Positions 1 to 64,000 of a stretch of 64,000 nucleotides of DNA are shown piece by piece. Every line of letters begins with the position of its first letter. Positions within the stretch are counted from its first letter, which is position 1. The translations under genes and the position numbers were made by a program. The notes below the pieces were generated by a model that had not been told where the DNA came from, made no database searches, and was given only the letters and a program-made list of their open reading frames with translations. Source of the DNA: Nymphaea colorata (Eukaryota > Streptophyta > Magnoliopsida > Nymphaeales > Nymphaeaceae); assembly GCF_008831285.2 (NCBI RefSeq), contig NW_022204618.1, positions 24,745-88,744 of the forward strand. The letters run 5' to 3'.

Positions 1-820
1 AGCGTGGAGGTCGGTTATCTTTGAAGTTACGTTGGATGCAGCAGAAGCCGACACGATTACCTCTTCCGTTGGAGCCTCCAGAAGTTGTTTTTAAATTTAG
101 CTCATAATTAAATTTCCGTGCTGATCGCTTGCCAAATGTTGACGTTATCGTAAAACTAGACCCACGGGAGGATGTTGGAGTGATGCTCATAGGGCGTGAT
201 GTAATAGAGGTTTTTTATCTTATTTTTCCAGTGATTTTATGAATTTAATTGCTTTCTAGATTGCCCCTGTCGAGCCGCTCCCGTGGGCAGCGCCACGAAG
301 TCCTCCTTGGATGCACTGAAGAGTTCAGGAGGCTGTCATGCGCGTAGTGCATCATTTCGGTGAATATTCTAGAATAGAGTAATCTGTACTTCCGAAGTGA
401 CTAAACTCGGTGTGAGGGTTGGCAGCATACAGTTTCGCGTATTTTACCATATCTTCCACGGTTTGATAAGGGCGGTTGGTGGCGGTGTGGTCGACGTATA
501 CTGACTCCAGTTAAATGTTGAAGGGGAAACATATGCAGTATTAAAACCGATGATGTTTTTCCTTATTTGTTGATCTTTGTTTCCTCACTATTTTTGGTGA
601 GTTATCCATGAAAAATGTCTTTATTTGAGCTGACCTTGCTGGTCTTTTTGTTGAGGGCAAGTTTTCCATCTAGAAGTTCTTCCTGGAGGAGGGTGTTCTT
701 GATCTCGTTTCTGAGTTGGTCAAGCTTGAGGAGCACTTATTTGCTCTCGGGGCGACTACTTTCTTGGCTCCGTTTATTTGCTTCTCCCTTAGTCCCCTAT
801 TTGATTACATTTATGATTAA
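1..820 (-). CDS. Class V aminotransferase (cysteine desulfurase/selenocysteine lyase fold), 3' end cut by window
   Basis: Pyridoxal-phosphate enzyme, read from about 820 down to the left edge. Seen in order: a charged N-terminal stretch; a VYVDHTATNRP motif; ANPHTEFSHFG; GSGSTGAI (the PLP phosphate-binding loop); YEHHSNILPW; and SASAASNVTSKITDL near position 1. This is the order found in class V aminotransferases that begin with a D-x-x-ATGRP motif. A 23-nt intron at 121-143 restores the frame between FYDN and HGNLIM. A 21-nt intron is possible near 371-391. Two frame changes (near 265 in GGGAGC and near 225 in an A-run) have no intron candidate. The start codon was not found; the N-terminus is uncertain. 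Family confident, substrate unknown. Confidence 0.72.
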
Positions 821-1179
821 AATTAGCCAATCAAATAAAAGCCAATAACTATTTAAAGCTACCGCATGCAAGAGGATATGAAAATGGAGAATTTTAGCGT
901 TAAAATTAAATGGTCTTTATGCTTATCATCAATTAATAGTTACTGATGCATAGGAACATTGTTTGTGTTTTATGGGGACTTTAAAATTTATCTTATTTTT
1001 ATTGTGATTCATGATTTAAATTTACAGTCAAATATTTTGAGTAAAGTCCAACAATTTTCGCATATCTAAGCAGAGAACATCCTAAAATCGAGAATAAAAA
1101 TATCCCTTCTAAAATGATTCACGTTTAATTGCATTTAATTGCATTAATAACATCATTTTTACGAAAAATCCAACAAAAA

Positions 1180-2213
1180 ATGCACTTTTACTACGAGAAG
1201 GAAAAGCCGAGCCCCAATTTAAAAATGACCAAGAAGAACAGCAAGCAAAGCCAGCTCTGCTCGACTTGCAACTTGCTGAAACGCTAGGTGAAACAACTCA
1301 AATAACTCCAGCAAAAACTAACCAAAGAAATCAAGATGATAATCAGTTATATTCCTAGATAAATAGACAACATAATTACCAAGATAAGAATGCTCGTACA
1401 TGCACAGACCAATGATAAAAGCCAAACCATTCTCAAGCCATCCAATACTCACTATAAAAAATCAACCGAACATCGAGATTCTGTAGAATCGAAAACATCA
1501 TACCAATCAAAGCTGAAAGAAGAAGACGGCATCATCAAATAATCCATCTATAAGGAACTGAAAGTGATTCGGGCCCTATAGTCAAAATAAAAGGATCTGA
1601 GACTAACCAACTAGAAACATGAAACACTTAGGAAGAGTCTCAGCAAAGAATCTATCAATTCAAACCATATCCCCAAAATGAGAAAGCTCTAATCCACCCC
1701 AAGATTGAATGAGAATTCCCCAAGGTCGCCTCCTCCCGATAATATCATCCTGAGGTGTGATACAACGGACGAAAATTAATGGATAAGCTCACCTAAATTC
1801 GGCAGGACTAATGAAGATTTCAAATTCTAAGCCAAGATAAGATACGCATCCCAGGAATCAAAGCCTAAGCAGAAACCGGACAAAGAAGGAAGGCTGGAAA
1901 TATAGAACCTAAAATGCGGAATGGACATGAGTGCTACAAAGGAGAAACTTTGAATCATCTTCCCCACGGCAATGGCACTCTCATCAACTGTTGCAGCAAA
2001 ATACCATTCAAAGTGAATCCAAAGACGCTAAAATATACAGGCGCTTTTAAGTAGGGGCAGTTTGAAGGCAAGGGGACTCTCATATGCAAGGACAATGTTA
2101 AGTTCTAAGGCTCTTTCTCGAAGGGAATGCGGCACGGAGAAGGGATCATTTACTTGTAAGGAGCAGGCGAGAAAGGATTTTGGGAGCAAGACAGACTCGT
2201 ATCATTTATTTGA
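1180..2213 (+). CDS. MORN-repeat protein
   Basis: The N-terminal 250 residues (ATG 1180) are basic and Ser/Lys-rich with no recognised domain. The C-terminus (about 1920-2213) carries at least three MORN units: YKGETLNHLPHGNGTL, YTGAFKEGQFEGKGTL and FEGSFSKGMRHGEGII. MORN proteins bind membranes or cytoskeleton, and in ciliates many are ciliary or cortical. The first frame ends in TGA at 1951. The MORN frame begins about 30 nt earlier, so there is one frame change near 1905; no GT-AG intron is visible there, so it may be an indel. Stop TGA 2211. TAA/TAG read as Glu fall at positions where MORN repeats usually have acidic residues (FKEGQF). Confidence 0.65.
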
Positions 2214-2419
2214 TTTTTATATTATCTCTGACGCAATACATCGAAGCCGTAGGCTAATTAACCCCACATCCATTTATTGTAATTCCCAACATTCAATAAT
2301 ATATACTTGTTCTTGGATTAAGTAATAAAATCTATTAGATATGAGCTTATAAGAAAATATATCAAATTCTTATATCTGAGTTGTCAAATTATAATTATCA
2401 AATATTAAGTATTGAAAGA

Positions 2420-4883
2420 ATGGAGGAATACCTCGCTGAGGGCACCCTCTAGTCATAGAGAAACAGCATCTTCTTGATGAGTGAGTTCTACAAGTTGGTC
2501 AAGGATATGAAGCAGGTCCATAAGACTCTCATTATCTATGATATCTATCAGGAGAAGTCGAAGGAACTGCTTACAATCTTCACTCGATAGCTGCTGGAGT
2601 CTTGTCACCTGGTGTTAAGATCAAAGGAGAACTTTACGTCGATCCTGATGATGAGGACAATAAGACAAGATATCATCGGGCTAACATTGAAGAAATGCTC
2701 GAAAGCAAGGCCATCCAGGGCGTCAACTATATCAAAGTCCACAGAGATTCCAAGTAGGAAGATTTCATCAACATTCGTCTCTACCATGCGGTCGTCAACG
2801 GACAATAGGTGAGAGTTGTCACGATCCCGATCTAAAAAAACTTAGTAGATAAGAAGGAAATAGAGGACATAAAGTCCAAGCTTAAAAAAATTGAAGAGTA
2901 AAACTTCAAGGTACAGAAAGGCCTTAAAGGAGATAAGCTTAAGTAATTTATCGAGAAATGTAAAAAGGAAAATGAAGCCTTGACTGACGATTATTGCAAA
3001 TAGATGGGCTAGAAACATCTCAGGATGTTCAATATAGAGGCTCTTCTCTATGTGATTCGCCAAAGGACTCAGTTTATCAGTGTCTGTGGCATTTTGCCTG
3101 CTAACTCAAAAAAAGAATACGAGCAGGAGTTAGATGGCCTGTTTGATGTACCGTAAAAAGCAGACAATTCATCATCCATACAGTTACTGCAACCACTGAA
3201 AGTAAGGTCAATGAGTTCAAATAAAAAAAAGGAGTTTCGTGCGTTTGGACGTTTGTTAATGAAAAAGTCACCAATGTCAAAAACTAATGTTTTGCTGATA
3301 AATACTACACTAATGAAATAAAAGACATTAAGACAAAGATTTATAAGAGGATGACTGAAGGAAACAACGAATTCCTCGCTAAGGTAATCGAAGATTTCGT
3401 CAAAAGCTGGACCAGCATCACCATCAATTCTGCATCTTGCATCGCTACAGTCATTAGAAAAGTATACTAAAATTTGTAATTTGGAGATGATTGAGCACCT
3501 CCTTCATCGATTCCAACGCATCGATGATGCCAGGAAGTAATAAGGACTTTAAAGATCCTGAAAAATCAGTCAATATAAGCAAAGCCTCCTCTTCCAATGA
3601 CTCAAAGCAGGCTACGGTTGTTTTACCTTTAATGAAATTTTCGCCAGATATGATGTAAAGAAAAACTAAAATCTGAGGGAAAATGAGCCTCTTGAATATT
3701 TTTTCAATTCTTAAAGGCTGAAGGACATCACAATCTAGAAAGGAGAACGTACCATCCTGAGTAGATTGAAAGTTGGCATTCCTGCACTTTTTCTACAAGA
3801 TTAATAAAGATTTTTGCTAAACTTATACCACTTAGGAAAAGAAAAACCCCTCTGATCTCTTGAGATATGTATTCAGATACCTAAAGACTGTCTACGAGTT
3901 GGTAGATGCAATCAACGGCTCTTCCCAAGAGGACTTAAAGCCAGTCAAATGCGAGAACATGCAAACATACTTCAATTTCCTTGACTTCCTTTTCCAGTCA
4001 TCAGGCCTCATCAAGTCCATCACCAACAGGCAGCTGGCTATCTGTGGTTCCTTGAAGGCTCTATTCGACCAGCTCAAGCCCAAGGACAACAAGCTTTTGA
4101 CTTACATCCTGAGCAACGAATAAAGGATAAAGGAAAACCAGCCAGTGCACTACTACGATCTTTACCTGAAGATCATCAAATAGAACAGCAAGGAGGAGAA
4201 CAAGATCTAATACATCTATGTGATGATCCACAGGTTCAAGGCGACAAAATCGCCAGCCAATACATCTACGTCAAGAAGAGAGTAGTCCAGGCCATCAAAA
4301 GCTATTCGGAAATCATCCACCAGTACGCACGCATCGCCTAAAGCAAACGAGACAAAATCAATAAACTAGATATCGAGAAAAGAATCGCACGGCTTCTGCT
4401 GGTGATTGGACTTCCTGACGAAGCAGCCAGGATCTACATGAAGAATCACCTCGTCAAGAGTGCAGAGAAATGCTTCAAGCAAATCTTGCAGAACTTGCAT
4501 GGAGATGAGAAGGCCAAAGCCTACATCGAATGCGGAAGGTACTTCGAGAGCGAATTTTCCTTCCCGAAGGCTATCGATTACTACGAGAGCGCATATGAGG
4601 CTGCGAGGACAACAGTTGTGAGGCAGGAATCGATCAAGAGGAAGATGGAAAGCTTCAGCCACATGCAGAACCCCCGCGAGGAGGACAAGCGGCAATTTTG
4701 AGATACTACAACAACCAGGGCACCGAGGAGGAGTTCTTGAACAATCCCGCCGCCAACGATCCCAACAGCAAGGAGAGCCAAAACCAATTCTCCCGCCTGA
4801 GGAACAGACTGAAATGGGACGAGGACCGAGGAACTTCAGTCATCATGGAGTAGGACTCTTTTGAGGAGGTGATGATCTCCTGA
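2420..4883 (+). CDS. Large unrecognised protein, helical C-terminus
   Basis: About 800 residues from ATG 2420 to TGA 4881. The N-terminal part is charged and helical (EFYKLVKDMKQVHKTL). A middle part contains VDPDDEDNKTRYHRANIEEML. The C-terminal third (about 4220-4700) is a helix-rich repeat-like region with GLPDEAARIYMKNHLVKSA and YFESEFSFPKAIDYYESA, which resembles TPR-type or vesicle-tether helical bundles. One 20-nt intron (3476-3495, A15) clearly joins two frames. Other frame changes (near 2612, 3190, 3610, 4215, 4700) are unresolved, so the exact protein is uncertain. I could not assign a family; an exocyst/Exo84-like helical protein is a weak possibility. Confidence 0.5.
3476..3495 (+). 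other. 20-nt intron
   Basis: GTAATTTGGAGATGATTGAG. Removing it joins KVYENF to TSFIDSNASMM and removes an in-frame TGA. Adenine at position 15. Confidence 0.7.
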
Positions 4884-5012
4884 TAGTTGCAATGATTGTA
4901 TCCTTGAGCAAGGCCACGCTATTTAAAGACTTATCCATCCTTTCTACTTTTCCGAGAGTAGTCTGCTATTCTAATTTTGAATGACGGTAGTAGCGCATCC
5001 ACAATCTTTATT

Positions 5013-6107
5013 ATGGACATCGAAAATCAACAAGACAAAAAAACGGAAGAACGCATGCGATGCCTCTTCGCCCACATGTACATCGTCAATTCCAAATTCC
5101 ACAAGCTTTACCCCAGCACTAAGGAGAGTCGCAATTTGCTCGACACGTCCGTCGGCACCCTATCGCACAAACGCAAGAAAGTCAATTAAAAATTAGTCAG
5201 CATGAAGTTTCTCAAGGATAACAAGAATATTGTACTCGGATATGACAAGACCTCCGAAAGAGGAGATATCAACTTCATCGATGCCTCTGAGCCGAAAATT
5301 AGCGATTTTTACTACAATAAACTGCAGGGCGGCCTGGGCGGACTCAGCTGCTTCGAGGATGGAAGGTTTATCCTGGCTGCTGACAAGAAGGGAGTCTTTG
5401 CCTACGTAGACCTTTCGAAGGGTCCCAACATCGACGACATAAAGGCCAATAGCGTCCAGACGCCCCACGAAGGCGTGCTGGACATCTGTCTTTCCCCCTT
5501 CCAGACGAAGGTGGTCTGCGGGATGAGCGACAACAAGTGCCTGATAATTGACCTGGGGAAGGACAAGGCGCGTTCGGTCCCTTCGCTGAACCGCAAATTC
5601 TCGCACCACGTCTACGGGGTGAATTCGGTGAGCTGGCACCCCTACAAGAGCCTGATCCTGAGCAGTTCGCTGGACATCAACGACTCCATCAAGCTGTGGG
5701 ACCCGCACTCCGAGCACATCGTCCAGGAGATCAACCTGCACAACAACGCGACAATCACTCGAAGCCTGTTCCACCCCGTCGGCAACACCTTCTTCTCCAT
5801 CGGCAAGGACAACTCCGTCTACGAGTACGAGATTAGGTTCTCAGGCCCGCTGCACAAGTTCAAGCTGGACCACGAGCCGACCGCCCTGGAGATCATGCAC
5901 AATGGAAACATTGTGATTGGGGACAGTAATGGAAGTCTGAGTTGGTACGATCGGTTGGGCAGTTTCCTGAAGAAGGTGGACGGGAGTTCTGCTGTGTCGA
6001 TGATGTCGGCCGATTGGAGTAGGAGTCTGCTGGCTGTGGGGAGGGAGAGAGAGCATACGTTTTAATTCTACACCTATGAGGACGCCTTTGACTTGGAACT
6101 GCAGTGA
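5013..6107 (+). CDS. WD40-repeat protein, possibly WDR33/Pfs2-like
   Basis: Single uninterrupted frame of 364 residues, ATG 5013 to TGA 6105, with internal TAA codons at 5187 and 6063 read as Glu. At least five WD-like blades are visible. The best are VNSVSWHPYKSLILSSSLD...SIKLWDPHS and ITRSLFHPVGNTFFSIGKDNSVYEYEIR. The SWHP.KSL/IKLWDP pattern resembles the cleavage-polyadenylation factor WDR33/Pfs2/FY, but its conserved N-terminal region is not obvious, so this is only a candidate. It is likely a scaffold in a multiprotein complex. An alternative ATG at 4981 is out of frame. Confidence 0.75.
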
Positions 6108-6239
6108 TCGAATCTACTAATTTCATATCCCATCCGTCTGCACCATCCTTCTTCTACATTTATGCATTAACAAGCTATTATTTGATTCTAATATTCCTGT
6201 TTCTGTGGTATGGGATGTAGATAAAAATGAATAAGATTA

Positions 6240-6906
6240 TCAGAAAGAGGAGGCCATTTGGGGCTTGTTCATTTGCATACTGTAGAAATAATTCCAGAGA
6301 AGGAATTGGTCGGCAGGAATATACACGATTGATGTTCCAGCAGGAACTGCAGGGCAACTACTCGATTGGTATGCATTAATTGCCTTCTGTTCATTATTAT
6401 TGCTTGCGTTTTAGGTGTGGCTGCTTGCATTTTCCACGCAAGGTTTACCCATCAGATTATTATTCTTCTACTATTCTTCCCAACTCTCATCCCCGTTCCC
6501 GTTCCCCTTCCTCCACTTCTACCCACTATTCGTCATCCCCTTTCCCTCCTCTTCCATTCTCTTCTGCGTTTTCTTGATGGTGGAAATGGCGGCCAACCTG
6601 ACTAGACGCATCTTTACTTGGATCCCTGCTTGAGCATGGGGTGCGTGAATTTGCTGCTTGAATGGGATTTCAGTTTCCTGAAGCCGTAGAGGTTGAGTTG
6701 GCGCACGAAGCTCTCGTACTTGGTCTGTCTGAAATGGACGGGCAAAATTGATTGTTCCATTGCCAGGGGGTCCAGGATCTCAATGACTGTATTTTTGTCA
6801 GACCAGCAGATGACCGAGCTGAAGGCGGCGTCCTGGGTAGGATAAGGAGTACATCGAGGATTTGTTGGAGTTTGGCTGCAAAATTTCTGCATTTGGATTA
6901 TTTCAT
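6240..6906 (-). CDS. Heat-shock-factor-type transcription factor
   Basis: 208 residues after removing two 20-nt introns (6833-6852 and 6598-6617); the coding length is then exactly divisible by three. Residues 8-105 form an HSF DNA-binding domain: KLQQILDDAA, VICWSDKNTVIEI, ILPVHFRQTKYESFVRQLNLYGFRK, HPMLKQGSKL. The invariant F-V-R-Q-L-N-x-Y-G-F-R-K recognition helix is intact. It is followed by a short basic segment and an Asn/Ser/Glu-rich tail. There is no clear hydrophobic-repeat trimerisation domain, so the protein is much shorter than typical HSF1. Nuclear, sequence-specific DNA binding is inferred from the family. Start chosen because the first helix begins 8 residues after ATG 6906. 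Confidence 0.9.
6598..6617 (-). other. 20-nt intron in HSF gene
   Basis: GTAAAGATGCGTCTAGTCAG (minus strand). It splits the GSK/LAAIST junction; A at position 15. Confidence 0.85.
6833..6852 (-). other. 20-nt intron in HSF gene
   Basis: GTACTCCTTATCCTACCCAG (minus strand). It splits the HSF domain between ILD and DAAFSSV; A at position 15. Confidence 0.9.
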
Positions 6907-7307
6907 TTTCGAAAAAGGATTATAAGGGTGATAAGTTTGGGGAATATTCTATAAAGAAAATGGAAGCTATATTATGGGAAGTGTATTTAGAGATTAATTA
7001 CGCCGAATGGAGAAAGGATGGCTCTGTTCTGATAGGGCGGTCCAAGGATAAAGAATTTTGGGAGATGCTGATAGTGATTATTTTTTACTTTTTTCTTTTC
7101 TAAAATAGCTTAAAAAAGGAAGAACGCCAATCAATGCATAAACAGCAATAAAATGCAAAATTCGATGGTTTTCTGCCCATTTCAATACTCTCCACAAAAC
7201 TATATCCCTTATTTTTCTTCATAGTTTGGAAGAGCGATGTATATTGATAGATGATGTGTCCCTCATGAACTATAGTCATTATTTATCACGCTTCCTCTTC
7301 CATACGC
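6907..7307. other. Intergenic region
   Basis: About 400 nt between the HSF start and the stop of the next minus-strand gene. AT-rich around 7070-7260; no gene or RNA recognised. It should contain the HSF promoter. Confidence 0.5.
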
Positions 7308-8261
7308 TCACACCGGTATTTGGTAATACACCTTCCCCGCAACGGTGAGGGTGGGCGGACTGGCCGACTAGAACCTATTCACGTCTGACTCCTCCAGGTA
7401 GTGCTTCTTGGCTGCGAACTTGGACTGCTTGCTCTCCACCAGGTCGTCCATGTAGTAGGAGGCGTAGGAGTTGTGCTGCATCGACTGCTTGAACCGCTCG
7501 TCCATCTCGGAGCCGAACATGTCCATCAGCTTCGACTGGCGCTGCGACTAGCGTCCCGACTACTCGCGGATGGGCTCAACGTCCATCTCGTACTTGCTCC
7601 TCTCCCTCCGCCCCACTCCGAAGTGCTGGATTAGTACTCCTCCTCGTTGATCTCGTCCGTGAAGTGCTACCGTGTCCGTCTGGCAGTGCTCTAGGACTTC
7701 GTGTGGAAATTGGTTTGGGAGTGCGTGGGCGGAGGGGGAGGCGGTTCGCGGGCTGTCCTGGGGGGCTTTATCTCGATTGGCCTCGAGTACGATCCGTAGT
7801 AATCGTTGAAGGTGGGTTATTATTGATAGATAAGCTCCTCCTTCCTGCTCCGCTGCCTGGGGGTTTCCTCCTGCCTGCTCTCGTAGCTGTTGGGAGCGTA
7901 GGTGGTGTAAGCGTTGTACCTGAGTCCCTCCGCCCCGTAGGCCTGCAGTTTTCCCCGCTCCTGCCACTCCAGTTCCCGTTTCCATCCGTCGGCCTCCTCG
8001 AGCATCTGCTCTTGCCGAGGAAGAGTTTTTCGCGTGAGGCGCTGCCGATGCCGACTCTGCTATTGGAGAGGGAGCGCGCGGGGAGGGGCGAGGCGGCGGA
8101 GGGGGGAGCGGGGGCGTGAAGGGGTTCCTGCTCTGGAGGAAGTTGAGTTTGGAGGCGGAGAAGGTGGAGGGCGGGGGCGGCGGTTGCGGCTTGGCGATGA
8201 ACTGGTAGTTCTTGCGGAAGAGGTAGTTGCTGTCGTTATTTGCAATAAAAGGATTAATCAT
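7308..8261 (-). CDS. Pro-rich, low-complexity protein of unknown function
   Basis: Starts MINPFIANNDSNYLF at 8261, passes through a Pro-rich segment (8060-8180), a charged Glu/Arg/Tyr segment with NAYTTYAPNSYESRQEE (7820-8005), another Pro run (about 7720) and ends with a hydrophilic domain containing SKLMDMFGSEMDERF and TLTVAGKVYYQIPV before TGA 7308. Two or three frame changes separate these parts; the GC- and Pro-rich runs make indels or missed introns equally possible. No family recognised. Low-complexity composition suggests a cytoskeletal or RNA-associated role, but that is inference only. Confidence 0.55.
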
Positions 8262-8613
8262 GATTATTTAGTTAGAGCCTCCTCACGCACCCCCACTAAT
8301 ACCCCTCCCCTAACCTACCGTCCCTCCCAAAATCCTCCCTCTACTTTATCCTGCGGGGCCACTTATAATAATTATTAGAATGATGTTTGAGTTGTGCACA
8401 GCAACTAACAGCGAGGTTTCGCTGCAATCGACTCACGCATTCATTCTCAAGAAATCCCCGCCGCCCCTCAGCGCCTCCCGTAGCAACACCCCCGCCCCCC
8501 TCGATGTTGAGTATCTGATGCATTATCTCTAATAGGTCGCACATTCAAGTCCCCGCTTTCAACCATGATCGCAAACATTATACGCCAGCCTTCACCCACT
8601 AGAATGGACTGGT

Positions 8614-9100
8614 ATGCCAATCTCCACTCAGGACGATATCGCACACCATGACCAGCACTACAGGGATGCCTTTTTGAACAAAACCCAGCAGGAGTGTCTC
8701 CACAGCTCCCTCCTCGTAAGGCTAGCATAACCCAGCTCCAGCCGAAGCCAACTTCCAGCTACTGTTTCGTCTGCAAATAGCATTACGCAGACTACTTCAA
8801 GGTATCCCTCTCCGCAACGCAGCACATAAACCACCCCATCCACAAGAAGAACGTGGCCTCTTCCTCCTGCGAGGACATAATCCAAGAGTTGATCGAGAAC
8901 GAGAGAAAGAAGCGTAAGGTTCCCTCGACTGGTCTCAAGTAATTCCGAGAGCTCCCGCGCAAGGCCAGGAAGTAGGTATTGTGCTATGCAGGCTCTCGCA
9001 GATGATGACCCACGAAAGCATCTCTCTGCACTACCTCAAGGAGGCCAGCACGTGCGTCTCCAATTTTCAACCTCTCAAGATCAGGTCCCAAAGGAAATGA
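8614..9100 (+). CDS. DBF4-type zinc finger protein
   Basis: 148 residues after removing two 20-nt introns (8716-8735, 8972-8991); length checks as a multiple of three. Residues 40-75 hold the DBF4-type finger: YCFVCKEHYADYFKVSL..TEHINHPIHK followed by CEDIIQELIE, i.e. C-x2-C...H-x5-H plus the acidic helix. Dbf4/ASK activates the Cdc7 kinase at replication origins. This protein is far shorter than Dbf4 and shows no BRCT-like part, though upstream exons are possible because the frame stays open before ATG 8614. A KKRKV-type basic nuclear signal follows the finger. Function as a Cdc7 regulator is tentative. Confidence 0.7.
8716..8735 (+). other. 20-nt intron
   Basis: GTAAGGCTAGCATAACCCAG; joins HSSLL to LQPKP just before the zinc finger. 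A at position 15. Confidence 0.85.
8972..8991 (+). other. 20-nt intron
   Basis: GTAGGTATTGTGCTATGCAG; joins ELPRKARK to LSQMMTHES. Without it the frame stops at once. A at position 15. Confidence 0.85.
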
Positions 9101-9283
9101 TCTTCTGTGTTTTAGATTAACTTTCCATTTATTTCCATCAGTTCTTTTGTCGCTGGTTCCTGCATGGAGCCCCACCCTATCTAAGTCTACCTGTATGGTT
9201 GTGATAAAATATTATAAGAGCATATGTCTGTATAAATCTGATCTGATAAGCTATGGGATGATTGTATTTGATAATTAAATCTA

Positions 9284-9929
9284 ATGGGATCGTAGCCGCC
9301 GAAGCCGAAGGAGCCCGAGAAGACCTTGAAGGGTATTTCCGCCCCTATTGTAGAACAGGTGCAATAATATACCAAGGAGATCAGCAAAATGAGGAGGGAG
9401 TTTCAACGCGAGTGCATGAAACTGGAAATGAACGATAAGAAAATGCAAAAAGATCTCAAAAAATTACTCAATGGCAATAACCCCAATGTACACAGCAGGC
9501 CACTCAGGTGAATAAGCGCAACCTCGCTCAAAATATCCTCAAGAACCAGGGCTTTATCAAAAAATACAAGAACTTAGATGCGCAATTGCAGAACACTCTG
9601 TTCGAGTAGGTTCCTTCCGATTCAGGTTGCAATCGATGGTGACGATGGACCAGATGGCCAACGTGATGAGCGGCATGGCCAAGATAATGGGCAGCGCCAA
9701 GAACAAGATCAACATCGAGCAGTTCCAAAACTCCATGAAGACCTACTCCACCGAGAAGGAACGCATGCAGCTCATGAACGAGATGATCCAGGACTCCATG
9801 GAGATGGCCGAGGACGAAGTCGATGACACCGACGTCGACAACCTCATCGCCGGCATGGAGACCGAAATCAAGAATAAAAAGAATCGCCAGGTGGAGGCTG
9901 AGATGGAGGCAGAGGACGAACAGCTCTGA
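9284..9929 (+). CDS. ESCRT-III subunit, Vps2/CHMP2-like
   Basis: 201 residues after two 20-nt introns (9488-9507, 9606-9625). The N-terminus is short and basic (PKPKEPEKTLKGI), followed by the long ESCRT-III helices (VEQVQEYTKEISKMRREF, MVTMDQMANVMSGMAKIMG), and a very acidic C-terminal half (DEVDDTDVDNLIAGME). The order, length and charge switch from basic to acidic are those of Vps2/CHMP2. These proteins polymerise on membranes for multivesicular-body sorting, cytokinesis and membrane repair. The C-terminal MIM motif is not clear. Start chosen at the ATG just before the basic segment; introns verify the frame. Confidence 0.85.
9488..9507 (+). other. 20-nt intron
   Basis: GTACACAGCAGGCCACTCAG; joins NGNNPN to VNKRNLAQN. 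A at position 15. Confidence 0.88.
9606..9625 (+). other. 20-nt intron
   Basis: GTAGGTTCCTTCCGATTCAG; joins NTLFE to LQSMVTM. A at position 15. Confidence 0.88.
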
Positions 9930-9974
9930 TCCGCAGGCCTTATTTTATCATATGAAACAAATTATCACCCCTGC

Positions 9975-12900
9975 TCACTTCTCCCCCCGCAGGACGCGGT
10001 CCAACGCCACCTGCACCCTCTTGATCTCTTCGCTTGCCTGGGTTTTAGAGGCTTCGCTGAGCTCGCTGCCCAGGATGAAGACCTTGAGCTTGTTGTAGGC
10101 GAAGCTGACCTCCCGGATGCGCTCTCCAATGTACTTGTCGGTGGGGAGTTCTGCCTTGACGGTGGCCAGTTTGAGCAGTTTGTTCTTGTTGGACTCGAAC
10201 TGGTCGCCCACGCGGGAGTACTCGGCCATGTGTCCCCTCAGCAGCTGCAGGTTGTCCCTCACTGGCTTCAGGTACTGGTCCTCCAACGAGTGCGATCTCT
10301 CCTGATCCGCCAGGTTCTTAGCAGCGGCACTCAGCCGATCCTCTGTGTCCTTTATCTTGAGCTTCAGCTCCTTGATCTAGTCCAGTTGCTGCTTGGTGGT
10401 CTCCTGGCTGTTCTTGGAGAGGTTGAGGATCTCCTTCTGAGCCGCCTCCAGCTTTTGCTTCGTCTCCTAGAGCTGCTTATCGAATTTGTCCTTTGTTTCG
10501 CTCAGTAGAGAGATCTCTTTTTGGCTCTTCTTCTCGTATTAGGTAGAGGTCAGTTATAGAGTCTTCACCTTGTCCTTCAGAGCTGCCTTTTCTGATTATA
10601 GGTTCTTGATGAATGTTTCTTGCTTTTTCTGGGTTTCCTCTTTGACCTTGATGAGGGCGCTGGCTATCTATAGCTCCTGAGCTAATTTTTTCTTTTCATT
10701 CTATACTGTGTAGTTTTGCTCTCGCGAAGCAACTAGCTCAGCAGTTTTTTCCCTCAGTTGCTTTTATAGATCTGACTGTTTGCTGCTGAGCTGGAATTGA
10801 CCGCTTTTCAAACCGGTGATGGTCTATTCAAGTTCCTTTTCCTTTTGGGCAGCCTTTTCATTCCGCTTCCTGATGGTTTCGTTTAGTTCCTTGAGAGCAG
10901 CGTTGTCCTTTCCTGCCTGTTCCAGCTTGCTCCTGAGTTCCGTCTATATTTCGCTATACCGATTGTTCAGGTTTCCCTTCGCCTCTATCTCCTTGGCCTG
11001 TTTGGCTATCTGGCCATTCAATTTTTCATTCTCGCTTGTGAGTTTCTTGATCTCTTCCGAAGTTTTCTTTTACAGCTATTTGAGTTCTTTGGTCTTTTCG
11101 TTGAATTTGGATGTCAGCTATGTGAATTTATTAGCTTATGCCTTTGCTTGGTCCTGAAGGCTAGCGATGGTAGATTTGAGATTGGCTGACTCCTACTGGA
11201 ACCTGCTGGTTTCTCTAGATTGGGTCATCGAAAACTCCCTTTCCTTCTATCTCGCCTGTTCTTACAGTTGTTGAATGTTGGATTTGAGGGTGGAATTTTC
11301 GTCGGTTTTGCTCTCCAGTGCGCTGTTGAGGTTGTCCAGTTCCTCAGAAAGGGAAGTATTGACTTCTTTCAAGTTGGCAATCTCAGCCTATAAAGCACTA
11401 ATTTGATGATTGCAATTATCCAGTTAGTTCTGTAATTGTCCTTACAGATGGTTCCTAAGCTCTTCATTCTCCTGCAGCCTATCCTCCACTTCAAGCCTCA
11501 ACTGGTTTGACTCATTTCTCTCTCCTTAAAGTTATTCCTCCAGCTTTTTGTAAGCCTATTCATAGTTGGTATAGACTTGGTTGACCTTATTGATGACGCT
11601 GTTCATTAGCTGCTGGATCTAAGCTTCCTGGTGGATGGGAGCGAATTGAACCTTCGATCCTGTGAGGAATGCATTGAGGAATGCAGTTACTTTTTCCCAA
11701 TTTGTTTGGACATAGTTTTTGAATTTTTCTTGTACTCCTGAACCATTTTAATGGGCTTCATTGAGTCGATCGTTCAAGCTTTCTACCTCTATATCCAGTT
11801 CTATCAGCCGATCGTTCATCTTTGCGTTGCTGATGGACATTTCTTTGACTTTGCAGGTGAGTTCGCTGATCTCTTGGTGATTCTTTTCCGCTGTTTCTTT
11901 CAGAAAGGCAATCTCGTTGTTCTTGATCTTTATCGTGTATTATAGCTATTAGTTGCTTGCCTGTCCTTGCACCTTTGCCGCCTAGAGTGTCTTTATATCG
12001 GCCTTAAGTCTATCGATTTGGCTTTGATATTCTTCGGTTTCGTGTTCAAGAGAAGTTATTTTTTGCTATAGGACTGAGATTTTGAAGGCATCTTCCTACT
12101 CTTGGTGGCTTTGTTGTTCTGTAATTTTTTAATATTCTATTAAAGCCTTTTAATTGTCTCATAGTTAGAATTTATTTCTGCCTTGCATGCATTAAGTAAT
12201 TACTCTTTGCTGCGAACCTAGCTTGACAGACTAACCTCCAATTCTATCACTTCTTCTTCGAGAATTGATTTGCTCTTGTGGAGTTCTTCATGTTAGTTCT
12301 ATAATTTGATGAGTTTTGCATTGAGATTAATGATTTCTGCTTAAAGTCTCTCGATCCTGCTGTTGTATTCGTTGATTGTGTCCACTTGGTCTTCGCTCTC
12401 CTTGCATAGGGTTTGGATCTTTATCTACTTCTCCTTTAGCTATTTTTTCAGATTTTTTGCTTATTCCGAACTCTTTCTCTAGAGCTGGCGGATTTGCTAG
12501 GAAAGGGCTTCCACTTTTGAGCTTTAGCCCTGCTTGACGTTATTGAGCTCATCGATCTTCTTCTATTTCTCCTATACACTCTTCTTGAGGGATTCAATAT
12601 CCTTACTCAGGCTATCCTGCTCTTTCTGTAGATTTTTCAAAGCGTTTGTTTTTTCTTTCAAAGCAAGTTCAACCTATTCTGTTTTTTGACTTGCTTTTGG
12701 ATATTAGACTCTAAGATTGTTGCATTTTTGAGGTGTTTGCTTATCTACTGTTCCTGTTCTGCAATTTTTTCTTCAATTTTTTCTTCTCGTCCTCAAGGTC
12801 TAAATTATTGGCAAGAGATTCTTCCAGCTACTCTCGTTTGCTCTTCTAGGACTGGTATGATTATTTGATTTGGTCGATTTGCGAGAGTAATGCTTGGATT

Positions 12901-14190
12901 TTATCCTCCAGCAGTTCGTTATTTTTGGTCAAGCCGGTGGAATCTCTTCCCATTTATGCCAGTTTAAGCTCGTATTCTCCAGTTTTCGCCTGCATATCTG
13001 CCAGTTCCTTGGCATACTGTTCGTTTCTTTTGGCGAGCCGATTTCTCTCGTCTGTAAGTTGCTTTTCCTTTTAGCGAATGCTCAACCTAAGAGTTTTTTC
13101 CCTTTCCTAAAAGTCAGTGACTATATCGTTTTTCTCGAATATCATCTGTTGCTTTTCGTTCTCAGAAGCTGCTAATTTCTATGTTAGATTTTTTATCTGC
13201 TCCTTGTAGGAACTTTACTTGTATTCGAATCTCTTTTGGATGTTTTCGCTCGATTGCACGGAATCTTCGTATTTTTATTTGAATATCTTCAGCTGTCCTT
13301 ACGCTTACTTCAGTCCTCGTTACAATATGTCCTTCTTTGAGCTTGCGCTTTTCAGCTCCATGGCTGCTTGCTCATACTTTTTCTGGACTGTTTTTAGCTA
13401 TTTTTCCAGTTCACTCAGTTTTACCTTGGAAGTGTAGTCGTTACTGGGACTATTAGTGGTATACTAGCGTTCGCTTTTCTCGTCGGCTTTCCTCTTGGCG
13501 AAGCTGGATTGTTCCATTTCAAACTGATACTGTTTTTTCGAGCTTTATGCCTTTGACCTTTGAAGCTATTCAAACTTATCAGTGCTTTTCTTGAGATCAG
13601 AGCCTCCATGCGAGCCTTTAGGTGAGGTGAAGCCACTCGTTGCGCCTTAGAAAGTCTTTTGGCGACTTTTCTGTCCGAAATTGGGATGGCTTTTCGCGTA
13701 ATCGTCTCCTAAAGGTAGATCCGTGATGTGTTCTGTGCTCTGGACGAACTCTATTTCATTAAGGATTTGATAAGTGATACTGGTTTCGATAAAGGCATTT
13801 TTATCTGGGCATTTCTAGATGTTGAGAGTGAGTCTATTACTGCCTTTTTTGAGCATGTTGGTATGTATTGATGCTGTTCCTGCGGGGATCCTTCCACTGG
13901 AGGTGGTCAGAAAGATGCCGACCGAGATCTAAATTACTCATCCTCTACCTTCTTCTCTGAAAATGCGTTTCGGAGGGTATCGAAATAGAGACTGAACCGA
14001 TGCGCTGCTGAAAGCTAGAGGTATGCTTATCCCACTCGTAGCGGAACTTCAGTCCCGAAAGGTACTTCTTCGTTCTCTATATGACGCAATGGCTACCAAC
14101 CTTGAGGACGGCCAAAAGGGAACAGGGGAACCTGACTTGCAGTTTCACCCTATGGATGAGAACGTTGAGATTGATCTAGACGTGTCGCAT
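9975..14190 (-). CDS. Giant coiled-coil protein with N-terminal NT-C2 domain
   Basis: About 1400 residues. Residues 1-180 look like an NT-C2 (EEIG1/EHBP1 N-terminal) domain: VEINLNVLIHRVKLQV, KYLSGLKFRYEWDKHTSSF, GTASIHTNMLKKGSNRLTLNI, ITYQILNEIEF. The rest is almost continuous heptad-repeat coiled coil rich in Glu, Lys, Gln and Leu, where the reassigned TAA/TAG codons are very frequent, consistent with Glu. TGA 9975 ends it. Proteins of this build anchor to basal bodies, cell cortex or membranes; ciliary location is inference. At least two frame changes (about 13950 in the C2 domain and 11735 in the coil) were not resolved to introns. It faces the ESCRT-III gene tail to tail, 45 nt apart. 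Confidence 0.75.
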
Positions 14191-14242
14191 GAAGATATTT
14201 ACAACTCAGTAAAATAAAAGTGAATTAGTAGAGCAATAAACA

Positions 14243-15194
14243 TCATTTTTTATTAATAAAATCAAAATCGGATAAATTTTTCATCTTCACAGGACTCTAG
14301 GAGTGCAAATTGGACCACAGTTCACTGAATTGGCTTGATTATTCCCTGAATGATTTGGAAATTGGGCTCTATGATTACTTTTTTTTGGGTGGATTGTTCC
14401 AGATACTCTTTATCTTGGATTATGATTGCTTGTGAGCGTTTATTTTGGGATGGTAGGTCTCTCCCTTCATCACTTATTTTATTATCTAGGTGGATCGTAA
14501 TTATTTGGTCTTTTAGCTCTGCTTCAATCTTTCCTCAAATGGCTTACTGATTTCTATATTTCTATTGATTTTCGGCTTAAATGTGACTCCTGACATCTCG
14601 GATTAGGACTTTTCGACTAGCCTATGCGCTATAGCTTCTTCTTTTGCCGTCTTTGATTGATCATAGCCTTGATATTTAGGCGTAACGTCCCTATATTCTT
14701 GATTAGCCATTTGCTTCAAGTTATTAATATGCTATAGCTCTCTTTCCTCTTCCATTTCTCTCATTTTTTTCTATTTCTCCAAAATTCCTTTGAATTTTTC
14801 GCTAACATTTCCGATGGGTTTCATATAATTGGTAAAATGGATAGAGGAGATAGATTTTTTCTTCATCGGTTTTACTTAGGGGTTATTCTGTGAGCTTTTG
14901 GTATGGCTTTATTTTTTGAAAGTGGGTGCGAGCATGAATTGCTTGATGGGAGTATTGTTGAAAGTGGTATTGGAGTTTGTGTGCTGTTTGATGGGACTTG
15001 CTGTAGGACTAACCATGGATGGTGAGTACATGGATATCTCTTCAAATAGGCTATTCAGGGATTATGATATGGACCGTATGTTCAAAATGGCTTTCCTTTC
15101 TATCTATGTTGATGTGGTAATACTTCAAGGGATTATTATTAGTTTGCCCTATTCTTTTCACTTTTCTTCCTCCGATATATTTATCGTAGTCCAT
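14243..15194 (-). CDS. Unrecognised ciliate protein with FKPKINR motif
   Basis: About 310 residues, starting MDYDKYIGGRKV at 15194. The 3' two thirds, from about 15030 to TGA 14243, is one clean frame. It contains a helical charged region (EKFKGILEKEKKMREMEEE) and a TFKPKINRNIEISKPFEERL motif of a kind common in ciliary axoneme-associated proteins. One frame change lies near 15060; no fitting intron was found. Function unknown; an axonemal or cortical role is a guess. Confidence 0.6.
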
Positions 15195-15343
15195 AAGATT
15201 ATCATTATAAAGTTAGCAAAGTATAAGTGAATTGTAGCTTGGCATGTTTATTGATTAATATTCTAGATTTTCTTTGGAGTTTCGAAATAATTATCATTTA
15301 TTTTTGTTTATAAATTTAATAAAATAGCTAAAAAGTTATAAGC

Positions 15344-16040
15344 ATGGAGGAGGAGACGAAAAAATAAAAGAAACGGTTCAAATATTCCAAAATTAACAAC
15401 CCTAACAACATGAAACGTTCAGCATCATCCCTTGCCATATAAACTCAAAACATAAAGCTAAATATCGTGATCATAACACTTCATCTAATTGCTGCATTCC
15501 AATTCAAGGACCACAAGAACCAGGAGTAAAATATTTTAGCCACTCACTAACTACACCCAAAGGCATTAATCTTTCAGCTTAGACCGAGCTAGTAAAAGTG
15601 CAAGCATGAGTGGATCACAAAATAGAAATCATAACATTTTTCGCAGCCTAAAAAATGATAGAATCTCCTCTGAGCAGATCTACCAGAAATCAAGGAAGAT
15701 GAAAGATTCATCAATCTGAAACTCAAAAAGACCAGACAGAGCCTATCAATGACTAAACAACAAGAACTGAGAATAAAGGCTTAAAAGTGGAAAAGGTTAA
15801 AAATTATTATGAAGAAAAACTCGAAAAAAAGCTAATCCCAAAGGCTCTCAAGACAGCAAAAACGATGACATAATGAAACCGGTTTAGTTCGCTAAAATGG
15901 TCAAAGAATTGAGATCAAGTTCAAGGCTGAAAGCCCAAAAAAACTCTAAAGCTGTTCTAAGGATAGTTGGTGATTTCGCCAATCATCTCGACGGGAAGAT
16001 CAGTGGTAAATACGAAAAGTATGGCGCACATAGGAAATGA
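15344..16040 (+). CDS. Small basic protein, unrecognised
   Basis: ATG 15344, EEETKKEKKRFKY at the start, a hydrophobic stretch (NIVIITLHLIAAF) that may be one membrane segment, then Lys/Arg-rich helices and a C-terminus ending YEKYGAHRK before TGA 16038. Two frame changes (near 15650 and 15860) are unresolved; AT-rich codon use. No family assigned. Confidence 0.45.
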
Positions 16041-16090
16041 TATGATAAATACTATATGATGAGCTTATATAAATACAGGATCATTTTAGT

Positions 16091-17434
16091 TCAAATGTAG
16101 TCCAGACCTTGTATTGACTTCATCAAATTGAAACAAGAATAATGATACCATCCCTTTTCCTCGATATGCTCTCCACTATCTCCAATCTCAAGTAAGCACA
16201 GTTGGCAAACAGGAAGTCTTTACACTGTTTATGAGAATTTAACATGAAGGTCATAAAGACTGTAGTTTTTTTATATGCAGTGCTTTAAGATCTTGCCGTA
16301 ATCATGAGGATAAAGAGTATTATTCTAAGCTTAAGCGTATCGGTTGAAGCGGTTCTTTATCTATTTGCAATTTTTAAGTGTTTTCACCAAGTTCGAGTTT
16401 GTCTTTATCGTGCAAACCTTCATCAGTTGGATCATCCTTTCGCAAAGATATGCAATCTGGAGCAATCCCTTTATGTATACTAAAATCGCTGGAAAAGTAT
16501 CAGCCTTTTCTTCAACCTCTCTAAAGACTTCATCATTTAAGGATTTGCATCTTTCTATTTCTTGATTCGTGTAATTGATGATTAGCTCCGCATAGTTTTT
16601 CAGCTTATTGAGGGTATTATTTTTCTACAAGATGAACAACATGCAAAAAGAGTTAAATACATTCTATTGCTTTTATTGTGAACTTGACCTTGCAATCAGA
16701 TCATTGTTGATGCAGGAATCAATAAGAATCTTTCCGAGCTTATAACATAAGCCTTTTTACTTGTTCTTGTCACTTAAAAGATGCTCAACGTATTTTTCAG
16801 TTATCGTACTTTTATTATATATCTTGTTGTAAAGAGCTTTGCTTTGTCTCAACGCACGTTCCACCTTCTCTTCATCTTACTCCTCAACAACTGAAGTATA
16901 TTTTGCAGTCAGCTCATGCATTTCCTTTACGATTTTATACTGTTCAGAAAAATGTTAATACTCAGGAGAGGATTAGAGGTTTGCAGATCGAAGATGATTG
17001 ATGATGGTCAAGTAAAATGAAGCATTGCATTCAAACGATTTATGTCGTAACTATTTTTTGATGAAGGCTTTATCCGACTCTGAAAATTAGACCTTTAAGT
17101 TGTCGATAATATCGTATTTTTTCTCGTCTTCAGGTAAATAAAGTTGGGAATTCATCAGCATGTTTGGCTCTACGTCCAAATCAACAACTGTTTGGATGAT
17201 TTCCTGTGGAATTTAAGGAACAACGATAAGGAAATCATCGTTGATATCCTGAATATCGGTGGCTATGGTCTATTGCTTTGATTGGCCATGAGAGGAAAGG
17301 AAAAGATCAGCAGTCTCATGGTTTATTACAGGCGTTTATATAGCTACTTTGCTTTCAAATACATCAAAATCGAAAAGATTTCGCTTTGATATGATGATGA
17401 GTAAGCGGTTGAGGAGTGGGAAGAGCAGGGACAT
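16091..17434 (-). CDS. Unrecognised 447-residue protein with C-terminal Cys/His cluster
   Basis: One uninterrupted frame without introns, ATG 17434 to TGA 16091, with many internal TAA/TAG. Mostly alpha-helical composition. The last 60 residues contain PVCQLCLLEIGDSGEHIEEKGWYHYSCFN, a C-x2-C...H-x2-C pattern that could bind zinc, as in the C-terminal rings of vacuolar-sorting subunits. The helical repeats plus terminal zinc motif suggest membrane-traffic tethering, but this is inference and the family is not recognised. Confidence 0.7.
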
Positions 17435-17516
17435 GGTTCGTTTATATGGGAAATCAAAAGCTAGCTGTTAATGAGGAGGTATTACAATCTTTTAGCATTG
17501 AGAATAGTTAATTTAC

Positions 17517-18813
17517 TCAGATCTTGATGGCTTTGGTGGTTCTGGTATGAGACTGGCTCTTCCACTACATTTCCTGATTAAAATCCATCATTCCATTCTT
17601 ATTCCTATTAATCAACTTCATCATCGTCCATTTAAATAGGAATCTATATATTGGACTGGACGTTTGGAGCAGCATGTATGTTTCTGTAGGGTAATGATTA
17701 GCGTTGGTGTTAAAGTTTATCGATGCATCGAAATTAAGCAAAGAAGATTCGTAAGTATTTTGAACTATTTAGTCGTTGAATGAGGTTTATTATTGAATAA
17801 ACTTGAAGTCAAAATCGCTGTTTCCTGAAACAGCTAGGTTATTAGCTGCAGTTTGGCTTGCAAAGATATCAAAACTAGCTTTTCTAACATGGCTCTACTC
17901 AAAGTTTTTTGCACTCTATGGTTTCTTTGTCATGTCTTCTTGTGCTGGTTCTTTTTTCCTAAATACTTCATGCAAGCTTGGCTCATTATTCTTCAACTAA
18001 GTTTAACGAATTCCATTTCCCAAATGCTTAGTTTTTATGTATCTTTAAGCCCAAGATCCTTGGTCATGGCTCTCTCCATGTTGTATCAAAGTTAAACATG
18101 CTGAAGACGATTGGTTGCTGTTGGGGTGCTGGTGGTGTATACTAATATTAGGTTTTGGTTAGATTTTATTTATTGCTTTCGAAGGTGAGGTCGAATTGAT
18201 ACTCATTTGCATTGTATCCTTGGGAATGATTTTCCACTGGTTTTGCTGGTTGAGCTTGCTCGACAGTAGACTCGACCCACTATCAAGTTCTTCGACTTCC
18301 TGGTAGGGAGTGTTGGCAGGTTCTGAATTTTTTTGTTCTGCGAGTTTGATAAGATTCAATTTCTGGAAGCTTTTTTAGCAGAAGCTATCGATTTGGCTTT
18401 AGAGCTACTTTTTCTTCTTTTCTTCGCTATTCTAAAGATTGGTGGGTTTTGCTTGGTGGAAGGCGTTATAGTTGTGTAATTTTTGAGCAATTTCCTTTAG
18501 AATTTTTTGGTAACTTCCTTATCGGTGATTTCTCCGTATATTTTTTTCTACTACATAAGCAGGTAAAGCTTGAGCTTGTCCTCGTGGGCAAGGGTGAGGA
18601 AGATTTGGATGTATTCGGCTTGTTGCCGAAGGTAGCCAGCAGAAACTCCTTGTTGTAGTACGGTTGAACGGTTGTATACATGGAATCGATGCTGTTTAAT
18701 GGTTGAGGAGGATAGGTTTGCCTCAACTGTGAGGATGTGGTCACTTGACCGTAACCGTAGGGCGACATTCGCGTGTCTTGAAAGGTGAACGACGAGTTAA
18801 AGTACGGATTCAT
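17517..18813 (-). CDS. Unrecognised Asn/Ser-rich protein
   Basis: Starts MNPYFNSSFTFQDTRMSP (18813) with a Gln/Pro/Tyr-rich leader, followed by a helical segment (YIQIFLTLAHEDKLKLYLLMEEKK) in another frame, then a Ser/Asn-rich region down to TGA 17517. Frame changes occur near 18610 and 18365. Low-complexity flanks around one helical core suggest an adaptor or RNA-associated protein; no family recognised. Confidence 0.5.
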
Positions 18814-18965
18814 TTTAATTCGAACTTTTAATTATTAATTATTAATCAATCAATCGGTAACTACCGAATCAACAGATATCAAATCATCAAACTCCACCCT
18901 TTTTTTATCGATATAGTTTTTGCTGCGTATTATCGGTGAGATAAATTCATAATAAAAAATCAAAA

Positions 18966-19164
18966 ATGCTCTGCAAAATTACCCATATGTATGAAAAGGT
19001 TTCAGGGATGATCGCGATTAGTCCTTATATTATGATTCCTATTATGTGCGTAAGTTTATTTGCGAATTCTCTCAGACTTACTGCATCCGTCAAGATGATT
19101 GCAACGAAGACGACCATTACCAGTAGCACTGTATAAGGTATTGGTTCATTTGCTTTTGATTGAC
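18966..19164 (+). CDS. Possible small membrane or Cys-rich ORF
   Basis: Open frame MLCKITHMYEKVSGMIAISPYIMIPIMC. Read straight on it gives a single hydrophobic segment and ends in TGA. Removing a 26-nt GT-AG segment instead gives a Cys-rich tail. Neither reading has independent support. Confidence 0.2.
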
Positions 19165-19264
19165 TGTGAGCGATGGCACGTAGAAATCTTACCTTTGGTT
19201 TTGGAGTGGCATCCTATTCTTTTATCAGATTATAATTAGGATTATGAAGCGAATCAAGTAGTAA

Positions 19265-20216
19265 ATGGAACGGTGGATTGGCTTTGTAAAGGAACATCCC
19301 AAGACCTCCATATCAATCGCTGCCGCTACACTCATTGTTTCGTTAATGCGTAAATACCACTACAAGTTGGTGGTTAATCCAGGTACAATTTATTGTATTA
19401 AGATGTCGGCGGAAGGCACAACAATCAAAACCAATAAGGTTTTCGCCATCCTAGTTAGCAAGGATTGGCATCATAGGACATTGAAATCGTTACAGAAGGT
19501 AGTCACACCTTGAGAGGCTGGTATATCAAGCACCCAAATCCTTCCCAAATCATCATTTATTTTCACTAAAATGCAGGAAGTAACAATTTCCTTATCAAGA
19601 TATCGGTGGACGGCTCTTCTACATAAAGTCATTCCTATAAAATTCCGATTCCAACATATTGCTGGTTGCTTATAGTGGTTTTTCTTAGAGTGATGGAAAT
19701 TCTAAGCCAAATGAGTCTCAAATCATGAAGGATGCAGCAGCTATACTCAGGAGGGGAATTTAGATCTCAAAGAATTAAAATTTGCCTCTTTTTGTTTTCG
19801 GAAGAAGCTTAGGAGGAGCTGCAGCTGTTCACGTCCTTTCCAGACCGTAATTCAAGCATGCAGCTAAGGGATTGATCTTGGAAAACACCTTTACCAGCGT
19901 GTATGATGTTGCTTCAAACATTGTCCCTAGTGTCTTGTTTCCACTGAAATTCTTCCTTTGGGCCTCCACTTCCAATAGTTATCAACAATCACAAATGAAG
20001 GACCTCCATACTCCAGTGCTGTTCATAAAGGGGCGAAGAGATCAAATCGTGCCGACGAAGTTGATGGACCAACTATAACAGGAATGCATTAAATACAAAT
20101 TGGAGCATTACTCTTTTTAGGTTCCTAATGGAACTCATAACGAAACTTGGTACCAAGGAGGAAAGCAATATTTCGGCATTTTCAACGAATTCCTTAGCCG
20201 TTACTCAAAGCTATGA
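19265..20216 (+). CDS. BEM46/ABHD13-family alpha/beta hydrolase
   Basis: 303 residues after two 20-nt introns (19439-19458 and 19580-19599), length exactly divisible by three. N-terminal membrane anchor (SISIAAATLIVSLM, residues 14-30). Oxyanion region YFHENAGNIGGRL, in which the E is a TAA codon. Nucleophile elbow FGRSLGGAAAVHV (Ser), LILENTFTS, acid GRRDQIVP (Asp) and catalytic His in PNGTHNETW. All three members of the Ser-Asp-His triad are therefore present. BEM46 proteins are membrane-anchored hydrolases of the ER/plasma membrane with an unclear substrate. Intact. Confidence 0.92.
19439..19458 (+). other. 20-nt intron
   Basis: GTTTTCGCCATCCTAGTTAG; joins TIKTNK to QGLASEDIEIV. The only clearly supported intron starting GTT. 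A at position 15. Confidence 0.85.
19580..19599 (+). other. 20-nt intron
   Basis: GTAACAATTTCCTTATCAAG; splicing creates the family motif ENAGNIGGRL. A at position 15. Confidence 0.93.
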
Positions 20217-20327
20217 TGATTTCTCTTTTAGAACAAATGCAACATTCATTTATTTAAATATCTTGGCTTAATGTGGTCGGCATTTTTAAAAGGGCATATA
20301 ATTTATAATTGACACCTTGTCGAGCGG

Positions 20328-21825
20328 ATGAGCTGCATTTACAAAAGAAGCAAATTCTACACCACCGCCACTCTCAACCCGCAGGACATGTCGAGCCGAT
20401 CGGATATAAATTCTTGAACAATGCCGAGTAGAGCAGGCAATCAAAGCCCAAGAAGTATGGCGAGGCAAAGAACATCTTTTTGGTAGAGAAAACACTCATG
20501 AGACATATCTCCACCTTGCGCACATACGCTTCTGATGTCGTCAGGAACCTCAAGGTCAGCGATTCCGCACGCAAGAACTTCTACATGAACGGATCTAATA
20601 CGGAAATGCTGACTAAGGATTCCACGAATGACATGATAGCAGAACTTCGCAATAATTACTTCAAAAATAGCGGAAATACTAGCTGATTCAATACCTTTAG
20701 TTGGCTATCTTGCTGCACACGAATTAGTATTACCTGAGCATTCGGGATTACGCTCTCTCAACATACTTCGTCTACTATCACGGTGAAAACAAAAGGTTTT
20801 ATAACCAGCTTGAAGCCACGCTCATCTCTGAGTTTCTTGAGTATTAGCACGTAATCATCATCAATTCTCCCAAATTGTCTCGTCCACAACTGAGGAGAAT
20901 CACCAATTATGAAAATTTGAAAGAAGTGGAAGAGTATATTCGAGAAATCAACGATATTGGCAAAGAAAAAGACCCCTTTTACACTGGACTGCATATCTTC
21001 ATCAGTGATTACCTGCCTGAATGCTCAACTGTCAACTTTGCACAAGAGAGAAGGAATTTTGGCCATTTCTGCAGTTCAATATCTTAGTCCTGGTGAGTAC
21101 TTTAGCTGAGGGCCAAAACGCTATCATCAGAGTGAAGGGAACATTTACTCACAAGACATCCGAGTATATCTTTCTGTTGAAAATGGCATTCAACCGCGTC
21201 AACTTCCAAAAGAATATAATCTCCAATCCCTTTACTCACGATAAGTATGTGATCTGTGAGAACTTCAACAAGGAAAATGGCAAAATCATAGCGGAATACC
21301 TTATCAATAACTATGATCTACTCTATAGCCACCAAGACGAGAAATTGCTTGTCGATCCGAAGATGACTTTCACTCAAGATTTCCAAAAAAATATTGCTAC
21401 GTTTAACGACTCAACGCCAATCATGAAGGCTCTCAAGGACCTTTCAAACGATTACCACGAAAATAGTAACATTTTGGTCTATCCTAACAAGGAAGCTCTT
21501 TTGAAGAAGATTTCATAATTGAAGATAAAAAACTTCAACGATCTTGCTTGTAAATGGAGGTGATAATCCCAAACCCAGCTTAGAAAAAGGAAGAGGCCAA
21601 GACAATAGAAATAAAGTAGAAAATTGCTGTAGAGATCAATTTTTAGGCGTTCAAAGTGAATGAAAAACCCAAGAAGGCTGCAATTGACTACCACGATATT
21701 TCCCAAAAGAAAGCTAATTAAATAGATGCTGTCGTCATCAGTATATATCGAAGGGTGATAAAAGTCTCATTCAGAAAAAATAGAAGACCAAAAAGAAGAA
21801 GGCATAAAAAGAGGATGATGTGTGA
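20328..21825 (+). CDS. Unrecognised protein, weakly FtsJ/methyltransferase-like, Lys-rich tail
   Basis: About 490 residues in several frames from ATG 20328 to TGA 21823. Parts: KPKKYGEAKNIFLVEKTLM; RNNYFKNSGNT; a core with SIRDYALSTYFVYYHGENKRFYNQLEATL; and AIIRVKGTFTHKTSEYIFLLKMAF..NIISNPFTHDKYVICENF. The last resembles the C-terminal strand-helix of FtsJ/RrmJ 2'-O-methyltransferases, but no SAM-binding GxG motif was seen, so this is tentative. The end is Lys/Glu-rich (KKEKTKKKKAEKEDDV), possibly a nuclear signal. Frame changes near 20410, 20690, 21070, 21560 and 21750 were not all resolved. Ends 22 nt from the convergent helicase gene. Confidence 0.45.
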
Positions 21826-21847
21826 ATATAAATTTCTACATATAATA

Positions 21848-24543
21848 TCAAACAATAACTTCCAGCTTTATTGCTCTCTTCTTGCGGTGTGAAAACTTAA
21901 AATTGCCTTTACTTCCTTGGGAAAGATTTTCTTCCAATTTTTTATATTTTCTTCATGGTTTTTGATTTTAGCTTGTTTTTGAAGAAGTTTCTAACCTTTC
22001 TGATGCTGAACTTCAATCTATTTTTATTCATTTTCTTTTTGTTTGTTTGCCTTCTTGGTTTGTGAACGATAAGAGGCTTCACTTAAACCTTTTCTGCTTC
22101 TATCCTTTGCTGAGCCTAAACAATTGTTTTGCTTTTTTGAAGAATGATTTTGTATTTTATTTTTTCTGTTGAGGTTCAGCTTGGATACGAACTTATACTT
22201 GGTTGGAACTGTTATTTTCTTCTACTTTTTCTATTTATTCTATTTGATGATCGGACGATAGCTTTTATGAGCCGTTTTCGAATGCATCTTCTAAGCAATA
22301 TGAAAAGAATTCCCAGCTCTTTTCTCTGAATAAACTCATTATTCAGCAAGACTTCGTTTATCTTTTCAGAGAGTGCAAGCTTGATTTCTTTGGCAAGCTT
22401 TATCTCATGAAAAGCGAACTAAAACTTTGCCCATAGCCATACGTAAGTTTCAAGCAAGTTAAAATAAAACTGTAACTCAGCTATTTGGTCCATATACCTG
22501 TAACTTTCATAGTTTTCCTAATGTAGACGCACTATGAGAGGAGGCAAGCCTACTTTTCTTAGTTTTACAAAACTTTATATGTACATTTTATGGCAATTTT
22601 CCATTTTTTCCCTAATTCTCTTTGGAGTGGTTATGCTAGGAACTGATAAATTTAACCCATTGTAGAACAAAAACAGTTCCTCCTGATCCATTTTTTGGTT
22701 TTATAGTAGATTCATGATATAGTTCATGGCTCTGCCTCCTGCATAAAATAGAGATCCGATATTTTGCAATAGCTGTGCAAGTAATTCAGGACTTCGATAT
22801 TTGACAGCGTTCTGCCTATCACTTTCTAAAGCTGGATCTTGAAGAGGATGATAAATCAGTCTGAAAGTAGAAGCAAGCTGCCTTTATCTTGCATTATTTT
22901 GGCTTTAAGTATCGTTCAGATGGATGCTGTAGGTCTGTAACGCCTTATCGTCATCATTATGGTCCTCATCCATGGCGTGCTAAAGCTCATTAGAGTCATC
23001 TTTGATGTTTTAGAGCTGAATGCCATAGGTTTCGTTTACCTTAGAAAGAGCTTTTTCCACTTTCTTAAGCACGAATGCATTCGAACATGCACATACCTGT
23101 TTTTTTCCACGCCCTGCACGACCAGCTATCTGTTGAATCTCATGCTATTCAAGTTCTTCGTGGCCGAAGTTGGTTGGTCTTTCTATCGCTAGGAAGACAA
23201 TCTTTCTGATGTTGAGATTAAGTCCCATTCCGATGGCATTGGTGGCGACCAGATAAGGCAAATCCTTGTATTGAACATCAAAGCTTGGGATTTTCTGCAT
23301 TCAGGCGGCAATCTTCCATAAACAATGCTGAATGGTTGGTTTTTCCCTTGCTATCATAGGTTTATTCATTAACTTAGCTTGTCTAATCAGCATCGGCATG
23401 CTATTTTCCTTTGGCTTTTCGCTCATTCTGTTTAATGTTTGCTTCAGCTATTCATTTTTTTCTTTTTGGAGTTAATGAACTTGTTGATATCATTACGGTG
23501 GTTGATCAGGCTATTCATGGAAAGTTGATTATGCAATCACCTGGAGATATGTTTTCCAGCTTAAATTTCCTGTGGATAAGTTTGAGCTTGCTGAGTCGTG
23601 AGTATCTCCTTTCCTCAAGCGTGTCCCAGTAAGCTCTAACAGTTTCCCTATGATATTCAACGCTCTCTAGTCTCCACAAAGATGCACTCGTTTTGCCTTT
23701 ACTGCAAGCACTGCTCTCGTCCACGCCCATCCTCTTTCAGCATCGCCGATCATCTGAATTTCATCAATGACTGCCACTTAATACTAATCATTTAGAGGAG
23801 CAGCTTCGATGGTACAGCTGATTAAGCTTGAGTTTTTATACTCCTTTTCCTGTCCTGTTACAAGTGACAATTTTCCAGTTTTTGTTGATATTCCCAAGCA
23901 AAAGTCTTAAGGGCGCCATATAGATTCCCCGTTAATTTCCTTTAAGACTGCGAAGATCCTCCACTGCTGCTGTGGATTTTCCCGAGTTGGTGGGTCCGTG
24001 ATGATAGATAAAAGTTCTTTTTTCGCAATAATCCTTGACCTGGAACCACTTATCCGGTCTATCTAAGCTGAGGAGTTCAAGTGCATAGTTATTCTCGTGG
24101 ATGTTGAAGGATTCACACTCGTTCATCAGCCAATGGATATAGGTTTCCAGGCATTGGAGAGAGTGCTGGGTATTGATGGCGCGGAGCAATCTGGGCGTGG
24201 TGAAATATTTTTGCAGTGTGGTTTCCTTGCGTTATTCCTGCTAGAACTGGAGTTGGTTGTTGCAGAAGTGGTCGTGGAGGGCGCTGCTGCAGAACTGGTC
24301 GACGAGATCATGCGAAAAGTAGTCTGGGAGTATCTTGAGATGGTTGGACAATTCTCGCCTTGTGTCCTTGCATTGGAAAAGTTTGATCAGTTCGTTCCGT
24401 GCCTTCTGTGCCTGGTGTTTCACGCTTGCAGTCACTGCGTAAGTGCTCAATCGAAGCCCACCCGGTACATCTATTAATTGGCTTATTATGATAATTAAAA
24501 TTTAATTACCAAATCCCTCACTTTTTCCACAAACGAAACTCAT
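21848..24543 (-). CDS. SUV3-like mitochondrial ATP-dependent RNA helicase
   Basis: From ATG 24543 ([11 protein letters not shown]) to TGA 21848. Seen: an N-terminal helical domain; the Walker A motif [14 protein letters not shown] (about 23980); [52 protein letters not shown]; and [11 protein letters not shown] (motif VI). This matches Suv3/SUPV3L1, the RNA helicase of the mitochondrial degradosome. The C-terminus (22330-21848) is unusually long and Lys-rich. Several frame changes between 23000 and 23900 remain, some probably 20-nt introns. A mitochondrial signal is not obvious. Family assignment is strong. Confidence 0.8.
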
Positions 24544-24761
24544 ATATAAAAATGCGAAGTAAATTTGGAGGCGAGGGGCAAGGCATTGAATTTTGGGTTT
24601 GAAGATTTGTTGGTAATAATTGAAAAAATGGATTTATTGTTACCAACGATGGATTTGACAGATGTTATATATATTTTGCTAGCGTTACGGTGAAAAAAAG
24701 GGAGCTCATGATTAATTGGCTTAAAATTGGCCATATTTTATAAGTTAATGATGTAAAGAAA

Positions 24762-25007
24762 TCAAAATTAGTATTCCTGCAGTTAGGGCTGCATCTGTGT
24801 GGTGGCCTGATTTTTGTCCAGCTCACCCAGAACCTCATCGAAATCGTAGAGGTAGTCCAGACTGAGCTGGTTTTGCCTGCTCTCCTCCTCTTGCATCACC
24901 TTGTAGTAATGCTGCAGGCACCGTTCGTATTCCTAGGCTGACTCCACCTCGTAAAAAGTATTGGTGCGGCAGTCAAAGAACCCCATCTTGGCCGAACTTC
25001 CTTCCAT
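24762..25007 (-). CDS. Small acidic protein, 81 residues, unrecognised
   Basis: Clean frame ATG 25007 to TGA 24762: begins MEGSSAKMGFFDCRTNTFYEVESAEEYE, continues with CLQHYYKVMQEEESRQNQLSL and LYDFDEVLGELDKNQATTQM. Rich in Glu, Gln and Tyr, no membrane segment. TAG and TAA codons at three places read as Glu. No family recognised; length and composition suggest a small helical partner protein. Confidence 0.65.
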
Positions 25008-25665
25008 TCTTCTATTAATCTAAATTATTATAATCCTAAACACTCTCCTGCCTTAAAAATCATCCACACCCCACCCCTACAGTCGACACCCCTGAGGGAA
25101 GCGGCACCATGCAGCTCATTCAATTTATTTGGAAAGGTTGTTGGATTTGCAGTGGGGAACTCTTTTTGTGCAGCTGTTTGGAAACGCTGAGTAATGCTTA
25201 TAATTGAATTCAAAAAGATTTAACTGCGAGCAATCTCGTCTTCCTCGCTCGACGCGGGAGGGCAAATCATCGGGGAACCGCTGTTGCTTTTGTGAATACA
25301 TTACAGTTTTGCAGTTAAAAATCATAGATTTTCGTTTTTTTGTGATCGTAAAGCCTGATCTCGGTTGGACCTTATGCCCAAAAGATATGGGTCGCTCTAG
25401 AATACCCTCATCTCGCTTAAATGGTTTGAAACCTTTGAAACAGCGATGCTTGGTCAGTTAGAGCCAATCAAAGCTGTTTGTTGAAATTTTCGCTTCCTTA
25501 AAACTGAAAATCCATTCAAATCCAGCCTTATTTACCCGATTTTTCCCAATCCAGCCATCGAACACCTTTATATTGAAGGGACGGTGGAATATGGGGTGAA
25601 ATGATGACGCATATAAGTTTAATGTCGCTGATAGATAAACCGATTTTTACCAGAGTATTTGAACA
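25008..25665. other. Intergenic region upstream of tRNA
   Basis: About 650 nt with no credible gene on either strand; short ORFs here lack codon pattern or homology. It lies between the small acidic gene and the tRNA. Confidence 0.5.
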
Positions 25666-25737
25666 TCCTAGATCGTTCAACGGTGAGGACAACGGACTTT
25701 AAATCCGTGAATCGGGGTTCGATTCCCCGTCTGGGAG
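25666..25737 (+). tRNA. tRNA-Glu(UUA), reads UAA
   Basis: 72-nt cloverleaf. The acceptor arm TCCTAGA pairs with TCTGGGA, discriminator G. D arm GTTC/GGAC. Anticodon stem ACGGA/TCCGT encloses loop CTTTAAA, giving anticodon UUA. The variable loop is 4 nt (GAAT) and the T arm is CGGGG-TTCGATT-CCCCG. The U1-A72 pair, TCC start and 4-nt variable loop are those of eukaryotic tRNA-Glu (or Asp); tRNA-Gln starts GG and normally has a 5-nt variable loop. UUA pairs with UAA, so it inserts its amino acid at the reassigned codon, most likely glutamate. No intron; a T-run follows as Pol III terminator. Internal A-box (GTTCAACGGTGAGG) and B-box (GGTTCGATTCC) present. Confidence 0.93.
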
Positions 25738-25744
25738 TTTTTTA
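25738..25744 (+). terminator. Pol III T-run terminator
   Basis: Run of T immediately after the discriminator base of the tRNA gene. Confidence 0.7.
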
Positions 25745-25994
25745 TTATCAAGCCTATTGCACTTTTTCCCATGCGTCTAGCGAGGACTCCAGCTTCATCC
25801 ACTCCAGACAGACGCAATTCGCTTGGAAGCGGACCCTTAGAACGGTCGAATTTATTTGGTCCTAAGTTTATTTTTTATACCTTATTAATTTGCAGATAAT
25901 AGTGGAGTTAATCTTGCACATGGGGAAAAGCCTAGAGACGGCTGGATAATAATGATTGCTTATTTATAGATGATAGCAATCATAAAATTTAAAA

Positions 25995-27000
25995 ATGAAA
26001 AGGGAAAACAATAATAAGTGCTCGAACTGCTCTCAGATCTTCCCAAACACCTTACTGCTCGATTGCAGGCATCCGATCTGTCTGAACTGTCTGTAGCAGT
26101 TCGTCAGAGAGTAGGAAAAGCAGGAAAGGTTGAATGATATTTGGAGATCTAATGTCTGTCTGCAGCTATGCGACTGATATCGCAATGACTCTTGCGTATA
26201 AGCTGGTCCGCCCTACTCGTGACGCTTAGGCAAGCAAACACTCCAACCACTGCAAAAGTATGGTCTGTATGAACTGTCTCGACGGATGCTTTCCGGTTGA
26301 TGAGTATCTCAGAGGGCCTCACTCTTCCCACCAGGTCTTAACGCTCTCATAGGCCTATGTAAAGATAAAAGACGTGCTCTTCTATGAGTAAAAGCAACTG
26401 GAGGAAGTGGTAAGCAGGTTCTACCTGCAGACTGAAAAGCTGATCCATTGCAAAAGTATGCTAAATGATATCTTCAATGCGAATGTCATTAAGATTAAAG
26501 TTGGGTTTGAAAATCTGAAAGAAACGATCACCAAGAAGGAGATGGAAGTTTTGGATTATTATGAATAGAGAATATACAGATTGTTCAATTCAATTGATGA
26601 AGACATTGCTTAGAATAAGAAAAAGGTCTAACTTTGCAAGAACCATCTGGAATGGATCAACGAGAACTTGGCAAATCCTCATGAAAATTGCAATAATAAC
26701 GATATGAAGTTCGAGACTGTGAACTACTTTATCATGAACCATGAGAAAATTGACAATCTCAACATTAAATGCAATGACTAAAACGTTCTTTTTCTGATGG
26801 AGGAAATGTAAGAGAATAGGCAAATCGTGAATCTGGAGGAACAGAGACAATTATAGAAGGCAATCCGTGCACTGTAAGTCATCAGATCTGATGAGAAATC
26901 CACTCTTGCTTCATCCTGCAGCCTAAGTAGAGAATATTTTGAAACAAGAGGAAAGAAGTCTTTAATCTCCATCCTCAAAACGAAACCCCCCAAAAAGTGA
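25995..27000 (+). CDS. RING/TRIM-like protein
   Basis: ATG 25995. Residues 8-45 look like a RING: CSNCSQIFPNTLLLDCRHPICLNCLEQF (C-x2-C...C-x-H-x2-C-x2-C). The second half of the ring lies across a frame change near 26160. A B-box-like Cys/His stretch follows (KHSNHCKSMVCMNCLDGCF), then about 200 residues of coiled coil (EERIYRLFNSIDEDIAENKKK). This RING-B-box-coil order is that of TRIM E3 ubiquitin ligases. TGA at 26998 is followed by 39 open codons in the same frame to a second TGA at 27118 (ending FRYKLKVPYLK), so the true end is uncertain. Confidence 0.65.
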
Positions 27001-27190
27001 AAAAAATAGAACAGCAGCATCGATGCAAAGATTAGACAGCCAAAAGGGATACAGAATGGGAAGCTATCATAAGAAATAGAGGATTTCAGGTACAAGTTGA
27101 AAGTTCCTTACCTGAAATGAATGATTGTAAAGTATATATTTATATTTTCCGATGATGAATAATAGAGTAGTTAAAGTTAAAAAAAATCAT

Positions 27191-30100
27191 TCAAAATTCA
27201 ATTTCCAGATGTGATTTAATCTTGGCAATTATTTCAGCTTTCATGATCCCTTCTGGAAGTTGCAAGATCACTCCATAGAGGTTGCTCATCTCCTTTTGCT
27301 TGCTTCTAAAGCTCAAGAACCACCAAATGAGAACGATAACCAGAATGATGTGGAACTTATATTGATGATATCCAGCAAGACCAATTAACTGCTGACAGAG
27401 TAATTCAAGCCTTCATACATCCTTGCTTGTGTTGCTTGGTACAATCGAAACATGTAGAATATGGAATCATCGATATCTTTAAAAACGTCTCTCATGAAAT
27501 ACTCGGTTTTGTTTATGTTCTAATGCTGTTTCGTGAAGCTCATTCAATGCTTAGAAAGCGCTTCGTTGGAAAAAGACCATTGATTGGACCAAACCTAACG
27601 AAAGGACTGGCGTTGTGAAATTGTTAAAACAGTATTAGACTTGCCAGGGCTCGAAAACCCATGCAGTAAGCTGGCACACGTCCTGAGTAGGAGGTTATTG
27701 AAGTCATTTGTGAAGCCATCATCAGTAGAAAAGAGGTTAAGTGAGTCTTTGGCGACCTAAACGAACCTGGTCTCTGTTTGGTTGATATGGAGTGAGATTT
27801 CGTAGCTTATCTGGTCGACGCTCTTGTTGAAGTCATAGGTAAGATAGTAGGTTTTGAGCTAAAAGTAAGCCTAAAGCAAGTAGTTCTATGAATCCATCAG
27901 GTTGTTGATGACTTTTACCATCTTCATACTTGCAGGCAGGACGAGAGAGATTTTCAAGATCTATACCGCACCCAGGGTGGTGATGACCAAGATGATTAGT
28001 ATGATCTGGAGGAGACCATCTTGCTTTGATGATATTTCATATCCTTTCTCAATTCTTGGTGTACTTGCAGTGTAGTTTTTCGAATTGTTCTGGTATGAAC
28101 TTTATGTCTCTGACTATCTATTTGAGATAGACATAGTAATCAGTAAGATCTCTAAGCAATTGATTGTTGATGTAGGAATGGATGGAGAGGATGGCAGTTT
28201 TCTTTGTGATGAAGGAATCCTCGTATCTTTTGAAGCCTATTCCCAGTGCAAGGATGCAAATAAATAAACCCCCGCCTAGGATCAGAAGGTAATTCAAAAG
28301 CAATTGCAATTATTTTTCTCCAGCGTCGAGATAAAAGTAAATTGCGTTATGGTTGATGAACTTCATGGTCTACCAGTTGTTCAAAAGCACAGTCATTGCC
28401 TCTTATCCCTAATGCGATGAGCCCCTTCCTGCAATTATTTAATCCAGTTGCTTCCTCACAGCTGCATAGTAATACTCCATGAACTGAAGCGTGGAGATTT
28501 GCTGCGTGCTATCCTTCATCACGAAAGGCACTACTATATCGTAGCTGGCGAAGAATTTAGCCCACTCAGGGCGGTCTTGTTCCGCAATACACTTTGAGAT
28601 CGTCCAGGTAAAGACCGTAGAGGATGTTGTTGATGTTGCTGGTGGCCTTTATCAATAGGCACAGCGGGGGGAAGATGGTTGGACCTAGCAGAAGACTTTA
28701 CTCATGAGAACGTCGTTGTACATGATCTCTAGGATTTGGTTATTATCACTCACAGCTCCATCGCCGAACATGGCGTCGTTGAATGAGCCAAAGCCAACCA
28801 CAAACAGCGTCCTTAGACTGTAAAACTCAATCACTAGAAGAGTGGAGAGCAGCATGAAGATAATGCTCATCTTTTTGAAGAAGACAAGTGGGATCAGGGA
28901 AGGATTAATCAATTTTTTCTTTACGTTTTTGATGAAGTGTTGTAGAAGGCTGCTTCATTGTTTCCGTTTGAGGAAATGGAGGAATTTCGAACAGAAAGGT
29001 TCAACAATTGAGTGAATCTAACGTTATTTGCTACTGGTTCGACAGATTCATAATCGTCTGCAGCTATAAGCTCATCGTCAATGTATTTCATTGTAATAAC
29101 TGTTCGATTGTCGTCCTCTTGGATCTTCTTTCTTGATCCGAACTTTAGCTACCTTGAGAATCACAAGAAGAAGACGAAACCCACTTCGTCACATTTTCAA
29201 ATCTAATCAGATAATACACATCCTTGCTGATGTATGCTTGCTTAGCAGGATCGTGCAATCATATTTGAATTTGCTTTTATCGATGTTTCTGCCCTACGAG
29301 AGGCATTAATCAGTCATGCTGCCGGGATTTCGATGCTTTTATTCGTGTGGATATTCTTCAGAAACAGTTTTCCCCTTGTCTTTGTATTGTGTTCCAGTCT
29401 TTTATCGAAATTGTAATCAGTATATTCTGTGATGGCATGCTTGATATGCTCGGCTGTAAAGACCTCCTCTTTAATCAATCTTTTCCCGATTCCTTAGATC
29501 TACTTGCGACTGTTGAGCAGCAAGTAATCGTTTTCATTCTATCTGATTATGACAGAGTAATAGAGAAGGCTGTTTTCGCCTGGCAGGATCTTCATTAGCA
29601 AAAACCCTTGAAAGCATGTCTGGTTGGCATCAACGTATCCAAACTCAGTGACATCGGTATTGTAATGAGAGACTGTGCAATTTTAGAGCCAAGATTGCAT
29701 AGATTCATGATGGCTTTTTGCGAAGTATTCGGCATGATGTCATTAACATGCATATTGATCATTTGTTCTTTCTTCAAACCCAAGACTTCGACGCAGTATT
29801 TGGAGACATTTGTAATAACTCCAAAAGATTCCTCCAGGTTAGATTATATCACACAGGATTTTCTAGAATAGATGTATTTATTGATGACATCCTTGCTAAA
29901 ACCTTTCAGGTGTCTAAGCTTGTCTAGTTTTTCAATGATCTATCTAGTTATCTGCTTGCCTTCTATTTGCGAGGGTATTACGTTCTGATAGTAGAAGATG
30001 AAAAGGCGGTAAAGCTAGTGGTTAAAAGAGTTTATTTCGCATATCTTTTTCCAAATCTATTACATTTAGCAAATGAAATCATTTATTTTGTTTGAAAATT

Positions 30101-31650
30101 ATTCCACTGCATTCAGGTTATACAGCTAGAGCAAAAGCAATTTGTTCTTTTAAATGATTGCGTTTATTAGATTTTACAGAAGCGATTTTGTATTGATCTT
30201 CATGGATTCTCAATGAAGATATTCTCACACTTGATGTGGTTTTATATTCGGTTATACTCCTTGAAACGGTGCTTGATTATCTGTTGAGTCTCTATCATAA
30301 TGTATTTTCCTCGAAGGTCAAGTTTTTAGGTTTTTTCTCTTGAGAAATTAGCTAATTTATGATTGATGTTAATACCTTCAAACTGTGAGAAAGCTTGAAG
30401 CCGATATTGATGAATCTAAGACAAAAAGAATAAGGAAATTTTTGGCAAATTTATTATAAAATCTCTTCAGTCAATTTCCTCATTAATCTCTCTTTGTTTT
30501 CTAGCAAAATCTTACCGTGACAGACACACTCTACATTTTCGCATTTGAGTCTGTGATTTTAAATAGAAAGCGATTTGAAAGGCCCTTGACAGTGTTTTAC
30601 CCATGTTTTTCAGGGTAAAGACTATAGATAAGTTCAAGCGCATATGAGATGGATGAATCTTCATCCTTCAAAACGTTTTCTCCAGCAATGAGAGCATATT
30701 TTCTTTTGTGATTCAAGTAGATTTTAAAAGAATAATGGAAAGGACAAAAATTGACAAACTGATGGACCCTAGGTTGCCGAATATTATCGGAGAGGGTACG
30801 TATATGACCAAAGCCATGACAGTTAGGCATGTAAGCCAGGCCAACGTTACAATTTCCGTCATTTTTTGAAGAATATCATTCATGTACTTTCTACACTTGG
30901 CAATGCTTTCTAAATAAAAAATCATTTACTGAGTTCGATCAATGCAGGATGAGTAGCAAAGCAAACAGAAAAAACTAATAAAGTTTGGACTTGTCTTCGA
31001 CGACGACGAAGGCAGACTGATAACAATCTTGATTATTTTTAGGAAGCCATTATGATATTTATATATTCTGAAAATTGATGACTCGGAACACTCGCTTTCC
31101 ACATCGATGGCAAAGCCTCCACGGCGTAGATGAACACCATGGTCGAAATGAGATTGAATACATCGATACACTTTCCATAGGTTGGTGAAGAAAACGAGAC
31201 ATTTCGAAGTTGATACATAGAAAAGTAGATAATGGGCATGGCTAGCGTGACGACTACGTTGAATGCGAAAAAGAAGCAGGTGTGGATGTATTGTTTGAGG
31301 GTGATTTTTGATTTTGCAGCTTGAAAAAATGCTATCAGGGTAATGGTGGCCACGCAATTCAGTAGAAATATAGCCGTTTTTGCGAAAGAGAAATAAACCA
31401 GACCCGATTGTTCGTCTTTTGCTGAGAGGGTGAGAAAGTTGGCCATTTTGGAGATATAACTGCCCAAAGCAGTCGTCAGTTAGAGTGAAATATAGAATTA
31501 GCTCATGACTATCATCAATATCGTCAACTAAGAGATTGAAAGAATCACATAGTACGTGTAACTACTAAGCTTTTTGAGGTAAAATTTGTTGACTACTTGT
31601 GCGAAAAGTATGAGGAAATTATGTGAATCGCCTTAAATGCTATCCCTCAT
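27191..31650 (-). CDS. Large PAS-domain multi-membrane protein (ciliate family)
   Basis: About 1450 residues from ATG 31650 (MRDSIEGDSHNFLILFAQ) to TGA 27191. The N-terminal third has many hydrophobic helices (FAKTAIFLLNCVATITLIAFF, CFFFAFNVVVTLAMPIIYF, ISLSIFVLSIILL). The middle contains a PAS-like segment (SKYCVEVLGLKKEQMINMHVNDIMPN, about 29740). The C-terminal part has three or more further helices (MSIIFMLLSTLLVIEF, NYLLILGGGLFICILALGI, FHIILVIVLIWWFLSF) around an extracytoplasmic domain. This matches a large ciliate family of PAS/transmembrane sensors of unknown ligand. Several frame changes (e.g. 28918 in an A-run, 30600, 31040) are unresolved. Confidence 0.7.
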
Positions 31651-31875
31651 TATAATTTAAATTTCATTTTCTATTTCCCCAGCTACTTATTTGAATCCCT
31701 ACACCAGCCGGAGCAGATTTAGCCCTGTCCGCCTCTTTTCAATTTTCGGGACCGCTCAGAAGTGAGAAGTTGGGAATATCATGGGCTGGAAATATAAAAA
31801 TGCCATGTATGTATGAACGAGGGAATTTTAGAATAGTAATTAACTGATTAATACGAAAAAAGTAATATCAAGAAT

Positions 31876-33969
31876 TCAGAGATTGGACATAGGCCTCAAG
31901 ACCTATCTCACTTATTTTGTCCACTTTCGATAAACTGTCCTGATGTGGTTTATATTCACCCGCAAATCGTTGGTAGCCTCACTCACTCGCCCCCTCATTG
32001 TCTCCAATGCAGCCATACACTTGGAGACTCTTTTTTATATTTCCAGATTGAGTATACACCAAATCTCATGAGCTTCGGGTTTCTGTATGCTTGCAGCTAG
32101 GAATGAGTTTTCCTCTCTCTCCTTCAGGTCGTACCAAACCTCGCTGAGGTCGAGCCTGGCTGCGTCTTCAAGCAGTTCCGCGCACTCAGACTCGACCACT
32201 TCTAGCGAGCCGAGCAGCGTTTACAAGTTATAGTGTAAATATTGGGAGTTTTCCTGAATCAGCCCGAGGAACTGATCGAAAAATTTCCTCATCTTGGCAT
32301 CAAGCTCGCCCTGCTGGCCCTCTCCACCTCCTGCCTTGGCTGTCTTTGCTGATTCTTTCTTATTTGAGTCTATCTCATCGATGAAGGATCGGATAAGTTT
32401 GATCTCATTTACTTGGATTCGATGATCTTGCTTACCACTTTTTCCTTTCCCTGCAGGATGAGTTCCTTCTCTTTGCGCAGGGATTATATCTGCGCTTCGT
32501 ACTCTTTCTCATTTGAAGTTTGCTGTCTTCGTAGGTTGTCTACATGCGGTAGTATTTTTCGTGTTCTAGGGCAAGCTCGTCCTCGAGGTAATGCATCTCT
32601 ACCATCTATTAGCGGTATGAAATTGCCTTCAACTCATACTGTTAGAGAATGGATTAACTTTCCTATTTCAAAAATAGAGCTTTCTTGATTCCTTCTATAA
32701 TCTAGAAATCTAATTATTTTTATGGTCAATTTATCCCGTAATTTGGCCTCTCTTTTTCAAACTAGAGCTTAGTTCTTATCTTGAGAGCCATTTCTTCTTC
32801 CAGAAGCTGAGTAACATACATTTTCTCCTCATAGATGGTCTTTTTATCGTTGAGCAAACATTAAATTTACCTGTTTTTCCTCTCCAGCAAATTAGTGGAA
32901 TTGGTCTCATGCTCTTGGATGATAGCTTCAATGCAGACAGCTCATTGGATAGCTTCAAGAGGTCTGCTTTTAGCTTCTCGTTTTAGTATTCCAAATCCTC
33001 CACTCTTTCTTGATGCTTTTTTATTGAAAATGCATGCTATTCTTCAAGGGAATTTCTCTCAGTAGCATTACGTATCTTGGTATCTTCCAATTACTGCTCA
33101 AGTGTTTGGATTTTCTGTTAAAATTACTCAGTATCTCCAGCATAGTTGAGAATGTAGCTGGAGTCATCTTTGACTCGTGACTCCAGAGACGATATCCTTT
33201 CGAGAGCCTCCTCATAATCCCTCCACAGTTTTCGGCATTCCTCTTCCTTGTATGCCAATTTTTTTTCCAAGACAATATTCTTGGCACTGCGTCCCGCTAT
33301 CAATCTTTCCTCCTCGAAAGTGGTAGAGGCTTCAGGATTTTCCTCCTTCTCGCGGGAGGATCCGATAATGAGAAGATACTTGGCCAGATCGTGGAACAAT
33401 TCCGTCACATTTTCATTGGTCTTGGCGGAGACTTCATAGAAGAGAGAGAGCGCCTTTTGCTTCTTGAGTTGTGCGCCCTATTGCGGGGTGACCTATCGCC
33501 TATATTAGCCCAAATAATACAAGTGTGGCCGATCGCAATGAGTTCCGACCAACGCGAACAGAATATCCTTCGGTAAATGCGACTTCAATTCCGATGCCAT
33601 ATCTGCCAATTTCAGGAAGCTCTGCTCACTAAATCCCCAATGCAGTACTTGGTGACGTCGTAGACCAACAAAACGGCATCGATATCTCGTAAGAAGCTCT
33701 GAGGACCGTATGGGGGCATCCCGCTGCCGAGAGTATCGACAAGTTCCAGTCTGACGAAGAGGGAATCTTCGAGGCGAACAGCCTTGGTGTGGCTATTGGG
33801 TCCTGGGTCATATGGGAAGCGTACGAAGGGTCATGTGGTAATTCTCTTCGAAGGTGTTGTTGGCGAATCTGGCGACGAGTGAGGTCTTGCCGGCGGAGTA
33901 GGGTCCGACCACTGCTACTTTATACTTTGATTTGATAAACTTGGAAGGATGATTTATTTTATTCATCAT
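31876..33969 (-). CDS. Rab-like small GTPase fused to long coiled coil
   Basis: About 690 residues. Residues 14-200: a Ras-superfamily G domain with P-loop GPYSAGKTS, effector region FANNTFEENYHMTLRTLPYD, a G3-like DTLGSG instead of DTAGQE, a degenerate G4 (VGTHCD) and G5 EVSAKTNENV. From residue 230 on it is coiled coil (ASTTFEEERLIAGRSAKNIV..KEEECRKLWRDYEEALERIS) and a C-terminal helical domain (FFDQFLGLIQENSQYLHYNL) ending at TGA 31876. No C-terminal prenylation cysteine is seen. The altered G3/G4 suggest weak or no GTP hydrolysis. Frame changes near 33560-33810 and 32420-32900 are incompletely resolved. Confidence 0.7.
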
Positions 33970-34254
33970 TTACTTTATTAGCATCAACCCTGTGGTTTAT
34001 ACGCTAGGCCAAAATCAGCAATAAATCTATCAACAGCATTTAAAATTATATTCGGGTATCATATAGCAGCCGAAAATGGGGAAGATATCCGAATTTATTT
34101 TGGAGAATTATTAATCACTTCAAAAAATGGATGGAAAATGGATGCTGGGGTGGAAGGTTGCATGCTTACTGTATTGGGTAATTTATTTATAATCATTTAC
34201 TGGTGAATTGATATGTTTCGATGGGTATTCATATAAAATTCTATTCTAAATTAC

Positions 34255-35235
34255 ATGAAGCGAGGTTCCTTAATGACGCCGTCCTCCAAGCGCGAGGCTT
34301 GGCGCAAATACCCCAGCGCCGTCATCAAATCAGACTCCCAGAATATGTTCAAGCAGCCCTCGCAGGAAAACCCGCTTGCCATCGCCCTCACCATCGCATC
34401 CACGCTCTGCTAGGCAATCATCTAACAAACCGATGAAGCCATCTAGCGCATATAGGCCCACAATTTCATCAAGAGGCTCCAGGATTGTTCCGATAATATC
34501 GAAAAGTATGTCATGGATGCTCTTGCTCCCACCTTCTAAGAAAATCATCATTCATAAATAGTCCTGAAGATGAGCCTCATCAAGCAACAGTCGATTTTCT
34601 CTGTAGCGGTGAGAAGCAAGTTTAGAAAAAAACGGTCAAAAGATAGTATGTCTGCATATCAGCCTTCAATACACCCCTAAGAGAGCTGAAACAAAAGGAA
34701 AAACTATGCACTTCCAGCAAAGAGCTGGCCATGGACAGAAAAGGAGCATCCGAAGCCAACTAGTCCCTCTTAAATCAGCGGAAAGCGAGGAAGATATCAG
34801 ATCAACGCTTCTGCAGACTTTCTATAGGGATAAATTCGCAAGAGAAGATGAGATCAATCAGGAATAGAATATACCCAAGCCTAGCTTACTCGGATGTTTA
34901 GGAAAACCAACGCAAGGGATAAGGAGCAATTCGCATTTGATTACGATGGCTAAAAAATACCCATCATAGCTTCCAATTCCCTCAAGAATAACCCCGTCAA
35001 GGTTCTAAAGACCTTCTATAAGGTGCACAAGGACAGGATGTAGCTGAAAGGAAAGAGAACTCACGAAAGCGTAAGATTTACCAAATTTCCCTAGGTGACA
35101 GCCTCAGCGAGTCACAGATTCCTCGATAACGGAACCGACCTGCACGAGTTGAAGCGAGGGATATAGCAGAACGTGCACTGGGGCGGTAAGCTGCAGTCGA
35201 TAAAGCTAATCACAGAGAACGAGTAATCGCGGTGA
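34255..35235 (+). CDS. Unrecognised helical protein
   Basis: ATG 34255, MKRGSLMTPSSKREAW, then helices (LAIALTIASTLCEAIIEQTDEAIERI), a basic middle and a C-terminus HRFLDNGTDLHELKRGIEQNVHWGGK before TGA 35233. The first 475 nt and the last 270 nt are clean frames; two frame changes lie between (near 34680 and 34965). No family recognised. Confidence 0.5.
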
Positions 35236-35286
35236 TCTAATATTGATGATGATATAACATAGCCCTGCAAATATCCATATTTAAAA

Positions 35287-35552
35287 TCACTTCTTGAAAG
35301 CCGCCTAGAGGAAACTGACTAGCTCTTCAAACACGTATTTTTGGCGGTCGTTTGCTTTCTACTTCAGTATCAATGCGTCGAGTGTTAGGGATTATGTTTC
35401 AGGTGCGAACTGGAAAGCTATGCGAACTGATAATTCCGTCTCGCGGTGGTAGGCATCCACTTAAAATTTCTACATGTCTTTTTATTTACATTTGGAGATG
35501 TTTATTCGGCTTATTAGAAATAGGAACGAATACTGCTAGGTTTTGGCAACAT
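35287..35552 (-). CDS. Small protein, 81 residues, unrecognised
   Basis: ATG 35552 to TGA 35287; removal of one 20-nt intron (35470-35489) leaves exactly 82 codons. Sequence features: MLPKPSSIRSYFEEAEETS, VDAYHRETELSVRIAFQF, DALILKEKANDRQKYVFEEL. Helical and charged, soluble. No family recognised. Confidence 0.6.
35470..35489 (-). other. 20-nt intron
   Basis: GTAAATAAAAAGACATGTAG (minus strand). A at position 15; restores a full-length frame. Confidence 0.65.
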
Positions 35553-35566
35553 TTTTCTGTTAAATT

Positions 35567-38164
35567 TCAACTGTATGACTTCACGTATGTTCCTTGCTCT
35601 TTCCGGCAGAGAGTAGGGCTTGGGCGATAGAAATCGAAGAATTTGACGATAAGGAAGGGAGGAAAAGGTTGGTTGTGAAGGTGACTGTATTTTTGCTAAA
35701 TATTGGACTTTTACTCGTAGGAGAGCTAGAGGATGGCTCTTTCCTTGAGAAATGGGGGTTATTGTTGGTGACTGTGACGACTATTTTCTCCTGCTACTGG
35801 GGTTGGATGCAGAAGACGTACTTATTGTCTATTTGGTAGTCAAGAGTGGATAGGTAGGAATGGGGCAAGTTGTAGTCTATTTTCAAGTTTTAAACCTGCT
35901 TTTATGAGTGTTGGTGAAATGGAGGATAAACTTTAGGCTCTGCTATGAGACTATTTCGGTGATGATTCCCACCTCAACTTCGTTGTCCTTCAAGAGAATG
36001 TCTTTCTTCTTGAGTCCGCACCTGCAAAGCCTGATGAAAAGCTCCTTGTTGTTTGGTCTGAGTTCCAGATACAGATCCTCGTAGTTGTTGAACCTCAGTC
36101 TTTTATCGTTGGAAAATACTTGCACTTCATTGTTGGATGTTTTTCCGGGGGATTGCATTTGCATGGTGCGGCTCTTGACGAACTGTTCACTGCGATTGTT
36201 GTTCACTTCGTCTTTGCGCTATCCTATTTCCTTCAGTTTTCCCTGATAGCGTTTCAGCTACTATCTCAAGCCGAGAGTTTCGATCTCTTTCAAGTCTAGA
36301 GACTTCCTCAACTACAATTGCTTTTGCTTCAGTGTTTATTCTCGTTCTAAAGGTTTTAGTTTGCCTTCGTAAGTGCGGAGAGTCGTTGATCATGCTTATT
36401 GCGTTAGTTGATTAGTTCCGATTTATAGAGGCCGGCTAGTCAGAATAGTTTTGGATTTGTTTTTAGGATTTGCGTAATTACGCTTTGGCTCGCTATATGG
36501 CGCTATCTTTCTCTTTGATTGTGGCCTCAAGAGCAGTCAGCTACTTTTAGAAACTGGTGCGGCAGACTTCAACTGGGAAAGCTTCTCATTTTATATCTAA
36601 AGTTTCTTCACCTTTGTGAGAAGCTGGTTGCGTTAGGACTCCAAATCACGCTCTCTTGCAGTACTGTAGTTATAGGCTGAAAGCTCCTACTACAGGTTGG
36701 CCACCTTTGCTCTTAATCTTTCGTTTTCTTTCTACAGTTCCTTCTCGAACGCTCCGCGATCTTGCTGTCCTCGCTTGACTTCGCTTTTGATCAACAGAAT
36801 CCTGCTCTCGTAGTCCTCGATCAGCTTTGCCTTTTACTTGTCAGCGTTGGACTTTATAATGACCAACTCATTGGACTTTTGCTCCAACTAGACAAGGAGT
36901 GAGTTTATTTTGGTCTTGTATTCGAACTATTGCCTCTTGAGCAGTTCCTCAGGCCGCTCTGCTTCGCTGTGGAGCGATTGGTTGACTTTGCTCGGCTCTG
37001 CTTCTGGTTGGCGTTGTTGGGGGTGCGTGTTTTGGCGAATTTGCTATATTTTTGGTCGATGCTGATATCCTCCTGCTGGAAGTTTTCGATCTCCACATCT
37101 TCCGAAATGCACCTCTGCAAAAATTACTCATAGTTGATGAGACTGCTGTTCAAGAAACCGAAATTGATTAGATATCCCTCGATCCACTTCTTCTCCTCCT
37201 TGGTGAGACTCTTCCTGGCGCTGTCCAGCTCGTACATTTCCTGCACCTTTTTGTTGATTTCTCGCAGATCCCCCATCTTTCTGCCCTTCTACGTTCTGAG
37301 ACTGTTCAGGTAGCTCATCAGTTCGCTGATTTTATTCAATCCTCTAGTCTAGCCGGTATACTATTCCACTACTCCTTGCCGTGGTTGCTCGTTCACTTGC
37401 TTCTATTTTCAATTTGAAAGCTTTTGTTATGACCTTATATGCTTGCTCTCGATGATGTTCGATTATCTCCAGACTGCGACTGTTGCACTTACGATGGGAT
37501 TCCGGAGTAGGCTGAGTCGTAAGAGTCAGTGAAAAACTCCATCTTGTACATATTCTTGAATCTCTTTAAGACTAAGCATACTTTTAGGTGTCGGATTGCT
37601 TGTAATAGTGGAAGGAAGTGGGGAATTTGACTCCTCTATCCACTAGATTTTGGTAAGCCTGGCTATATGCTTTCCTGACCGTTGGAGTCCAAGGGGATCC
37701 ACCGAGCCCAGTGGTACAAAGATTCCAAGCTGAGGATCAAGAATGTCGATCCAAATGTGTCGATTTGCTTTTTATCATCCTCACTTGGCGCTTTCAAATA
37801 GGCTTCATCACTATAAGCTTACAGGGATGGTCATGAAAGTAAGTTTAGCCCCTGTCGGGGTCTGAGGAGGTGAGCTCGTGCGAGCATATCTTGGTCAGCT
37901 GGGGGATCAGCTTCTCGACTCGCTTCACCACGTCCTACTGTCCGAGCACCATGATGTCTCTGACGAACTGCGTGCAAGTTGATTTACTCGTAGCGCCAAT
38001 ACCTTGGTGACGATTTTTTCGTTTTTATCGGCGAGGATGATTTCGACCTAGCGCAGTACCACGTCTAGCGTTCCTTCATCTCCGTTTTATATTTCGTTCT
38101 TGAAGGTGACTGCGCGTTTGTAAGCACTGAAATCTTCCAAGGCCTTGCGAAATTCCCACTGCAT
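35567..38164 (-). CDS. Coiled-coil protein with N-terminal VHS/ENTH-like domain
   Basis: Starts MQWEFRKALEDFSAYKRAVTF at 38164. Residues 1-190 look like the VHS/ENTH-type helical solenoid of ciliate coiled-coil proteins (DEGTLDVVLREVEIILADKNEKIVTK, FVRDIMVLGQEDVVKRVEKLIPQLTKICSH, FLILSLESLYHWARWIP). They are followed by Ser/Glu-rich linkers, a central coiled coil (about 36200-37100) and a C-terminal domain LRFNNYEDLYLELRPNNKELFIRLCRCGLKKKD. A TGA at 35883 ends the clear frame; a further open stretch (NLPHSYLSTLDYQIDNKYVFCIQ) down to TGA 35567 may be its tail after a 19-nt intron or a separate gene. Several frame changes in the N-terminal domain (37960, 37830) unresolved. Probably a membrane- or cytoskeleton-linked scaffold. 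Confidence 0.6.
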
Positions 38165-38477
38165 TATTATATAAATCCAACTTTCGAAACTTGGTAAAAT
38201 TATTTGGATTTCGAAATAGAGGAAAGAGAGGGTTGCTTATAGTTGGTTGGTATCGTGTTTGATGTAGGTGTTATGATTATTGTTGATGCTTTCTATAGAT
38301 TTATGGATAATAATGATCTAATTTCTTAGCAATTAATGGAATGTTGTTTGGGTTTTAGTTAATCATTTACTATCTGTTTGAAAGCTTTCTTTGGCATAGT
38401 GCTCTATGGATGGTGACTGATTCTTGAGGCTACATCATTCATAATGGATGTAGATTGATAGAAAATACTATTATTAA
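38165..38477. other. Intergenic region
   Basis: About 310 nt, AT-rich, no gene recognised; holds the promoter of the VHS-like gene and the 3' end of the kinase gene. Confidence 0.5.
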
Positions 38478-39703
38478 TCAATTGCTTGATGAAGATAGCC
38501 ATTTCATCTGCTGTATCTACCTGGCTGTTGGTCTTTCCGAAGGCTTTACCTTCAGGATCCTCTTTACGAAGTCCATAAACTATTGGTCTTTGGTTTTTTT
38601 GAATTCTAATTTTCCCCTATTGACCAGTCTTTCCAGTTAGTTGTAGGTTTCTGCCTTAAAGGGATGCCTTCCCTCTGCTAGTGCATAGACCACCACTCCA
38701 TATGACCACACATCAGCCTGCTCTCCTTCATACTATTTTCTGCTAATCACTTCGGGGGCCATATAATTGGGAGTTCCGCAAATAACGGTCAATTTTTGAT
38801 TCTTATGGGCTATGTAAAGGAAAAATTACTTAGCAGCTGAATCCGAAGTCGATCAGTTTCACTTTGTCCTGATGGATGAGCACGTTTTGCAGTTTTATAT
38901 CCTGTGAACGATGTTGCGATCGTGGATATAGATGAGGGCCTCGAGTAGTTGCGCTGAAATGTCTCTCACTTTGGTGAGAGAGAGTGGGTAATTGTGTTTA
39001 ACGTATTCAAGGAGAGACTAGTAGCCTGCAAACTCGACAACCAAGCTAATTTTGGTCAAAGTTTCCACGCTTTCGTACATCTTCAGGACTGAATCATGGC
39101 GAAGGTGCTGCATGATGTTGATCTCCTTTCTGATGTTCTTGAACTTGTGGGGATCCTTGTTCATCTTGAACTTCTCATACACTTTTATTGCAACTAACTA
39201 CTCCACTGCTTCCTATTCATGACTCTATGCCTATTCTACGTTTGGTTGGTCTTCCTGTTTCTATTCCGTGCTTTATTGGTTTGCCTCGATGAGTGATTCT
39301 TCCTTCCTTAGCATCAAAGCATTGTTATTCTATGCTTCAGATCCTTCGATGGGTTTGCCGACGCTTTCCTCCAATTCTCTCTCTTTGAGAGGAGAGGGCG
39401 ACCGTTATGCTGGCTTTTTCTGTATCCTTTTAGCTAGAAACACAGTACTGAAACTTCCCTTTCCCAGCTATTTATGATTTGGTATTTGTTCAGGTAGTTG
39501 TTATTATCCTCATGGTTGAAGACGTTCTGTCTCTTGAAGCTCAGGCTTGTCCTGCCGAAGGACGAGGAAGGGGATTCGGGCTTGAAGAAAGTGCGTCGCA
39601 TGGTGCTGTTGTCGCCCTGGTCGATGGAGGAGAGACGGTTTCTCGCTGGCCCTGTGTAGAAGCTAGTGGCGGTGCTACTCATTTTCTTATCTCTGGCCTT
39701 CAT
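38478..39703 (-). CDS. CAMK/SNF1-like serine/threonine protein kinase
   Basis: N-terminal Ser-rich extension (MKARDKKMSSTATSFYTG, possibly longer upstream), then a kinase domain: glycine loop LGKGSFSTV, a long acidic insert, VAIKVYEKF (catalytic Lys), IRKEINIM (alpha-C Glu), HR-DIKLQNVLI (catalytic loop; one base missing at the D), IDFGFSC (DFG), CGTPNYMAPEV, ADVWSYGVVVYAL and the C-terminal RPTAREIQQMKWL, where E is a TAG codon. TGA 38478. One 20-nt intron at 38810-38829 follows DFG. The 90-residue acidic insert between the glycine loop and the catalytic Lys is unusual. Confidence 0.85.
38810..38829 (-). other. 20-nt intron in kinase gene
   Basis: GTAATTTTTCCTTTACATAG (minus strand), just after the DFG motif. 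A at position 15. One further base is needed to restore frame exactly. Confidence 0.7.
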
Positions 39704-39962
39704 GCGCTAGAGCACCACTTGCTGTTGCGAGTAGAAGTCACTATAATGCCTTGGTGAGCCTTTGGAGGCATTTCGAGTGGGCGAGGGGAGTTGGACTGGC
39801 TTGACCTACCTAAACCTGAAGTAAGTCTTTCTGAGTGGGCCGGTGGAGGATTACTTCTTGCAGAGGACGGCGGGCTATCCGGATTTTGGCGACTGCTGTC
39901 TGCCGGTGATCATTATAAGAATAATTTTAATATATCGCTGCTGGCCCACAGTTAGATTAGAG

Positions 39963-40750
39963 ATGGAAAGTTACGAATTAACCATGCTCCAGGAGGAATT
40001 CAAAAAAAGACAGGACGCTCTCAAGGAAATCGACCAACAGTTGGCTCGGTAACTCACCAGACAGACCGTTTTGGAGGAATTGTATGGAGAATCAAATGCT
40101 AGTGCCTCGGAAAAGTCAAGGTCCGTGCTCAGTGAAAGCTCTATTTCGCAAGGACAATCGTCAAATGCATCGGTAAGCTCTTAGTTTTTGAAAAAATAAA
40201 TACATAATGTGTACTCCTACATGCGATAGATAAATTAAGATGCTCCTAACTAGACGCATATAAAGACTAAGATAATTCACCATCCCAAAAGGTAAGCAAG
40301 TTCTCATGGGTAATAAACGCAAAAGGAGGAAAAGTATGATTAAATGCCTTCTTTTCACTTTTGGCAAGCAAAGGATAACGATGTGACAATCAAGCCTGTC
40401 GACTATGAACAGATGAGGATGAGGAAGCAATAGGAATAGTCGCAGAGAAAGAGATAAATGATCGAATTTCTATAGGCAAAGTAATCGGTTAGGATGCAAA
40501 ATTTACAATAGGAACGCTTAAAGATAAGGGAATAATTGCTAAAATAGCGAAACTTTAACAGACAGAATATTCAATCACCCTCAGGGCAAAGCAGATAAAG
40601 ACATATGAGACTAGCATCCCAATTCCAAACAGCAATACATTGAAGGCCTAGCGAAATATGGAATTGAATCGATTGCTAAAACAAGTGCAGAATGGGCAGA
40701 GAAAGACAAGCAAACTGATATAAAGGACAAGAATGGCTTCTTTCAAATGA
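39963..40750 (+). CDS. Charged coiled-coil protein, unrecognised
   Basis: ATG 39963: MESYELTMLQEEFKKRQDAL, a Ser-rich linker, then Gln/Glu/Arg/Lys-rich coil (EEESQRKREMIEFLEAKE, LQEERLKIREELLKE). About 220 codons in one frame to TGA near 40629, then a probable frame change and KLIERTRMASFK before TGA 40748. The very high density of TAA/TAG here is typical of Glu-rich coils under this code. Function unknown. Confidence 0.55.
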
Positions 40751-41060
40751 TTTACCTTTAAACTGCTACTTCCTCTATTCGTTCATTGCCATCTTAGCTT
40801 TAATCCGATTATTTCCACGGTGAAATAGTTACTTTAATGGCATAATTTATACTTATTAGTTACTCGATCTTACACAAGCATCAAACCCACTTCATTTCCT
40901 TCCAAACCTTAATTGCCTTCCCATCCTCCACTTCTTCATCTCTTCTCCTCAAAGCCCCACCCAGAGCCGTCGACTGAGTTTATAAATTGACCGTTAGTCC
41001 GTGCAGTGCTTTGGTTAACAATATTATTATTCATAAATTTTTTATTTCAAAATATTGAGC

Positions 41061-44000
41061 ATGTATGGCCAACCTCAGGGTCCCGGTCGATTCCCGAGCC
41101 AGGCCCACCAGCAGCAGCAATACCAAGGCTATCCCGGCCAGCAAATGGGGCAACCGCAATACCGGCAACCCAACTACCAGGGTAACATGAATCCGCATGG
41201 ACAGGGCTACATGGGCCAGCCCTAGGCCATGCAAAACCCACAGCGAGGCAGTCACGCGAGCAACTACCAGAACGCAGGCAAGAACGCGGCCCTAATGCAA
41301 CCGCCGGCGCTGAATGCTGAAGAACCGATGGATACGAATTCCCAGTTTTTCCACCAGAGGGGACCGATGACGATGAGCAACAACCAGCACTCGGAGTTCG
41401 ACACCTACCACCAGCAGGAGGAGGATCCGATGTGGACGCAGGAGGCGCAGATCGCCAGCATGTTCTGGGAGCAGCGCTGCATGACCATGCTGGAAAGATT
41501 CTAATGGTTCTACGAGCGGTTCCAGATCCTGAGGAACGACCATTTGACCCTCAGCGAGGAGATGCAGAAGATGGACTCGGAGGAGGAGTGGCATATCTTC
41601 CAGCAGCACCACGAGGAGTTCCACGAAAAGTAAGTTTCTACCTATCTGCAGGATCGACGAAATGTAGCAGGAGCTCTCTGCAGTTTTGGGATAGAACGAG
41701 CAGCTCCTCCAGCAGAGACGCACGCAGGACAGCGAAGGAGTGTGGGAACAGCGCTACCAAGAGCTTCTCGGCAAGTAAGGAACGCTTAACCTAGTTTTAA
41801 GTCCCTCCAGGAGGAAATGGCGCACATGGAGTCCAGCGGCGGAGGGGAGGAGTCCCGCCTGAGCAATACCGCCAGTTGGAGGAGCACTGCGCCGAGCTGG
41901 AGTACCAATACGAGCAGGCCTTCAACGAGTTGAAGATGCACAGGGAGGGCGGGCTCACCGCCGAGATCGAGAACCAGATGCACGCCTACATGGAGGAAAT
42001 CGAGTCGCAGAAGGAAAAGCTGCACACCCTCCACAGCGAAAACGTGGAACTGCAGAAGATGCTCGAGGACTTCGAGGCCGAGAACGACCAGCTCAAGCAG
42101 GAGAAGTACCGGAGCGGAGTCGACCGCAACAAGTTCGAGGACTCATCAGGCAAGTGGAACTGAAGGAGCAGGAAATCCACTCTCTTCAGGAAGAGTTCAA
42201 GACGCGAGCGGCCCCCCAAGCCAATACGTCCCACTACGAGCGGACCATCCAATAGAAAAACCAATAGATCGAATAGCTGAGGCGGCAGCTCAACGACAAG
42301 AACAGCCAGATAAGCGAAATCACTCTCTCCAATAGCAAGCTGGAGCAACTAGAAAGTAGCACGCGAGCCAAGGCCAAAAACGATCTGGAGCAGGAACGCA
42401 AAAACCAAGAGAAGAAAATAGCAGAATACGAGCAAAAGATTACGGAACTCAAGAATGAACTTCAAAGCAACGACCAATCCTCCAAGATCGATAATCTGTA
42501 GAAGAAACTCTCATACTCCAGCCAAGAAGTTGCCAATCTCAACGACACACTCAAGAAAAAGAATCAAGAACTCATAGAGCTCAGAAGCCTCACCTATGAG
42601 ATCGACAAGTTGAAAGAAACGCAAGCCGACCTGCTCAGGCCGCAGACGAAAGGACAGGCTTGCCGAATCCCTCAGGAAGAAGGGGGCGGAGTGGCGCAGA
42701 TGCACCAGGAGATCGAAAAACTAACTGGCCTTATCAACGAGCAGAACAGCAAAAGACAGGAATACAGCACTCGCAACCTTCGCTCGTAGATCGAAGATTT
42801 GACCGACCAGCTGAGGAGGAGCGAGGGATAGGCCAACAGGGTAAGAGCATTGTCTCTCTAAAGGAAGAGTATGTGGCTAAGCTTTAGTAGGATCTAAGGC
42901 AAACTCGATAAAAACTGATAGTGGTGGAGCAGCTGCTGGAATCAGAGCGCGAAAGCTGGCATGAGAAGGAGGTGAGACTCAGCGCCAAATCCCACGACTA
43001 CAGCGACCGCATCCGAGCCTTGGACTACGAATTTAACCTGCAGATGAAGGACACCCTTGAGCGAGAAGTGAGCACGCTTCGAAAGCAAAACGCTGAGAGG
43101 CAGGAAGCCATCCGAGCATTATAGGAAAAGTAGCTGATCCTCTCTTCCCAGCTGTCCGTATACCAGAAGCAGGAAAACAACTACAACAAGGATCTATCCC
43201 TCCAGAAAGAGAAGGAAAAGTCACTGCAATCCACCATCGAATCGCAAGCCAAACGATACAAGGAACTAGAGCTGAGTCTCAAGAGGAAAGAAGAGGAAAT
43301 TTCCCTAAGCCAGCAAAGGATCAAAGATGCCGTCGAGGAATCATCCTCACTAAGACTGCAAATCGACGAGCATGAGAAGCTGATTAAGACCAAGAGCAAG
43401 GCCATTAGGGAGCTTCAGGAGCAGCTCAAGCTCAGCATGCGAGGGAAGGGGAAGCTGATAAGCTGGCCATCGAAAATGCGCGTCTCCAGATGACCATTTA
43501 ATCCTTGGAGCGCGAAAGAGCTCAAGAAGAGTCTCCGCTTGCCAAGAGCAAGGGACTGTCGGTCAACAAGAGCAAGAAGCAGCTGGAGTCCCAGTAGAAC
43601 ATGATCGCCGAGCTGTGGAAGGAAAACTAGTACCTAAAGGAGGAAATCGCTAAAATCCTAAATAAAACCGCTGAAAATACCACCTACACTGGCAAGGACA
43701 GCAGCAAGCTTGTCCCGCTGGACCTGAATAAACGCTTAAACGAATTCAACAAAAGACTGCAACTCACCATCTCCAACCCGGGAGGACAGCTATCGAGAAC
43801 TGAGTCCAGAAGACCATCGTCTTGTGGGAAAAGGAGCGGAGCCAGCTCATCAGCCACTACTAGAGCTAAATTAACTCTCTAAAGCAGCAGCTGGAGAGCA
43901 AGAGAATGGGAGGATCGCAGATCAGCAACAGTGATCTTGCGAACAGCAAAAAATTGTTCATTGGCGGTCTTGAGTCAGAGGCTCTCAGGGAGGAAATCAA

Positions 44001-44552
44001 CTTTTTGAAACAGAAACTGCAAGAACAGGAAGAAAGAAACAAGCATTTGATCTCAGTCAACGAAGACCTGAGAGGAAAGATCGATTCCATGCTCAAGATA
44101 AAGCAAAACAACTCCACTCTCAACTACTATAAAGAGGAACTGCAAAGAGCTTAGACAGAAAAGGAAGGCCTTAAGGAGCGGCTCCGTAAGGCTGCTGAGG
44201 AAATCAGAGAGTATAAGCTGTAATTGGGAGCCAAGAATACCAAACTCACGCAAGAGCACGACTTCAAAGTGATGCAGCTCGAAATTCTGCTCCAGGAGCA
44301 GTCAGAAAGATTTCTCTCCTCCAAGGCGAAAAGGCAGCAGCTACTAACGAAAGGGCCACTCTCGAGCACGAGCAAAACATTCGATCCCTCAATAGGTATC
44401 AACCGTCCAGGATCGACGAAGTTGTGAGCGGGTACACTCCCAAGTCGAATCAGTACAAGTCTGGCATGCAGCAGGAGTTTGGATCTGTTTTGGGAAATCT
44501 CTCGGGGTATGAGTCGCCGAAGGGAAGGTAAAAATTGTTTAATTTAGTGTGA
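41061..44552 (+). CDS. Large coiled-coil protein with Gln/Pro-rich head
   Basis: Starts MYGQPQGPGRFPSQAHQQQ at 41061, a disordered Gln/Pro/Gly-rich head, then a helical domain (MFWEQRCMTMLERFEWFYERF) and about 900 residues of coiled coil (DEMEQELSAVLGENEQLLQQ; YTGKDSSKLVPLDLNKRLNEF). The C-terminus is Ser/Gly-rich (SGYTPKSNQYKSGMQQEFGS) to TGA 44550. Introns: 22 nt at 41640-41661 and 20 nt at 41775-41794. Frame changes at about 41858, 42142, 42840, 43445, 43800 and 44335 remain; some may be indels. Likely cytoskeletal or basal-body scaffold (inference). Codon bias shows more C/G at third positions than the AT-rich neighbours. Confidence 0.75.
41640..41661 (+). other. 22-nt intron
   Basis: Starts GTAAGTTTC and ends TCTGCAG; joins EEFHE to KIDEMEQEL. 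A at position 15 counted from the 5' end, with a 3' tail two bases longer than usual. Confidence 0.9.
41775..41794 (+). other. 20-nt intron
   Basis: GTAAGGAACGCTTAACCTAG; joins RYQELLG to NFKSLQEEM. A at position 15. Confidence 0.88.
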
Positions 44553-44883
44553 ACATTGCAGCGAGTGGAGTGAGGGGGCAAGGAAGCAAATATAACTATT
44601 GAAATGATGAACCATTACATTTTGATTTTGATGTTTAAATTAGCAGAATAGAGATGAGGGCATGGGATTATTCACTTAAGGGTGCAGGATCGAGTAAGGA
44701 TGAATAGATGTGGTAAATTCCTCAATTAATTGCATTTTATTGATTAAATTATGAGAAATGCATATTTTACCGTTTTCGATTAATCCATGTGAGCAAATTG
44801 ATTTCCTTTCAAACCAAGCTCAACTGAAAAGGAGTTGCGTTTGATCTAAACGATAAATGTTCTCACATATTTAATATAATAAT
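44553..44883. other. Intergenic region
   Basis: About 330 nt, AT-rich, no gene seen; probably the promoter of the MGC gene downstream. Confidence 0.5.
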
Positions 44884-45284
44884 ATGGGATGCTTTTCGAG
44901 CAAAGATGAGCAGAGGGGATTATAGGAGATGCCTAGATCTTAGTCCAGACTGAATGTTTAAAAGCTATAGAGGAAAATGAGTAAAAATTCAAGATAAAGC
45001 AGCAACCTTCGTTCCAAAATGCAGAAATCAAATAAGAGCTTCCGATTGAACAAATAATCAAGCGACAGGGCGAAACAGTGGCAAATCTATCCGAAGGGAA
45101 GGGGAAGCCTCCTGCTTTCTTCCTACCGTTGACTCCAAAACGCCTTAAAATGGAAAGCCAATTCCAAAAATATTTTAATCCTTAGAATGTGGAACCATTC
45201 AATGAATTCCCATACTCCTGTATCAGATAACTATATTTACATTATTACCAGCTCTTATATATAATTCTTTCACCAACCACATGA
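44884..45284 (+). CDS. Small basic protein with MGC lipidation signal
   Basis: Begins MGCFSSKDEQ: Gly2 for N-myristoylation and Cys3 for palmitoylation, a classical dual signal for membrane attachment. The body is Ser/Lys/Arg-rich (RKMSKNSRESSNLRSKMQKS). After a frame change near 45100 it continues PAFFLPLTPKRLKMESQFQKYF..NVEPFNEFPYSC and runs to TGA 45282. Function unknown; perhaps a membrane-bound kinase substrate or scaffold. If the second frame is right, its TGA overlaps the ATG of the next gene (ATGA at 45281). Confidence 0.55.
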
Positions 45285-46209
45285 AAAACAACCAAATCTG
45301 CCGCTACTTTCTGCAGGGCAAATGTCGCTTTGGAGAGAAGTGCTTCAACAGTCACGATTACGCCCAAGCCGGCCTCGTATAAGGCCTGATGATCCGCCAC
45401 GCTTAGTCAGAGTTCAATAGGCTTACCTAGTACTATCCCTTCGAGGCATTTAAGGGAGAAGAATGCAAGCAGAAATTGCAATTCAACGAATCCTTGATCG
45501 ATTGTCCTTTGAGTCACAACGGAAGGGAACAGGCGAAGAGTGTCAAACTGGGAGTCAAATAAATCGATATTGTCTTCATTTCTCCCCTCACGAGAGCCTT
45601 GGAAACCGCAGAAATCATCATCAAGAGCAACAAGCTGAAGGCAAAGCATTTGATTGTCCTGCCTTAGCTGACTGAAGTCCTTTCCAAGATCTGCGATTTC
45701 AGCTCCTCGCTGGAATAAAAGAGAAAGAAGTTTCCCGGGTTTGACTTCGGAGAGATGAGCCGGTTAATGAAGGAAAACGACCACTTGAAGGGGGAGGGAG
45801 AGTGGCAGGACTTGCTGGTGGACATGGACTACTATTAGCACATCTAAAGGGAAATCCCCTATGGAGAAAGGTACATGTCCATCTCCAAAACATCTTCCCC
45901 ACTCCGCTATAAAGTAGCTAGCGCTGCTTTAACCGAAGCCTGAAGGCTTTTGAGACCATCAAGACGATAAGCCAGAACTTGAAGGCGAAGCGAGTGATGC
46001 TGATCTCGCACAACCGCATCTTGAAGTACCTGGACGGACGCTACGCGAACGGAAAGGCATCGAGTTTCGCCAACTGCTAGATGCGCAAATCCTATTCTGA
46101 TTTTTAACAAATATATCTCCTTTCTTTCCCTATCAGGCCAACCTTCCACGAGAGGATGCTGCCTTTTTATTTTTATTATCCAATCCGCGATAATGTATAA
46201 CATTGCTGA
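45281..46209 (+). CDS. CCCH zinc finger fused to histidine-phosphatase domain
   Basis: ATG 45281. Residues 4-23: NQICRYFLQGKCRFGEKCFN followed by SH, a CCCH finger (C-x7-C-x5-C-x3-H) of RNA-binding type. Residues 30-300: phosphoglycerate-mutase/histidine-phosphatase fold with LMIRHAESEFN (catalytic RH), SPLTRALETAEII, LPELTEVLSKICDFSS and the second histidine in VMLISHNRILKYLDG. The catalytic core (R-H ... R ... H) looks complete. A frame change lies near 45905. TGA 46207. A phosphatase with an RNA-binding finger suggests an RNA- or nucleotide-linked substrate, but this is inference. Confidence 0.75.
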
Positions 46210-46214
46210 ACTTT

Positions 46215-47818
46215 ATGAGTTCCAATAAATCACGAGGTTACAGGACCAACGGCTTCATAAATATCCTATTCAAGGGCGAATAGACAATCGAGTCGCAGCA
46301 GCCGAAGGCGCGCGAGTAGTTCCAGTTCAATAAGTACATCGAGGAGCATATCTTCGTTCCCAAGAATAAGGTCAAAAATATAAGGATCCTCAAGATCAAC
46401 GACACCATATATACCAACCTCAACACGCTGAAGGCTAACCACATCAAGCGGATGTTTGTGGACGGCTCGCACGTTCGCGAACTCACGCCCAATCGCGAAG
46501 CAGTCACCCAGGACAAATCTCGCAAGGTTTGCCCAAGGGTGTTCTCGCCTGAACTCACTACCAAGCGATAGCAATAGGCCAAAGGAATTTCAGCTACTTC
46601 TAAGACAAAAATTAAAGATCTGAAAGCAAGAACTAATATTTTAGAGAATAAAAACCTGAGGAACAGCCCAGCTAGGTATTGTTCCTCTCCATGCAATAAA
46701 AATCATACGAGGAATCCACCACCAGCTCTTCCAACAGAAACATCAGAATATCTCTAAGGTATAAGAAAGTTGAGAAGAAAGTGGAGCCGACCAAGCAAAT
46801 CGCCTTGTAGTTGAAAAAGTAGATGATGCGTTACTATTCCAATCCTCCCTGTTCTCCTGAGGACATTAGTGCAAAATCTTACATCATATACGAGCACAAA
46901 TCGTAAATAAGGGAATAAAAGAATCCAGGAAGGTGTCTTCATGCTGCCTTTAACACCAAAATTAACGTTGAAATTGCGTCATTGACCAAAATATGACTTG
47001 CATTTTGACCCTCTAAATATGCGAAAGGTTTAAAATCGATCTGAGCATGGCGTACGTGAGTATTGGACATTTTGAGACCAAGGTGGAAGGAACTTCAGCT
47101 GAGCTTTAACCGGACTAAACATATACGGTTGAGCAATTGTTATATGGTCTAATGCTTCCCAGTGGCAACGATGCAAGTCTAGCCTTATCAGCCTTCTGTG
47201 GTGAGCTGCTGGAGAAGAATGCGAAAGGTTTTTCCCATGAGTAGGTGAATAAGAGATTCTACTGTCGCAAATTCGTGCTTTAGATGAATAGGAAATGCAC
47301 TGAGCTGGGCATGAAGCGTACCATTTACTCCAACAGTCACGGGCTGGCTAACATTCTCAACAAGTCCTGCGCATCTGACCAAGTCATACTGATCGACTAT
47401 GCGCTTCGGAGCCAAAAGTTTAGGAAAATAGTGAGTTGCAGATCATTCGAGGCCGTCATCAGCAAGCGAATATCAGAAGGAAAGATAACAACTCGCAACA
47501 TCAAATGGTAAAACACGCATCGTTTGGTCTCAGCCAGCCGGAAATGTACAGGGGGATTAAGACAGGAACCACAGATGCTGCTGGCCCTGCCTAGCAAGCT
47601 TGGTTTCGATGAAAGGCAGGGAATTCATCATAGTGGTTCTTAACAGCCGATCCTCGAAATGGCGGTACAAGGATACCTAACAATTGCGTTAATGGCTCTG
47701 CGCCAAGGAAAGCTATGAGTTAATAATATAATTTATCAATCTATTATCCATCTTCTTCACATTGGATGCTGATTAGACTAATTTTTCATAAGCCAATAAT
47801 GGAAACCTCATAAATTGA
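46215..47818 (+). CDS. D-Ala-D-Ala carboxypeptidase-like serine peptidase (S11) with N-terminal extension
   Basis: The N-terminal 180 residues (MSSNKSRGYRTNGFINILF..) are unrecognised. From about 46830 a penicillin-binding-protein/S11 domain follows: SYIIYEHKSEIREEKNPG; the SxxK nucleophile motif IASLTKIMT (about 46980); GTSAELEPDETYTVEQLLYG; the SxN motif MLPSGNDASLALS; MNRKCTELGMKRTIYSNSHGLAN; and the KTG motif YRGIKTGTTDAAGP. All three catalytic motifs are present. Bacterial homologues trim peptidoglycan; related proteins are known in ciliates, which eat bacteria. No signal peptide at the called start. Frame changes near 46730 (domain junction), 46990 and 47590. The two halves could be separate genes. 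Confidence 0.72.
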
Positions 47819-47836
47819 TATTGACATCATTATCAT

Positions 47837-48951
<1,115 letters not shown>

Positions 48952-49542
48952 TTTACTGAAATTTAAGTTTGAATATCGAGGAAAGATTTAATTCACTTTT
49001 TAACAATGGATCGTCGGTTAATATCATTCAGGATTCTATTTGTTTTTAGTTTTAATCGATTTCCACTGAGAGCATTTGAAAAAGATTGGAAATCTTCTAT
49101 TTTTTCATATTCATAATGTTAAATTCAAAATCAGGAGTAAATTTTAACAAGTGAAGGTTAAGGCAAAAAAGGCAAAATTAATTAATAATCCATCATAATT
49201 CGTATGTTTTAATTTCATAATTTATCGAAAAAATAAAGTCTAAAATGAGAAAATGTTTAAGCAAAACATGGAGGCGAAAATGGATGTTGACTTGTAGGAA
49301 GCTGATTAATGGATGTGATGGATTTATAATAATTTATATAAGTTAGAGAAGAATGATAAAATGCTTAAAATCTCATAACCAATATTTTATAACAGCTTAA
49401 TTTCGATGTATTCGACAATAGGGAACGTCTGCTTTTAAACTATGCAATCTTTTGCAAACCATTCAAAGACTAAAAATAAGATGAATTCTAATATGCTAAT
49501 CTTGCATTTTATTGAATGATTTAATTGGCACGCATCATCTAA
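48952..49542. other. AT-rich non-coding region left of the internal telomeric tract
   Basis: About 590 nt with no gene; strongly AT-rich, several TAAT/AATT runs. It holds the kinase promoter and ends abruptly at the telomeric repeat. Confidence 0.6.
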
Positions 49543-49616
49543 CCAACCCCAACCCCAACCCCAACCCCAACCCCAACCCCAACCCCAACCCCAACCCCAA
49601 CCCCAACCCCAACCCC
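49543..49616. repeat. Internal telomeric tract (CCCCAA)n
   Basis: 74 nt of perfect CCCCAA repeat, about 12 units, C-strand on the plus strand as at a left chromosome end. Flanks are unique sequence on both sides. Same unit as the terminal repeat at the right end. Confidence 0.98.
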
Positions 49617-49637
49617 TTGTGATTGATGATGGAAATA

Positions 49638-50247
49638 TCAATATACTTAATCAATGTCATCCAAAAGATTAGAATCTGTGCTTGTATTCAATGACTAATT
49701 TGAATATTTGGACACAATCTTAGCTTTTCTATTTGCTAGGATTGCATCACTTTTTTCTCTAATCTTACAGTCTTTTCCTGCTAGAGCTTCAACAGATACA
49801 GGAGGTTCTCTTTTGCTTTTAATAGTGTATATTTTGTCTTGCCTAGCCTTCATATTTTTGCCTTTCTGCGTTCCAACTCTTCTTCATAAAACGCAATCAT
49901 CTCTACTCTTTTGGCCATTCTCTTGGCCCTGCCTCCAAGCGAGCCAACTCACTTGCAGGCTGATCATGAAACTCGCTATCTGTTGCAAAACTGTCACAAG
50001 TCTGCATTGATTCGATGGGGAGATATTTTTTCATCCAACAATAAGTTTATATGGAAAAATCGAATTGTGAAAAATATTACAGCTTCCGTTTATTCATTTT
50101 CTCAAAAACTGGATTTGGCCATCGATGCATGAATAACTCCCTAAATAACAACTATGACCAAACTATTATTGTCCGAAGGCGCGCCCTCACCCTTCTTTCC
50201 AAAGAGTCAAAAATTTGCCAATTTCTCCAAATTTCAAAAGACTGCAT
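49638..50247 (-). CDS. Small charged protein next to telomeric tract
   Basis: ATG 50247: MQSFEIWRNWQIFDSLERRV, then LLFRELFMHRWPNPVFEKMN and a Lys/Arg/Glu-rich second half (RQDKIYTIKSKREPPVSVEAL; REKSDAILANRKAKIVSKYS) ending DSNLLDDIDEVY at TGA 49638. Its stop lies 21 nt from the internal telomeric repeat. One frame change near 49900. No family recognised. Confidence 0.6.
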
Positions 50248-50335
50248 AATATTCAAATGGAAGTTTCGCGTATGAGTGGTATTGATGACGAGCGCGCTCA
50301 GTATAGGGGGGCTATTATAATTTCTATAAAATAGA

Positions 50336-52149
50336 ATGCAGGAATATTAGGTTCATTTAATCCCACCCCCCGAAAGCGAGGTCAAGAAGCACTAAAAAAG
50401 GAAAAGAGAGCACAGGAGGCACCGCGCGTCAAGAGGTTTAAAAACTAAATTACCCCCAAGAAGAGGACAGAAAACAAACCCGCAAACCAGCCAGAAGAAA
50501 AAGCGAAAAGCTCTTCCAGCGTTCCCGCTACCTCCTCACCGAAGACCCAGGAGAAGTCGTTTCTCGCACAGCAAGTTCCTCACCCTGGAGAAAATGTCCT
50601 GTCTTCTCACTCTGCTAATCTTCTTTTTGAGTTGCACGAAGACCGAGCTGGACGTTCAGGCCTACGACAGCAACTCTTTGTCGTCGCGTACTATAATGTA
50701 TGTAATTTCGGCGTGCACTTTCGGTTTGGGTACTTTTCGCTTCATTTAGTCCTGGTGATAATCATGCGCTACATCGCCTGCTTTGAATTTGAGTTCGACC
50801 AAAACAAGGTCTACCTGAAGAAATACTCCAAGCAGTCGTGGACCTACCTCTTCTTCACCAAGTCCGAAAAGCCAAATACCTGCTCCTTTAAATTTTGTTC
50901 GTTATTCCGCATCCGATGCCTCTACTGCAGGGAAAAACTTTCTCACTTTTTCAGACCTACGACGAAGTGTATATAAATCACTCCTACAATGACATCTTGG
51001 CTCTGTTCCTGGTTGCCAAAATCTACATCATTGTACGTGCTCTCATCAATCTTTCAACATTCTCATCGCCGAGGGCTGCTCGGCTCTGCTATCAAAACGG
51101 ATTCGAACATAACCTCCTCTACGTCCTCAAGTGCATCCTGAACGAAAGCCCCCTCACCGCCATCGCTGTGAACTTCGTCGGCCTCCTCATGGTCTTCGGC
51201 TATGCTCTCAAGCTGTCTTAGGGCGTCCTCTTTCTCTACAATCCCGGGTTGACCACTGGCTTCGAAGACTATGCCAATTGCTTCTGGTGTGCCTTCATCA
51301 CTATGGCTACTGTGGGTTATGGAGATTATACCCAAGACTCTGCCTGGCAGAAGCATCATCCTGATCACTGCCATCAGCGGAGTCTTGCTAAGCTCGCTCC
51401 TGATCGTCTCGCTGAGTCTCTACCTGGAGATGATTCCCAGTTAGTCGAAATCTCACATAACTTTGACTCGGCTGGGAGAGCAGAAGGATCTGGCGGAGGA
51501 GGCAGCAAAGGCTCTCTCTTAGACAGTCAAGATCCAGCACTCATGAGCCAGTCTGACTACGACGACGAAAAGATGCGCCACAGGTTTGAGAAGCTGAAGA
51601 TTGAGATCGACGCCACTAAGACCCGATCGAGGAAGATCAAGTCTCTTGTGGATTCGGATAACATAATAGAGGAAATGAACCGATGCTTCTACATCCTGAA
51701 GGACAACCTCAAGGACATCTTCCTGGGCAGCTGAAGCTCAGGGAGGAAATCGGCCACATCGACTAGATTCAGTCCATAAAGCTGAGCTTCATCAGGGAGG
51801 TCGAGGAAATGCTCTCCAAGGCTTCCTTGTCTCGCAAGAGCTCGCTCTAAGGGGAATAAAGCGACCCCAACCAGGACCTGGACTGTAGCCGACCGTCAAT
51901 CCCACCAACATGTCGATCGACCAGCAGGCCTTAATCAACCCTCCCTCGCTTGACTCCAAGCAGAACTCACGATCCAATTCCAAATCCAATTCCAAGCAGG
52001 ACTCCAAGCTGAATTCCGAATCGGAGATTATCTCCAATCCCTCATCCAACTGCATACCGAGTAGGCCAGGATCCCGTAAAAGTAGTCATCAGGCAAGCAA
52101 CAGCAAATCCCAGAGAAGCAATACTTGCAAGTTCCGCCAAAGAATATAG
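50336..52149 (+). CDS. SK-type (calmodulin-gated) potassium channel
   Basis: Basic N-terminal tail (RKRKREHRRHRASRG region), then membrane helices: FLTLEKMSCLLTLLIFFLS; TIMYVISACTFGLVLVIIM (joined by a 20-nt intron at 50730-50749); YLLLEILFVIPHPMPLL; DILALFLVAKIYIIVRAL (S4 with little charge, as in SK channels); PLTAIAVNFVGLLMVFGYAL; pore CFWCAFITMATVGYGD; and S6 ILITAISGVLLSSLLIVSLSL. A helical segment follows (DKYDDEKMRHRF-type, RHRFEKLKIEIDATKTRSRK) where SK channels bind calmodulin, then a Ser/Asn-rich tail (SRSNSKSNSKQDSKLNS). Selectivity filter TVGYGD intact. Frame breaks near 50860, 51330 and 51530 are unresolved, as is the exact stop. Confidence 0.82.
50730..50749 (+). other. 20-nt intron in K+ channel gene
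   Basis: GTACTTTTCGCTTCATTTAG; joins SACTFGL to VLVIIMRY within a membrane helix. A at position 15. Confidence 0.88.
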
Positions 52150-52319
52150 TAAAGAGGACTTTACGAGTTTCATAGATTTCGCCATCGATTCCGATAAGCT
52201 ATGGCTCTTCCTCTCGCTCGCTGTAGGGATCAAGCCGCAACGAGTGACCCAGTTGATTTATTTCTTTCCTCTAAGCTGCACTCATAACTATCATATTTGA
52301 GAGATCAAACATTCAATGA

Positions 52320-52891
52320 TCAGGTGAGATAAAACAGTGGATGAAGCGCCTTATTATGCGTGGGATTCGATAAGAAGGTGGCCAGCGCTATGGATCTCGA
52401 ATAGTTATCCTGGGTGATGATCCATTCTTCTTCGTTTTTCTAATAGAGATTGCATTTGATGAAGGATTATACACCAGATCTGTGCCGCCCTTGAGCTCCA
52501 GCTAGAATGACTTATCGAAGCGATGTAAGCTCAAGCCTCCTTTCTATCCTTCCGCAAAAAGAAGTTAAATCCTATCCGCAGAGACAGCTTGGGATTGAAG
52601 CTATTAGCTCCATCGAAGCTAATTACTTCCTTCAAGGCATTGACCATGTAGGTTTAGCTGTTTGTTTTGCTATCGATGACCACTGGTCCTCCTTTAGATG
52701 AGCAGCCACCTCTGGTAGTTGGGAAACTGGGAGAATGGAGAGGGATTGGTGGTCAGTGAAGCCACTGATATCCTATATTCGAATTATTGCATTTTGAAAT
52801 CGGCATTTAGAGGCTTTATGGCTAGCTGGAGTGTTTCCCCTAGTCCGTTCATCCACTTCGACCGGACGTAGCTTTCCTTTGGCACGATCAT
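52320..52891 (-). CDS. HutD/Ves-like cupin protein
   Basis: ATG 52891: IVPKESYVRSKWMNGLGETLQLAI, NADFKMQEFEYRISVASLTTNPSPFSQFPNYQRWLL, then EGGPVVIDSKTN..TYMVNALKEVISFDG and GGTDLVYNPS, ending FLSNPTHNKALHPLFYLT at TGA 52320. The W-x-G-G/N-G-x-T-x-x-L..FEYRIS..PF..FP.YQRWL pattern is that of the bacterial HutD/Ves family, cupin-fold proteins linked to histidine use. Frame changes near 52700, 52545 and 52470. Rare in eukaryotes; assignment from motif only. Confidence 0.55.
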
Positions 52892-52924
52892 AATAATGGT
52901 AGGGATATAAATAAGCCAATCATT

Positions 52925-54758
52925 TCAATCGAGAAGGATGTGATACCTGCGTCCAATGTACAGTTATTATCCCACCTGCAGGTCGATCCCCTCTTCTCCC
53001 GACCGAAACACTCGCAATTTAATGAAGCTGTTCTTGCTCTTGCCGCGGTTCAGGTAGATTCTATCTCCTCCCTTGCCACTCTCGTCTCGTTGATTAGCAG
53101 CTAGACGGAGCCGAGCTGAACCGCCCTCCTTCCACTTCCTCACCTCGCAGTCTACAGCTTGCTTCTTTGTTATTACTACACCCATCGATGCTCCTGATGA
53201 GTCGGAAGCATACAATCCACCAACGAAGATTTACTTTAAGTTGGTTTTCAGCTATTAGAATATTTATTTGCTTTGGGATTGGCCGATGTTGGGAATGACG
53301 CCAACAAACAAAGCTTTTGTATTGGTTTTGCTGGCTTTATCCTTGGCGAAGGTATTGAGTAAGGTTTAAACGAACTTGAGTTTGTTCTTGGTGGCTAGCA
53401 GAGGAAGCGTGTCTAAAGATTTCACATTTTTATCATTGTTTGGCCCTCCGTTGATAGTCTTAAGCGCTTTCCTGAACGTTTAGCTATCGTATTTGATGTC
53501 CTTGATGAGGATGTCTTCGATGCCTGGTGGTAATGGCCTGCACGAGGCTGCGATACCACTGGAAGTCCAGCTAGCAAAGCATTTCCTTGTGTTCCTCCTC
53601 TTCGATATCGTAGGCCCACTCTTCGGCCCACCGCTACCTAAACTCCTCCTACGACATGAGTTGTTTGGTCTTCTTGATGCCTGCTTCGGACTAGCTGTTG
53701 AAGATGCTGTAGGTTTTGTATTCCTTCTAATTGGGAAGAGACTAGTTGATGGCGATCCAGTATGACTAATCGTCAGGGTAGTCCTTCATCTTCAGCGCCA
53801 ATTCAGTTCCCTCGGCTGATAGTGGAGCCAGGAACAGGGGAAGCTTGAACCAATCAATTCCACAATCTATATGTTTTGAAGGCTTAAACCGGTTTATTCC
53901 TTTTCTCTTTGTTGCGTCCTTTGGGTAGGCTAGATATGCTTTTTATTTTATTAGAAAGTCTTGATGGGACTGACCATCTTCTCAGTTTAATTTCTAGACT
54001 AATTGTTGGCAATTGATTTGATATTTCGCTGTACTGTTTGAACCTATTCTTTCTTTCCTCATTCTTATTCCTCCTGTGGGAGAGGGGATCTTTCAACTCG
54101 ATTTAGATGGGCTGCTGCTGTGGAGGGGACTCATGTCATCCATTTGATATTTAAGCAGCATCTCTTACAGTTTGTTCAGACTATCATTTTGGGCGAACTT
54201 GTGGATTCCCTTGGTCTGGAAGTTACGTTTGGCTGAGTGGTGGGTGATTTGGGTGTCCTTCTTGAAGGACGGCTTTGTCTTTGAATTGGCGAGTGACTAT
54301 TACATCGTGCGCTGGATATCCCCGATTATTTACTCAATGCCCAGCAGGTCTCCTCGCCCTAGAGCTTGAACTTCTTCGGCTTTTAGTGCTTTTTCTTAGA
54401 GATGCTGCTCATCATGGCGAGAGAGCTTTGCTTCAGCTTCATCGTCACGCTCTCGTATTCGCTCTCATCCATCTTTAGCACTCTCTTGGGCTATTATCTT
54501 TTGGGCCGTTAGTTCTATGGTGTGTTTGATGGGAGGTGGGATCGAGTGGGATGTAGGAGGTGGTGATGTTGGGAAGTTGCATAAAATCGTCATCGTTATT
54601 GATTTCCTGCAGGATTTTGCTGTGGAACTGGCTGCGGGAATCGTTGGTGGTCCTCTGCGTGTATTTTTATTTTTGGAGCGTCATTTCTCCTGCCTTCGCC
54701 AGGGTGGTTTTTTCCCTGGGGTTTCCGGCGACGATTGCTTTAATTACTAGCTTTCCAT
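52925..54758 (-). CDS. Unrecognised large protein
   Basis: About 600 residues from ATG 54758 (MESEELKQSSPETPGKK) to TGA 52925. Hydrophilic Ser/Lys-rich first half (SYIPLDPTSHQTH; SLANSKTKPSFKKDTQI), a basic middle (PLSHRRNKNEERKNRFKQY), then a globular-looking C-terminal half (DCGIDWFKLPLFLAPLSAEG, EYKTYSIFNSESEAGIKKTK, WAEEWAYDIEEEEHKEML, ALFVGVIPNIGQSQSKEIF). Frame changes at about 54450, 54370, 54130, 53880 and 53540; the gene is treated as one because no new ATG appears between parts. It starts 28 nt from the divergent Cys-rich gene, so they may share a promoter. No family recognised. Confidence 0.5.
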
Positions 54759-54785
54759 ATACAGTATTATTATAATCACGGCAGA

Positions 54786-57665
54786 ATGCAGGCTCTCCTC
54801 TTTCTGTTAGCGCTCCTCGCCCTCTCCGCCTCCTGTCCCCCGAACTGCCTATACTGTCTTGAGCAGTCCTCCTGCTCGGCGTGCAAAAAAGGTTATCTTC
54901 TCACCATCAATGCCACATGCATGCTCAGGAGCGTTCCCAACTGCCGAATCCAGCTCAACGCCTCGTCCTGCTCAGTCTGCGAGCCTACCTTTCTGGTTAG
55001 TGGCGGAAAGTGCGTGAAGGATACTTCAGGCTGTGTGGTTCGCAATTCTGCAGGTGCTTGCCAGTATTGCTGGTTTGGAACCAAGCTCAATGGGGACTCC
55101 TGCGTGGGCATCATGAACTGTAGGACAACGCTATCAAACGGGCAATGCTCGCAATGCTTTACCGGCTATTCTTTAGTGAATGGAAATTGCTCGTAAAGCC
55201 GATCTCCATGCGCTGCCAAGGAAAACGGTCTTTGCTCGAGATGCATATCCCGCTATGTGCTAAACGGTTTTACCTGCCTGCCTGAGATCGCCCTGCCGCC
55301 CAGCTGTTCCCTGTTCGACTACACTGTGGGCCGCTGTCTAATCTGCAACGAAGGCTTTGAACTCTACCACAAATACTGCCAGAGGGAAGATTACATTCCT
55401 TTCAAGAAGCCAGCATCAGCATCCAGCCAAGCTCAAAACGCACTGCACATGCAGTAAGATGTGCTGGGAGGGCCAAACACCCCCAACCCTGCTGTCTTAA
55501 ACTCAGACTCTATAGTTCAGGACTACGTCGATATCTAAGTTAAGGTCAAGATTGGCCAAGGAAGGACTGCTAATGCTCGGGATAACAACTGCTGGTAGCG
55601 TGACAGCAGCGGAAAGTGCTTATTGTGCTACGAGGGATTCACCCTCAGCAATCAAGTTTGCACGAAGGCGCCATCGCAATGCCTGTAATTTGACCCATCT
55701 GGCAAGCTCTGCACCAAATGCAGGCCATAGCTGGTGCTTAGCAATAGCAACTGCCTCGATAACAACTGTGCCGTCCCTATCTTCAGCAGGTGCTCCAGGT
55801 GCCTCAACAATTTCGCCCCAAACGCGCTGGGAATATGCATCAGCTCCAATTGCGCCACCTTCACAGAAGGAACTTGCGTGAAATGCGACCCAGGATTCAC
55901 CCTATCTCCAGCCAATCTATGCATCAAACCTATTACACCGGCCCCAGCTCAGCCAGTCACGCCCACAGCTCAGACAGCTCCAGCGCAAAATAGTCAAAAT
56001 AACCCAAATAGTCAAATTACTCCAAATAATCCTCCTGCTCCAGCTACTCCAGCATCTTCTTCAAGCTTGATAATAGGATGCGATTTAGCAATTAATGGCC
56101 TATGCGTCCGATGCGGTACTAACTTTTTCCCCAACAACAAGGGCGGTTGCAAGCGAGTCATCATCGGCTGCATCACCTACGACGCAGCTGAGCTCAACTG
56201 TGTCCAGTGCATCCCCATCTACACGCAAACCTCAGACGGAGGATGCCTCTACCAGCCGACGCCACCCCCCAATCCCGCTCCTGCTCCTCAGCAGACTGTT
56301 TCTCCACAGACAAATAGTCCAAAGTCAGCATCCTCTTCCCCTGCTCCAGTTGCTCCTGTAGCTCCTCCTGTGCCTACTCCTGCGCCAGTTCCCATTTCGA
56401 CTATCGATCAAAACTGTCTGGTGAGGAACAATGGCTCTTGCGCAATCTGCAAGGTGAGGTTCGTGCTTAACCTCTACAACTTTTCCTGCCAGCCGGTTCC
56501 CAAGGAGTGTCTCACATACAACTCTGCCACTGGAGACTGTCTTTCCTGCGCGCAGGGCTTTAATCTCTTCCAGATCTGGTGCCTTGGTCGCTTCAACCAG
56601 ACTGATCCCAACTGCATCATCAAGGACATCAACAACTATTGCACCACCTGCCAGCAGCAGTTCTACCAGAGCCAGGGCCGCTGCTTTCCCCTAAACACGC
56701 AGTGCAAAACGGCTAATATCATAGGAGGAGACTGTCTTTCTTGTTACTCTGGCTACATAGTGATCGACGGAGCGTGCGTGCTGCTGAGCCAGCAACCAAG
56801 CTGTCTCCAGTACGATTTCCAGTCTAATTGCGTAAGATGCGCACAAAGATACTTCCTGCAGTCGCTTATCTGCGTGCCAGTTAGTCCGCTCTGCAACAAC
56901 TACAACGCACAAACCGGCGTCTGTATCGACTGCGTGGCAGGCTATGGCATTTCGAGCGTGACCAACAACTGTGAGACGGTGCGTGCGCCTGTGCCCAACT
57001 GCCAGACTGCAGATCCTGTCGGAAATTGTCTTTCCTGTCTCAACAGATTCTACTTCAACACCTCCAACGCCTGCCTGCCAGTGAATCCGCTCTGCTCGAA
57101 GTATGTGGCGGTGGGAGGGAAGTGTCTCGCCTGCTTCACCGGACACAACTTGCTGTCTGACAGCTCATGCGTGAGGACCAATCTGGCTACTGGGTGCAAC
57201 GCTGCCAATGCAAATGGCTTGTGCTCAGCCTGTTCTGGACAGTATGTGCTGACTGCTTCTGGGAGCTGCTTGTGGCGGGATACCAACTGCCTGGGATACG
57301 ACGATAGTGGCAACTGCAACAGGTGCGTTTCTCTCTATTACAATCAGAATGGCAAGTGCATAAAGCAAGTCATGAAGGCGAAGGATCCCAACTGTCTCAT
57401 CAACGACCTCATGAATTACTGTCAGGGATGCACTTCTGGTTACTACATTTCTGCGGGAAACTGTCTGCTTGCTGACCAACTGTGCCGAACTTTCGATACC
57501 TCCAATGGGAATTGTCTCACCTGCTATAGTGGATATCGTTTGTACCAAAATAAGTGTTTCCTCGATAATCCCATTTTCAACTGTAAACAATTCAGCGGAT
57601 CCAACTGCGTCGTCTGCTAGGCTGGATACTCTGTAAAGAGCGATGGATCCTGCTCTCCAAACTGA
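54786..57665 (+). CDS. Secreted Cys-rich repeat protein, 959 residues
   Basis: One uninterrupted frame, no introns, ATG 54786 to TGA 57663, with several internal TAA/TAG. Signal peptide MQALLFLLALLALSASC. Then about 20 tandem units of about 35-45 residues with C-x2-C...C spacing (e.g. CPPNCLYCLEQSSCSAC; CLTYNSATGDCLSCAQGF; CRTFDTSNGNCLTCYSGY), like furin/growth-factor-receptor Cys repeats of ciliate surface proteins. Two Pro/Gln/Ala-rich linkers (about 55935-56065 and 56255-56395) interrupt the array. No C-terminal membrane or GPI tail, so it is likely secreted, extrusome or cyst-wall protein (inference). Marked GC and synonymous bias versus AT-rich neighbours. Confidence 0.85.
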
Positions 57666-57760
57666 TAACTTATTTCATTATTCACCAATAACTGATAAAT
57701 CATATCATTTTTTGAAGTTTTTTCTCAATTGAAACAGTAAGGAAGTCAGTTAAGTAGACC

Positions 57761-58684
57761 TCAGGGCCTCTCTTCTATAATCTAAATTAAACAATGCTTA
57801 CCCGAGAGCATTTTGTCATTAATAACGACTTATTTTACATCGTCGTTGAACTGTCGGTTTCGTGCTTATTCTAAATGATCTTCTAATCTGCTTATCTCTC
57901 TTTCTCTCTCAGGCAGCTTTGTTACGCTCTCTGGTCCTTTGTATCTGCTCAAGACTGATCCGATCTGTTTGAACAACTTGGTCGATCTTTTTTAAGGGAA
58001 AATAATTCGTTGTTTTCTTATCTTCTTCATGACCTTCGACACAAACTGTTTGTACTGTCTTTATTCTTCCTACTCTGGAGCTGATATATACGGTTAAGGC
58101 TTTTCTTTGATGAGCTATGCATACCGACTCAAATCGATAGAATCTTCAGGCTATTCCTTTTCTTTTTTGGTTTAGGGAAGCTCTTAGAGGAATTCCTAAT
58201 GTCTGGAGTCCTCTGCGAACTCATCAGTGATGCCGTATCTTTAGATGATATCCTAATCCCTGTCCCATTAGTTGTGTTTCTGTTTGCCTTAGGATTAGTC
58301 TTCTAAGGAAGAGATATAGTTGTAGGTTTTGACGGCCAGTTCCTCTGTGATTTTGAAGTTGAGGAAGGTGGGATCCATGCTGATGTATGCTGTGATCTTC
58401 TTCCAGTCTGGTCCGAACCGTTTGAGATAGTGTTTGGCTCTGTAGGTGAGGACCAGCATATCGTCCAGATCGAGTCCTGAACTAAGCACGCTTTTTGCAT
58501 TTTCCTACTGCATGCTCGAGTCCCCTCTTTCTAGTTGCTTTTCTTCGGCCATGAATAGTTTCTTGCCCTTGGAGGGTAGCTTCACAAACTTTCCCGAGCA
58601 GTCAAGGCCACTGGGTTAGTTTGTCTGAAGTTACTTTTTAATTCTTCTGAGGGATTTATCAGGGGACAGCTGGTAGTTAAACAT
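57761..58684 (-). CDS. Acidic helical protein, 307 residues, unrecognised
   Basis: Clean intronless frame from ATG 58684 (MFNYQLSPDKSLRRIKK) to TGA 57761. Residues 85-135: a helical domain LDLDDMLVLTYRAKHYLKRF..DWKKITAYISMDPTFLNFKI that might be a SANT/Myb-like fold. The rest is Glu-rich with many reassigned codons (KEKEEPEDSIDLSRYAEL; QFVSKVMKKIRKQR). Possible nuclear protein; family not recognised. Confidence 0.65.
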
Positions 58685-58915
58685 GGACTGGTTTGCCACC
58701 TATTTTCAACATCATTTGGGAAGGATGCATTAATTGCTCACATTTACAAATGTTTAGTTTTATATTCATGCCTACTTTTAGGACAATAAAGCACAATGAA
58801 CGTAGATTGCCTTCTATTGCTTTTTGGATGGAAGGTAAGCTTCATTTTAATTGTGACGTTTATTTTATGGTTAAATGCTAATTGATAATAGGTGATGTTG
58901 TATTGTTGCGGATCA

Positions 58916-59646
58916 TCATTTGATGGGAGTGGATGGCTGGTTTACTCCTGCCCACTTGTCGTACACTTTCTTGCCGTCCACGATCTCGAAGAAGCTTAAT
59001 TAAACGTTAATTACGGGTCGCGCAGAAGACCAGCATCGTGAAGATAGGTGAACTCGGGAGTTTTCCAGTTATCGTAAGTTTCGAAGTCTGGGGTGTCCTC
59101 CTCATCGGGGTAGTTGAGGGGAGGAGGGCGCTGGTATTTGAGGCCGTCTCCGTCGACCATCTGATGGTAAACAACTTCGAAAAACACCAGTCCGTAGGGC
59201 ACCATGGCAGCGAACACCCAAATCCAGAGGAGGCCTTTCTTCCTGAAGTGCTGCGAGTGGAAGGTTTCCGGCTGGAAGTCCAGATCCTCGCTCTCGTAGT
59301 CCCACTCGTGGGCGATGTCGTCCCAGAGGACCTGGCTGTGAGGCTCCAGGAGATTGGTTTCGGCGACGCTGAGGGTGGGCCCGCTGCCGATGTAGTTGAC
59401 GGTGAGGTCCTTGGGATTGTAGTTGGGATCGAAGGAGGGGAAGATGGGATCGGGGTGGGCCTCGAAAGGCTGTGCGTATTCGTATGGGTTGGGCGTTCCG
59501 AGAGCTCGTGGGTCTTGCTCGAAATAGGGATTCAGGGCGTGGTCGTCCCTCCAATCGAAAGGTTTGGGGTGGTGCGCACCGCTGAAGGCGAACCGGGGGG
59601 TTTTTAGCGCAAACGAAAGTCCTCTTTTTCCGAGTATTTTGAGCAT
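58916..59646 (-). CDS. Mitochondrial single-pass membrane protein, possible complex I subunit
   Basis: 236 residues after a 20-nt intron (58995-59014); coding length then exact. Mitochondrial targeting-like N-terminus MLKILGKRGLSFALKTPRF. Then an Asp/Pro/Tyr-rich soluble part (FDWRDDHALNPYFEQDPRAL; NPYEYAQPFEAHPDPIFPSF), one membrane helix (LLWIWVFAAMVPYGLVFFEV, about residue 150) and a short C-terminal domain ending WAGVNQPSTPIK. Size, single helix and PY/DP-rich head recall NDUFB8-type accessory subunits of respiratory complex I, but identity is weak. High third-position G/C suggests strong expression. Confidence 0.65.
58995..59014 (-). other. 20-nt intron
   Basis: GTAATTAACGTTTAATTAAG (minus). 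Joins AGLLRDP to FFEIVDGKK. A at position 15. Confidence 0.92.
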
Positions 59647-59992
59647 ATTAATGCTTTAATTCAATAAAATATGGAAAAATTAAAATGAATATTCAACAAA
59701 GTTAATAATCGAAGCCTATAACTGCATGACTCAATTATTCCTCCCTCGAAAATGGGAATTTTAATTATTTTATTCATCTAGGTCAAGAGCTAGATAATAT
59801 ATTAACCTACCTCTTTGAGTCATTAGACGAAGAATACGACGAATCAATACGCAATTCATTCGTTGTAGATGGGAATCTGGTTATAACTCTTGCGTATATT
59901 GATTTCTGTTATGATATTTGAAACGAGTTGGGCTGCTAAATAAAGTAAATCGGCTGATGTGCGTCTATCTTTTCAAATAATTGAATAAATTA
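59647..59992. other. Intergenic region
   Basis: About 345 nt, AT-rich, no gene recognised. It holds the upstream region of the mitochondrial-protein gene. Confidence 0.5.
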
Positions 59993-60340
59993 TCACTTTT
60001 TGGCTCTCCGCTGCGCCAGGGTGGTCACGATCACCCAGAACAGCTCTCGGATGAGGCACAAGATCCATCTAATCACCCCCTTCCTGCCCTTCTTCACCGC
60101 CCGCAGCACTCCGTGCTTCGCTTCTAGATTATCTAAGCCTATATACCGAGCATTCTCAACCAACGCCCGGAAAAGACCAGCGATCGGCTTATGCTCGGTG
60201 CTTCTGCTGGTCATGGCGTCGTCCCACAGCGTGAACTCCTGCCGCTTGGCCATGATCTCCTCCTGGAGGGCGGCGACCTCATTGCTCTTGGACTTGGGAG
60301 GACTGGGCGAGTCCTTGAAGGTGATGGAGGTGAGCGTCAT
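59993..60340 (-). CDS. Tail-anchored small membrane protein
   Basis: From ATG 60340 (MTLTSITFKDSPSPPKSK), with an upstream open frame of about 30 more residues (FRLEKISESSSPTSSPKKK) lacking an ATG. A helical soluble part (EVAALQEEIMAKRQEFTLWD, PIAGLFRALVENARYIGLD) is followed by one hydrophobic C-terminal helix (VIRWILCLIRELFWVIVTTL) and a basic tail QRRAKK. This is the topology of tail-anchored ER or mitochondrial outer-membrane proteins. Family not recognised. Confidence 0.6.
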   Translation of the reverse strand: MTLTSITFKDSPSPPKSKSNEVAALQEEIMAKRQEFTLWDDAMTSRSTEHKPIAGLFRALVENARYIGLDNLEAKHGVLRAVKKGRKGVIRWILCLIRELFWVIVTTLAQRRAKK

Positions 60341-60588
60341 GGGGTTTAGGCGTTGGGAGATGTTCTATTTCTTCTTGGGGGAGGAGGTGGGAGAGCTGGA
60401 CTCGCTGATCTTCTCCAGCCGGAACAGGCTAGTTTTTATCGTCTAATCATCGATATCAAATTAATGTAATCCATCCAATGCCAACAAATAGTCCGACCGA
60501 TCCACCGTTGATCTCCGTAACCGACCGCCTCAAAAGCATAAGCGCTTTCAGACACGATTGAGAAGGATATCGGATAATAGATGGGCGG

Positions 60589-61602
60589 TTAAAGTTTGGG
60601 AGGGAAATGGATCAGTGGATAGCTGGAGAGGGTGGGAGAGTCAGATCTTGGTGGGGATTGGTCGGAAGTATCGTTGTACTTGATTTTCTTCTTCTCGGGG
60701 ACGATGGTGATGTCGGTTTCGCTGTAGTACTTCTTCAGCTCTTTCAGCTTCTCTATGCTGGTCTGCCTGTCCTCGAGCAGGATGGTGAGGAACTTGTGGA
60801 TGTTGACCAGCCCAGAGAGGGTGTCCTCGTCGATGAAGTCAGGACTGCAGTGGGCCACTCTCCCGAAGTCCAGAAGCCTCACATCGGCTACTTCCCGATG
60901 CCGAGCGTCGTATATTATGCATGCCGAAGAGGATATGAACTTGTATCCCCTCAGCGCTTTGAAGCTCAAGATTAGGTCCTCCAGCTTGCTTCTGATCACA
61001 GCTACAGATTCTAGTCGCATCTGAATGCCGTCAAGAAGAACAGGCCCAGATGCTGCAAAATTTTATCGAATTCTGTTGCTTCCGCCAGGTAGTATTTGCT
61101 CAAAAGATAGAACTGTTGTCGGGGTCTCCGTAGTTCAATTTGCATCCGTTGAGCTTCATGAAGAACTGCGAGACCGATTTGGTTATTTTGTGCTTTTTGC
61201 CTTCGACGTTTCTGCCGCCGATTTTGATATCGAAGACGTTGGGAAGTTCGAGTCCGAGGGTGAGATTCTGCAGGACGATGAACCGGTTGCTGTCGTTCCT
61301 GATCTTGTAGCGACCGGTGAGGTGGCTCAGCCATTCGAGGTGCTCCTCTCCTGGTTGTGCGGCGCCAGCGTGATCGAGGGATCGCCGCCAGCTCAAGCAC
61401 GCCGTAGAACTGCGGCAGGTGGCGGCGGATGGCTGCAAGGGATGCGAGAGGTGGTACGAGCAGATCTACAGGTAAAAGTCCCTCTCGGTTGCGCAGAGCC
61501 CCTTCAGCAGCTTAGAGCGGTCGGCAGAGAGCAGCTTTGGCTACTTGCCGCTTACTGCTCCACGTAAACCTCGAACTGCAGGCTCTAAAGATTTTTCTAC
61601 AT
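60589..61602 (-). CDS. Inositol polyphosphate kinase (IPMK/IP6K family)
   Basis: Starts MEKNLESLQFEVYVEQ at 61602. Seen: LKGLCATERDFYLEI, LAAIRRHLPQFYGVLEL, FIVLQNLTLGLELPNVFDIKIGGRN (the PxxxDxKxG substrate/ATP motif), SVSQFFMKLNGCKL, SSSACIIYDARHREVADVRLLDFG (the SSLLxxYE/xxDF region holding the Mg-binding Asp), and FIDEDTLSGLVNIHKFLTILL. All key motifs of the IPK fold are present. Family role: phosphorylation of inositol phosphates. Frame changes near 61550, 61440 and 61030 are unresolved. The frame passes a TAA (Glu) at 60589 and its TGA was not fixed. Confidence 0.85.
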
Positions 61603-61963
61603 TTATTTTAAGATTATCAAATTAATCAGCCATCGCCCGGTAGGGAATGCATGAACTGCACATTTATCATCAGCATAATCGATAATTCGATAAAGATTAC
61701 CCTTGTTTGTTATCTTTGAATTTAATTAATGATTAATGCATTTCAATACGAAGGATTTACATGATTAAACTCTCCTGATTGCTGTAAATAAGGATGGCAT
61801 AACCACTATGCAAATAGGGTGGCTTTATATTGATTAGGGGATAGGAAAACAAATTACTCATGTGTTCCTCGATAATTTGCGACTGTTTTGCTCAATATCA
61901 AGCTGTAAGCATATTGATGGCTTTGCTAGATACACACAAGGCAATCATTCATATGGCATTTGC
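61603..61963. other. Intergenic region
   Basis: About 360 nt, AT-rich, no gene recognised between the inositol kinase start and the Atg8-like stop. Confidence 0.5.
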
Positions 61964-62381
61964 TCAGAAGGGGGCAGCGTCCGAATACTCCAGATACAGG
62001 ATGTTGTCTTCTTCTTTATTGTCCTCCCAAAAGGCTCCGATCTTCTGCTTGAAGCTCGTCATCAGCTTGTTATTAATAAATAGAAACAGGCTTTGCTCCT
62101 CGCTGAATCCCGATTTCAGTTGCGACTTGTGCTTGAGCAGCCTGTCACGGAGAGTGCCGATCAGGTAGCCCATCTCGTAGCTGGTCGGAGCGATCACATT
62201 CACGCATATTTTTCCCTGGATCTTGCAGTATTTCTCACTCGGCTAGAACCTGATGAAGACGCAACTGCTGGACTTGGCAGCCTGCAGCTTACTTTCTCGA
62301 TACTTGATCCTCAGTTCCTTGTCAGGGTAAAGAACTTAAGCGGACGGTGCTCAGCTCCAGTTCGGTGGCTTGGCTGTTCAT
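61964..62381 (-). CDS. Atg8/ubiquitin-like protein
   Basis: About 135 residues from ATG 62381 (MNSQATELELST). Core: YPDKELRIKYRESKLQ, CVFIRFEPSEKYCKIQG, then VIAPTSYEMGYLIGTLRDRLLKH, SLFLFINNKLMTSFKQKIGAF and NKEEDNILYLEYSDAAPF at TGA 61964. The LFLFINN...EED.LYLEYSD pattern matches Atg8/LC3 (LFFFVNN...EED.LYIAYSD), but the linker LLKHKSQLKSGFSEE is longer and the protein ends in APF with no terminal Gly. One frame change near 62330 (a 28-nt intron or an indel). Autophagy role inferred only. Confidence 0.6.
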
Positions 62382-62497
62382 GCTGTAAGAATAATTAATA
62401 AGACCAAATAATACCAAGAGTTTAGATTAGACTATGCTATAAACCGATGGAGGGCGGAATGTAGGAATGAGGAGGGGTAAGAATAGGAGTGATAGTA

Positions 62498-63621
62498 TCA
62501 TTGGTAGGACATGGTGCTTTCCTTGATTTCCCTGCCGAAGCCGTCCAGCATGTCGAACTTGTGGCGCTCCAGGCGGATCTCGGGGCCCTCGTGGATGCTC
62601 TGCTTCAAATCCTAGCTGTCCCGGTTGTCGATCAGGCACTTCACGTGGTTGTTCCACTGTCTCAGCTCGCACTATTGCGCCAATCCCTTCCTGGCCTCCC
62701 TTTCTCTGAGTGCCTAGTGGAGAGGACCGGTCTTGTGCATGATTCCTCCGAAGCTGTAGTCGTTGTGCGCCAGGATGACGGTTTCGCCGAGCAATTTTGA
62801 CTTTGGGATTTGGTCGACCAGGTTGGACTGCTAGTTTCGGTCGAAGTAGCTGTTCCTGGCGAAGTCACTGTATTTGGCATTTTAGTGGAAGGGAAAATCA
62901 CTTTTGCGGTTTTAGTTATAAAAGCTTTGGGTGGCGATGGTGGAGGCCATCTTGGACTCGCTTACTAAATTTCCCTTACCCGCTTCTATCGAGGAGCAAG
63001 GCATGCTGGCTGACCACTTCCCCTCTTCGATGAGACAGTTGGTGTTTGTTTATGACTAGAGCATCCACGGAGGATCAGTCCTCGCCTTCTATACGGGAAT
63101 ATAGGTAAAGGTAAACTCCAGCTTGATAATTTGTTCTTCATTTTCCTGCGTTCCCTCCTTGGAAACTAAAAAACGTTCGCTTTGGCCACGCTGCGAGGGG
63201 GATAGTGCGAGGAGGAAGCCAGGCCTTGAGGAGAAGGACTGGAGTTATTAGTGGGAGACAGATAGGTGAAATTGATTTTGCGGTTGAGTGGGGATTGGTA
63301 GGTGGGGGAAGGCGGGACGCGGGTGCGGTGCGTGGTCGCCTCCAACTGGAGTTGAGGAAACGTATTTCGCTTGTGCTTTCCGTGGGGGACGGTGGGCGGC
63401 GGAGGCGGCAAGTTCTTTTCCGACCGCATTCCCCTCGCGGAGAATTCAATTTCTGAGCAGGAGTGGTGGGGAGAGCCAGGAGTGAGAAGCAGAGCAGTGA
63501 GCGGATGGCTTTTATAGAAATTAGAGAATGAGTGAGTTTGGTTGGCGTGGTGCGGATGGGTGGATGGTGGGGCGGCTGGGGGGTAATGCTGGGAGAGAGG
63601 GTGAAGGGGATGATTGTTCAT
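62498..63621 (-). CDS. Subtelomeric His/Pro-rich protein with conserved-looking C-terminal domain
   Basis: ATG 63621, MNNHPLHPLSQHYPPAAPP, a disordered His/Pro/Ser-rich first 150 residues, then a frame change at a T-run (63165-63170) and a folded-looking half: IIKLEFTFTYIPVE, SFYNENRKSDFPFHENAKYS, KSKLLGETVILAHNDYSFGGIM, ECELRQWNNHVKCLIDNRDS, LERHKFDMLDGFGREIKEST, TGA 62498. The last 150 codons from ATG 62950 are one clean frame. Last gene before the right telomere, starting 270 nt from the repeat. Family not recognised. Confidence 0.6.
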
Positions 63622-63891
63622 CGGAGTTGCTAGTAATATTGATTAATATTATTAACTTTTCGATGGAGAAATCACTTTAATATTAATTATTTCATAATTG
63701 CCAACAGCCATATTCTAAAATTATTATCAGCTCATCCCTCCACCATCACTCCCACAGCCTTGCCTGGAGAAAAGCGATGCATTTATGACTTGATATTGAG
63801 GGCAATAAAGATATTAAAAATTATCCCATCTCTAAGCCATCGCATCGCAAAAGATATGGTCATTTTGGAGCTTACACCAGATGCCTTATGC
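63622..63891. other. Right subtelomere
   Basis: 270 nt of AT-rich unique sequence with no gene between the last start codon and the telomere. Confidence 0.7.
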
Positions 63892-64000
63892 GGGGTTGGG
63901 GTTGGGGTTGGGGTTGGGGTTGGGGTTGGGGTTGGGGTTGGGGTTGGGGTTGGGGTTGGGGTTGGGGTTGGGGTTGGGGTTGGGGTTGGGGTTGGGGTTG
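63892..64000. repeat. Right telomere (GGGGTT)n
   Basis: 109 nt of perfect GGGGTT repeat, about 18 units, running to the end of the window. G4T2 telomeres are known from Tetrahymena, Glaucoma and other oligohymenophorean ciliates. Confidence 0.98.

Follow-up and report, generated by a model that had tools for sequence, protein, structure and literature searches.

The window, a 64,000-nt stretch of contig NW_022204618.1 in the Nymphaea colorata assembly GCF_008831285.2, carries genes for a PKA-like kinase, another protein kinase, and Rab6-like, HSF-type DNA-binding, CHMP2-like, alpha/beta hydrolase and ion-channel proteins. A tRNA search places a tRNA with a UUA anticodon, which reads UAA as sense, at 25666-25737 (plus strand), and together with in-frame UAA and UAG codons it indicates the ciliate nuclear code. 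The window closes with a (GGGGTT)18 telomere on the plus strand (63892-64000), and the GGGGTT unit also occurs on other contigs of the assembly; because the contig terminates in this repeat, it looks like a macronuclear chromosome end. The telomere pattern is also present at 20 loci in IMG/VR. In a tree of a single gene, IFT70, taken from another contig (C34) and with no row labelled heterotrich or karyorelict, the host groups with Paramecium, Tetrahymena and Pseudocohnilembus (support 97/88). By this clustering, the host looks like a ciliate of the Oligohymenophorea type.

Protein homology fixes 13 very short introns, 11 in the window and two on another contig of the assembly; at all 13 junctions the segment has GT..AG ends, and its removal restores the conserved protein, as for a spliceosomal intron. 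The window's 11 comprise seven of 20 nt, three of 21 nt and one of 22 nt. On the minus strand, a 20-nt intron (GTAAAACCTCGCTAAATAAG, 48802-48821) interrupts the glycine loop of the PKA-like kinase, where Pfam kinase pieces lie in two frames and all 118 covering homologues are ungapped within eight residues of the junction. A further 20-nt intron in this kinase (48627-48646, minus) is fixed by 119 of 119 homologues. Both have adenine at position 15 from the 5' splice site (A15), and two 21-nt introns on the same strand have A15 without A16. Of these, 48484-48504 (GTATTTCTCAAAAGATTTTAG) would leave a 7-residue insert relative to a PKA chain if retained and gives 118 of 119 ungapped homologues if removed, while 48036-48056 (GTAAAAATCCACTTATCTAAG) is fixed by 119 of 119. 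In the activation loop of the other kinase, matches to positions 122-148 and 149-263 of the Pfam Pkinase profile lie in two frames on either side of a 20-nt A15 intron (38810-38829, minus).

The Rab6-like gene, on the minus strand, adds three introns placed by alignment to Rab6: a 20-nt one with A15 (33629-33648), a 21-nt one with both A15 and A16 (GTATTATTTGGGCTAATATAG, 33500-33520), and a 22-nt exception (GTACGCTTCCCATATGACCCAG, 33803-33824) that has A14 and A17 and lacks A15, across whose junction the spliced protein aligns. A predicted 21-nt intron at 33686-33706 was rejected, as Rab6 aligns across the unspliced sequence uninterrupted by any gap. The remaining three are 20-nt A15 introns: 6833-6852 (minus), where the HSF alignment crosses the junction without a gap, and two in the CHMP2-like gene on the plus strand, 9488-9507, with a one-residue gap next to the junction, and 9606-9625, crossed without a gap by the CHMP2a alignment. 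Altogether A15 is present in 12 of the 13 homology-fixed introns (8/8 at 20 nt, 3/3 at 21 nt and 1/2 at 22 nt).

An initial annotation had listed 19 segments of the window as introns placed by protein homology or reading frame, and its description of them largely holds. Their lengths are 20 nt in 16 cases and 21, 22 and 23 nt in one each; donors are GTA in 17, GTC in one and GTT in one; all 19 end in AG and all 19 have A15, compared with a chance level of 102 in 359 GTN16AG 20-mers of the window. Eighteen positions are right, and the 22-nt segment sits at 41630-41651, ten lower than the 41640-41661 first given. Support for placement is found for 18 of the 19, uneven in kind. Seven are homology-fixed (6833, 9488 to within one residue, 9606, 38810, 48036, 48627 and 48802). 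Four homology-fixed introns described above, 33803, 33629, 33500 and 48484, were absent from that list.

At nine more, a domain or coding frame fits, with the exact boundary left inexact; apart from the 22-nt segment, all are 20-nt A15 introns. In the HSF-type gene, the gene finder predicts 6598-6617 (minus), 3' of the domain, whose alignment ends before the intron. In the alpha/beta hydrolase gene (plus), splicing of 19439-19458 (GTTTTCGCCATCCTAGTTAG, the GTT donor) leaves an open frame, and splicing of 19580-19599 yields FHQNAG|NIGGR; the Hydrolase_4 domain lies downstream of the former and just downstream of the latter, and this query gave no PDB match. A gene finder that takes no account of position 15 predicts 8716-8735 and 8972-8991 (both plus). 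Strong coding segments flank the 22-nt A15 intron at 41630-41651 (GTAAGTTTCTACCTATCTGCAG, plus), which the gene finder also predicts, as it does 41775-41794 (plus) and 58995-59014 (minus). In the ion-channel gene, splicing of 50730-50749 (plus) leaves the frame open, with the Ion_trans domain downstream; the gene finder itself favoured a 26-nt version, 50724-50749.

Two 20-nt A15 candidates are placed by reading frame: 3476-3495 (plus), also returned by four of six gene-finder settings, and 35470-35489 (minus), seen in the frame only. The 23-nt GTC-donor candidate at 121-143 (minus) has a reading-frame check, no gene-finder prediction and no independent support. The gene finder also predicts six new 20-nt A15 introns: 8612-8631 (plus) and, on the minus strand, 13929-13948, 14077-14096 (four of six settings; another run favoured a 24-nt form, 14077-14100), 37562-37581, 37803-37822 (another run picked a 32-nt version) and 37968-37987 (another run picked a 35-nt version). 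In the Suv3 region (minus strand, 22100-25350), which has frame changes, no 20-nt GTA..AG pair was found.

The pattern recurs beyond the window. In 183 kb outside it, the gene finder blind to position 15 predicted 44 20-nt GT-AG introns, 35 of them with A15; the corresponding figure for 47 decoy dinucleotide pairs was 292 of 895, no single pair giving more than 34 predictions. An earlier-stage run outside the window found A15 in 27 of 32 and GTA in 30 of 32, and the five predictions lacking A15 may be errors or exceptions. Among gene-finder GTA introns of 20 nt, 44 of 47 have A15 (contig C23 being represented by its first 10 kb), so the adenine, at first called invariant, is better described as near-invariant in the 20-nt class and not as a feature of every intron, the 22-nt homology-fixed 33803-33824 lacking it.

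Model-free counts agree. Across GTA..AG pairs of lengths 16-30 and positions 8 upward, a single cell shows a clear adenine excess, position 15 of length 20, with z 8.8 against 2.9 for the next; with a control set of donors, the unrelated cell at length 21, position 19 rose to z 3.9. Outside the window, A15 occurs in 119 of 244 such pairs at length 20 versus 685 of 2187 at nine other lengths (p 1e-8), and within it in 42 of 81 versus 218 of 735 (p 2.4e-5). Contigs C19 and C22 (coding 26% and 31%) are excluded from the 44/47, 35/44 and z-score counts and included in the 27/32 run, with no 20-nt prediction there; C40 (coding 3%) enters only one row of the length-20 GTA..AG count, and pieces of C36 and C121 enter no count. 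In the gene-finder count, GTA excess is about zero at 15-18 nt and peaks at 20 nt. Because homology-fixed introns of 21 and 22 nt exist, 20 nt is the mode and not the sole length; five of the 13 depart from it, so the length lock is loose and the original word "quantised" was too strong.

A sceptical account would hold that the segments were chosen to mend frames broken by sequencing deletions and that A15 was then spotted in a biased set. Frame shifts of the one-nucleotide-deletion class are indeed common (29 versus 4), and at 20 nt decoy pairs mended window frames no less often than GT-AG did (a mean of 20.8 loci for decoys, 17 for GT-AG); GT-AG gene finding without constraints was accordingly rejected as evidence in the window. 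An apparent single-base deletion looks just like a length of 3n+2, which makes frame evidence weak on its own, and such errors contaminate coding-potential predictions, so some predicted introns are false. Against this account, taking out the 20, 21 or 22 nt at homology-fixed junctions leaves nearly every homologue aligned without a residue gap, the bias replicates outside the window without use of position 15, and the A15 excess appears in model-free counts. As an explanation of the class it is refuted and highly improbable, though it may hold for an individual entry, 121-143 being one example. DNA-level elimination or translational bypass of the segments is likewise highly improbable. Ciliates do eliminate DNA as internal eliminated sequences, but this contig appears macronuclear, and GT..AG ends with an internal fixed adenine are the signature of spliceosomal introns. 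Very probably, these are GT-AG spliceosomal introns of an Oligohymenophorea-type ciliate, within a very narrow length range and with a sharp 20-nt mode, A15 most likely being the branch adenosine; the segments would be spliced from RNA.

The role of A15 as branch adenosine is plausible from its context, Y13 N14 A15 Y16 (Y13 in 35 of 44, T17 in 31 of 44), which we take to resemble a degenerate branch site. In a 20-nt intron, branching there would close a lariat loop of 15 nt and leave a tail of 5 nt, and with such scant room the spliceosome might accept few geometries only. The splice signal would be carried by GTA, A15 and AG, not by an extended consensus, and intron length might be set by sterics or by selection. 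On the other side, a U2 search in which 46 of 21948 candidates were scored listed 24 matches, all on contigs C1 to C13 and none on the small ciliate contigs.

Which end sets the adenine turns on the longer introns, since an A followed by five bases holds at 20 nt and is mixed at 21-22 nt. The earlier claim of a fixed spacing from the 5' site agrees with three of the five homology-fixed 21-22-nt introns, which have A15 only (48484, 48036 and the 22-nt C34:10656); 33500 has both A15 and A16, and 33803 has A17 and no A15. Measurement from the 3' end, with A15 following from the common 20-nt length, is a serious possibility that we would nonetheless not bet on. It accords with A17 in 33803-33824, with predictions resting on coding alone (three of 21 nt with A16 and without A15; A14 in four of six of 19 nt), and with Stentor coeruleus, whose 15/16-nt GT-AG introns carry A10 then five bases in the 15-nt class (8005 of 8806 introns) and shift it to A11 at 16 nt (PMC9505925). 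Against it, none of those three A15-only introns has an A at the position that leaves five bases to the 3' end, and the same is true of 41630, a 22-nt A15 intron with coding support. These introns suggest a branch adenosine measured from the 5' splice site.

Introns of 21 nt preserve the frame and are mostly invisible to the gene finder. Eleven non-20-nt predictions were read in protein context, and three, in IFT70, OST3-like and USP14-like genes, were run against the PDB; all three have A15. The OST3-like query had no PDB match, and the 22-nt A15 intron at C34:14717 in the USP14-like gene, which did, was not counted as fixed because the stretch is badly aligned.

Compared with Stentor, the introns here share very narrow lengths, GT-AG ends and, in the main class, a near-invariant A with five bases behind it, but peak at 20 nt with A15 rather than at 15 or 16 nt. 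Because the single-gene tree puts the host with Oligohymenophorea, it supports the proposal that this is a distinct solution. Paramecium, in the same class by the IFT70 tree, shares GTA/TAG splice sites and tiny introns, but has a broad length spread (over 95% at 20-34 nt, PMC11334263; mode 25, PMC5014332; median 24 in P. bursaria, PMC12862383) in contrast to the sharp mode here. Loxodes magnus, a karyorelict, also has ultra-short introns (mean 19.3 nt), yet its mode of 17 is spread out and its UGA also encodes W (PMC11441545). Mikrocytids (16/17 nt, 16 nt in 217 of 224) and chlorarachniophyte nucleomorphs (18-21 nt) match the narrow range, but in reduced parasite or nucleomorph genomes (PMC10245619). 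In Euplotes and Oxytricha, too, an adenine close to the 3' end is conserved, which the authors interpret as the likely site of branching (PMC10946202); these are spirotrich introns and the portion consulted reports no 20-nt mode. The literature searched, as far as its accessible parts go, yielded no ciliate intron class of 20 nt with A15.

Length-locked introns with a fixed adenine were already described in the heterotrich Stentor, and a second mode, in what seems a different class of ciliates, points to repeated evolution of length constraint and to a preferred intron geometry that differs between spliceosomes. A fuller proposal is that narrow-length introns arose in an oligohymenophorean ciliate independently of those of heterotrichs, with a spliceosome that measures the branch from the 5' site (14 nt from G1 to A15), not from the 3' end, and with extra bases mainly in the tail; we advance it tentatively and consider it rather unlikely as a whole. 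A comparison of the 10-nt with the 15-nt loop, and of a 5' with a 3' ruler, would make a structural limit of the spliceosome testable.

Protein alignment fixes the exon junctions of thirteen tiny introns, and twelve of them carry an adenine at position 15 counted from the 5' splice site (A15): 8/8 at 20 nt, 3/3 at 21 nt and 1/2 at 22 nt. In the PKA-like gene, tested against covering homologues drawn from 120 listed, removing the introns starting at 48802 (20 nt), 48627 (20 nt), 48484 (21 nt) and 48036 (21 nt) leaves no gap within 8 residues in 118/118, 119/119, 118/119 and 119/119 homologues, respectively; left in, 48484 becomes a 7-residue insert. Homology also places introns in the Rab6-like (33803, 22 nt; 33629, 20 nt; 33500, 21 nt), HSF (6833), CHMP2 (9606, and 9488 within one residue) and kinase (38810) genes, and in the IFT70 gene of contig C34, elsewhere in the assembly, at 10656-10677 (22 nt, 115/115) and 11000-11019 (20 nt, 111/120). 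Six of the eight 20-nt introns come from the initial annotation, C34:11000-11019 was picked by eye with the pattern already known, and C34:10656 is one of three predictions tested against PDB, all with A15. The window introns absent from that annotation (33803, 33629, 33500, 48484) have A15 in three of four cases.

The nineteen segments of the initial annotation all have A15 as claimed, with GTA starts in 17 and a length of 20 nt in 16, although one coordinate was set 10 too high; the chance level among GTN16AG 20-mers in the window is 102/359. With position 15 hidden from it, a gene finder run under six settings found A15 in 10/11, 11/12, 12/13, 12/14, 12/16 and 8/9 predicted 20-nt introns of the window. 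On other contigs the figure was 27/32, and 35/44 with more DNA. Decoys, in which 47 other dinucleotide pairs replaced GT-AG on those contigs, gave A15 in 292/895 predictions; the largest pair yielded 34, and none reached 44. Pooled with the window, 57 predicted 20-nt introns include 47 with GTA, 44 of which have A15.

A model-free count of all GTA..AG pairs in 247 kb (lengths 16-30, positions 8 upward) shows an A excess at length 20, position 15 (161/325, z 8.8), the second-highest GTA cell reaching z 2.9. GTC, GTG and GTT donors show no A excess at that cell in the same DNA, and an unrelated control-donor cell (length 21, position 19) has z 3.9. A occupies position 15 in 119/244 pairs at length 20 versus 685/2187 at nine other lengths outside the window alone (p 1e-8), and in 42/81 versus 218/735 within it (p 2.4e-5). 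Little or no excess appears on contigs C19 and C22 (26/66) or at large-contig loci (14/40).

Homology-fixed lengths are 20 nt in 8/13 (7/11 in the window), 21 nt in three and 22 nt in two. A gene finder run freely with GT-AG also peaks at 20 nt in the window. Gene-finder length histograms overstate the 20-nt share, because an intron of 21 nt leaves the frame intact and usually escapes prediction. On the other hand, the model-free GTA count over 247 kb detects no A15 excess at either 21 or 22 nt, so introns of these lengths are expected to be in the minority on the contigs covered. The GTA excess in the window and other contigs roughly suggests 46 true introns at 20 nt, with 5 at 19, 2 at 21, 5 at 22, 6 at 23 and 6 at 32 nt. 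Most 23-nt GTA predictions may be false, as only one of eleven has A15 and two have an A followed by five bases.

Frame restoration is not enough as intron evidence, because decoy dinucleotides mend frames equally often: at 20 nt, 17 GT-AG loci do so versus a mean of 20.8 per decoy pair. The reason is that in many spots a coding frame jumps as if a single base had been lost (29 such deletion-like junctions, versus 4 insertion-like ones); three or more of these 29 belong to introns of the initial annotation. Homology shows two such slips in conserved genes on the minus strand: one near 38.9 kb (38870-38960), at the HRD motif of a kinase, and one near 48.2 kb (48180-48300), in the PKA-like gene, with the frame slipping by one base beside a pair of Gs. 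These apparent deletions are most likely long-read assembly errors; they may instead be corrected at the RNA level.

Judged from sequence, A15 is most likely the branch adenosine, which would sit in a degenerate Y-N-A-Y context and yield a 15-nt loop and a 5-nt tail. The proposal that it is measured from the 5' site is favoured by the homology-fixed 21-22-nt introns (A15 only in three, A15 and A16 in one, A17 without A15 in one), but mixed positions at 19, 21 and 22 nt make it no rule. Among coding-only predictions, A15 stands alone in 41630 (22 nt), C34:14717 (22 nt) and 9333 (21 nt) and is joined by A17 in C32:40333 (22 nt), while C35:6869 (22 nt) lacks both; A16 occurs in the 21-nt predictions at 7984 and 10013 in the left part of the window's contig and at C34:501, and A14 in 4/6 of 19 nt. 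In Stentor, 16-nt introns have A at 11, so the A shifts with length and keeps its 3' distance (PMC9505925), unlike the three introns here with A15 only.

Retaining a 20-nt intron shifts the frame; retaining a 21-nt intron does not. The frame-shifting length agrees with what is described for Paramecium, where introns of length 3n are selected against (PMC11334263), yet such selection cannot be absolute in this ciliate, since three homology-fixed 21-nt introns keep frame. Paramecium introns are short but broad in length (PMC12862383, PMC5014332, PMC11334263), whereas most homology-fixed introns here are 20 nt. Narrow-length introns are already known from heterotrichs (PMC9505925) and from mikrocytids and nucleomorphs (PMC10245619). 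The 20-nt/A15 version appears to be new: the literature searched, which took in few subscription papers and no bioRxiv preprints, yielded no paper on such a class.

The window ends in (GGGGTT)18, contains a tRNA with a UUA anticodon, and shows long frames once UAA and UAG count as sense codons, with UGA as the stop. An internal (CCAACC)12 repeat at 49543-49616 resembles the telomere unit but lies away from the chromosome end. In a one-gene tree, the IFT70 of contig C34 clusters with those of Paramecium, Tetrahymena, Ichthyophthirius and Pseudocohnilembus (support 97/88), with Platyophrya directly outside. Named matches to the window's PKA include Paramecium octaurelia (65%) and P. bursaria (61%), the best-scoring being labelled Ixodes (51%). 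The ciliate contigs, among them C120, of which the window is the stretch 24745-88744, span 22-89 kb, several with telomeres, in an assembly of 407.8 Mb and 783 contigs. They probably accompany another eukaryote, because contig C10 measures 24.9 Mb and the 24 listed U2 matches all lie on contigs C1 to C13. Contigs C19 and C22 have telomeres, low coding density and no gene-finder predictions of 20-nt A15 introns; they may represent a different chromosome type or come from a different organism.

Codon usage in coding regions of the window and other contigs separates two gene classes, with third-position GC of 0.76 and 0.51; UAA is rare in the former (4 versus 21 per 1000). A very long open frame of 1020 aa at 54603-57665 (+) includes a 628-aa stretch without UAA or UAG (55734-57620). 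It matches the Giardia variant-specific surface protein at 17.9 bits, below the Pfam cut-off, and its predicted product is perhaps a cysteine-rich surface protein.
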